Assembly: GCF_022008365.1 (NCBI RefSeq)
Contig: NZ_JAIRBA010000034.1
Coordinates: forward strand, 1-37,202
Source of the DNA: Aequorivita vitellina
Lineage (GTDB): Bacteria; Bacteroidota; Bacteroidia; Flavobacteriales; Flavobacteriaceae
Length of the DNA: 37,202 nt
Reading direction: 5' to 3'
Shown in pieces: positions 1-37,202 of this stretch. Position 1 is the stretch's first letter; the number at the start of each line of letters is the position of its first letter. Below the pieces are notes generated by a model. It was not told where the DNA came from. It saw only the letters and a program-made list of their open reading frames with translations, and searched no databases. A program made the position numbers and the translations under genes.

Positions 1-13
1 AAAACAAATAGAG

Positions 14-137
14 AATCTGCGATAATCTGCGCAATCCGCGGGAAACTAAAAAATGAAAAGGATCTCCCGCAGATTTCGGTGATTTGCGCAGAAAAGAACA
101 ATACAAAATCCGCGATAATCTGTGTGATCCGCGGGAA
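14..137. repeat. Three-unit intergenic repeat (direct, inverted, direct)
   Basis: Two direct copies of about 31 bp, at 14-44 and 107-137, share the pattern AATC(T/C)GCGATAATCTG followed by ATCCGCGGGAA. A third, diverged copy at 64-92 lies in the opposite orientation and begins CTCCCGCAGATTT. The block ends 11 bases before the first gene. It looks like a member of a dispersed non-coding intergenic repeat family. That it is dispersed is an inference, because only this block is visible here. Adjacent inverted units could fold into a hairpin in RNA. Confidence 0.7.
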
Positions 138-148
138 GCAAACAAAAC

Positions 149-1255
149 ATGAAACGATTTATAGGTTTTATAAAAAAGGAATTCTACCACATCTTTCGGG
201 ATAAGCGGTCGTTGTTTATACTATTTGGCATGCCTATTGCCCAAATATTGCTTTTCGGATTTGCCATTACCAATGAAATAAACAATGTAGATATCGCCAT
301 TTTAGATCACTCAAAAGATGCTACAACCGAAGAAATTATCAATAAGATTTCAGCGTCAAAATACTTCACAATAAATCAAATGATTGCTCGGGAAGCGGAT
401 ATAGAAACCGCTTTCCAAAAAGGAAAAATAAAAGCCGTATTAAATTTTGAAAAAGATTTTAGCAACAATTTAATCAAAGAACAGAAAGCTAACATTCAAA
501 TAATAACTGACGCTACCGACCCAAATACAGCAAATTCGATAACCAATTATATCAACGCAATACTTCAAAATTATCAGCAATATAAAAACCAAGCAATTCA
601 AATTGACTATCAAATAATCCCACAAACGCGGATGGTTTATAACCCGGAACTCAAAAGCGTTTTTATGTTCGTTCCCGGGGTGATGACTATTATTTTAATG
701 CTGGTTTCCGCTATGATGACTTCAATTTCCATCACTCGCGAAAAGGAATTGGGCACAATGGAAATCCTTCTTGTTTCACCTTTAAAACCTTTTCAAGTCA
801 TTATCGGAAAAGTGGTTCCGTATATTTTTCTATCTGTCATAAATGCTGCAGTAATAGTACTTCTGAGCATTTTCATATTTAAAATGCCGGTTCAGGGCAG
901 TTTGTTTTTGTTGGGTGCGGAAAGTGTTTTGTTCATAATCACTTCACTAGCATTGGGGATTTTAATCTCAACTATTGCAGAAACGCAACAAGCTGCAATG
1001 ATGATTTCACTGATGGGTTTGATGCTCCCCGTGATATTACTTTCTGGTTTTATATTCCCAATATCGAGTATGCCTGTGGTGCTTCAAATAATTAGTAACA
1101 TAATTCCTGCAAAATGGTTTATCATCATTATTAAAGGCATCATGTTGAAAGGAGTTGGAATGGTTTATATCTGGAAGGAAACTTTAATCCTCGTTGGAAT
1201 GACCATTTTCTTTATTGGTTTAAGTGTGAAAAAGTATAAAATACGATTGGAATAA
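149..1255 (+). CDS. ABC-2 type transporter permease (YhhJ/YbhR-like)
   Basis: This is an inner-membrane permease of an ABC-2 exporter, 368 aa. The first membrane segment is at about residues 22-42 and is followed by a large extracytoplasmic loop (about 45-165). About five further segments fill residues 170-360. The cytoplasmic signature REKELGTMEILLVSPL after the second segment is typical of ABC2_membrane_3 permeases that pair with an ATPase and a HlyD-type adaptor to export drugs or other substrates. The ATPase and adaptor are not in the window and would be expected just upstream. Its stop codon overlaps the next start by one base (TAATG), so the two permeases are translationally coupled and probably form a heterodimer. 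The substrate cannot be told from sequence. Confidence 0.9.
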   Translation: MKRFIGFIKKEFYHIFRDKRSLFILFGMPIAQILLFGFAITNEINNVDIAILDHSKDATTEEIINKISASKYFTINQMIAREADIETAFQKGKIKAVLNFEKDFSNNLIKEQKANIQIITDATDPNTANSITNYINAILQNYQQYKNQAIQIDYQIIPQTRMVYNPELKSVFMFVPGVMTIILMLVSAMMTSISITREKELGTMEILLVSPLKPFQVIIGKVVPYIFLSVINAAVIVLLSIFIFKMPVQGSLFLLGAESVLFIITSLALGILISTIAETQQAAMMISLMGLMLPVILLSGFIFPISSMPVVLQIISNIIPAKWFIIIIKGIMLKGVGMVYIWKETLILVGMTIFFIGLSVKKYKIRLE

Positions 1256-2376
1256 TGAAGACCATTGGCTACATCATACAGAAGGAATTCAAACAAATCT
1301 TTAGAAATAAAGGAATGTTGCCTATTATATTTATTCTGCCAATTTTGCAACTGGTTATACTCTCAAACGCGGCCACTTATGAAGTAAAAAACATAAAGGT
1401 TGCATATATAGATTACGATCATACCTCATCATCCCGTGCATTGGTTGAGAAATTTAACGCTTCAACTTTTTTTAATGTATTAACCGATTTTCATTCGCAA
1501 GAAATTGCCAGTTCTGCAATGCTAACAGGAGAAGTTGACGTGGTGCTGGAAATACCAAATAATTTTGAACGAAATCTAGTAAAGGAAAAAACCACCGATT
1601 TGTCCATCACCATTAATGCCATTGACGGCGCGGCTGCAGGGGTAACGAGTGGTTATGTAAATCAGATTGTGCAAGGTTTTAACAAAGATGTGAAAATGTC
1701 TATTATGGATATTTCAAAAAAAGCTGAACAACCCGTGACTATTGAGGCAATTCCATCTTTTTGGTACAACACGACATTGGATTATAAAACCTTTATGGTG
1801 CCGGGAATTTTGGTTTTATTAGTAACTATGATTACCCTTTTTCTTTCGGGTATGAACATTGTCCGCGAAAAAGAAATAGGCACTTTAGAACAGATTAATG
1901 TAACGCCCATTCGCAAAAGTCAGTTTATTATCGGGAAGCTTTTTCCCTTTTGGGTAATTGGAATGGGGCTGTTGACCATTGGTCTGATACTCGCAAAAGT
2001 AATTTTCAATACGCCCATGCTAGGCAGTTTAATTCTACTATACGCCTACACTTCTATTTATATTTTAGTAATCCTCGGGATGGGCCTGCTTATTTCAAAT
2101 TTTACCGATACCCAACAGCAAGCCATGTTTATCGCTTGGTTTTTTGTCGTGATTTTTATTTTAATGAGCGGCTTGTTCACGCCAATAGAAAGCATGCCAA
2201 AATGGGCGCAGCTAATTACTGAATTTAACCCAATAAAGTACTTTGTAGAGGTTGTGCGAATGTTATTGTTGAAAGGGTCGGGAATTATGGATATCTTATC
2301 ACAACTGCTTAAAACTTTGCTGTATGCTGTTATAATGAATGGTTTGGCCGTTTGGAGTTATAAAAAAGTAAACTAA
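1255..2376 (+). CDS. ABC-2 type transporter permease (second subunit)
   Basis: This 373-aa permease is a paralogue of the preceding one and has the same architecture. An N-terminal membrane helix lies at about 20-40, an extracytoplasmic domain at 45-175, and a C-terminal bundle of helices at 180-370 with the motif REKEIGTLEQINVTPI. The start overlaps the previous stop by one base, and its own stop overlaps the LOG-family gene in the same TAATG manner, so all three are co-translated. Paired YbhS/YbhR- or YhhJ-like permeases usually act together as the membrane part of one exporter. Neither subunit shows a truncation. Confidence 0.9.
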   Translation: MKTIGYIIQKEFKQIFRNKGMLPIIFILPILQLVILSNAATYEVKNIKVAYIDYDHTSSSRALVEKFNASTFFNVLTDFHSQEIASSAMLTGEVDVVLEIPNNFERNLVKEKTTDLSITINAIDGAAAGVTSGYVNQIVQGFNKDVKMSIMDISKKAEQPVTIEAIPSFWYNTTLDYKTFMVPGILVLLVTMITLFLSGMNIVREKEIGTLEQINVTPIRKSQFIIGKLFPFWVIGMGLLTIGLILAKVIFNTPMLGSLILLYAYTSIYILVILGMGLLISNFTDTQQQAMFIAWFFVVIFILMSGLFTPIESMPKWAQLITEFNPIKYFVEVVRMLLLKGSGIMDILSQLLKTLLYAVIMNGLAVWSYKKVN

Positions 2377-3125
2377 TGGAAAACACCCCTAAATATCATT
2401 TGCAGAATACCGAATCTCCATTTTTAAAAGGGCCGCGTTCCCGGTTAAAGGAGCTATGGTTTACATTTAAAGTGCAGTACAATTTTATAAAAGGGTTTCG
2501 GAAAATGCATTTTATTGGGTCCTGTGTAACGGTTTACGGCTCCGCTAGGTTTACCCCAGATTCCGAACACTATAGAAATGCTGAAAAGATTGGCGCCGAA
2601 CTTTCAAAATTAGGGTTTACTATTATGACCGGAGGCGGTCCCGGCATTATGGAAGTCGCCAACAAAGGAGCTTACGAAGCTGGTGGTTATTCTGTGGGCG
2701 TAAATATTATTCTTCCTTTTGAGCAAAAACCAAACCCATATTTGCACAAGTGGATTGACATTCCATATTTCTTTGTGCGCAAATTCCTGTTGATGAAATA
2801 CTCCTACGCATTTGTGGTAATGCCCGGTGGAATGGGCACTTTGGATGAACTTTTTGAAGCCATTACATTGATACAGACTAAGATAATTCAGCATTTTCCA
2901 ATTGTTATTTTCGATAAAACATATCACAAGGAATTGATTGAACACATTGAATTAATGGTTAAACAAGAAAGCATCAGCCCCGAGGATATGGATTTAATCT
3001 TCGTGACCGATTCCGCAGAAGAAGTAGTAGAGCACATAAAAATTCACGCCATTAAAAGATTTGGATTGGTTAAAGAGCAATACAACCCAAAGTGGTGGTA
3101 TGGGGAAAACCGAAGAAAATTTTAA
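2376..3125 (+). CDS. LOG family protein (TIGR00730, cytokinin riboside phosphate phosphoribohydrolase-like)
   Basis: This 249-aa cytoplasmic Rossmann-like protein carries both LOG-family signatures: GGGPGIMEVANKGAYEAGG (about residues 87-105) and PGGMGTLDE (about 148-156). LOG proteins hydrolyse nucleoside 5'-monophosphates, including cytokinin riboside monophosphates, to base and ribose 5-phosphate. In bacteria the physiological substrate is often AMP or unknown. The roughly 50-residue N-terminal extension before the Rossmann core is common in this subfamily. The gene is fused into the permease operon by a one-base overlap, but a functional link to export is not evident. Confidence 0.88.
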   Translation: MENTPKYHLQNTESPFLKGPRSRLKELWFTFKVQYNFIKGFRKMHFIGSCVTVYGSARFTPDSEHYRNAEKIGAELSKLGFTIMTGGGPGIMEVANKGAYEAGGYSVGVNIILPFEQKPNPYLHKWIDIPYFFVRKFLLMKYSYAFVVMPGGMGTLDELFEAITLIQTKIIQHFPIVIFDKTYHKELIEHIELMVKQESISPEDMDLIFVTDSAEEVVEHIKIHAIKRFGLVKEQYNPKWWYGENRRKF

Positions 3126-3136
3126 AGGGTTAAGTC

Positions 3137-3529
3137 ATGAAAAAAAATAAAATATTGAAAATCGTTGTCGCATTTGTGTTAACTGCCTTTGCTTTACTGA
3201 CTGTGTTTATGAGTAGTTCTGTCCTGTTTGATTGGTTTGGTATTCGTGCTAAAGAGGGAAACTTTGTGCCATTTATTGTGAAAACAAACCTAACAATGGG
3301 TATTGTTTATTTAGTTGCAGCTTATGGTTTTTTAAAATCGAAAAGTTGGGCTTTTTGGTTAATGCTTTCGGCAGCTCTCTTTCTGCTTTTTGCATTCGCC
3401 GCATTTTATATTCACATTCACGCTGGTGGGCTTTATGAAAGCAAAACTATTGGTGCCATGGCGTTCCGGATTGCGTTTACCCTAATAATTGCGGGGCTTA
3501 TTTATAGAACTACAAATAAAAAAACATGA
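3137..3529 (+). CDS. Small integral membrane protein, unknown function
   Basis: A 130-aa protein with four predicted membrane segments (about residues 8-30, 48-66, 72-92 and 102-122) and short loops. No catalytic motif is visible. A His-containing stretch, YIHIHAGG, lies between the third and fourth helices. I do not recognise a named family with confidence; the fold is reminiscent of small four-helix DoxX- or DUF-type proteins. It begins 11 bp after the LOG gene, and its stop overlaps the next start (ATGA), so it belongs to the same operon. Confidence 0.75.
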   Translation: MKKNKILKIVVAFVLTAFALLTVFMSSSVLFDWFGIRAKEGNFVPFIVKTNLTMGIVYLVAAYGFLKSKSWAFWLMLSAALFLLFAFAAFYIHIHAGGLYESKTIGAMAFRIAFTLIIAGLIYRTTNKKT

Positions 3530-4422
3530 TCCGTTTATTCCACATAGTAACATTTTTCTTGTGGATAACTAGCAGTTTTGCCCAGCAAATCGATACCCTG
3601 CCACGACTTTACCTTGCTCAAATCGCCCACATAAATCAGAGTGACAGCTATATAACATTTCCTACAGACATCGGCAATATTGAGCCGCTTATGTTTGAGG
3701 CTAACCTCAACCCAAATTTTGTGGTCAGAAAACGTGCAGATTCCAGAATGATGATGGTGCTAACGCCACAAATTACCATTAGAATGTTTAACGCGGATTC
3801 ATACCCCGTAAAAACGCCCAGCTATATTCCGCAGCTTTCCCTGTATTATTTATTCGGTTATCCCGAAATGGCACATCACACCACTTTATTTGGAAGAATT
3901 GCTCATCATTCCAACGGGCAGGATGGCGATTTTTACAATGGTGATGGTTCCATCAATTTGCAATCGGGAAACTTCGCCACTAATTTTCTTGAAATAGGAT
4001 TTATAGATACCTCATACGGCGCGCAAGTAAATGCAGTGAAATTTTTTAAAAGTTCTTTGGAAATCCATCCCAAAAGTTGGATGCTAAAGGAGATGCAGGG
4101 ACAGTACAGCGGACTTAGATGGCACAATTCGTTTTTTGCTTACAAGCTTCCTTTGGACCGAAATTTTTTCAGTAAAAAAAGAAAGGCTAATTTTTCAGTG
4201 AAAATTGAAACCACTTGGATGTTAGATGAAATAAATGATTTGAAAACCTTTGACAGTAAACGTTTCAGCGGCGCTTTTACATTTTATTACCATCCCAAAT
4301 TTTTGGAGGATATTGGCTTCTTTGTCAAGTATTACCACGGTTTAGATTATTATAATATTTACTTTAGACATCAACTGGATATTATTCGTTTTGGGCTAAT
4401 GACAGAAATTTTGCGGTTTTAA
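3526..4422 (+). CDS. Outer-membrane beta-barrel protein, phospholipase A (PldA)-like
   Basis: A 298-aa protein with a signal peptide (about 1-19, ending SSFAQ), rich in the alternating aromatic strands expected of an outer-membrane barrel. The segment HHSNGQDGD at about 127-135 matches the H-x-S-N-G core of outer-membrane phospholipase A, where the His and Ser form part of the catalytic site. The third active-site Asn, placed about 12 residues later in classical OMPLA, is not obvious. Activity is therefore uncertain and it may be a relative without lipase function. It overlaps the upstream membrane-protein gene by four bases and lies 17 bp before the ATP-cone gene. Confidence 0.6.
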   Translation: MIRLFHIVTFFLWITSSFAQQIDTLPRLYLAQIAHINQSDSYITFPTDIGNIEPLMFEANLNPNFVVRKRADSRMMMVLTPQITIRMFNADSYPVKTPSYIPQLSLYYLFGYPEMAHHTTLFGRIAHHSNGQDGDFYNGDGSINLQSGNFATNFLEIGFIDTSYGAQVNAVKFFKSSLEIHPKSWMLKEMQGQYSGLRWHNSFFAYKLPLDRNFFSKKRKANFSVKIETTWMLDEINDLKTFDSKRFSGAFTFYYHPKFLEDIGFFVKYYHGLDYYNIYFRHQLDIIRFGLMTEILRF

Positions 4423-4439
4423 ATTTAAGTGGAAATTAT

Positions 4440-5282
4440 ATGAAACATAAAATCATATCGATTAAAAAATTCAATGGAGATATTGAAGAGTTTAAGGTTG
4501 AAAAGCTTAAAACTTCACTTAGAAGAAGCAAAGCTTCCGAAAGTGAAATAGACGAAATTGTAGAAAACATAATGCCAACGCTTTACGACGGCATTCCTTC
4601 CAAAGAAATCTATAAAAAAGCTTTTTCACTATTAAAAAAACGCAATAGAATATCAGCTTCAAAATACAGTTTGAAACGGGCAATTTTAGATCTTGGGCCA
4701 ACTGGTTTTCCTTTTGAGCGATTGATTGGTGCACTGCTAAAACATCACGGGTACGCTACGCAAGTGGGCATTTCACTTCAAGGTGAATGTGTTACCCACG
4801 AAGTTGATGTTCTTGCCGAAAAAGACGGCAATACGTATGCGGTTGAATGTAAATTCCATTCAGACCCAAAAGCCGTGAGCAATGTGAAAGTCCCGTTATA
4901 CATAAACTCCCGCTTTCTCGATATTCAAAAACGCTGGAACAGCGACGCTGCGAAAACATCGCATTTAAAACAAGGTTGGTTGGTAACCAACACGCGTTTT
5001 TCTAAAGATGCCATTGACTATTCGCAATGCGTGGGACTTCAATTATTGAGTTGGGATTATCCCGAAAACAACGGAATAAAACAAAACGTAGATAAGTTTG
5101 CCCTCTACCCCATCACCACATTAACAACCTTGACCAAACACGAAAAACACCTTCTAATTGAAAAGAATATTATCCTCACCAAAGAACTTTTCGAGTCGTC
5201 CTTTTTATTGGATAAATTAGGAATATCGCCTGTGAGGAAAAAGAGAGTTTTAAATGAAATTAAAAAACTTTGTAATTTATAA
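4440..5282 (+). CDS. ATP-cone domain fused to Mrr-like PD-(D/E)XK nuclease-like domain
   Basis: A 280-aa cytoplasmic protein. Residues 1-85 read as an ATP-cone, the nucleotide-sensing domain of ribonucleotide reductases and NrdR, including the stretch IYKKAFSLLKK. Residues 86-145 look like a restriction-endonuclease-like core: Glu93 in GFPFERLIGALL, Asp123 in HEVDVLA, and Glu136-x-Lys138 in VECKFH. These have the order and spacing of Mrr-type PD-(D/E)XK enzymes. The C-terminal third is conserved with a paralogue encoded at 10681-11511 but has no named motif I recognise. It sits in an operon between the PldA-like and PycTM genes (12 bp gap to the latter). The domain reading is inferred from motifs; nuclease activity and nucleotide control are untested. 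Confidence 0.8.
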   Translation: MKHKIISIKKFNGDIEEFKVEKLKTSLRRSKASESEIDEIVENIMPTLYDGIPSKEIYKKAFSLLKKRNRISASKYSLKRAILDLGPTGFPFERLIGALLKHHGYATQVGISLQGECVTHEVDVLAEKDGNTYAVECKFHSDPKAVSNVKVPLYINSRFLDIQKRWNSDAAKTSHLKQGWLVTNTRFSKDAIDYSQCVGLQLLSWDYPENNGIKQNVDKFALYPITTLTTLTKHEKHLLIEKNIILTKELFESSFLLDKLGISPVRKKRVLNEIKKLCNL

Positions 5283-5294
5283 TTTAACAGTCCT

Positions 5295-5867
5295 ATGGAA
5301 GAAGAAATTAATAAAGACGACAAATCTGAAAAATTGAAGAAGTACGATTCCCGGGGCGTACAAACTTTATTTAAAACTCTTTCCCGAAACCATTACAATC
5401 TGTTAAAAATGGTGGACAATAAGGCCAGAATAGTACTCACGGTTAACTCAATCATCACCTCGCTGCTCTTAGGGTTGCTGTTTGTGGCCCCAAAATCAGA
5501 AACAGCACCCTTAGATGTCGGCGTGCGAATATTAATCGTCTGCAGTATGCTTTCCATGATTTTTGCACTGTTTAGTATGTTGCCTTATCGGTATTTTGGA
5601 TCGGCCTATAAACAGAGCGGATATAAAGGGACACTGTATGCCGAAAATTTTGCGAAATTATCTCTTTCTGAATTTAAAGTAGAATTTGAACGAATCATGA
5701 TGAAAGGACAAAGCATCTATGACGAAATGATAGCCGATCTTTATTTTCTGGGAAAAAGTATCGCCCGTAAACAGCGGCTTCTTTATATTTCGGTTATTAT
5801 CTTTTTAATTGGGTTGGCAAGTGCAATTGTTTATTCACTTATTAATGGGGTGGTGGAATTTGCTTAA
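5295..5867 (+). CDS. PycTM (DUF5706) transmembrane protein, Pycsar-effector-like
   Basis: A 190-aa protein with three membrane segments (about 47-67, 75-97 and 163-186). Just before the first helix is NHYNLLKMVDNKARIVLTVN, which fits the D-x-K-A...N signature of PycTM/DUF5706. Before the last helix is IADLYFLGKSIARKQRLL, the second conserved block of that family. PycTM domains are membrane effectors in cyclic-pyrimidine (Pycsar) and related anti-phage systems, often with a sensor or an HD phosphohydrolase. Here the domain stands alone and no cyclase lies within the window. It is the last gene of the 149-5867 run, 12 bp after the ATP-cone nuclease-like gene. A housekeeping membrane role is equally possible. 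Confidence 0.75.
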   Translation: MEEEINKDDKSEKLKKYDSRGVQTLFKTLSRNHYNLLKMVDNKARIVLTVNSIITSLLLGLLFVAPKSETAPLDVGVRILIVCSMLSMIFALFSMLPYRYFGSAYKQSGYKGTLYAENFAKLSLSEFKVEFERIMMKGQSIYDEMIADLYFLGKSIARKQRLLYISVIIFLIGLASAIVYSLINGVVEFA

Positions 5868-6406
5868 ACGGTTTTAAGCGAGCTAATGCTTTCGAATAAC
5901 AATAATAAACTACCCAAGCGTGTTTTGTATGCCCACACAAAATATCAATTCAAGCTATAAGTCAAGTGATAAGTATTGGTTTTTTATATAACTACTGAAT
6001 TCTTTTATTCTTTGCAAAATGGAAAAATAAGTGCATCTGTTATTGCGGAAAAATAGTAATTTTTGGGCGATAAAATGAAAACTGAATTTTTTGGTTATTG
6101 TCATATTTTAGAAACGCAGCTAATTTTAACATATATACATGATACTAGGCTTATAGTAGCCTTTGAGTAGGGAAAAGGTAGCACTAGAGTAGCATTAGAC
6201 TAGGCTTAACAGTACATAGAAATAGCATGAACGCTATATAGACACGGAGCCAACCATACATTGATGCGTTTTAAAAGTACATAAAGTGGTTTGAACAGAG
6301 CATTGTTTTGTATGTTTTTTTATACTACAAAGGTTTAATCTAGACTAAAAAATCGTATTGCAATCGCAAGTTCTAAAGAGTATTTTCTTGTTGCCGTCTT
6401 CCAAAA
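5868..6406. other. Non-coding gap of about 540 bp, no gene seen
   Basis: AT-rich DNA between the convergent PycTM and YceI-like genes. I see no credible coding frame, tRNA or Crp/Fnr-type dyad. A short region around 6145-6225 repeats TAG/CTAGG-rich words (ACTAGGCTTA occurs at about 6146 and again, as GACTAGGCTTAAC, near 6208). This could be a degenerate repeat or the remnant of an old element. Transcription terminators for both flanking operons should lie here, but none is clear. Confidence 0.4.
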
Positions 6407-6982
6407 TTATAGCCTGGCTACTAGGTTGAAATCTATTTCAATTTCATCTTTTATCACAATTAAACCGAACATTTTTTTTGGAGGTTCCAAATTAAAATCA
6501 TTAATATTTAATTTCAGCTTCCCAACAAAACGATTTAAAGATGAAGAAATTACATCTATCGGAAAAGTGTATTCCTTTTGCGTTCCTGCAATTGTAATTA
6601 GAACGTGCGCTACTTTTTCATTACTTTTATTAAAGGTAATTTCGTTTAATTCTAAGGTAATATTTGGATACTCTTTGGTGTTGAGCAGGGCATGAAAATC
6701 TTTATTAATAATTTTATGACCACAATTAAAACCTTTGTTTTTTAAAGAAAGAACAGCATTTTTAAAATGAATATTATTCCCGATTCGCTTATAAACCACC
6801 TCTCTACATTCCTCCAAATAATAGGTATTGAATTCACAACCAAACTCGCTAATGTTGGTATCTCCTTTAATTGAAAGTTCGCTACCAGCAAGGATTTCAA
6901 TGGATTTTGTAATAAAATCGTTCTGTGCCCAACCATTAAGGCTGAACATAAAAACCAAGCAATATAGTCCAAAACGATTCAT
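6407..6982 (-). CDS. YceI-like secreted lipid-binding family protein (diverged)
   Basis: A 191-aa protein with a signal peptide (about 1-19, ending NGWAQ). It shows the overall YceI pattern: an early I-x-G-x-(S/T)-N-I motif (SIKGDTNISEFGC), a central block of alternating strands, and a late block FNLEPPKKMFGLIVIKDEI that parallels the FGVDPPTAMFGTI of the YceI protein encoded at 8383-8973. YceI proteins form lipocalin-like barrels that bind polyisoprenoids in the periplasm; the ligand here is unknown. Four or so cysteines distinguish it from its neighbour. It lies downstream of the porin, with a hairpin terminator in the 66-bp gap, so it is either expressed by read-through or has its own promoter. 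Confidence 0.72.
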   Translation of the reverse strand: MNRFGLYCLVFMFSLNGWAQNDFITKSIEILAGSELSIKGDTNISEFGCEFNTYYLEECREVVYKRIGNNIHFKNAVLSLKNKGFNCGHKIINKDFHALLNTKEYPNITLELNEITFNKSNEKVAHVLITIAGTQKEYTFPIDVISSSLNRFVGKLKLNINDFNLEPPKKMFGLIVIKDEIEIDFNLVARL

Positions 6983-6997
6983 AATTCTGTAATTTAT

Positions 6998-7029
6998 AAA
7001 GGTGGAGAAATTTTAGTTCCTCCACCTTT
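6998..7029 (-). terminator. Rho-independent terminator after the porin gene
   Basis: A perfect 10-bp inverted repeat (AAAGGTGGAG at 6998-7007, CTCCACCTTT at 7020-7029) with a 12-base loop. On the minus strand the stem is followed by TATAAATT. It lies 19 bp past the porin stop and before the YceI-like gene, so it would attenuate or separate expression of the two. Confidence 0.75.
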
Positions 7030-7048
7030 GTTTTATTGGTTTAGCAGT

Positions 7049-8344
7049 TTAGAAACTAATTACAGCTTCAAATACAACCCCGTCAAACTTACCTCCATTT
7101 CTGATATCCGAAGCTAGGAAGCCGTCGTATTTTTGGTTTGTATATTCTAATTTAGCCATAATATTCTTAGTCATAAACCAACCGGCAGCAAGGTTAAATC
7201 TAGTAATATCTACTTCTGTTCCACCGGCCATTTCGCCATCAACTAGATTGTAACGTCCACCTACATATAAGTTTTCGTTATTTCCGAAGCGGTAAATAAG
7301 TTCGGCAGCATACTGGTTGAAAGTTCTAGTTTCAAGCTCTGCATCAGCCTTACCTTTAGCCATTTCATAAGTTCCGAAGAATTCAAGTCCTTGGTATTTC
7401 ACAAATGGATTTATCATAAATGCTGTAAGTTCATTTCGCAATCCAGGATTGAATCTACCTGAAGTAAAATTACCTTTAGCACTAGCTCCTTCTTCTTCCA
7501 TTACAAAATAATATCTTGATCCGGCTCTATCTGCGCTGTATAAATAGGCGTTTGCACTTTTATTGGTGTGGTAAACAGACCCTGTGAGTCTAAGTCTTAA
7601 ATCATCATTTATATAATCGTCATACCCTAGTTTAGCAACAATAGATGGATCTGTTTTTTTAGGGTTATCAACGCCTTGGTTCAATTTTCCGTTGGTTACA
7701 CCTAACATACCAATAAAGCCACTTTTAAAGTAATATACCTCTGCACCTACTTCTGTGGTAAAAGCGTCCATTATAAGGTTTCCAACAAATGGGTTGTAAA
7801 TTGCTAAGGCATTATCAGTCCTTCTAAAATGTGCATCACCATAGTTATTTTCCATATGACCAATCTTGATTCTAACATTTTGCATCAAATCTTCCATAAA
7901 ACCTTCACTTACAAAATCTAGTTTGTCAATTTGAATATACCCTCCCTTAACATACGGTTCTGGGTGGTGACGTGAAGACAGGTAAGTTCTTAAATGCATA
8001 GAAACACCATCGTACAATTGCACATCAAGGTCAAGGTTTGCAGTAGGTAAGTTGAAATTACTACCTATTTCAATCAATGAAACTGGGTCGCCATCAGAAT
8101 TTACAGGTGTACCCGTGCTTTCGTGATCGATGGCTTGAAATTGAATTGCAAATGCCCCACCTATGCGTACTTTCACCCCGTCAAACGAAGTTGCTGTATC
8201 TTTTTTGGCTTCAAATTGTTCAATTCCGCGTTGGTCTCGATATCTAAAATTATCTAAATCGCGAGCTTCATTTTCCTGCGCGAGCGCCTGAAATCCAAAC
8301 AGTATCAGTAATACCGTGCTGAAATAATTAATTGCTTTTTTCAT
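7049..8344 (-). CDS. Outer-membrane porin (phosphate-selective porin/OprO-P-like barrel)
   Basis: A 431-aa protein with a signal peptide (about 1-22, ending FQALAQ), then a soluble-looking stretch and a long run of amphipathic strands. It ends in FEAVISF, with the C-terminal Phe that the BAM machinery recognises. Repeated strand patterns such as VGGRYNLVDG and AAGWFMTKNIMAKLEYTNQ are typical of Bacteroidota porins of the OprO/P or DUF3138-like type. The transported solute cannot be deduced. It follows the YceI gene by 38 bp and shares its promoter at 8996-9038, so it is predicted to be under Crp/Fnr-type control. Confidence 0.78.
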   Translation of the reverse strand: MKKAINYFSTVLLILFGFQALAQENEARDLDNFRYRDQRGIEQFEAKKDTATSFDGVKVRIGGAFAIQFQAIDHESTGTPVNSDGDPVSLIEIGSNFNLPTANLDLDVQLYDGVSMHLRTYLSSRHHPEPYVKGGYIQIDKLDFVSEGFMEDLMQNVRIKIGHMENNYGDAHFRRTDNALAIYNPFVGNLIMDAFTTEVGAEVYYFKSGFIGMLGVTNGKLNQGVDNPKKTDPSIVAKLGYDDYINDDLRLRLTGSVYHTNKSANAYLYSADRAGSRYYFVMEEEGASAKGNFTSGRFNPGLRNELTAFMINPFVKYQGLEFFGTYEMAKGKADAELETRTFNQYAAELIYRFGNNENLYVGGRYNLVDGEMAGGTEVDITRFNLAAGWFMTKNIMAKLEYTNQKYDGFLASDIRNGGKFDGVVFEAVISF

Positions 8345-8382
8345 ATTATTAGTTTTAAACTGGGGTTAGATTTATTATTAAA

Positions 8383-8973
8383 TTATTTTTTAAAATTTGA
8401 TTCAAATTTGATGTCGAGCGCATCGCCCGTTGTAATAGTTCCAAACATTGCCGTTGGCGGATCTACTCCAAAATCGGTCATTTTAATTGTTTTACTTCCC
8501 GAAAGAGTTATTCCTGAATTGCCATTCTTCAGTTCAAAAGTGAGGTCTATTGGTTTGGTGGTGCCAGCAATTGTTAGATTGCCCGTTACAGCCACTTTAC
8601 AGCTATTACTGGCTGTACAGTTTATACGCTGCACCTTAGTTAGCTTAAAAACAATCTGCTTGTGTTTTCCTGTATTTAAAGCTTTATAAGTGTTCTTGTC
8701 CATGGAACCTTTTCCACTTTTTAAACTTTCGGCAATTACGGTGAAATCTAACTGCTGTATTTTAATGAGTTGTCCGTTTTCAAATTCCACTGAAATCTTG
8801 CCTTTTTGGTTCTCTGCAGTAATCTGCCAATCGTGAATATTTGAAGTTCCATCTACGGTTAATGTGGAAGAAACATTGTTCAATTGATATGTTTGTGCCA
8901 CAGAAATTTGTGTAGAAAAAGCCATCACCATGAGGCTTACAAATACGAGTTTTAATTGTTTTGGAGTTTTCAT
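8383..8973 (-). CDS. YceI family protein
   Basis: A 196-aa secreted protein: signal peptide about 1-26 (ending ISVAQ), then a canonical YceI domain. It contains LTVDGTSNIHDW near the N-terminus, a central GSMDKNTYKAL block, and FGVDPPTAMFGTI before the C-terminal strand. The family forms an extended lipocalin-like barrel that carries an isoprenoid-type lipid and is often induced by stress. It is the first gene of a YceI-porin pair, with a leader of about 19 nt after a predicted start driven by a -7 box (8996-9003) and a TGAC-N4-GTCA dyad (9027-9038). Confidence 0.88.
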   Translation of the reverse strand: MKTPKQLKLVFVSLMVMAFSTQISVAQTYQLNNVSSTLTVDGTSNIHDWQITAENQKGKISVEFENGQLIKIQQLDFTVIAESLKSGKGSMDKNTYKALNTGKHKQIVFKLTKVQRINCTASNSCKVAVTGNLTIAGTTKPIDLTFELKNGNSGITLSGSKTIKMTDFGVDPPTAMFGTITTGDALDIKFESNFKK

Positions 8974-8995
8974 AATCTACCTTTTTAATTTGATA

Positions 8996-9038
8996 TAAAG
9001 ATAAATCTTACACACCCCTTAAATTATGACGAATGTCA
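8996..9038 (-). promoter_or_regulatory. Crp/Fnr-type activated promoter of the YceI-porin operon
   Basis: The minus-strand -7 box TATCTTTA occupies 8996-9003, a one-base variant of TAnnTTTG. A palindrome, TGACGAATGTCA, occupies 9027-9038 (TGAC-N4-GTCA). The two centres are 33 bp apart, which places the dyad near -40, as for class II Crp/Fnr activators. The same arrangement recurs at seven other promoters in the window. Confidence 0.75.
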
Positions 9039-9307
9039 GTAAAAACAGGTATTCGTACCATATTTAGAGGAAGGATATTTCGCGATTTTTCTTACATTCG
9101 GCAGCTCCTATTAACACTGCATTACCGCATTTCACGTGAAGAAGAAACGATTAAATATAGAATGTTTCTAAATTGGATATTAGCGGTTTTTATATAAAAA
9201 AATGCTTTCGCTATTTTAAAATATAATATATAGGTAAAGAAAGAAAAATGTAGCTTGAAAATTTGCGGAACGTAAATACGAGTTCAAAAGTGCGAAGTCA
9301 AAAATTA
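9039..9307. other. Non-coding stretch, no gene seen
   Basis: AT-rich DNA between the promoter of the YceI operon and the 3' end of the metallo-hydrolase gene. I see no coding frame, dyad or hairpin with a T-tract. The terminator of the long USP operon should be here but is not recognisable. Confidence 0.4.
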
Positions 9308-10678
9308 CTAAACTAAAACCTCTTTAACACTGAAAAGTTTAGGAATACTTACTTGCCATCCATAAGTTTCCTGAAGTTTTAGCCGTAAAGCATGCTGTGC
9401 TTCAGCCTCTCCGTGAATAAGAAATATTTCCTCCGGAATGTTTTTAATATTGCTGGTCCAATCTAAAAGTCCCCGCTGGTCTGCATGTGCCGAAAGACTT
9501 TCAATATGATCTATTTCAGCTTTTACTGGATGCTGTTTTCCGAAGAATTTAAGTTCCTGCGCACCTTCCAGCATTTGGCGGCCACGAGTACCTTCAGCCT
9601 GGTAGCCAACCATTAAAACCGTTGTATTGGTTTTGTCTATCATCTGTTTTAAATAGGTCAAAACCCTTCCGCCAGTCACCATTCCACTGCCGGCAATAAC
9701 CACTTTTGGTTGCGGATTATCGATAGTTTCCCAAGTTTCTTTATAAGAAGCAATAATATTCATCCGGTTATTCATCGCGTTAAATTCCTTCATTGGTATT
9801 TTATGCCAATCGGGGAAATTCTGAAATACCGAAAGCACGTTATTGCCCATCGGGCTGTCTATAAAAATTGGAATATTCGGGATTCGGTTTTCGTTGTACA
9901 ATTTCCAAAGTAAAAACATCAACGTTTGCAATCGTTCCACCGCAAAGGACGGAATTATTAAATTACCGCGATTGTGAATGGTTTTATTGATGAGTTCTAC
10001 TAATTTTTCTGAAACACTTTCCTCTGGGTGAAGTTTGTCGCCGTACGTACTTTCCATAAAGAAATAATCTGCGTGTTCAGGTTTTTCGGGTGGAAAAAGC
10101 AACAAGTCGTGCTCTCTGCCAATATCCCCCGAAAACACAAAAGTTTTTCCAAATATTTTCAGTTCAATAAAAGTGGCCCCAATAATATGCCCGTTATATC
10201 GAAACCGATATTTTATATTTTCTGAAAGTTCAATCCACTTGTCTCTTTCTTCAGATTGAAAAAATCCTAAGGTCACCTCAGCTTCTTGTAAACTATAAAA
10301 CGGCTGGGCGGGTTTGTGTTTGGAATAACCTTCTTTATTGGCTTTTTCGGCTTCTTCCTCGTGAATTTTAGCGCTGTCCAGCAATATTATTTCGGCAATT
10401 GCAAGTGTTGGTGCCGTGCCGATAATCTTTCCGCGATACCCATTTTTTACCAAGCGTGGCAAATAGCCTGTATGATCCAAATGCCCATGGGTTAATAAAA
10501 CCACGTCAATTGCCGAAACATCAATAGGCAGTTGTTCCCAGTTTTTTTCGCGAAGTTTCTTTAAACCTTGAAACATGCCACAGTCAATCAAAATATTCTG
10601 CTCCGTAGTTTCAATCAAGAATTTGGAACCTGTTACGGTTCCGGCGGCTCCGAGGAAATGGACTTTTACGTTTTGCAT
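9308..10678 (-). CDS. Beta-CASP metallo-beta-lactamase-fold hydrolase (CPSF-73/YSH1-like RNA nuclease family)
   Basis: A protein of 456 aa from the chosen start. The metal-binding motif HGHLDH is at residues 64-69, and further metal-ligand blocks follow (NGHIIGATF, FSGDIG). The beta-CASP insertion has the expected SGMVTGGRVLTYL and SLSAHADQRGLLDW motifs. Bacterial members are exo- or endoribonucleases related to CPSF-73, and many are encoded beside universal stress proteins. I place the start at MQNVKVHFLG (10678), 2 bp after the upstream stop; an alternative start at 10696 would overlap the ATP-cone gene by 16 bp. It is the last gene of the six-gene USP operon. RNA as substrate is inferred from the family. 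Confidence 0.87.
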   Translation of the reverse strand: MQNVKVHFLGAAGTVTGSKFLIETTEQNILIDCGMFQGLKKLREKNWEQLPIDVSAIDVVLLTHGHLDHTGYLPRLVKNGYRGKIIGTAPTLAIAEIILLDSAKIHEEEAEKANKEGYSKHKPAQPFYSLQEAEVTLGFFQSEERDKWIELSENIKYRFRYNGHIIGATFIELKIFGKTFVFSGDIGREHDLLLFPPEKPEHADYFFMESTYGDKLHPEESVSEKLVELINKTIHNRGNLIIPSFAVERLQTLMFLLWKLYNENRIPNIPIFIDSPMGNNVLSVFQNFPDWHKIPMKEFNAMNNRMNIIASYKETWETIDNPQPKVVIAGSGMVTGGRVLTYLKQMIDKTNTTVLMVGYQAEGTRGRQMLEGAQELKFFGKQHPVKAEIDHIESLSAHADQRGLLDWTSNIKNIPEEIFLIHGEAEAQHALRLKLQETYGWQVSIPKLFSVKEVLV

Positions 10679-10680
10679 AA

Positions 10681-11511
10681 TTACTTCTTTTGGCACAAAA
10701 TTTTTATTTCCTCTAGAATACGGGCCTTCCTGTTTTCAGAAATTGCTAAATGATCGAGGTAGAAATCATCGTTTATCAATTGTTTACAAAGCACAACATC
10801 GCGGCTGAGTAGAAACTGCTTTTCGCGCTGACTGAGCAATGTGGAAACGGTTACAGGATAAAGTCCCAGTCTATCGATGCGATCTTTAAGGCCGTTATCC
10901 TTTGGAAAATCCCAACTTAAAAGGTAAAGGCCTGCACATTTGCCATATTTTAAAGCATCTTCGGTAAAACGTGTATTTGTAACTACCCAGCCTTCGTTAG
11001 GTTTTTCAATACTTGTATTTTCACCGTAAAAATTGAGAATATCGCGATAACGGGAATGAATATACAGCGGCACTTTTACATTGCAATTTCTGCCTTCATC
11101 GCTGTGAAATTTACATTCAGCTACAATATATTCTTCAAGTTTGTGGGCAACAACATCTACTTCGTGGGTTACACATTTTCCGTTTAAAAACTGACCGGTT
11201 TGCACCTTGTACCCACTGTAAAACAACAAAGCGCCTATAAATTTTTCAAAAGGAAAACCGGTTGGTCCCAACTCGTAGATTGCTTTTTTTAACTTGTATT
11301 TAGAAGCAAAACCTTTCTTCTTCTTTTTAAGAAGCGCAAAGGCACGATTGTAAATTTCTTTGGTTGAAATACCTTGGTACAACTCATCGCGAACACTATT
11401 GGCAATTTGGTTAACCACATTTTCCTGCGCGCCACTTTTCCGAAGGGAATTTTTCAGCTTATCAATTGAAAACTTTACCCGTTCTCCGGAATATTTTACA
11501 ATCTCAACCAT
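10681..11511 (-). CDS. ATP-cone domain fused to Mrr-like PD-(D/E)XK nuclease-like domain (paralogue 2)
   Basis: A 276-aa paralogue of the protein encoded at 4440-5282, colinear over its whole length. The ATP-cone is at about 1-82 and a lysine-rich joint (LLKKKKKGFASKYK) at 60-73. The nuclease-like core has Glu89 in FPFEKFIGALL, Asp119 in HEVDVVA, and Glu132-x-Lys134 in AECKFH. All putative catalytic residues are kept in both copies, and a shared C-terminal block (LYLLSWDFPKDNGLK) is also conserved. It lies between a USP gene (12 bp) and the beta-CASP gene (2 bp) in the Fnr-box operon, so it should be made under the same conditions. A role in nucleotide-gated DNA or RNA cleavage during stress is a hypothesis. 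Confidence 0.8.
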   Translation of the reverse strand: MVEIVKYSGERVKFSIDKLKNSLRKSGAQENVVNQIANSVRDELYQGISTKEIYNRAFALLKKKKKGFASKYKLKKAIYELGPTGFPFEKFIGALLFYSGYKVQTGQFLNGKCVTHEVDVVAHKLEEYIVAECKFHSDEGRNCNVKVPLYIHSRYRDILNFYGENTSIEKPNEGWVVTNTRFTEDALKYGKCAGLYLLSWDFPKDNGLKDRIDRLGLYPVTVSTLLSQREKQFLLSRDVVLCKQLINDDFYLDHLAISENRKARILEEIKILCQKK

Positions 11512-11523
11512 TTTATTTTAAGA

Positions 11524-12375
11524 TTAATTTCTAGAATCGTGAAGTGCAAAAATTGGTACTTTGGAATGAATGCCGAGACTTTTAACTAAGGGGTTTGAAA
11601 AAATACTTCCAAAAAACCAATGCTTTCTGTTTACAAAAGCTATCATTCCACTGTTTCGTTCGTCCACAAAAGACAAGACACCTTCCTTCACCCCTGTATC
11701 CTCCAACCAGTGATAGGTATATTCTAATCCTTCAAAATAGCCTTCAATCTCTTTTCGGTTATTTCTTTGTTTTTCAGAAAGATTGGCTTCTTTTCCGATA
11801 TGTAAAATTCGGATTGGCGATTTTTCCAATTGGGCTATCTTTACGAAAATATCTATTTCGCGGGTATTAAAATGACTTTTAAAATTACTGGGGAAAACAA
11901 TTTCGTTTATTTGCTTGTACAATACATTTGCAGGAACCGCGAGCACAGCGCAAGCTCCAATATTTTCCATTACGTTTACCGAATTTCTGCCGTATGCTAC
12001 TTTAATATCGTCAGTAATACCGCGGGTTCCCATAACTATAAGGTTTATGTTTTCCTGCAACACTTTTTCCTTTAACAATTCAATAAGGGTTCCAAATTTA
12101 TGGTCGAAATAAAGGGTGTGTTTTGGGTTGTCTGCAAATTGTTCTACTTTGTTTTTTAATCGAATCATACTTTCTCCAGATGCTCTGGCCGCCTCATCAT
12201 ACTCATGGGGTTCTGGTTCGGGAAAAAGTAAATTGCCTTGGGCCGAACGCGATAAAAAGTAGGAATGAAAAATATGAAAAACACAAGCCTCGTTTTCAAA
12301 AAGTTTAAAAGCATATACGATGGCGTTAAATGCATTTTTTGAATAATCTGTGGGTATTAAAATACGTTTTTGCAT
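11524..12375 (-). CDS. Universal stress protein, two-domain (UspA family)
   Basis: A 283-aa tandem-USP protein. The N-terminal Usp domain (1-150) begins KRILIPTDYSKNAFNAIVYA and has the nucleotide-site segment VMGTRGITDD...GRNSVNVME, a variant of G-x2-G-x9-G-(S/T) in which Arg-Asn-Ser replaces Gly-Ser. The C-terminal domain (155-283) keeps the fold but not the loop. It closely resembles the next gene upstream (12460-13311), including the end IFSNPLVKSLGIHSKVPIFALHD, so it is a recent duplicate. Fourth gene of the operon, separated by 84 bp from the preceding USP gene. Confidence 0.88.
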   Translation of the reverse strand: MQKRILIPTDYSKNAFNAIVYAFKLFENEACVFHIFHSYFLSRSAQGNLLFPEPEPHEYDEAARASGESMIRLKNKVEQFADNPKHTLYFDHKFGTLIELLKEKVLQENINLIVMGTRGITDDIKVAYGRNSVNVMENIGACAVLAVPANVLYKQINEIVFPSNFKSHFNTREIDIFVKIAQLEKSPIRILHIGKEANLSEKQRNNRKEIEGYFEGLEYTYHWLEDTGVKEGVLSFVDERNSGMIAFVNRKHWFFGSIFSNPLVKSLGIHSKVPIFALHDSRN

Positions 12376-12459
12376 AATACGGTATCGCTTAAAAGATTTA
12401 TTAAGCTATTTTATGTAAATGAGATTAAAACATCCTCATTAGGTTATTGTTTAAACAAA

Positions 12460-13311
12460 TTAATTTCGCAAATCGTGCATTGCAAGCAATGGTACAGTAG
12501 TGTGCATCCCCAGTTCCTTAACCATTGGATTTGAAAAAATACTTCCAAAGAAGTTGTGCTTTTTATTTACAAATGCAATCATTTCGCTTTCGCGACTCTG
12601 CACAAAACAACGCACGCCTTCCTGCAAATCAATATCGTAAAGTTTGTGATGTGTAAATTCTGCAGCATCTAAAATTTGCTCCAAAAGTGCTTTGTTTTTT
12701 TCTTGATCTTCAGATAGTTGCTTGCCTTTTTTAACGTGTAAAATACGAATTGGCGCATTTGTTAATCGCGAAATCTCAACCAAAGTTTCCAATTCCCTTT
12801 CTTTATAATGGGTTTTAAAACTTGTGGGAAATACAATTTCGTTAGGGTCTTTATAAACTGTATTTGCCGGAATACCGAATACAGGGCAGTTTCGTATTTT
12901 CTCCATTGCGTTTACTGTGTTACTTCCCAGAATTACGGTATTGTCGTCTGTTTCGCCACGGGTTCCCATAACTACCAGTTTCACATCTTCTTGTTCAATG
13001 GTTCGCTTTAAAACATCAAAAAATGACCCAAATTCACTTCTAAATTGAAAATCGTGCTTATCGTTTTTTTCATAAAGTCCCATCTGTAATTTAAGTCTCT
13101 CCATTCTTTCTTCAGACTTATTTTTTGCGGCTTTATGAGCTTCTTCGGTGGGTTCTGGAATTAAAAAATTATCTTTTGAATATCCAGAATGGTAATAAGT
13201 ATGTAAAATTATAAATTCGCAGAACTCTCTTTTGTAAAGCTCCATTGCATATTTAACAGCATTGAAGGCATTTTTTGAAAAGTCTGTTGGAATCAAAATT
13301 CGTTTTTTCAT
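12460..13311 (-). CDS. Universal stress protein, two-domain (UspA family)
   Basis: A 283-aa cytoplasmic protein with two Usp domains. The first domain starts KKRILIPTDFSKNAFNAVKYA and has the ATP-binding-type loop VMGTRGETDDNTVILGSNTVN. The second domain is degenerate in that loop and ends with MVKELGMHTTVPLLAMHD. It is the nearest paralogue of the 11524-12375 product, and together they form a duplicated pair in the operon. Tandem USPs act as dimers or pseudo-dimers that respond to nutrient limitation, hypoxia or redox stress; the specific role of this one is unknown. Confidence 0.88.
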   Translation of the reverse strand: MKKRILIPTDFSKNAFNAVKYAMELYKREFCEFIILHTYYHSGYSKDNFLIPEPTEEAHKAAKNKSEERMERLKLQMGLYEKNDKHDFQFRSEFGSFFDVLKRTIEQEDVKLVVMGTRGETDDNTVILGSNTVNAMEKIRNCPVFGIPANTVYKDPNEIVFPTSFKTHYKERELETLVEISRLTNAPIRILHVKKGKQLSEDQEKNKALLEQILDAAEFTHHKLYDIDLQEGVRCFVQSRESEMIAFVNKKHNFFGSIFSNPMVKELGMHTTVPLLAMHDLRN

Positions 13312-13350
13312 AATTTATTTTTTAAATTATTGTTACTTGTTTGCACTAAG

Positions 13351-14202
13351 CTACAAATTTTTCATTGGAATAACCATTGTAGGAACGTGCGTATGCTTTC
13401 CAACTCTACTTACCACCGGCTCCCGAAAGAGTTGCTTTAAAAATGCATGCTTGTGATACACCAAAGCCAAAAGATCTAAATTGTTTTTATCGACAAAGGC
13501 GTGAAGCGATTTTGAAATGGTTGCCATTTTGGGAATAAAATGAAATTCGGTATCGTATTCTGTAAGGTCATTTCTGTATTGTTCTAAGTTTTGTTGTTGC
13601 CCAGCATCCATTTCCTTCTCTGTACCAACGTGCACAATATGCAAGTTTGAATTATATTGCCGTACCAAGCGAACAATGGGTCGTAATTTTGAAAGTTGAT
13701 AAAAATCGTTGTAATCTGTTGCAAAGGCAATGTTTGTGGGTATTACAAAATCTACTTCGCGCGGAATGATGAGCAGCGGGCAACCCTCTAAAGATTTGGT
13801 AATGGCAACAGTAGTGCTACCCATTAAAACGTCTTCGGCCCCTGTACGGCCTTTGCTACCCATGACAACTAAATTAAACCCTTCTGTAGCTACCAATTCA
13901 TTAATAGATTTTGCTAAACTTGCGGGCGTAGAAATTACTTCAAACTTGTGCGCTATTTTTGTAGCGTCTAATTTAATTTTATGAACTAACTTTTCGCCAT
14001 CCTCATCAGATTGTTGGTACAGTTTTTCAATTATCACGTCTGATCGACCAATATCTACGCGACTCGTAAGCTTGCCTATTTCGTCACTAAAGGAATGTAA
14101 AATGGTTATCTGCAATGCTTCATCGCTAAAAAGTTTTGTAGCGTAGAATAAGGCGGCATAAGCGTTATTAGAAAAATCGGTAGGAACAAGTATTTTTTTC
14201 AT
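13351..14202 (-). CDS. Universal stress protein, two-domain (UspA family)
   Basis: A 283-aa tandem-USP. It has the best-preserved nucleotide loop of the cluster, VVMGSKGRTGAEDVLMGSTT (G-x2-G-x9-G-S-T-T), so ATP binding is plausible. The N-terminus begins KKILVPTDFSNNAYAALFYA. The C-terminal domain (about 155-283) ends GKHTHVPTMVIPM. It is more distant from the other three operon copies than they are from one another. It lies 20 bp after the first USP gene and 39 bp before the next. Confidence 0.88.
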   Translation of the reverse strand: MKKILVPTDFSNNAYAALFYATKLFSDEALQITILHSFSDEIGKLTSRVDIGRSDVIIEKLYQQSDEDGEKLVHKIKLDATKIAHKFEVISTPASLAKSINELVATEGFNLVVMGSKGRTGAEDVLMGSTTVAITKSLEGCPLLIIPREVDFVIPTNIAFATDYNDFYQLSKLRPIVRLVRQYNSNLHIVHVGTEKEMDAGQQQNLEQYRNDLTEYDTEFHFIPKMATISKSLHAFVDKNNLDLLALVYHKHAFLKQLFREPVVSRVGKHTHVPTMVIPMKNL

Positions 14203-14222
14203 ATAAAAATGATTTTTAAAGA

Positions 14223-15068
14223 TTATCTCGGTAAATTTTGAAGTACTAAAAAAGGAATATCAATATGCAATCCTATTTTTTCGATAGTAGATTGATATAA
14301 AATATTTTCTAAATACGAATGGCGCGTATTTATCATAACCAGCATATCTATTGGGTTTTCCACGATAAATGTGTTTATGGCTTTGGTAACATCGGTGTTG
14401 TATTCTTGTTTAAAATCAACTTTATTTTCTGAAAATGTGGCTTCCAGAAAATTCTTGTTATCCTGCTGTCGCAAAGACAATGTTGGAAATTTAGAGACGT
14501 AAAGAAAATCTACTTTTGAAGCAAAGCATCTTGCAATCGTGCTTACCAGTTTTAATTCGCGTCTTTTGTACGGCAAAAGAAAATCTGTTGGAAACAGCAA
14601 GTTTTTTGGATGAACATCTTCATAAACCGCAGGTATGGCCAGTACAGGACATTTTACATATTTAATAACTTGCAGTGTATTGCTACCAAAAGTTAATTTT
14701 GTATCGGCCGTTTTGCCTTTTGTACCCATAACCACTACATCTATATTTTCCTTTTCTACCCAATTGTTTGTTGCATCTACCAACAATCCAAATTCAGAAA
14801 TAGTATGTATTGTATGTTTTGGGTTTGGCGAAAATTCAATAACTTTTTTACGTAGCTCGGCTAGTTCATGTTCCGCTCTCTCACGTGTTTTTTGTTGAAG
14901 CTCATTAAAAATTTCATCGGCCAATCGTGCTTTTGCTTCATAAACCTCGTCGGCAAATGCGTGAAGCAAATATATTTCGGCAGGATTATGTTTAAATAAT
15001 TCCGTGGCGTATTTAATTGCGTTTAACGAATTTTCAGAAAAATCGGTGGGCATTAAAATTTTTTGCAT
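14223..15068 (-). CDS. Universal stress protein, two-domain (UspA family), first gene of the stress operon
   Basis: A 281-aa protein beginning QKILMPTDFSENSLNAIKYA, with the loop VVMGTKGKTADTKLTFGSNTLQ and a second, degenerate Usp domain. It heads the operon 15068 to 9308: four USPs, the ATP-cone nuclease-like protein and the beta-CASP hydrolase. Its promoter at 15094-15137 has a near-perfect Fnr box, so low oxygen or a related redox cue is the likely inducer. The leader is about 20 nt and has no strong Shine-Dalgarno sequence. Confidence 0.89.
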   Translation of the reverse strand: MQKILMPTDFSENSLNAIKYATELFKHNPAEIYLLHAFADEVYEAKARLADEIFNELQQKTRERAEHELAELRKKVIEFSPNPKHTIHTISEFGLLVDATNNWVEKENIDVVVMGTKGKTADTKLTFGSNTLQVIKYVKCPVLAIPAVYEDVHPKNLLFPTDFLLPYKRRELKLVSTIARCFASKVDFLYVSKFPTLSLRQQDNKNFLEATFSENKVDFKQEYNTDVTKAINTFIVENPIDMLVMINTRHSYLENILYQSTIEKIGLHIDIPFLVLQNLPR

Positions 15069-15093
15069 GAAAACATATTTAGGTTCAACTACG

Positions 15094-15137
15094 TAAAGAT
15101 AGCGATTACAAGACAGTTAAAATATGATAATTATCAA
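15094..15137 (-). promoter_or_regulatory. Fnr-box promoter of the six-gene USP operon
   Basis: A dyad, ATGATAATTATCAA, at 15124-15137 matches the Fnr consensus TTGAT-N4-ATCAA at all but one position. The minus-strand -7 box TATCTTTA is at 15094-15101, identical to that of the YceI operon. Centre-to-centre distance is 33 bp, which is class II geometry. Confidence 0.82.
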
Positions 15138-15182
15138 CGAATTAAACCTTATTTAGTGAATTCTTAAGAAAATAAGCTTCCC

Positions 15183-15190
15183 TAATTTTG
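15183..15190 (+). promoter_or_regulatory. Possible -7 element of the small membrane protein gene
   Basis: TAATTTTG fits the Bacteroidota -7 consensus TAnnTTTG and lies 20 bp before the ATG at 15211. No clear -33 TTG is seen, and the Fnr box upstream is 56 bp away (centre to centre), so it is not in class II position for this gene. Confidence 0.4.
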
Positions 15191-15210
15191 TAACTTGTAA
15201 ATAAAAAAGA

Positions 15211-15444
15211 ATGAAAACTTCTTCTGTAACATATTTAATAATACTCACGTTATTGCTCGTTACGGTTACCATTTTTGCAGCGCTGGATTTTGCCTTTGGA
15301 GTGATATTTTACCTCACCGTAGTGGGCCAGGTAGCATTAGTTTTTGTTGTTGTAAAGGTTTTAAAAGACAACTATACTACAAACAAAACCTTTGGAGATT
15401 TTTATGAAGATTTCCCCATTGAAAAAGAGGATAGATTACACTAA
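15211..15444 (+). CDS. Small two-helix membrane protein, unknown function
   Basis: A 77-aa protein with two adjacent membrane segments (about 7-26 and 30-51), followed by a soluble acidic tail ending FGDFYEDFPIEKEDRLH. I do not recognise a family. It is transcribed divergently from the USP operon and convergently with the next USP gene, inside the stress block. The shared intergenic region may place it under the same regulator, but the box spacing does not show this. Confidence 0.65.
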   Translation: MKTSSVTYLIILTLLLVTVTIFAALDFAFGVIFYLTVVGQVALVFVVVKVLKDNYTTNKTFGDFYEDFPIEKEDRLH

Positions 15445-15490
15445 ATACTTTTTTTTTACAAACCAATTTTTGCGAAATTTTAGGCCAAAA

Positions 15491-16324
15491 TTATTCGTGT
15501 AGTATTAAAAAGGGCACTTCGTACGGGTAAGATATTGCCAAATTAATTCGCTTAAAAAGAAGACGTTGGGTTAGGTTTAAATTTTTTGCAACTACTGCAA
15601 TCATATCTATTTCCCAAGTTTCAACAAAATCTTGCACTCCAGCTTCAATATTTTTATTATCTAAAAAATGGAAACTGTGTTTTATATCTTTAAAGAAATA
15701 ATGCAAAAAGCCTTTGTTATCTGTTTGCGCCGCGTTAAGCATAGCATTTTGAGAGCGAATATGAAGTACTCTCAGCGCGGCTTTTTGTAGTTTAAGTGCC
15801 TCTGAAAGACCGCTAATAACTTTGTTTCGGTAAATACAGTTGTAATCTGTTAAAAATGAAATATTCGTTATATTTTTAAATCGCGCGTTTTCTGGAATTA
15901 CAAATATTGGGCATTTCACTTTGGTAATTACTTCGCTGGTATTGCTTCCTATTTCGTGTCTATTTTCTTTAGAAGCCCCTTTTGTGCCCATTAAAATATA
16001 ATCAATCTCTTTTTCGGCAACTTGTTTCCGAATTGCTTCCACCAAAAGCGCCTTTTCGTATATGGCAAAAAACTGATGGCCCGTATTTTTAGCCAGCAGT
16101 TTAAAGGTTTTTATTTCTTCTGTCAAACCTGCCATAGATCCTTGAATTGTATTATTTTTCGTTGTTGTTTCAAAAAATAATTCAGGTTCTTCATTATGCG
16201 AAGCTTGATTGCGCGCAGTGTGAAGTAGATAAAAATTCACAGGAATGTCTGCGAAATAATCCAAAGCATACCGAATGGCATTATGTGAATTTTCGGAGAA
16301 ATCCGTTGGAATTAATACGTTCAT
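15491..16324 (-). CDS. Universal stress protein, two-domain (UspA family), monocistronic
   Basis: A 277-aa tandem-USP beginning NVLIPTDFSENSHNAIRYAL, with the loop LMGTKGASKENRHEIGSNTS in the first domain and a degenerate second domain ending YPYEVPFLILHE. Unlike the operon copies it has its own promoter with an Fnr-type dyad (16347-16389). It is flanked by a convergent small gene and by the response-regulator gene, whose transcript runs in the same direction from further upstream. Confidence 0.88.
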   Translation of the reverse strand: MNVLIPTDFSENSHNAIRYALDYFADIPVNFYLLHTARNQASHNEEPELFFETTTKNNTIQGSMAGLTEEIKTFKLLAKNTGHQFFAIYEKALLVEAIRKQVAEKEIDYILMGTKGASKENRHEIGSNTSEVITKVKCPIFVIPENARFKNITNISFLTDYNCIYRNKVISGLSEALKLQKAALRVLHIRSQNAMLNAAQTDNKGFLHYFFKDIKHSFHFLDNKNIEAGVQDFVETWEIDMIAVVAKNLNLTQRLLFKRINLAISYPYEVPFLILHE

Positions 16325-16346
16325 CTTTATATCTAATTAATACTGA

Positions 16347-16389
16347 CAAATGTATCTGAAAGTGTAAGTATAGAAAATGATATAAATCA
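16347..16389 (-). promoter_or_regulatory. Fnr-type promoter of the solo USP gene
   Basis: The dyad TGATATAAATCA (TGAT-N4-ATCA) is at 16378-16389. The minus-strand -7 box TACATTTG, a full match to TAnnTTTG, is at 16347-16354. The centres are 33 bp apart. The start codon follows after a leader of roughly 20 nt. Confidence 0.82.
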
Positions 16390-16451
16390 GTTTTAAAAAT
16401 ACGGTAACAAAACGGAAGGTTTATATATGGTTTTGCTACGTTAACCGGCTA

Positions 16452-17504
16452 TTAATCAATATTGCGCAAGCTTTCTAAATCTATAATTCGAATATCGCGA
16501 CCTTCAATTTCAATAAGCCCATCTCTTTTAAAGTCTGAAAGTGTTCTTATTAAACTTTCGGTTGCAATTCCGGCTGTAGTTGCCAGATCGTTACGCGAAA
16601 TTTTAAGTGGCGATTCTGGCCGTTTGTTCATTACCTCAACAAACTGTAGGATGGTATTTGCCGTTTTTTTACGTACCGAGCTGTATGCCATTTTAACGAG
16701 TTGCAGTTTAATTTCAGAAAGATTGTCGCTAAGCAGGTTCATCATTTCTAAGGAAACATCTTGGCTTTTCTTCAAAACATCTTTTACATACGTTTTTGAA
16801 ATAGCAGCTACTTCGGTTTCTTCAACCGCCGTAGCAGTTTCGGTATATGGAATATTATCGTCAAAAGAACTGAAGCCCAAAAAATCATCTGCCTTATAAA
16901 GCCCCGTAATCAATTCTTTGGCATTGTAGTCCATTGTATGTGTTTTAACCACACCTTTTAATATAAGAAACATATTATTGGAGTGATCGCCATTTTGATA
17001 TATCGCTTCTCCTTTTTTGTATTTGCTTATTTCGCCTTCGTCGTAAAAGTAATTTTTTAATTGGTGTAGGTTTTGTAAAATCTCTTCATCATCAACTGCA
17101 GCAACTGGGTTGTTATTGGCTCGCATTGATAAAATAGTAGCTTTAGCCAACCTACTTTCCACCGCACTAATTAGCTCGGTTTCGTCAAAAGGTTTGGTTA
17201 GGTAGTCGTCGGCACCCATATCCATTCCTTTTCGTATTTCTTTGTGTTCGGTTTTTGCCGATAGAAAAATAAACGGAATATGCTTGGTTTTTTCTTCCGA
17301 AGCAACACTTTCAAGCACCCCGTAGCCATCTATTTCGGGCATCATTATATCGCAAACAATTATATCTGGAATTTCGGTTTTGGCTTTTTCAATACCAATT
17401 TTGCCATTTGCTGCCGTAAAAACCTTGAAACCTGAAAGTTCCAATAATTCGGCCGTGTTTTCTCTAAGTGCTATATCGTCTTCAATAAGAAGTATTGTCT
17501 TCAT
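16452..17504 (-). CDS. Response regulator with Crp/Fnr output: REC + cNMP-binding-like + HTH_Crp
   Basis: A 350-aa cytoplasmic transcription factor. The receiver domain (1-122) has the acidic pair Asp9/Asp10, phosphoacceptor Asp52 in VCDIMMPEIDGYG, and the Lys of LTKPFDE. A cNMP-binding-like beta-roll follows at about 150-265 (FLILKGVVKTH). A Crp-type winged helix-turn-helix is at about 270-345, with ISRNDLATTAGIATESLIRT. Its recognition helix keeps the Glu-x3-Arg pair that reads the TGA core in Crp/Fnr proteins. No N-terminal Fe-S cysteine cluster is present, so input should be phosphorylation. It lies one base after the PAS kinase gene and is its obvious partner. It is the best candidate in the window for binding the TGAY-N4-RTCA sites, but this is inferred. 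Confidence 0.9.
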   Translation of the reverse strand: MKTILLIEDDIALRENTAELLELSGFKVFTAANGKIGIEKAKTEIPDIIVCDIMMPEIDGYGVLESVASEEKTKHIPFIFLSAKTEHKEIRKGMDMGADDYLTKPFDETELISAVESRLAKATILSMRANNNPVAAVDDEEILQNLHQLKNYFYDEGEISKYKKGEAIYQNGDHSNNMFLILKGVVKTHTMDYNAKELITGLYKADDFLGFSSFDDNIPYTETATAVEETEVAAISKTYVKDVLKKSQDVSLEMMNLLSDNLSEIKLQLVKMAYSSVRKKTANTILQFVEVMNKRPESPLKISRNDLATTAGIATESLIRTLSDFKRDGLIEIEGRDIRIIDLESLRNID

Positions 17505-17505
17505 A

Positions 17506-18741
17506 TTAATTGGGTTTATTATTTATGGGGAATGTAATCGTAAATTTGCTGCCTTTGCCCTCTTCGCTCTCAAAGCTAATGGTGCCTCCCAGGCTTTCTA
17601 AATGGCTTTTTACAATATTTAAACCAATGCCCGTGCCTTGATTGAGCAGTGCATTTTCGGCGCGAAAATACCTGTTAAAAATATATTTCTGCTCCTTTTC
17701 TGGAATGCCCATTCCTTCGTCAATTATTTCAATATTGAGCAAATCGTCTTTGGGAATTACCACCACATCTATCTTCGTAAATTCCGGCGAGTACTTTATG
17801 GAGTTATTAATTAAATTGGTAAGTGACAATTCCAGGATTTTTTCATCAAAATTGACCATAATATCGTCAATATTGTTTGGGTAACTTATGCGTTGGCCAT
17901 CTTTTAAAAGCATGTTTGAATTATAGATCACCTCGTTAACAACCTTGCTCAACGGGAAGGTGTCAAATTTATAGGTGGCCTTGCCAGACTCCAAACGTTC
18001 TATAGACAAAAAATCGTTGAGAATATTGTTCAAGTATTTAACTTTACTTTGAATGGTTTTTAAATGCTTTTCGCGTTTATCCTGTTGCGTTGTTTCGGTG
18101 TATTTTCCCGCCAAAGTTGCCGAAGTAAGGATACCGCTCAATGGCGTTTTGAACTCATGCGATACGAGCGATAAAAACTTGGTTTTTAATTCACCTAATT
18201 CGCGCTCTTTACGGAGCGACTCCTTTATTTTGTGTTCGGCTTCCTGCCGTTTTGTAACTTCTTCTTCTAGTTCAATGATAGTCTGTTTCAACTCTTTGGT
18301 GCGCGCCTCAATTTTATGCTCCAGTTGCGAGTTAAGCTCCACTATTTGCCGCTCTTGACTTTTGCGTACCGTAATATCGGTTACCAAAGCCATTACGTAT
18401 CGGCTGCCGTTAATTTCAAAAGGGTTGAGTCCCGCTTCTACGGGAAAGGTACTACCATCTTTTCGGCGTCCGTAGAGGTCGCGACCGTGTCCCATCTGCC
18501 GCGGATCCCGCTTTACCATAAATTGATCTACTTGCTCATGGTGACTGCTATGATATTCTCGAGGAATTAATATATTGAGATTTTCGCCCAGCAACTCTTC
18601 TGCTTCATAACCAAACATTCTATCTGCCGCTTCATTTGAAGTAACAATTTCTTGAATTTCATTTACAATTACTATCCCTTCTGAAATTGATTCAGAAAGA
18701 ATTTTGAAAATATTACCTTTCTTTTCTTCAAAAACCTTCAT
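17506..18741 (-). CDS. PAS-domain sensor histidine kinase, possibly FixL-like
   Basis: A 411-aa protein with no membrane segment. The PAS/PAC domain spans 10-125, a coiled coil 128-183, and HisKA has His195 in LVSHEFKTPLSGI. The HATPase_c domain includes NLINNSIKYSPE, DEGMGIPEKEQ and GTGIGLNIVKSHL. The PAS domain aligns without gaps to the region of FixL (from memory of the Bradyrhizobium sequence) that carries the haem ligand. Here His67, in REYHSSHHEQ, falls at the ligand position, and Arg87 at the position of the O2-sensing Arg in the G-R motif. Many non-haem PAS domains share this His, so oxygen sensing is only a candidate role. Its operon partner is the REC-Crp protein. Confidence 0.88.
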   Translation of the reverse strand: MKVFEEKKGNIFKILSESISEGIVIVNEIQEIVTSNEAADRMFGYEAEELLGENLNILIPREYHSSHHEQVDQFMVKRDPRQMGHGRDLYGRRKDGSTFPVEAGLNPFEINGSRYVMALVTDITVRKSQERQIVELNSQLEHKIEARTKELKQTIIELEEEVTKRQEAEHKIKESLRKERELGELKTKFLSLVSHEFKTPLSGILTSATLAGKYTETTQQDKREKHLKTIQSKVKYLNNILNDFLSIERLESGKATYKFDTFPLSKVVNEVIYNSNMLLKDGQRISYPNNIDDIMVNFDEKILELSLTNLINNSIKYSPEFTKIDVVVIPKDDLLNIEIIDEGMGIPEKEQKYIFNRYFRAENALLNQGTGIGLNIVKSHLESLGGTISFESEEGKGSKFTITFPINNKPN

Positions 18742-18778
18742 TGCCCAAAAGTAACTAATTTAAACAGTTTTCTTGAAC

Positions 18779-18821
18779 TGATTATTATCATAAAAATTCA
18801 AAATAAATCAATTTAGATTTA
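18779..18821 (+). promoter_or_regulatory. Fnr-type dyad and -7 box before the TerB-like gene, shared intergenic region with the kinase
   Basis: The dyad TGATTATTATCA is at 18779-18790. On the plus strand a -7-like box TAGATTTA is at 18814-18821, 33 bp centre to centre, as at the other sites. On the minus strand TACTTTTG at 18746-18753 fits TAnnTTTG, but at 35 bp and almost on the kinase start codon. The plus-strand gene is therefore the better target, and the kinase-regulator pair may be autoregulated from the same dyad. Confidence 0.65.
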
Positions 18822-18843
18822 CAACGTAAAAAATATTAATAAT

Positions 18844-19248
18844 ATGGAGAATGTGAATAAACCACAACTGCTGTTTTATCAAAAAATGGGCGAGTTATTT
18901 TATGCAATTGCAGCTGCAGATAATGTAGTGCGAAAGACCGAATACGACGCCTTAAAAAATATTGTTACCGAAAAGTGGAAGGATCTTGACGATTACGAAG
19001 ACCCTTTTCATACCGATGCTGCCTATCAAATAGAAGTAGTTTTTGATTGGTTTGATTACGAACAACTTGATGCAAATGACTGCTTTGACAGTTTTGCCGA
19101 TTATAAAAAGGAAAATCCGAAGCTTTTTACAACAGAAAGAAAAAAGCTAATTTGGGAAACCGCAGACGCAATTGCAAGCTCTTTTGCAGGTAAAAACAAA
19201 AGCGAATTGATAATGCTGGCAAAACTAAAAATGCTATTAAAAGAATAA
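18844..19248 (+). CDS. TerB-like helical protein, putative
   Basis: A 134-aa, all-helical, acidic cytoplasmic protein. The opening helices LFYAIAAADNVVRKTEYDALKNIV resemble the TerB/DjlA-type metal-binding fold, where an acidic A-x-A-D-G-x-V-x-x-x-E motif is typical. Here the residues are AAADNVVRKTE. The resemblance is partial and the assignment tentative. It is transcribed divergently from the PAS kinase and has an Fnr-type promoter at 18779-18821, so it is likely part of the stress regulon. The next gene follows after 68 bp. Confidence 0.6.
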   Translation: MENVNKPQLLFYQKMGELFYAIAAADNVVRKTEYDALKNIVTEKWKDLDDYEDPFHTDAAYQIEVVFDWFDYEQLDANDCFDSFADYKKENPKLFTTERKKLIWETADAIASSFAGKNKSELIMLAKLKMLLKE

Positions 19249-19316
19249 CAAAGCACAATTCCTTTTTTTCGCAAATGTTCTTTCCCTATTTTTAGGGTCT
19301 AAAACCACAAAAAAAT

Positions 19317-20186
19317 ATGAAATTTTTTCTGCCAATTTTAATTTTCTTCACTTTAATTGCCTGCAAAAACGATCCAAAAAAAGATGAAGTAGATACTTCA
19401 GCTCCACTCAGTAACCAAGAGGAAATTATAGACTCTTTGCAGGTTTCAGACGAAAATTTAGAGCAACAGCAAAAAACGCTTATTTTAAAACGAAAGGAAC
19501 TGCTCGAGAAAAAAGATTCGAAAGAAGAACTCGAAAACCTACTTGTTTCAAAAGAATTTATAAAAGAAGGTGATTTATATATCCTCGATTTTAAATACCC
19601 ATACCTCAACGAAAAAATTAAACCACAGTTTGAAACTTTCAACGCGTATATAAGCGAGCATTTTCTCGATGCTAAAGATGTAGAAAAACAAATTTTAGAA
19701 GAACAAAGACTGTGCGACTCCATGGGAATTGCCAGAACCACCGAAAAACGATTTGTAGATTATAAAATTTACAATTTAAACGACAGGCTAATAAGTGTGC
19801 TGTTTTATAAAGAAAATCATTACACTGGTGCCGCCCACGCTTCCTACACTTTTGAATGTTTAAACTTTGATTTGGAGCGAAATGTATTTATGAATTACGA
19901 AGATTTTTTTAATGATGGCACTGAAGAAGAACTTCGCGAAATTTTAAATACACATCTAAAACAAAAAATTAACGCCGGAGAGATATACTACGATTGTTGG
20001 GCAATCGCTGCAGACGATTTTTTTAATGCCAAAAATAACTTTGTAATAAACGACACCGTAGTAGAGTTTTACTTTGACGATTGCGTAATCTGCCCGTCGT
20101 ACACAGGCACCTACTCTATCGAAATTCCTTTAAAAATACTTCAACCTGTTTTACGAAAAACCAAAAAGAATCCGTTGCTACTTTAA
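19317..20186 (+). CDS. Lipoprotein with DUF3298/RsiV-like domain
   Basis: A 289-aa protein with a lipoprotein signal (LIACKND, lipidated Cys about residue 17), then a charged, Gln/Glu-rich coiled-coil linker (about 35-75). The C-terminal domain (about 85-285) contains NHYTGAAHASYTFECLNFDL, the Y-x-G-G-A-H-type block of DUF3298/RsiV proteins. In RsiV this domain binds lysozyme; in Bacteroidota the function is unknown. Near the end two Cys flank CVICPS. A CCCTA-TTTT-TAGGG hairpin or promoter-like stretch lies at 19284-19297. Confidence 0.72.
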   Translation: MKFFLPILIFFTLIACKNDPKKDEVDTSAPLSNQEEIIDSLQVSDENLEQQQKTLILKRKELLEKKDSKEELENLLVSKEFIKEGDLYILDFKYPYLNEKIKPQFETFNAYISEHFLDAKDVEKQILEEQRLCDSMGIARTTEKRFVDYKIYNLNDRLISVLFYKENHYTGAAHASYTFECLNFDLERNVFMNYEDFFNDGTEEELREILNTHLKQKINAGEIYYDCWAIAADDFFNAKNNFVINDTVVEFYFDDCVICPSYTGTYSIEIPLKILQPVLRKTKKNPLLL

Positions 20187-20234
20187 GTTGCAAATTAAAA
20201 TTACAAGTGGTATTTTAGGTTTAAAATAATTTAT

Positions 20235-20537
20235 ATGAAAAGTAATTTTAACAACATTATAAATTCTGAAACCCCTGTATTAGTCGATTTCTTTGCAGAT
20301 TGGTGCGGACCGTGCAAAATGCTCGCACCCATATTAAAACAAGTAAAGGACGATTTGGGCGAAGATGTAAAAATTGTAAAGATAGACGTTGACAAAAATC
20401 AACCGTTGGCTTCAGTGTACCAAGTGCGCGGCGTTCCAACCATGATTTTATTTAAAAACGGAAAGCAGCTTTGGCGTCAAAGTGGAGTGTTGCAAAAAGA
20501 CGAAATAATTTCAATAATAAAACAACACGTTACTTAA
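20235..20537 (+). CDS. Thioredoxin
   Basis: A 100-aa single-domain cytoplasmic thioredoxin with the active site WCGPC (Cys24 and Cys27) and the cis-Pro loop RGVPTM. Length and motifs are those of a functional disulfide reductase. A box TAGGTTTA at 20216-20223 could be its -7 element. Its stop codon overlaps the deoC start by one base (TAATG), an unusual coupling of thioredoxin with deoxynucleoside catabolism. Confidence 0.93.
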   Translation: MKSNFNNIINSETPVLVDFFADWCGPCKMLAPILKQVKDDLGEDVKIVKIDVDKNQPLASVYQVRGVPTMILFKNGKQLWRQSGVLQKDEIISIIKQHVT

Positions 20538-21208
20538 TGAAGCTTAGCCAATATATAGATCACACCCTCTTAAAGCCTACCGCCACTCCAGAAGATATAA
20601 TTAAACTTTGTGAGGAAGCCAAAGAGTATAATTTTTATGCTGTTTGTGTAAATAGTTGTTACGCAATTTTGGCTGCCGATGAATTACAGAACAGCAAGGT
20701 AAAACTAGCTGCGGTAGTAGGTTTTCCTTTGGGTGCCGATAGTATTGAAGCTAAGGTAAGCGCAGCAAAAATTTGTATTGAAGATGGTGCAGATGAAATT
20801 GACATGGTGATTAATATTGGTTATTTAAAAGGAGAATTGTACGATATCGTTCAATATGAAATTACGTCCGTAAAAAAAGCAATTGGCAAAAAAAAGCTGA
20901 AAGTCATCTTGGAAACCTGTTATTTAACAGATGCTGAAATAAGAAAAGCTTGCCAATTATGCAAGAAAGCCAAAGCAGATTTTGTAAAAACCTCAACGGG
21001 TTTTGGGTCTGCAGGTGCAACGGAAGAAGCTGTAAAAATAATGATTGAAGAAGTTGGAAGCACATTAAAAATAAAAGCTTCGGGGGGAATTAGAGATACT
21101 GCAACCGCAAAAAAATATATTGAATTAGGAGTGAGCAGAATTGGAACTTCTTCAGGAATTGAAATAATTTCCTCCACAAAAAACAACCGCGATGAGCACA
21201 CATATTGA
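20537..21208 (+). CDS. deoC: Deoxyribose-phosphate aldolase
   Basis: A 223-aa class I aldolase that splits 2-deoxyribose 5-phosphate into glyceraldehyde 3-phosphate and acetaldehyde. It starts [20 protein letters not shown], the standard DeoC N-terminus. The Schiff-base Lys lies in FVKTSTGFG, and a second active-site Lys in [10 protein letters not shown] chose the ATG at 20537, which overlaps the thioredoxin stop, over an in-frame upstream ATG at 20471 inside thioredoxin, because the family begins here. It overlaps deoD by 17 bp. DeoD and DeoC are linked steps in salvage of deoxynucleosides as carbon source. Confidence 0.93.
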
Positions 21209-21893
21209 AGCCAAACCTGGCGAAATAGCAGAATCGGTTCTCCTTCCCGGAGACCCAATACGGGCAAAATGGATTGCGGAAACTTTTCTCGAAAATGCAA
21301 AATGTTACAACGAAGTTCGCGGGATGTTGGGTTATACTGGCACCTTCCGAGGAAAGCCAATTTCGGTGCAAGGAACAGGAATGGGCATTCCTTCTGCCCT
21401 AATTTATTGCCACGAACTTATAAACGATTACGGAGTTAAAAACCTTATTCGCGTAGGTTCTGCGGGTTCGTATCAAAAAGACATCAACCTGCGCGACATT
21501 GTAATTGCAATGGCAGCATCTTCCAATTCTGGTATTAACAACACCCGTTTTGTAAACAGCGACTACTCCCCCACTGCCGACTTCGATTTGTTTATGAAAG
21601 CCGCGCTTTACGCAAAAGAAAACAACATTGCTATTAAAGCTGGAAACGTACTTTCCAGCGATCAGTTTTATGAAGACGACTTCAATAATTATAAAAAATG
21701 GGCCGCGTTTGGTGTGCTTTGCGTAGAAATGGAAGCCGCAGGACTGTACACAATTGCAGCAAAATTTAAAGTAAAAGCCTTGGCCATTTTAACCATTTCC
21801 GATTCGTTGGTAACTGGCGAAACCACAACCGCCGATGAACGCGAAGGCAGCTTTTCAAAAATGATTGAGATTGCGCTGAATACGGTACTTTAA
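21192..21893 (+). CDS. deoD: Purine-nucleoside phosphorylase, DeoD type
   Basis: A 233-aa enzyme of the hexameric DeoD family. It phosphorolyses purine (deoxy)nucleosides to base and (deoxy)ribose 1-phosphate. Visible motifs are the phosphate-binding [14 protein letters not shown], the RVGSAGSY loop, VEMEAAGLY for ribose binding, and ISDSLVTGE, which carries the catalytic Asp. The start at 21192 lies inside the end of deoC (17-bp overlap), giving tight coupling. A phosphopentomutase would be needed between the two steps but is not in the window. A bidirectional terminator follows at 21898-21935. Confidence 0.94.
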
Positions 21894-21897
21894 TATA

Positions 21898-21935
21898 AAA
21901 AGCAGGAACTCTACTAAATAGAGATTCCTGCTTTT
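21898..21935. terminator. Bidirectional rho-independent terminator between deoD and the convergent USP gene
   Basis: AAAAGCAGGAA (21898-21908) pairs with TTCCTGCTTTT (21925-21935). An inner CTCT/AGAG extends the stem, closing on a short AT loop. The A and T tracts at the ends let it act in both directions, which fits the convergent genes on each side. Confidence 0.9.
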
Positions 21936-21964
21936 AAACGTTAATTGTTGTCGATAGCAATTAA

Positions 21965-22801
21965 CTATACCCTAAAGGTCATCACCGGTAAATCGGAATG
22001 ATTTACCACGTCCTCGCCGATACTTCCGGAGAAGAAATGCGCCAAACCTTGGCGACCTTGCGTTGGTAAAGCAATAATATCGGCACCTGTAAGTTGACTG
22101 TATGCAAAGATTCCAGCTTCAACCGAATAATCGTTATACTGCACAACAGCATTTAAACTCTCTAACGGATTGGGATCTTTAGCTTCGTTCATAAAAGTTA
22201 AAATACGCTTTTCAATTTCTCGTGTATTTCGGAAATCGCCCGCAAGGTTTACATAAAGCGGCTGCATTTTAATTCCTAAAATTTCAAACATCCTTTTCGC
22301 TTTTTTGTAAGGTTCTATTGAATTCGGCAAAAAATCGCACGCAAAAACGCCAAGTTGCGGATTAAATTCCGTTGTTTGGTGTTTAATAACCAAGACAGGA
22401 ATTTCAGAAGTACGCACCACTTTTTCAGTATTTGAGCCTACAAAAACTTCTCTAAACCCAGTAGTTCCGTGGGATCCCATAACAATTAAGTCTATTTCCA
22501 TTTCTTTGGCAATATCATTAATTTCGCTGAAAATAGTGTAGTTGTGTACTGTATCGGTTACTGTTATTCCTTTCAAATAATCTTTATCTAAAAATTCTGC
22601 AAATCGCGTTTCTGCCAAGCGCATGTAGTACATTGCCTCAAAAACTTCCTTTGATTGATTGCGGGTTACAACTGCATCGGAAAGCCCCATCATATGCAAA
22701 GCCACTATTTCGGCATTTTGCTTTTTTGCAATTGAAGCCGCTACTTCCATAGCGTGTTCAGAATGTTTGGAAAAATCTACGGGAACTAATATTTTTTTCA
22801 T
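21965..22801 (-). CDS. Universal stress protein, two-domain (UspA family)
   Basis: A 278-aa tandem-USP. Domain 1 begins KKILVPVDFSKHSEHAMEVA and has the loop VMGSHGTTGFREVFVGSNTE. Domain 2 (about 150-278) keeps its own Gly-rich end (LPTQGRQGLAHFFSGSIGED), so both domains may bind nucleotide, unlike the operon USPs at 11524-15068. It lies 11 bp after the hibernation factor gene, and both share the Fnr-type promoter at 23138-23180. The pairing suggests a joint role in translational shut-down under stress. Confidence 0.9.
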   Translation of the reverse strand: MKKILVPVDFSKHSEHAMEVAASIAKKQNAEIVALHMMGLSDAVVTRNQSKEVFEAMYYMRLAETRFAEFLDKDYLKGITVTDTVHNYTIFSEINDIAKEMEIDLIVMGSHGTTGFREVFVGSNTEKVVRTSEIPVLVIKHQTTEFNPQLGVFACDFLPNSIEPYKKAKRMFEILGIKMQPLYVNLAGDFRNTREIEKRILTFMNEAKDPNPLESLNAVVQYNDYSVEAGIFAYSQLTGADIIALPTQGRQGLAHFFSGSIGEDVVNHSDLPVMTFRV

Positions 22802-22812
22802 GGTGGTTTTAT

Positions 22813-23112
22813 TTAATGAGTTGCGAATTTCGCTTTTCGTTTTTTAAGTTGTTTTTCCAAGTCAGATATCGTTTCTTTTGCCGCAGCCTCAAAGCTCGCT
22901 TCTTTTGAAGTTGCGAAGATTTTTGGCCCCGGAAGGCTCAGTTCCATTTCGCAAATATTGCCTTTGCCGTAAACGTTGTTTTCAAGTTTAAAGCTCACAT
23001 CGGCTCTAATTATCCATTCGTATTTTTCAGCAATTTTCTGAAGTTTTTGTTCTACAAATTCGTTCATTGCCTCGCTGGTGGGCATTTTTACGTATTGAAT
23101 GTTTATAGTCAT
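22813..23112 (-). CDS. hpf: Ribosome hibernation promoting factor, short form (HPF/RaiA)
   Basis: A 99-aa protein with the S30AE/sigma-54 modulation fold: MTINIQYVKMPTSEAMNEFV at the start, a central beta strand pair, and a helix with a basic tail (LEKQLKKRKAKFATH). The length is that of short HPF or RaiA, which bind the 30S subunit at the decoding region and inactivate ribosomes. The C-terminal dimerisation domain of long HPF is absent. First gene of a two-gene operon with a USP. Its -7 box and dyad (23138-23180) have the same geometry as the USP promoters. Confidence 0.88.
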   Translation of the reverse strand: MTINIQYVKMPTSEAMNEFVEQKLQKIAEKYEWIIRADVSFKLENNVYGKGNICEMELSLPGPKIFATSKEASFEAAAKETISDLEKQLKKRKAKFATH

Positions 23113-23137
23113 AATATTCTGAATTGGTTATTATATT

Positions 23138-23180
23138 CAAATATAACTCTTATTGATCGCTTTTGAAATGACCGATATCA
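23138..23180 (-). promoter_or_regulatory. Crp/Fnr-type promoter of the HPF-USP operon
   Basis: The dyad TGACCGATATCA (TGAC-N4-ATCA, a hybrid of the two half-site forms) is at 23169-23180. The minus-strand -7 box TATATTTG, a full TAnnTTTG match, is at 23138-23145. Centres are 33 bp apart. The leader to the HPF start is about 22 nt. Confidence 0.75.
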
Positions 23181-23225
23181 TATAAAAACCCACAATACGC
23201 CGATGCTCTTAGTTTCCGACAGAAA

Positions 23226-23259
23226 AAAATCCCGCAACAATTTTTTGTCACAGGATTTT
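23226..23259 (-). terminator. Rho-independent terminator of the RND efflux operon
   Basis: On the minus strand, AAAATCCTGTGACAA pairs with TTGTTGCGGGATTTT around an AAAA loop (15 pairs, including a few G-T), followed by three more T residues. It lies 24 bp past the last gene of the efflux operon and upstream of the HPF promoter, which it insulates. Confidence 0.85.
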
Positions 23260-23283
23260 CACTAAAGATTTTACTGAAGAAAG

Positions 23284-23490
23284 CTAGGCACAACAGCTCT
23301 CCCCTTCCTCTTTTACCCCGAGTTTTTTTAGAAATTTTTCCATCAAACACCATTTTGTAAAAGATGATTGTAGCAAGTTGGCGCCCACAAATCCTGTAAA
23401 CCACAACCAGTTTATATTTACATAAACAGCCAAGATGAGGCTAATTAAAATAAAAGTTCCTGCAATTGCTCTAATATATCTGTTAATCAT
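23284..23490 (-). CDS. DUF2892 (YgaP-type) small membrane protein with C-terminal Cys pair
   Basis: A 68-aa protein matching the inner-membrane part of YgaP-like proteins. It starts MINRYIRAIAGTFILISLIL, has two membrane helices (about 9-27 and 29-45), and ends in a soluble tail with EGESCCA. DUF2892 domains are often fused or linked to rhodanese sulfurtransferases. Here there is no rhodanese, but two adjacent Cys end the protein. It is the last gene of the efflux operon, 18 bp after the small PII-like gene. Its presence supports a sulfur or thiol link for the operon. Confidence 0.78.
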   Translation of the reverse strand: MINRYIRAIAGTFILISLILAVYVNINWLWFTGFVGANLLQSSFTKWCLMEKFLKKLGVKEEGESCCA

Positions 23491-23508
23491 AATATTGAAA
23501 TTTTAAAA

Positions 23509-23817
23509 TTAAATACTCCGTTCTATCGGTACCACAACCGCATGTATCGGATTGTTCGTTTCCAGATTTTCGTTAAATTTTTCTACTAAATCGAAAAACA
23601 AATCGATTTTATCGTCTTCTGTAAACGAGAAAAACATACTGCTGTCTGCGCCACTTTTTTGTGAAGGAAACCAACTCGCGTTCATCATAAACGAAGATGT
23701 TCCATTTTTATAGCCCTCAATATCGGAACCACTAAAGCTCTCAATATTTGCTTTTTTGAAAAGTTGCAGCACGTCTTTCTGAAATTCGTCCACAACGGTT
23801 ACGATTAGTAGTTTCAT
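23509..23817 (-). CDS. Small PII-like (DUF3240-like) protein
   Basis: A 102-aa protein with no signal peptide. The beta-alpha-beta layout (KLLIVTVVDEFQKDVLQLFKK at the start, HAVVVPIERS at the end) suggests a GlnB/PII-type ferredoxin-like fold. Such small PII-like proteins are known next to RND efflux genes, where they may sense or regulate. The typical T-loop motif of true PII proteins is absent. It is encoded 85 bp after the RND pump and before DUF2892. The family call is inferred from fold pattern and context. Confidence 0.6.
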   Translation of the reverse strand: MKLLIVTVVDEFQKDVLQLFKKANIESFSGSDIEGYKNGTSSFMMNASWFPSQKSGADSSMFFSFTEDDKIDLFFDLVEKFNENLETNNPIHAVVVPIERSI

Positions 23818-23902
23818 CGGGTTATTTTTTATTATTTATTATTATTTTTTACTGCAAAATGAGCTTAGATTTATCTCATATCTCACATCTAAAATCTCAC
23901 AT

Positions 23903-26900
23903 CTATTTATGGTTTTTCCGTTCAATCATATAATAAACCAGCGGCACTACAAGCAACGTAAGCACGGTAGAAACAATAGTTCCGCCCATTAACGAAATTG
24001 CAAGACCTTGAAAAATTGGATCGAATAGAATTACGAAAGCCCCAATTACAACCGTTCCAGCGGTTAATAAAATTGGCGTTGTTCGCACCGCTCCCGCTTC
24101 TATCACGGCTTGTTTTAACGGTACGCCGTCTGCGGTTCGCAGGTTTACGAAATCTATTAGCAGCACCGAGTTTCGCACCATAATTCCTGCCAAGGCAATC
24201 ATCCCAATAAAGGAAGTTGCTGTAAAAAACGCACCCATAATCCAGTGTCCCAGTACAATTCCTATCAACGATAATGGTATTGCAACCATCATTACAATTG
24301 GAGCTTTAAAGTTTTGGAACCAACCCACGATTAAAATGTAGATTATGATAATTACCCCTAAAAAAGCAATCCCCAAATCGCGAAATACTTCCAAAGTAAT
24401 CTGCCATTCGCCATCCCATTTTACGGTAAAATCGTCTTCGTATTTAGGTTGCTGCAAATACAATTCATCCATCTCGTAACCTGCGGGTAAATTAATTTCG
24501 TTTAGCTTATCCGTCATACCTAAAATAGCGTAAACAGGGCTTTCGAGTTCTCCAGCCATATCGGCAAGCACATACACTACGCGCTTTTGGTTTTTTCTGA
24601 AGATGCTTTTCGCACGAATACTTTCTTCAATATTTACCAAATCGCCCACAGAAACCATATTGCCTTGTTTAGAAACAATTTGCAGTTGTGAAATATCCTG
24701 AATTGTAGATTTTTCCTTTTCATCTAAAGCGAGTAAAATCCCAACTTGGTTCGTTGCGTTTTCATCATATAAATTCGTTACTGGCTTATCTGAAAGCGCT
24801 GTATTCATTGTATAAACAATCTGTTGTGGCGCCACGCCGTAACGCATGGCTTTTTCTTTGTTTATAACAAATTCGTATTCCTTTTGGTCTGCTTCTACCA
24901 TCCAATCTACGTCTACAACATCTTGGGTTTCGTTTAAAATGTTTTCAACTTCTTTGGCAACCGCAATCTGCTGATCGTAATCGGGGCCGTAAACCTCAGC
25001 TACAATGGTTGAAAGCACAGGCGGTCCCGGCGGAACTTCAACAATCTTTACATTCGCACCAAACTTTTGTCCAATCTCTTGAATCTTTGGACGCAGCAGT
25101 TTTGCGATATCGTGACTTTGAAGACTTCTCTCGTCTTTACTCACCAAATTCACTTGAATATCGGCCATATTGCTACCGCCACGTAAATCGTAATGCCGTA
25201 CCAAGCCGTTAAAAGTAATAGGTGCCGAAGTACCAACGTAGTTTTGATAATTCACCACCAAAGGCTGCGTGGAAAGGTATTGCCCAATTTCGCGAGCAAC
25301 TACTGCGGTGCGTTCTAAAGTTGTTCCTTCGGGCATATCTATCACCACTTGCATTTCGTTTTTATTATCGAAAGGCAGCATTTTCACGGCAACAGATTTG
25401 GTAAAAAACATCATTACCGAGCCTAAAAGCATCAACACAGTTATTCCCAAAAACAACCAACGTGTTTTTTTATTTTCAATTAAAGGCGTTTCCAGCTTGG
25501 AATAGATTCTGTAAATCAGGGTGCTTTCCAAAGGTTTTTCTAGCTTCGGAGTCTTTCCTTTCTTCTCCTTTTCACGAAGAAAAATATAGCCCAAATATGG
25601 TGTAATTGTAAGTGCTACAAACAACGACAGTATCATCGCAATAGAAGCGCCAATAGGCATTGGCGACATATACGGACCCATCAACCCGGAGACAAACGCC
25701 ATTGGCAAGACAGAAGCAATTACCGTAAACGTTGCCAAAATAGTTGGGTTTCCTACTTCGTTTATTGCGTAAATTGCGGCTTGCTTAAACGGCAGACGCT
25801 TCATCTTAAAATGCCTATGCATATTTTCAGCAATAATAATCGAGTCATCTACCACAATACCGGTTACAAACACCAAAGCGAAAAGGGTAATTCTATTTAA
25901 AGTATAATCGAGTAGATAGTAGCTTAAAAGCGTTAATGCAAACGTAATTGGCACCGAAAGAAAAACCACCAAACCACCACGCCAGCCCATTGCGAGCATA
26001 ACAATTAAGGTTACAGCAAAGATAGCTCCCAAAAGGTGCATCAACAACTCGGAAACCTTTTGTGAAGCGGTTTCCCCGTAGTTTCTCGTAATTTCTACGT
26101 GAACATCATCGGGGATTAAGTTGCTTCGCAAATGATCTACTTTATCAATAATCACATCGGCAATTTTCATCGCATCGGAACCTTTTCTTTTTGCTACTGA
26201 AATGGTTACCGCAGGATATTCAGCAGGATATTTTGAAGCATTATCTCCTGCTCCACCAAAACCGAAGGAAACATAATTTCTCGGAATTTCCGGGCCGTCA
26301 AAGATTGCTGCAATCTGCTTTAAATACACCGGTTGATTTTGCTGCACGCCAACCACTAAGTTTTCAACATCGGTAGCCGATTTCAAGAAATTTCCTGTAG
26401 AAACAATAAACTCTGAATCGTTTTTATCAAAGCTGCCCGAAGTTAATTGCTGGTTGTTTGCCTTTATCATTTCAGAAACACCCAAAAAGTCCAAACCACT
26501 TGCAGCCAGTTTATCTTTGTCTAAAACTACGCGCAGTTGTCTGTTTCTTCCTCCAATTTTATCTGTGAGTGAAACTTCGCCAACTTTTTCAATTTCCTGT
26601 GTAAGCTCATCTGCCAGTTGTTTTAGTTGAAAATCGTCGTAATTTTCGCTCCAAAGTGTAATTCCCAACATGGGTACATCGTCAATGGCACGTGGTTTTA
26701 CAAGCGGCATGGTTACACCCGGAGGCATTTGGTCCATATGCTTGTTCATTTCGTTGTATAGTTTTACGAATGAACGCTCAATATCTTCACCCACATAAAA
26801 CTGCACGCTCACCATTGCGCCGTCATTAAACGAAGTAGAGTACACATTTTCCACCCCCGGAATATTCGACGCGAGTTTTTCCAAAGGCTTTACAACCCGC

Positions 26901-27097
26901 GACTCTACTTCGGTTGGGGATGCGCCGGGATAACCCACAAATATGTCGGCCATTGCCACATCAATTTGCGGTTCTTCTTCGCGCGGTATTAAAAACGAGC
27001 TCCACACACCTACGACCATAAACACGATCATCAACAGCACTGTAAGCTTTGAACCTATAAATAACTTGGCAATTTTGCCTGCTAATCCGTCCTTCAT
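23903..27097 (-). CDS. RND-family efflux pump, inner-membrane permease
   Basis: A 1064-aa full-length RND transporter. The N-terminal helix (about 15-35) precedes the periplasmic block with GYPGASPTEVESRVVKPLEK. The TM4 region has GIVVDDSIIIAENMHRH with the paired Asp of the proton relay, and a second porter domain and C-terminal bundle follow. With the adaptor and TolC-like genes it forms a tripartite pump using proton motive force. It belongs to the broad HAE1/multidrug rather than clear CzcA heavy-metal type, and the substrate is unknown. The adaptor lies 5 bp upstream. Confidence 0.93.
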   Translation of the reverse strand: MKDGLAGKIAKLFIGSKLTVLLMIVFMVVGVWSSFLIPREEEPQIDVAMADIFVGYPGASPTEVESRVVKPLEKLASNIPGVENVYSTSFNDGAMVSVQFYVGEDIERSFVKLYNEMNKHMDQMPPGVTMPLVKPRAIDDVPMLGITLWSENYDDFQLKQLADELTQEIEKVGEVSLTDKIGGRNRQLRVVLDKDKLAASGLDFLGVSEMIKANNQQLTSGSFDKNDSEFIVSTGNFLKSATDVENLVVGVQQNQPVYLKQIAAIFDGPEIPRNYVSFGFGGAGDNASKYPAEYPAVTISVAKRKGSDAMKIADVIIDKVDHLRSNLIPDDVHVEITRNYGETASQKVSELLMHLLGAIFAVTLIVMLAMGWRGGLVVFLSVPITFALTLLSYYLLDYTLNRITLFALVFVTGIVVDDSIIIAENMHRHFKMKRLPFKQAAIYAINEVGNPTILATFTVIASVLPMAFVSGLMGPYMSPMPIGASIAMILSLFVALTITPYLGYIFLREKEKKGKTPKLEKPLESTLIYRIYSKLETPLIENKKTRWLFLGITVLMLLGSVMMFFTKSVAVKMLPFDNKNEMQVVIDMPEGTTLERTAVVAREIGQYLSTQPLVVNYQNYVGTSAPITFNGLVRHYDLRGGSNMADIQVNLVSKDERSLQSHDIAKLLRPKIQEIGQKFGANVKIVEVPPGPPVLSTIVAEVYGPDYDQQIAVAKEVENILNETQDVVDVDWMVEADQKEYEFVINKEKAMRYGVAPQQIVYTMNTALSDKPVTNLYDENATNQVGILLALDEKEKSTIQDISQLQIVSKQGNMVSVGDLVNIEESIRAKSIFRKNQKRVVYVLADMAGELESPVYAILGMTDKLNEINLPAGYEMDELYLQQPKYEDDFTVKWDGEWQITLEVFRDLGIAFLGVIIIIYILIVGWFQNFKAPIVMMVAIPLSLIGIVLGHWIMGAFFTATSFIGMIALAGIMVRNSVLLIDFVNLRTADGVPLKQAVIEAGAVRTTPILLTAGTVVIGAFVILFDPIFQGLAISLMGGTIVSTVLTLLVVPLVYYMIERKNHK

Positions 27098-27102
27098 CTC
27101 TA

Positions 27103-28179
27103 TTATTTAATAGTTATTTTGGCGCCGTTGTAAAGTTTTCCTTCAGAAGAAATAATATAATTTTCATCTGCCGACAAACCTGAAAGCACTTCTACATTAT
27201 CGCCGAAAGTACGCCCTACTCGCAACCAGCGAAGTATTGCGGTATTGCTTTGGCTCACCGTGTAAATTCCTGTTAATTGTCCGCGTTTTACTAAGGCTTC
27301 TTCTGGCACCAAAACTGTGGTTACAGCTGTCTTTTTTTCTATTGGGAACTGCACCGTCGCATACATTCCCGAAAGAATGCTGGCATCGGTTTTATCTAAA
27401 ACTACTTTCACCAAAAACTGGCCTCCTGTATTACTTGCTGAAGAACTTACTTCCCTAACGGTTCCCGGAAGGATTTTATCTGAAGATTTCACAATCACTT
27501 GTACGTCACTGCCCGATTTAATTTTTGAAATTTCACTTTCGGGCACTGAAGCAGTAACCTCAAAATTACCGGGTCCTTCAACCGAAATTAACGGCACACC
27601 CGGATTTGCCATATCGCCAGCTTCAATAAATTTATTGGTTATAACCCCCTTAAACGGAGCGCGAAGATTTACATACGCAAATTGCGACTGCACTTCATTT
27701 TTCATCTGTTTTGCCCCTTCCAATCTGGCTTTTGCCATTTCGTAACGCGCGCGTTGATCGTCCAATTCCTTTTGACTTGCACTGTTATCGGCAAATAGAT
27801 TTTGAAAGCGTTGGTAATCTTTTTCGGCATTGTTAAACGCGGCTTGGGCTTCAGTAATTCCGGCAGATGTCTGCGCTTGTTTTGCAGAAAGATCAGCATT
27901 GTTGATGCTTACCAAAAGTTGCCCTTTGGATACTTTGTCACCCACATTTACGTGAACTTTATCTACAAAGCCCATCATTCGGGTGCTTAGCGTGGCGCTG
28001 TTTGCGGCTTCAATTTTTCCGCTTGCGGTTAAAAACGGCGAGTTGTTTTCCGCAGCAACGGAACTTACCGTAACGGCTACCGCTGGGGAGTTATCTACTT
28101 TTTTTTCTTCGGAAGAATTGCCACAGCTGGTCAAGCTTAGCACTGCTGTGAAAAAGAAGCTTGTATATAGTAATTTCAT
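27103..28179 (-). CDS. RND efflux periplasmic adaptor (HlyD/MFP family), lipoprotein
   Basis: A 358-aa adaptor with a lipoprotein signal (LTSCGNS, lipidated Cys about 19). A lipoyl/barrel-sandwich half lies at about 60-95 (GFVDKVHVNVGDKVSKGQLL), a helical hairpin at about 100-165 rich in Ala/Gln/Lys, then the second lipoyl half and beta-barrel domains. It links the inner-membrane RND pump to the outer-membrane factor. Gene order OMF-MFP-RND is usual for Bacteroidota. The 123-bp gap to the OMF gene holds a repeat-like sequence. Confidence 0.92.
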   Translation of the reverse strand: MKLLYTSFFFTAVLSLTSCGNSSEEKKVDNSPAVAVTVSSVAAENNSPFLTASGKIEAANSATLSTRMMGFVDKVHVNVGDKVSKGQLLVSINNADLSAKQAQTSAGITEAQAAFNNAEKDYQRFQNLFADNSASQKELDDQRARYEMAKARLEGAKQMKNEVQSQFAYVNLRAPFKGVITNKFIEAGDMANPGVPLISVEGPGNFEVTASVPESEISKIKSGSDVQVIVKSSDKILPGTVREVSSSASNTGGQFLVKVVLDKTDASILSGMYATVQFPIEKKTAVTTVLVPEEALVKRGQLTGIYTVSQSNTAILRWLRVGRTFGDNVEVLSGLSADENYIISSEGKLYNGAKITIK

Positions 28180-28232
28180 ATTGAATGTTTTAAATCTTGT
28201 TTGGTTCTATTTTTAGTTTCGTTTTCAAAAGG

Positions 28233-28280
28233 GGTTCGACTGCCCTTCGGCTCCGCTCAGGACAGGCTGCTCACCCTGAC
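28233..28280. repeat. Intergenic GC-richer repeat-like element
   Basis: The stretch TTCGACTGCCCTTCGGCTCC followed by GCTCAGGACAGG and CACCCTGAC is GC-rich against its surroundings and shares the TCGACTGC and GCTC words of the palindromic elements at 29837 and 31812. It sits inside the efflux operon, between the OMF and adaptor genes. Relatedness to the other two is suggestive only. Confidence 0.5.
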
Positions 28281-28302
28281 ATTTTTGTTTTCGATTTCGA
28301 TT

Positions 28303-29607
28303 TCAATTCTTTGTTAAGAATTGTAGGTATGCCAAAGCGTAATTATGCTGAAAAACAGTGTTGAAATATTCTAATTGCTTTTGTGAAAACTGGGTTTCAG
28401 CCATTAACAAATCGGTTGTTTTTTCTAAGCCTTCGGTGAATCTGTTTGTGCGAATTCTGAGCGCTTCTTTTGATTGTTCGAGCGCTAATTCGGTTAATTT
28501 CAAATTGTTTTGTGCGTCTTGAAACATGCGTTTCGCTTTGTTCAATTCTAATTGGCTTTCAGATTTGTACTGATCTAGCGCTATCGTGGCTTTATTGAAT
28601 TCGGCTATGCTTTTTTGGGTTTTTCCGAAGCGTTTTGAACCTTCAAAAAGATTCCACGTTAAGGCTGCGCCGAATAAATAGCCGTTGGCATCTGCTTGAA
28701 AAATTTGATCGTCATAAAGTTCGTAGCTTCCAAAAGCGTTTAGCCGTGGCAAAAACGTCATTTTATCTGCTTTGTAGTTTTGTTTGTAGGCTTCGGTTGC
28801 AAATTCCATTGCTTGAATATCGGCGCGGGAAGCTGAAACCTTTTCAGTTACAATCAATTCTGAAGCAACCATTAGTGAATCTGTTGGTTTTAATACGCCA
28901 GACACATCTTCATTCATAAGCACCGCAAGATATTCCGAAGCATTTATCACGTTGCTTTTTGCGTATTGCAATTGGTTTTCTACTTCGGTAACGCGCACTT
29001 TCACTGCCAACACGTCGCTCTGTTGCAAATAGCCTTGCTTAAAACTATTGTTTGCCAAACGCAGATTTTCTTTTGCTGCTTTTAGCGCAGTTTCCAAAAC
29101 GGTTACACTTTTATAAGCTAGTTGCAATTGCATAAAGGCCTTTTCGGTTTCCAAAACCATATAATCGCCCGTACGTTCCAATTGCAGTTGCGTTGCGTTC
29201 CACTTGGCCTTGGCGGCCTTTCTTTGGAATATTCCGTCAACATTTATAAGGGGTTGCTGGACTTCAATCTTAGTAGCAAACATATTTATCTGCGAAGGGT
29301 TGTTCAACTTATTCGGATCAAAATCTGCTTGTGCTACAATTTCCTGATTCAGTTTAAAACCAAAAGCCATCAACGGATTGGTTGTAGCCATTCCGGTATG
29401 CGAAGCGGTAATATTCGGAAGAAAAACCGCATTGGTTTGGTTGTAATCTCCTTTTGCAGCAAGGACCTGTTGCTCCCCTATTTTTAGCTGATTGTTTTGT
29501 GTGCTAACCTTTTCCAAAACTTCAGCTTTGGAAATTGGGATTGTTTCTTGCGCAAAAAATAGCGTTGGCAAGAGACCGAGAATTATAAAAAATTTGGTAT
29601 TTTTCAT
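28303..29607 (-). CDS. TolC-like outer-membrane efflux protein
   Basis: A 434-aa outer-membrane factor: signal peptide about 1-19 (ending LFFAQ), then the two-fold repeated long helices of the OEP family, rich in Gln, Ala and Lys, with short strand segments between (NLFEGSKRFGKTQKSIAEF). It forms the exit duct for the RND pump encoded downstream. It is the first gene of a five-gene operon. Its promoter at 29627-29670 has a perfect GTAAC-N4-GTTAC palindrome in class II position. Confidence 0.92.
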   Translation of the reverse strand: MKNTKFFIILGLLPTLFFAQETIPISKAEVLEKVSTQNNQLKIGEQQVLAAKGDYNQTNAVFLPNITASHTGMATTNPLMAFGFKLNQEIVAQADFDPNKLNNPSQINMFATKIEVQQPLINVDGIFQRKAAKAKWNATQLQLERTGDYMVLETEKAFMQLQLAYKSVTVLETALKAAKENLRLANNSFKQGYLQQSDVLAVKVRVTEVENQLQYAKSNVINASEYLAVLMNEDVSGVLKPTDSLMVASELIVTEKVSASRADIQAMEFATEAYKQNYKADKMTFLPRLNAFGSYELYDDQIFQADANGYLFGAALTWNLFEGSKRFGKTQKSIAEFNKATIALDQYKSESQLELNKAKRMFQDAQNNLKLTELALEQSKEALRIRTNRFTEGLEKTTDLLMAETQFSQKQLEYFNTVFQHNYALAYLQFLTKN

Positions 29608-29626
29608 TTTTCAATTAAATTTAATG

Positions 29627-29670
29627 CAAACATACGGTAACAAATAAATTTGGTCAGTAACTTATGTTAC
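29627..29670 (-). promoter_or_regulatory. Crp/Fnr-type promoter of the RND efflux operon (GTAAC class)
   Basis: A perfect palindrome, GTAACTTATGTTAC, is at 29657-29670. The minus-strand -7 box TATGTTTG, a full TAnnTTTG match, is at 29627-29634. Centres are 33 bp apart. The half-site GTAAC differs from the TGAY sites of the stress block, which points to another Crp/Fnr-family regulator. Confidence 0.82.
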
Positions 29671-29675
29671 CAAAG

Positions 29676-29702
29676 AAAAAGCACCCTTCGTGGGTGCTTT
29701 TT
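29676..29702. terminator. Strong bidirectional hairpin terminator
   Basis: AAAAAGCACCC and GGGTGCTTTTT form an 11-bp stem with loop TTCGT, with A and T tracts on either side. It lies directly upstream of the efflux operon dyad and so shields that promoter from transcripts of the lipoprotein gene that ends at 30033 on the same strand. Confidence 0.88.
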
Positions 29703-30032
29703 ACTAACCAAATAAATCTGCATTCTTTAGGAACGAACCAACCAAGAAACGCTTCTAAACTCTTTTATAGCTTTCACCAATAGTTTGCTGCCATATTGAA
29801 TATAGCGAATAATTGAAATTATAGATGCTGAGTCTAGTCGAGCGCAGTCGAGACCTCAAAACCTCTCGACTGCGCTCGAGGTGACAATCTATAAATCGAG
29901 AGGAAGGTTTCTGTGCTTAAAAAGAAGACACTGAATAAAGCTATAGCCAATTTCGTATAACTCTATGCGTAGTGGCACTCCAATATTTATAAGTGAGGTT
30001 CTAAGGAATCCCGTTGTGATATAGTTAATTGT
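29703..30032. other. Non-coding stretch with one palindromic repeat, no gene seen
   Basis: Intergenic DNA between the hairpin terminator and the end of the SprB-repeat lipoprotein gene. Apart from the palindromic repeat at 29837-29885 I see no coding frame or promoter. Confidence 0.45.
29837..29885. repeat. Palindromic intergenic repeat, copy 1 (REP-like)
   Basis: A 49-bp element with arms TCGAGCGCAGTCGAGA and TCTCGACTGCGCTCGA, perfectly complementary over 16 bp, around CCTCAAAACC, with an outer GTGAC end. A second copy is at 31812-31860. Both lie in gene gaps on either side of the lipoprotein/LuxR pair, as expected of dispersed REP-like elements. Confidence 0.88.
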
Positions 30033-30734
30033 TTAAATCCTTTCGTATTCCTCATTGGCAATTTTAATCCGATCCTGTCCTAAAATAATAACAGGTTCTT
30101 CCTCACCATTAAAATAATTCAGAATAAGATCGGTGCCATTGTAATAAACTGTACCCTCCCCAGTCTCGACAGTCTCGGTCTCGGTATCGGGCAAGTCCTC
30201 CTCAATTTCACAGTTAGCATTATATGTTATTTGGGTATCCACAGTGATATCTGTAATGCTATAATTAAAAAGACTATCATATTCTCCCGGTCCAAATTCA
30301 TAACTCCCGTACATGGAGGTTTTACTTACTACTATTTCAGGACATTCGGTACTGTGGTGCTCTTTGTATTGTCCTACCGGTACTCCATCAAAGGTCACCA
30401 TTTCCCAAACACCCACGATATTATATACCCCTTCTAACCACTGTTCCCTAGTAACTGTACACCCTTTTGCGTCTGTTACGGTTACCTCAACGGTACCTGG
30501 CCAACCCACATACACCGGTCCTTCAGTGCCATCGCTCCACACGTATTCATAGGGTGGAGTGCCATCCGTAACAGAAACCGTGATTACATTTTCATCTACT
30601 GTCATGGATTCAATACGAGGACCATTATGTTCACAGGAATTTTCAGGGTCTGTTGATTCATCAGTTGAATCAGAACACCCCCCTAAAGTTATGGTGGCAC
30701 ACATACATACTATAAAAAATTTAATCGGGTTCAT
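30033..30734 (-). CDS. SprB-repeat lipoprotein with lipocalin-like C-terminal domain
   Basis: A 233-aa protein with a lipobox (LGGCSDS, Cys about 20). Residues 40-100 form one SprB-type repeat: GTPPYEYVWSDGTEGP, then PGTVEVTVTDAKGCTVT. The rest (about 105-233) begins GVWEMVTFDGVPVG, as in lipocalin-like DUF4923/DUF5004-type domains. SprB repeats occur in surface adhesins of gliding flavobacteria; a single repeat suggests a small surface lipoprotein, and its role is unknown. It is transcribed divergently from the LuxR-type regulator encoded at 30935. Confidence 0.7.
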   Translation of the reverse strand: MNPIKFFIVCMCATITLGGCSDSTDESTDPENSCEHNGPRIESMTVDENVITVSVTDGTPPYEYVWSDGTEGPVYVGWPGTVEVTVTDAKGCTVTREQWLEGVYNIVGVWEMVTFDGVPVGQYKEHHSTECPEIVVSKTSMYGSYEFGPGEYDSLFNYSITDITVDTQITYNANCEIEEDLPDTETETVETGEGTVYYNGTDLILNYFNGEEEPVIILGQDRIKIANEEYERI

Positions 30735-30832
30735 GGTTTACTGGTTTTTATTTTATTGACATTAGTTTATGATATGCGAGGCAGGAACAAGGCCACTTCG
30801 CAATATTACTTCACAGTCGCAAAATAAAATTT

Positions 30833-30849
30833 TTGACAATGGCAGTCAA
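30833..30849. promoter_or_regulatory. Possible operator, TTGAC-N7-GTCAA palindrome
   Basis: A palindrome of TTGAC and GTCAA separated by seven bases in the 200-bp region between the divergent lipoprotein and LuxR-type genes. The spacing differs from the N4 dyads elsewhere. No -7 box at a fixed distance was found, so the site may be for another regulator or may be chance. Confidence 0.35.
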
Positions 30850-30934
30850 TACCGCATATGGGGTATAATTTTAATTTATATCATTATTTTTTTAAATTGA
30901 GCCCCTATTATCACGCATTACCAAAATATCTACT

Positions 30935-31732
30935 ATGCCCCAAGATTACGAAGGAGTTGTAACCATTTGGAAACAAAAGTATTCCGACAAAATATCAAGC
31001 TATACCCCCTATAAGGTTACCCAGCAATTTGAACGCTTTGCCAAACTCTTTGCCCCTGGCGATTCTTACTTCTATATATTAAACTTCCACGACTTGAGCC
31101 TGGATTACATTTCAGAGAGTGTGGAGCGTATTGTGGATATTGCGCACAGTGAGGTTTCAATTAGCGACCTGCTCGCACCGGCCTTGCCCGAGGAATTGAA
31201 AAAATTGGAAAGAAAAGAAATTCTAATTGACCATTTTTTTAATACCTATTTGTCAATGGAGGAATTAACTTCCTACAAAGCTGTACACTGCTACAGAATA
31301 AAGGACAAAAATGATAACCTACGAACTATGTTACTGCAGACCATGGTACTCACCCAAGACGATATGGGAAATATACAGCACGTGCTTACTATACATTCAG
31401 ACGTATCGCATCTAAAAATAATGAGTACAGACAATGTATCCTTTATCCATTTAAACAATGGAACTTCTTACTATAACTTAAATCCCAATAAACCCTTTAA
31501 AGCACAAATTACAAATCCAACCGAAACCTTGTTATACGATGCGCTCACCAAACGGGAACGAGAGGTTGTAAATTATCTGGCCAAAGGCTACAATGCCGAT
31601 AATATTGCAGAGCAATTATTTCTTTCCATCCACACTGTACGTACACATAAAAAAAACATTTTGCGGAAAACAAAATGCTCCAATGTAGCGGAATTGGTAG
31701 CGCAATGTTTAATGAGCGGCCACATCCTGTAA
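30935..31732 (+). CDS. LuxR-type transcriptional regulator with PAS-like N-terminal domain
   Basis: A 265-aa cytoplasmic regulator. Residues about 50-180 look like a PAS-type sensor domain (FYILNFHDLSLDYISESVER; later IQHVLTIHSDVSHLKIM). Residues 200-262 are a GerE/LuxR helix-turn-helix: LTKREREVVNYLAKGYNADN, then LFLSIHTVRTHKKNILRKT. This type is common in Bacteroidota. The ligand is unknown. Divergent arrangement with the SprB-repeat lipoprotein suggests that gene as a target. Confidence 0.83.
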   Translation: MPQDYEGVVTIWKQKYSDKISSYTPYKVTQQFERFAKLFAPGDSYFYILNFHDLSLDYISESVERIVDIAHSEVSISDLLAPALPEELKKLERKEILIDHFFNTYLSMEELTSYKAVHCYRIKDKNDNLRTMLLQTMVLTQDDMGNIQHVLTIHSDVSHLKIMSTDNVSFIHLNNGTSYYNLNPNKPFKAQITNPTETLLYDALTKREREVVNYLAKGYNADNIAEQLFLSIHTVRTHKKNILRKTKCSNVAELVAQCLMSGHIL

Positions 31733-31811
31733 ACAAATAATATTGTTTTAGATATTCCTGATACGGATTTGAATCTGATTCCCTGTCAAGTCGTGAGCAT
31801 ACCCTTGTCTG

Positions 31812-31860
31812 GTCGAGCGCAGTCGAGACCTCAAGACCTCTCGACAGCGCTTGAGGTGAC
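31812..31860. repeat. Palindromic intergenic repeat, copy 2 (REP-like)
   Basis: Second 49-bp copy of the element at 29837-29885. The left arm is identical, and the right arm TCTCGACAGCGCTTGA has two changes from copy 1, so the stem is slightly imperfect. It lies between the convergent LuxR-type and cytochrome b561 genes and could also help terminate transcription. Confidence 0.88.
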
Positions 31861-31922
31861 TAATTATAAATCACTTATTTTTACGCACTAGAAATAACAT
31901 AGAACTTATATTTTCATTTTAA

Positions 31923-32490
31923 TCAGTCATTAGAACCGCGCACTATCCTTGAAATTATTCCTTTATCATTTGTGAATTCTGCAATTAGCAGTCCCGCAAT
32001 ATGAATAATGATAAATGCTACCAAGTAATAAACGCCAAGTACGTGGATTTCTTCCATTGGCTTCTTTAAATATTTGGGTCCCAATTCAATTATAAGCCCT
32101 GTAATTAAAGACACCACAACACATACGTAAAAAACGATATACGCCCATTTCTGGAATTTTTGTTTTATTGACAGGTTTTAGTGGATTTTGAAGTTTCATC
32201 GTGCCCAAAAACGGCAGTGTAAATCGTAAGCTGAACAATCCAACCAACACATAACCCATATAAATATGCCAGTCCCACATGGGTTGTCGGATTTTCTTTG
32301 CCAAAACTATAAGCTGCTCTTGCGTTAGCATTTGGTCTGTCCCGCTCAAGTATGTTTGAATGATTTCTGCCATGTTGTATTTATTCATCCAGGTTAATCT
32401 CAGAAAAATAGTAATCAACAATAGCAAGAAAGTTATTGCAATAGCCCAGTGTAAAACTCGGTAGGTTTTTGAATATTTTACAGTTTTCAT
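31923..32490 (-). pseudogene. Cytochrome b561-family protein, interrupted by a one-base frameshift
   Basis: Two overlapping frames together encode one four-helix b-type cytochrome of the bacterial b561 family. The first (32490 to 32086) has helix 1 with His14 in YRVLHWAIAITF and helix 2 with His75 in WDWHIYMGYVLV, then goes out of frame. The second (continuing to 31923) supplies helix 3 (YIVFYVCVVVSLITGLI) and helix 4 with two His in EIHVLGVYYLVAFIIIHIAG. Deleting one base in the T5 run at 32157-32161 (A5 on the coding strand) joins them into a 188-aa product reading KFQKWAYIVFYV across the join. Such proteins shuttle electrons between membrane quinones and periplasmic partners. It is 32 bp after the DUF302 gene and co-transcribed. 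It is either a real recent mutation or a sequencing error. Confidence 0.85.
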
Positions 32491-32522
32491 AATGATAGAT
32501 TTAGGCTTAAACCCTGAGGCTT

Positions 32523-32912
32523 CTAAATACTTTTAATGACCTTAGTCAGCTTTTCCCGGACATCTTTAGCAATATTGGCCAAAGAATTATTTTCCACCGC
32601 CATCATTGAAGCCGCGGGATCTACTGCCGAAATTTCAACAACTCCAGCTTCGCGTTCTTGCACAATAACGTTACAGGGCAACATGGTACCAATCTTGTTT
32701 TCAGCTTGCAGTGCTTGGTGCGCCATCTGCGGATTGCAAGCACCTAGAATTGTGTAATTATAGAAGTCGGCGTCCAACTTCTTTTTCAAAGTGGCTTTAA
32801 TGTCTATTTCGGTTAACACACCGAAACCTTCTTCTTTTAAAGCTGCCGTTGTTTTTTCAATAGCATCTTCAAAGCTTGTGTTTTTTAATGTGGTGCTTAT
32901 ATAATATTTCAT
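32523..32912 (-). CDS. DUF302 family protein
   Basis: A 129-aa protein without a signal peptide. It has the DUF302 layout: MKYYISTTLKNTSFEDAIEK at the start, a central GFGVLTEIDIKATLKKKLD, then ACNPQMAHQALQAENKIG and MLPCNVIVQE. Two cysteines lie in the conserved C-N-P and L-P-C positions. Function is unknown; the family frequently sits beside sulfur-oxidation and thiol-handling genes. First gene of an operon with cytochrome b561, divergent from the SoxB-like block. Both arms have GTAAC-class dyads. Confidence 0.88.
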   Translation of the reverse strand: MKYYISTTLKNTSFEDAIEKTTAALKEEGFGVLTEIDIKATLKKKLDADFYNYTILGACNPQMAHQALQAENKIGTMLPCNVIVQEREAGVVEISAVDPAASMMAVENNSLANIAKDVREKLTKVIKSI

Positions 32913-32943
32913 AGCTTAATTGTTTTAAATGAATAACTTAATT

Positions 32944-32987
32944 CAAATTTAAGCCTTTAAATTGGATTGTTCTGTAACAAAGATTAC
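32944..32987 (-). promoter_or_regulatory. Crp/Fnr-type promoter of DUF302-cytochrome b561 (GTAAC class)
   Basis: The dyad GTAACAAAGATTAC is at 32974-32987, one base off a perfect palindrome. The minus-strand -7 box TAAATTTG is at 32944-32951. Centres are 33 bp apart, identical to the efflux operon promoter. Confidence 0.8.
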
Positions 32988-33061
32988 ACAAGTCGAATCT
33001 TATTTGTTTACTTTGGAACGTGAATTACAATCTGTTAATTATTCTTTAATTCCGGTGCTTT

Positions 33062-33104
33062 GTAACCAATGTTACACTCTTACAATCTTAAATTCTTAAA
33101 TTTG
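33062..33104 (+). promoter_or_regulatory. Crp/Fnr-type promoter of the DoxX-DsrE-SoxB-like operon (GTAAC class)
   Basis: A perfect palindrome, GTAACCAATGTTAC, is at 33062-33075. The plus-strand -7 box TAAATTTG is at 33097-33104. Centres are 32 bp apart. The first start codon (33111) is only 7 bp past the box, so the mRNA would be almost leaderless. Confidence 0.78.
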
Positions 33105-33110
33105 CTTCTA

Positions 33111-33461
33111 ATGAACGCAAAGAACTTTATAGCCTTTTTTTTAGCGGGTCTTTTTCTGATGAACATAACACTTTCACAATCTGGTGAATTGCTGCAAGTT
33201 TTAACGGGAAAAGAGGTTACTGTTGTTCATCCTTTTTGTAAAAAAGCGAAAAGCACTTCAAATAAAACTACTTCTTTTAAAGTAGATAATTTGGCCGCAA
33301 ACTCCTTCGAAATTTCAGCAATTTGCACAACAATATTCGACTTTAAAACTACTTCTTTTACCTTCGTTGCTGCCGAAGATAATTTTAAGGCTTATGCTTT
33401 TGCAGAGCCACTTCACATAAATCTTTTTGCAGAGCGTTTTTACATTCCTCCCCGAGTTTAA
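33111..33461 (+). CDS. Small secreted protein, unknown function
   Basis: A 116-aa protein from the chosen start, with a signal peptide (about 1-22, NAKNFIAFFLAGLFLMN, ending ITLSQ). The mature part is Lys/Thr/Phe-rich with two Cys (PFCKKAK and AICTT) and ends FYIPPRV. I recognise no family. An in-frame ATG at 33069 lies inside the palindrome, so the start at 33111 is preferred: it follows the -7 box and gives a proper signal peptide. It heads the operon that continues to DoxX after 110 bp. Confidence 0.6.
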   Translation: MNAKNFIAFFLAGLFLMNITLSQSGELLQVLTGKEVTVVHPFCKKAKSTSNKTTSFKVDNLAANSFEISAICTTIFDFKTTSFTFVAAEDNFKAYAFAEPLHINLFAERFYIPPRV

Positions 33462-33571
33462 CTCTCTTCTTCAGTTAATTTATACTTATTGGTGAGTTCA
33501 CTAGATTTTGAACATTATAAATCCATTCCTCGACCAATAAATTACACATAACTTATTTAAACTTTATAATT

Positions 33572-33970
33572 ATGACTCCAATTATAACGGTGAGCAGGCG
33601 TTCTGTTCAACTGCTCCGTATTATGGTGAGCGGAATTTTTTTAGCGGCTGGCTTTAGTCATTTAGTGAATGTTGAAAAAACTGTTCAACGTATTGAAACA
33701 GCTAGTTTTAAAGGCTTTGCCCTCTTTTTCGGCAATCTAGAATTGCTGGTAATTCTATCGGGAATTGTTATGCTACTTGCCGGAATTAGCTTTTTAATAG
33801 GCTGTAAAACCCGGTGGGCAGCCATAATACTTCTGCTCGTTTTAATACCTATAACAATTACAATTCAAATGGGACAAATTACAAGTTTAGGCCCATTATT
33901 TAAAAATATCGCTATTGCCGGCGGTCTTCTATTTTTTATTCTAAACGATATACAAACTTTTAAAAAATAA
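33572..33970 (+). CDS. DoxX-family membrane protein
   Basis: A 132-aa protein with four membrane helices (about 14-30, 48-68, 72-90 and 108-125). It starts with the DoxX-like RIMVSGIFLAAGFSHLVNVE and later has FLIGCKTRWAAIILLL. DoxX-type proteins include the DoxD/DoxA thiosulfate:quinone oxidoreductase subunits of archaea, and others of unknown role in redox or detoxification. It lies three bases before the first DsrE gene, so the two are tightly coupled. The sulfur context favours an electron-transfer role, by inference. Confidence 0.8.
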   Translation: MTPIITVSRRSVQLLRIMVSGIFLAAGFSHLVNVEKTVQRIETASFKGFALFFGNLELLVILSGIVMLLAGISFLIGCKTRWAAIILLLVLIPITITIQMGQITSLGPLFKNIAIAGGLLFFILNDIQTFKK

Positions 33971-33973
33971 ATT

Positions 33974-34393
33974 ATGAAAACTATTTTTTCAACCCTAATA
34001 CTAATCTTATTTGTCACCTTCGGAAATATGCAAAATGCAGTTTCACAAACATCCGAAACTCAAAATTATGTGGTGCTAACCAAAAAAGTGCCACAATTAA
34101 AACCTATTTTACTCGCAGCCAGAAGCTTGGCAAAAGAAGACGGACAAAACTTTGGCAATTTCGAAATTATTTTCTGCGGAAAAAATATAGGCGATTTAAC
34201 AAATGCCGAAAATCTTAAGCCTCATATTGAAGCAGCCGAAGCTATTGGCGCCAATATTATCGCCTGCGGATTTTCACTAAAGAAGTTTCAAGTAGATGTC
34301 AGTAAACTTCCGAAGGAAATAAAAGTTGTAGACAACGGCATACTACACAATTTACACCTTCAGAAAAAAGGGTATTTAAGCTTAGAACTTTAA
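33974..34393 (+). CDS. DsrE/DsrF-like protein with signal peptide (copy 1)
   Basis: A 139-aa secreted protein: signal peptide about 1-24 (ending NAVSQ), then a DsrE fold. It contains NFEIIFCGKNIGDLTNAENL and IIACGFSLKKFQVD, where Cys98 fits the conserved position of the DsrE active-site Cys that accepts sulfane sulfur. It ends with GILHNLHLQKKGYLSLEL. A homologue follows 12 bp downstream. DsrE-type proteins act as sulfur carriers or sulfurtransferases; a periplasmic location is unlike cytoplasmic DsrEFH. Confidence 0.82.
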   Translation: MKTIFSTLILILFVTFGNMQNAVSQTSETQNYVVLTKKVPQLKPILLAARSLAKEDGQNFGNFEIIFCGKNIGDLTNAENLKPHIEAAEAIGANIIACGFSLKKFQVDVSKLPKEIKVVDNGILHNLHLQKKGYLSLEL

Positions 34394-34405
34394 TATTTAA
34401 TTACA

Positions 34406-34792
34406 ATGAAAAAATACATTCAAATATTAATAGTGCTACTAAGTTTAAGCGCTACAGCTCAACAGACCGCTAAACCCAAAGACTTTGTGGTACTTACTTC
34501 AAAGCTGGAACAGCTAAAACCTATCTTATTAGCGGCAGATAATCTGCCTGATAAAGAAAATTTTCAAATTGTGATGTACGGTCCAAATGCAGCCGATTTA
34601 CTCAAAACAGAAACCAAAGAATACATTAATTGGGCAACAAATTCTGATGTAAAAATATCGGTTTGTAAAATGTCATTAGACAAATTACAAATAGACCCTA
34701 AAACACTTCCGAAGCAAATAGAAGTTGTTGAAAATGCTTTTTTAACCGCCTTTCAGCTTCAAAAGGCAGGATATAAATTATTAAACCTATAA
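34406..34792 (+). CDS. DsrE/DsrF-like protein with signal peptide (copy 2)
   Basis: A 128-aa tandem homologue of the preceding protein: signal peptide about 1-19 (ending SATAQ), DsrE fold, and Cys87 in ISVCKMSLDKLQID at the equivalent position. The end, AFLTAFQLQKAGYKLLNL, aligns with that of copy 1. The first Cys of copy 1 (IIFCGKN) is replaced here by Tyr (IVMYGPN), so only the distal Cys is shared and is the likely functional one. It lies 9 bp before the SoxB-like gene. Two diverged copies may form a heteromer. Confidence 0.82.
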   Translation: MKKYIQILIVLLSLSATAQQTAKPKDFVVLTSKLEQLKPILLAADNLPDKENFQIVMYGPNAADLLKTETKEYINWATNSDVKISVCKMSLDKLQIDPKTLPKQIEVVENAFLTAFQLQKAGYKLLNL

Positions 34793-34801
34793 AACCAAAA
34801 G

Positions 34802-36457
34802 ATGAAATTTCAAAAAATAATAAAATACACCTTGCCACTAATGGTTGTGGTAGTCCTATTGGCTTGGAAAAATCCAATGATTTTAAATAACTCAAATAGC
34901 ATAGAAACCAAGCAAGACACTTTAAAAATAACCGTTTTGCAAACAGCCGATATCCACGGACAATTAGATGCGCATCCCGAATTGTTTTGGGAAGACGAAA
35001 AAATAGTTTTTAAAGAACGAGGCGGCTTAGCTCATATTAAAACACTTTTTGACAGAGAACGAGCAAAAAACCCCAACCGCACCGTTATTGTAGATGGCGG
35101 CGATTTAATTCAAGGAAGTGGTTATGTGGCGTTTTCGGAAGGAGAGGTTATGATCGATCCTATTAAAAATATGAACTACGACCTATTAGTGCCGGGCAAT
35201 TGGGAGGTAATTTATGGAAAAGAAAAGATGCTTGAAGTTTATAAGAAATTTGATACTCCAACCATTGTTCAAAATATGCAGCACGAAGCTAATAACGAAA
35301 ACTTGTTTCCTTCGTATTTAGTTAAGGAAATTGAGGGTGTACGTTTAGGGTTTGTTGGTATTAATGACCCGCAAGTTCCTGTTAGGCAAAACCCTATTTT
35401 TAGCAAGGGAATTAGCTTTACTGGCATCGACGACAATGTTAAAAAGTTGATCGATCAAATTAAAGTTAAGGAAAATATAGATGTTATGTTTCTAGTTACT
35501 CATATTGGTATTTACAAGCAGGTAACCCTTGCCAATAGTCCGATTGCCGAAAACGTAGACTATATATTAGGAAATGATACCCACGAAAGGGTACGGCAAC
35601 CCATACAAGGAAAATACGCCAAAGTAACCGAACCTGGCGCCTTTGGATCTTTTGTGGGGAAGCTCAACTTGTATTTTGTAAACAATAATTTAGTAAAAGA
35701 CGATTACGAATTGATAGATGTAGATCCACAAGTGTACCCCGCCGACCCAGAAATTCAGGCGATGGTAGATAAAAATAAGGCTCCATTTAAAGCAAATCTT
35801 GAAACTGTTGTAGGCTATACCAACACGCCTTTATACCGTTATTTAACTGTAGAAAACCCGATGGACAACCTTATTACCGATGCTGCCCGCTGGAAAACTG
35901 GCGCCGATATTGCCATTAGTAACGGATTTAGATTTGGTAACCCAATTGTTCCTGAAGACGGAAAACCCGCACCGATAACCCGCGCAAACCTTTGGAATTT
36001 AATGCCAGTAAATGAAGCTGTAAAAACTGGGAAAGCCAGTGGAAAACAAATAAAAGACTGGCTTGAGCAAGAAATGCACAACGCCTTTGCCCAAAATGCT
36101 ACTGAACGTTTTGGCGGTTGGTTGGTTCGTTTTTCGGGTATGCAAGTAGAATTTCACAGTCAAAATGAAAAGAACAACCGAATAAAATCCATTAAAATAA
36201 ATGGAGCGCCGTTAGACGAAGCGCGAATATACACTGTTTCGGCTTGCGAAAGACCCGGCGATCCCGAAGATGTACTTTGTAGAATGCCCAATGTGCAAGA
36301 TGTTGAAATAAAAGATTATACAATTCACGAAGTAGTTGAAGAATATTTAAACCTACATTCGCCGGTGAGTCCGCAAATGGATAAACGCGCTTACTGCGAT
36401 TATCTGGGTGAAAAGTCTTTTTCAACCGTACCGGGCACAGACTATATTTTTAAATAA
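34802..36457 (+). CDS. SoxB/5'-nucleotidase-type metallohydrolase, SoxB-like
   Basis: A 551-aa protein with an N-terminal membrane anchor or signal (about 10-24). The metallophosphoesterase domain has Asp50-x-His52 in QTADIHGQL, Asp101 in GGDLIQGSG, Asn133 in PGNWEVIYG, His234 in LVTHIG, and GNDTH at 257-261. A C-terminal 5'-nucleotidase domain follows (about 335-520). The WE after Asn133 replaces the catalytic His of 5'-nucleotidases and resembles the GHWE of SoxB thiosulfohydrolase; the G-G-H-T-H metal loop is altered to G-N-D-T-H. SoxB releases sulfate from SoxY-bound sulfur, but no SoxYZ or SoxAX is in the window. Neighbours (two DsrE, DoxX, TlpA) favour a sulfur substrate; a nucleotide or phosphoester substrate remains possible. 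Confidence 0.75.
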   Translation: MKFQKIIKYTLPLMVVVVLLAWKNPMILNNSNSIETKQDTLKITVLQTADIHGQLDAHPELFWEDEKIVFKERGGLAHIKTLFDRERAKNPNRTVIVDGGDLIQGSGYVAFSEGEVMIDPIKNMNYDLLVPGNWEVIYGKEKMLEVYKKFDTPTIVQNMQHEANNENLFPSYLVKEIEGVRLGFVGINDPQVPVRQNPIFSKGISFTGIDDNVKKLIDQIKVKENIDVMFLVTHIGIYKQVTLANSPIAENVDYILGNDTHERVRQPIQGKYAKVTEPGAFGSFVGKLNLYFVNNNLVKDDYELIDVDPQVYPADPEIQAMVDKNKAPFKANLETVVGYTNTPLYRYLTVENPMDNLITDAARWKTGADIAISNGFRFGNPIVPEDGKPAPITRANLWNLMPVNEAVKTGKASGKQIKDWLEQEMHNAFAQNATERFGGWLVRFSGMQVEFHSQNEKNNRIKSIKINGAPLDEARIYTVSACERPGDPEDVLCRMPNVQDVEIKDYTIHEVVEEYLNLHSPVSPQMDKRAYCDYLGEKSFSTVPGTDYIFK

Positions 36458-36489
36458 TTAATTTACTCCCCGTTTTAAATTATATACAA

Positions 36490-37086
36490 ATGAATAAAAA
36501 ACATAAAAAAAACCTTATCGAATATGGCTTGTTTGCCGTAGTTGTTCTTGGCTTTTATTTTTCAGGATTACACACTCAAGTTATTGGGTTTGCCCAACGT
36601 GGCCTTTTGGCAACCGGCATTATGAACCCCGATGTAGAGCAAATTGAAGAAAACTCAAATCCGAATAAGTTGGCTGCTACAAAAGCCGATTTCAACTTAC
36701 ATTTAATGAATTCAAAAGGCGAACGAGTTTCTATGGAGCAATATCGCGGAAAAGTAATTTTTATTAATTTTTGGGCTACTTGGTGTCCGCCTTGTATAGC
36801 CGAAATGCCAAGTATAAATAAAATGTATAACAACATTGATAGAGATAAAATAGAAGTTTTAATGGTTTCTGTAGATCAAAAGTTTGAAAAAGCGGTTAAA
36901 TACAGAGATAAAAACAATTTTAACTTTGAAGTATACGCCCCGGTTGCTGCAATTCCGGCTATGTATGAAACTAATAGTATCCCTACTACCTATATCATTA
37001 ATTCCAAAGGAGAACTTATTTTCACCCACCAAGGAATGGCCGATTATAACCGACAAGATTTTAAAGATTTTTTAAAAGAGTTATAA
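36490..37086 (+). CDS. TlpA-like periplasmic thioredoxin
   Basis: A 198-aa protein with an N-terminal membrane anchor (about 11-29). A thioredoxin domain spans about 65-195, with active site NFWATWCPPCIAEMPS and cis-Pro in SIPTTYI. It is of the TlpA/ResA/SoxW type, which keeps partner thiols reduced in the periplasm. As the last gene of the 33111-37086 operon it could serve the DsrE or SoxB-like proteins. A hairpin follows at 37108-37141. Confidence 0.9.
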   Translation: MNKKHKKNLIEYGLFAVVVLGFYFSGLHTQVIGFAQRGLLATGIMNPDVEQIEENSNPNKLAATKADFNLHLMNSKGERVSMEQYRGKVIFINFWATWCPPCIAEMPSINKMYNNIDRDKIEVLMVSVDQKFEKAVKYRDKNNFNFEVYAPVAAIPAMYETNSIPTTYIINSKGELIFTHQGMADYNRQDFKDFLKEL

Positions 37087-37107
37087 TTACTAGCGCGTTT
37101 CTGGCAC

Positions 37108-37141
37108 AAAAAGAGGCTGTCTAAAAAGGGCAGCCTTTTTT
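37108..37141 (+). terminator. Hairpin terminator after the TlpA-like gene (or end of an insertion sequence)
   Basis: AAAAAGAGGCTG pairs with CAGCCTTTTTT across an 11-base loop, ending in six T. It is 22 bp past the TlpA-like stop. The same stretch, beginning GAGGCTGTCTAAAAAGG, resembles terminal repeats of flavobacterial insertion sequences, so both readings are open. Confidence 0.7.
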
Positions 37142-37202
37142 CATGGTCAATCAGCATAAATTTCGTATCTTCATGCCATGAAAGCAAGCCCTGTATGGAA
37201 GA
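37113..37202 (+). mobile_element. Possible left end of an insertion sequence with a truncated ORF
   Basis: GAGGCTGTCTAAAAAGGGC at 37113 is like the inverted-repeat ends of IS1182-type or similar elements, recalled from the family and not searched. An ATG at 37178 opens a frame (MKASPVWK) that runs off the window. No transposase motif is visible in eight residues, so this is weak. Confidence 0.25.

Follow-up and report, generated by a model that had tools for sequence, protein, structure and literature searches.

A fixed-spacing dyad and promoter box, and a receiver–Crp fusion protein as its likely reader, in a proposed low-oxygen regulon of Aequorivita vitellina

Five promoters in one stretch of A. 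vitellina DNA carry the same dyad at the same distance from the promoter box, which raises the question of what these promoters control and which protein reads them. The preliminary description of the window (the whole stretch analysed, 37,202 nt) had placed five TGAY-N4-RTCA dyads beside TAnnTTTR boxes with a fixed distance of 33 bp between centres. All five dyads and boxes were found where they had been placed, and the gap was 23 bp, corresponding to 33 bp between centres, in every case. The composite elements and their putative targets are as follows.

8996..9038, minus strand: composite element, dyad TGACATTCGTCA (9027-9038) and box TATCTTTA (8996-9003), 23-bp gap
7049..8973, minus strand: target downstream of element 8996-9038, YceI-domain protein (8383-8973) and 431-aa protein (7049-8344)
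15094..15136, minus strand: composite element, dyad TGATAATTATCA (15125-15136) and box TATCTTTA (15094-15101)
9308..15068, minus strand: putative target operon downstream of element 15094-15136, a six-gene run (15068-9308) for four USPs, an ATP-cone protein and a beta-CASP metallo-hydrolase
16347..16389, minus strand: composite element, dyad TGATTTATATCA (16378-16389) and box TACATTTG (16347-16354)
15491..16324, minus strand: target downstream of element 16347-16389, solo USP
18779..18821, plus strand: composite element, dyad TGATTATTATCA (18779-18790) and box TAGATTTA (18814-18821)
18844..19248, plus strand: target downstream of element 18779-18821, 134-aa protein
23138..23180, minus strand: composite element, dyad TGATATCGGTCA (23169-23180) and box TATATTTG (23138-23145)
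21965..23112, minus strand: target downstream of element 23138-23180, ribosome hibernation factor HPF (22813-23112) and USP (21965-22801)

The box of element 8996-9038 lies approximately 23 bp from the start codon. The run described earlier as a six-gene USP operon does comprise six genes, but just four encode USPs, and the ATP-cone protein gave a weak Mrr-like match. Two earlier labels were not confirmed: the "TerB-like" 134-aa product had no Pfam or NCBIfam match, and the 431-aa "porin" matched nothing in Pfam and hit a single NCBIfam porin model weakly, far below the cut-off. In relatives, 52 of 375 elements had a homologue of the 134-aa protein as the first gene behind them.

The window contains seven TGAY-N4-RTCA dyads. 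For five of them a TAnnTTTR box lies at gap 23, and every other gap from 0 to 79 was seen at most once; the two dyads lacking such a box (20390 and 32537) lie within ORFs. Dinucleotide shuffles of the window (n = 400) gave a mean of 0.0025 pairs at gap 23, none gave five pairs at one gap, and the maximum at any gap from 0 to 59 was two; a separate estimate of chance gap-23 pairs was 0.01. A degenerate scan of the window allowing up to two mismatches added two weak sites, with 1.3 expected by chance in all, and sigma-70-type promoters numbered 17 between 15000 and 19300 against 13.6 expected. Across the A. vitellina genome, 20 of the 30 dyad-box pairs with gaps of 10-38 fell at gap 23, whereas the reversed pattern gave 20 pairs over the same gaps and one at gap 23. 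Eighteen of these 20 elements precede a gene, rather than being scattered at random, and the regulon that had been called local extends across the genome. The targets in the genome include cbb3 oxidase, hemN, nosZ, Pta and USPs. This list is a microaerobic set, and the low-oxygen content proposed earlier from the window is borne out more strongly by cbb3 oxidase, hemN, nosZ and Pta.

Among the five sites lie the genes of two regulatory proteins, together with a further box, none of which the preliminary description had mentioned.

16452..17504, minus strand: REC-CRP, 350 aa, receiver, cNMP_binding beta-roll and HTH_Crp domains, the proposed reader of the element
17506..18741, minus strand: PAS-HisKA-HATPase_c kinase, 411 aa, encoded upstream of REC-CRP with one base in between
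18746..18753, minus strand: kinase-side box TACTTTTG, gap 25 from dyad 18779-18790, ending 4 nt before the kinase ATG

Dyad 18779-18790 is thus shared, facing the kinase gene as well through this second box, which is probably a leaderless promoter of the kinase/REC-CRP operon; the kinase-side spacing is 24-25, versus 23 elsewhere. REC-CRP belongs to the Crp/Fnr superfamily by its Pfam matches (PF00027, 4.1e-16; PF13545, 3.6e-13). In its receiver, the Asp pair D9 and D10 and the phospho-acceptor D52 were found in 80 of 81 sequences (one gap) and S/T82 and K104 in all 81, so that the receiver residue Asp52 is conserved, as are E316, I319 and R320 of the recognition helix. The A. vitellina protein has a single cysteine (Cys51) and no FNR-type 4Fe-4S cysteine cluster. 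The residues of the cyclic-nucleotide pocket, Gly-Glu and Arg-Ser/Thr, are absent from REC-CRP: in all 81 sequences, position 211 is F/Y/L/I and position 222 is E/D. Cyclic-nucleotide control was rejected on these residues. As REC-CRP has one cysteine here and no such pocket residues, its input should be phosphorylation.

The kinase gene adjoins that of REC-CRP in 77 of 80 loci when longer overlaps of called ORFs are allowed, and in 68 of 80 by a stricter rule. The best PDB matches of its PAS domain were the heme-PAS domains of DosP and FixL (6e-18 to 1e-17). Of 69 kinases, 67 have H at the position aligned to the FixL heme histidine and 57 have R at the Arg of GIGR, while just two have R at the equivalent of FixL Arg206. 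The sole paralogous PAS of the A. vitellina genome that aligned well has Asn at the heme-His position, a control of one judged by eye. An AlphaFold model of the kinase had a mean pLDDT of 76, falling below 50 over residues 65-87, which surround His67. From these alignments, the PAS domain is on balance probably a heme-based oxygen sensor.

In 80 named relatives, 401 gap-23 pairs were found near REC-CRP, spread over 76 of the 80 loci, against none in reversed sequence; the remaining gaps from 0 to 99 had a mean of 2.7 pairs, with gap 25 as runner-up (19 pairs). This amounts to 401 elements per 1.51 Mb around REC-CRP in relatives versus 20 per 3.63 Mb in the A. vitellina genome, a crowding counted at REC-CRP loci alone. 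The element was present in 132 of 149 genomes of the family, at about 11.7 per genome versus about 0.1 for the reversed pattern, and at 4.9 versus 0.33 per genome in a set of 296 genomes.

The 401 pairs were also used to define the operator. The canonical FNR box is TTGAT-N4-ATCAA. The far outer base of the dyad was C in 57%, A in 30% and T in 9% (C or A in 87%), and the box-side outer base was T in 98%, where the FNR operator has A; the dyad described earlier as Fnr-like is therefore not a canonical FNR box but (C/A)TGAY-N4-RTCAT. The sequence that follows the dyad on the way to the box is rich in T, and one position in it is G in 23%. Housekeeping promoters of Bacteroidota have a TAnnTTTG -7 box and TTG at -33; in the element set the -7 box is present by selection, and no clear -33 TTG was seen between dyad and box. 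With its centre 33 bp from the box centre, the dyad would lie near -40 relative to the inferred transcription start, a class II-like activator position; class II sites are centred near -41.5.

The recognition helix ATES(L/A)IR is common to REC-CRP and a stand-alone FNR-like protein of relatives, and the 149 family genomes were compared by the presence of these two regulators. The mean number of elements per genome was 20.5 with both (n = 46), 13.2 with REC-CRP only (n = 31, the class of A. vitellina; minimum 3), 7.5 with the FNR-like protein only (n = 50, of which 49 carry the element) and 0.63 with neither (n = 19, of which 15 have none and the other four 1, 2, 3 and 6), with 1.0 in three intermediate genomes and 0 to 0.11 for the reversed control across groups. 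Class-wide, 143 genomes with REC-CRP had a mean of 6.96 versus 2.93 in 151 without it, a 2.4-fold excess (6.26 versus 2.70 outside the order of A. vitellina); the 151 genomes without it, in which FNR was not scored, held 443 elements against 44 for the reversed control. The rank tests of co-occurrence in family and class ignore kinship, and their significance is overstated because the genomes are related. The element, its spacing, its targets and its co-occurrence with two regulators are established by computation, and the element is not exclusive to REC-CRP. A clean operator split between the two regulators by the outer base was not upheld, the far-base C fraction (0.48 with REC-CRP only, 0.36 with both, 0.32 with FNR only) giving a weak trend at most.

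For the stand-alone FNR-like protein, the A. vitellina genome gave no close match; the best (E 1.3e-25) lies within the range of REC-CRP cross-matches, so a canonical FNR was rejected as reader here, which leaves the response regulator REC-CRP as the likely reader. In all four relatives fetched with both genes close, the order was kinase, REC-CRP, element, usp, fnr, and the USP encoded between the two regulators in these four had the solo USP at 15491-16324 as its best match among reference proteins. The window has kept usp, with fnr absent beside REC-CRP, and the genus appears to lack a stand-alone FNR. Taking these observations together, we consider it likely that REC-CRP is the reader of a low-oxygen regulon.

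Three further Crp-type HTH proteins (C33, C116 and C197) are encoded in the A. vitellina genome, and one of these might read the element with REC-CRP a mere neighbour. C33 has a similar recognition helix (VETVIR), and one genome with six elements and neither main regulator encodes two C33-type proteins. However, 18 of the 31 genomes with REC-CRP and no FNR gave no C33 match better than 1e-17, and so have no orthologue, but hold 6-35 elements each, which rules out C33 as a necessary reader; the C116 helix, by eye, has Val in place of the Glu of the other helices, and a crowding of elements near REC-CRP was seen at 76 of the 80 loci, a count covering REC-CRP loci alone, making this explanation improbable. 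Slightly less probable still is that the dyad is a repressor operator: its fixed position beside the box would also fit occlusion, and the kinase-side spacing is 24-25 rather than 23, but a site whose centre precedes the -7 box by 33 bp is placed as an activator would be, the missing clear -33 TTG is expected of activator-dependent promoters, and induction of cbb3 and hemN at low oxygen is usual. Dyad and box patterns are both short and AT-rich, which would suit an artefact of chance or of AT-rich promoter composition; the shuffles (0 of 400), the reversed-pattern controls far below the element counts in 296 and 149 genomes, and position +12, which is outside the search pattern and T in 98% of the 401, make such an artefact exceedingly improbable.

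A different doubt concerns the sensor step only. With REC-CRP as reader, the kinase signal may be NO, redox state, the quinone pool or energy state, given that PAS domains bind many ligands, that FixL Arg206 is not conserved, and that nosZ is among the targets. The nearest solved relatives of the kinase PAS are oxygen sensors, however, 67 of 69 kinases have kept the heme His, with Asn in the one well-aligned paralogue, and cbb3, hemN and Pta usually come under low-oxygen control; we regard such a signal as rather unlikely.

In the mechanism we propose, the five promoters would belong to a low-oxygen regulon that spans the genome and numbers about 20 promoters, each combining the dyad with the Bacteroidota -7 box. 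At low oxygen the FixL-like PAS kinase would phosphorylate the receiver domain of REC-CRP, whose Crp-type domain would bind the dyad as a dimer and recruit RNA polymerase from the class II position, with cbb3 oxidase, oxygen-independent heme synthesis, N2O respiration, acetate metabolism and a dormancy set (USPs, HPF) as outputs. DNA binding, phosphorylation, heme and oxygen sensing, and activation rather than repression are all predicted. As the same element can precede usp-fnr in relatives with two regulators, REC-CRP may respond first, with FNR in charge once oxygen falls further. A fuller scheme, whose chances we put slightly below even, is that REC-CRP is FixJ and FixK fused and gated by a heme-PAS kinase, acting as stage one of a two-stage cascade by switching on usp-fnr, before FNR acts on the same operators at lower oxygen; that lineages such as Aequorivita lost stage two; and that the conserved leaderless promoter of the regulator operon has its operator shifted by 1-2 bp for feedback. 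In a literature search judged on titles and abstract openings, no recognised account of the element or of REC-CRP was found, nor a description of how Bacteroidota change over to microaerobic respiration and N2O reduction; one study predicts MalR-like carbon sensing for a Flavobacteriales Crp/Fnr protein (PMC8510549). The regulator pair, the exact fixed-spacing operator and the target list for one genome are what is gained here, and with them the question of the microaerobic switch becomes directly testable. They suggest a signalling cascade shortened through fusion of two steps, and one operator common to two oxygen regulators.

Compared with known systems, REC-CRP resembles CRP in its beta-roll, Crp HTH and recognition-helix Glu and Arg, and differs in the loss of the cyclic-nucleotide pocket residues and the added receiver domain; the CRP operator, TGTGA-N6-TCACA, is also different from the operator here. 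The DosR regulon of mycobacteria places USPs and dormancy functions under two-component low-oxygen control, as proposed here, with a LuxR-type HTH versus the Crp-type output domain here. FNR, Anr and FnrL share the TGA-N6-TCA core, the class II-like position and overlapping targets, but REC-CRP lacks the N-terminal cysteine cluster, and the cysteine-bearing stand-alone FNR-like protein has no close match in the A. vitellina genome. The predicted core FNR regulon of alpha-proteobacteria includes a USP and oxygen-independent coproporphyrinogen oxidase (PMC2908626). The rhizobial FixL-FixJ-FixK system likewise has a PAS kinase of the FixL type, a receiver domain and a Crp/Fnr-type activator before cbb3 oxidase, and an FNR-like partner that apparently reads the same box and is placed under it; in R. 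leguminosarum the anaerobox is common to FixK and FnrN, and fnrN is induced through the hFixL-FxkR-FixK arm (PMC7888657). It differs in its operator (TTGAT-N4-ATCAA versus (C/A)TGAY-N4-RTCAT and a Bacteroidota promoter box here) and in its separate LuxR-type FixJ activating fixK. Here one protein combines the receiver with the Crp-type activator domain, so that neither a separate FixJ nor an intervening transcription step is present. The best reading is FixL-FixK logic with FixJ and FixK merged into one protein.

Five of the seven TGAY-N4-RTCA dyads in the window were accompanied by a TAnnTTTR box at a gap of 23 bp (33 bp centre to centre), in agreement with the fixed spacing claimed in the preliminary description, whose five dyads and boxes were all recovered where it had placed them. 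Every other dyad-box gap from 0 to 79 occurred at most once in this 37-kb sequence with its seven dyads, and in 400 dinucleotide shuffles of the window gap 23 had a mean of 0.0025, with a maximum of 2 at any gap from 0 to 59. Across the A. vitellina genome (3.63 Mb, 197 contigs), gap 23 accounted for 20 of the 30 dyad-box pairs counted at gaps 10-38; the reversed-pattern control generated 20 pairs over all these gaps, but one at gap 23. A start codon was located 18-30 bp from the box end in 15 of the 20 elements and 84 bp away in one. For two elements the called ORF starts at the box itself and an ATG follows a short distance on; of the remaining two, one falls inside a 369-aa ORF of opposite orientation and the other early in a 145-aa ORF. 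Targets downstream of elements outside the window were as follows:

VIT-family transporter
proline dehydrogenase
a universal stress protein (USP)
cytochrome c gene, then fasciclin and Sec-dependent NosZ genes (NosZ presumably of clade II)
CoA-ligase family protein, which we read as an ADP-forming acyl-CoA synthetase
cytochrome c, followed by a COX1-family protein that we read as NorB-like
69-aa ORF, CcoS-like in our reading, with ccoNO
HemN
DoxX-like protein
Pta
pyridine-nucleotide-disulphide oxidoreductase
short-chain dehydrogenase
outer-membrane efflux protein

The genome-wide target set resembles a microaerobic and N2O-respiration regulon, more than a stress regulon alone. This supports the low-oxygen reading proposed earlier. 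Two elements stand back to back at G000:C66:26322-26475, between the CoA-ligase family gene and the cytochrome c/COX1-family cluster.

Among other genes of the window, a Pycsar-effector-like protein (PycTM, 5295-5867) adjoins a protein (4440-5282) that matches both Mrr-type nuclease and ATP-cone models, and the pair is possibly an anti-phage element. The last gene of the USP operon (9308-10696) encodes a beta-CASP hydrolase, whose closest NCBIfam model was type VII CRISPR Cas14 (E 3.8e-121) at 405 of 800 bits, far under the cut-off, followed by aCPSF1. The row of genes at 33572-36457 (DoxX, a gene without assignment, DsrE-like, and a 5′-nucleotidase C-terminal domain gene) is suggestive of sulfur metabolism.

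Two regulatory genes are placed among the elements of the window:

16452-17504, REC-CRP, a receiver-cNMP_binding-HTH_Crp fusion
17506-18741, kinase, PAS-HisKA-HATPase_c

One scan of genome contigs confirmed 313 relatives, and the 1.51 Mb of the best 80 loci (from Aequorivita, Aquimarina, Lacinutrix, Dokdonia, Arenibacter, Maribacter, Mesonia and others) contained 535 dyads and 401 gap-23 pairs, which are not independent events because the loci are mutually related. Pairs were present in 76 of the 80 loci, against 0 in reversed sequence. The consensus was (C/A)TGAY-N4-RTCAT; the T following the box-side half-site, a base outside the search pattern, was found in 98% of the 401 pairs. An ATG-started ORF lay within 300 bp of 375 of the 401 elements, 318 of these being 15-40 bp from the box. 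The first genes behind the 375 elements encoded USP (159), homologues of a 134-aa window gene product (52), the ribosome hibernation factor HPF (31), DUF3298 (16), other reference proteins (14), and products without assignment (103), including a group of 15 that are CcoS-like by appearance.

Element counts were compared with the presence of REC-CRP and of an FNR-like stand-alone regulator in 149 family genomes, about one per genus. The mean per genome was 20.5 with both (n = 46), 13.2 with REC-CRP without FNR-like (n = 31, minimum 3), 7.5 with FNR-like without REC-CRP (n = 50, one at zero), 0.63 with neither (n = 19, 15 at zero), and 1.0 in three intermediate genomes, with reversed-pattern controls of 0 to 0.11 across the groups. 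The eight genomes of at least 3 Mb in the group with neither, some others of which are small, held 0, 0, 0, 2, 0, 0, 6 and 0 elements. With 12 elements by the stricter pattern and 20 by the looser, the window's genome is one of those with REC-CRP alone. In a class-wide comparison, which used a looser pattern and did not score FNR-like, 143 REC-CRP genomes had a mean of 6.96 elements versus 2.93 in 151 without REC-CRP, and the count in the latter was still ten times their own reversed control; rank-test p-values in both comparisons ignore kinship. A recognition helix common to both proteins, GIATESLIRTLS in the window's REC-CRP and GTATESAIRVLS in the FNR-like protein, would explain a shared operator, and its E316, I319 and R320 were kept in 81 of 81 REC-CRPs. 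The fused receiver-Crp protein is the best candidate regulator, elsewhere alone or with an FNR-like partner. C33, which the window's genome encodes along with two other Crp-type paralogues, C116 and C197, is not needed as a reader, since 18 REC-CRP-only genomes lacking it still hold 6-35 elements. One family genome, G403, has six elements without REC-CRP or FNR by the thresholds used, yet two C33-type paralogues.

REC-CRP should receive its signal by phosphorylation, as its receiver residues are conserved, the window's copy has one cysteine, and the cyclic-nucleotide pocket residues sought in REC-CRP sequences were absent. The kinase adjoins REC-CRP in 77 of 80 loci, and the best PDB matches of its PAS domain were the heme domains of DosP and FixL. 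In the alignment with FixL, 67 of 69 kinases have H at the position of the heme His and 57 of 69 have R at that of the GIGR Arg, but Arg206 of FixL was kept in 2 of 69; the only well-aligned paralogous PAS of the window's genome, a single comparison, has Asn at the His position. From these matches and this His/Arg pattern, the PAS domain would likely bind heme and sense oxygen. Among the best 25 of 104 NCBIfam matches for REC-CRP and the best 25 of 87 for the kinase, none exceeded its cut-off.

The dyad at 18779 is shared with a kinase-side box, which lies at gap 25 rather than 23 and ends 4 nt before the kinase ATG. The region 18741-18790 is probably the promoter of the operon formed by the kinase and REC-CRP genes; given a box centred at -7, its transcript would be leaderless. 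Among the 80 loci, 19 of 19 gap-25 pairs and 8 of 10 gap-24 pairs were at the kinase start. Of 75 kinases, 41 have the box end precisely 4 nt ahead of an in-frame ATG, 51 have it end 3-6 nt ahead of one or another in-frame start, and 24 lack it.

Among the 46 genomes with both regulators, at least 8 have the REC-CRP and FNR-like genes 970-999 bp apart, and the order was kinase, REC-CRP, element, USP, FNR in all four of these that were examined. The best match of this intervening USP among the reference proteins was the solo USP of the window (15491), whose promoter has an element at 16347-16389; no FNR gene lies behind it in the window, and the window's genome contains no close match to the FNR-like protein. 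In relatives, REC-CRP may activate USP-FNR through the element. In R. leguminosarum one box is read by FixK and FnrN and fnrN is induced by the FixK arm (PMC7888657), so the arrangement here would follow that circuit with a single step removed. The predicted REC-CRP circuit of the window would work in like manner to FixL-FixK; judged by the features tested, the system falls outside FNR, CRP and FixLJ-FixK.
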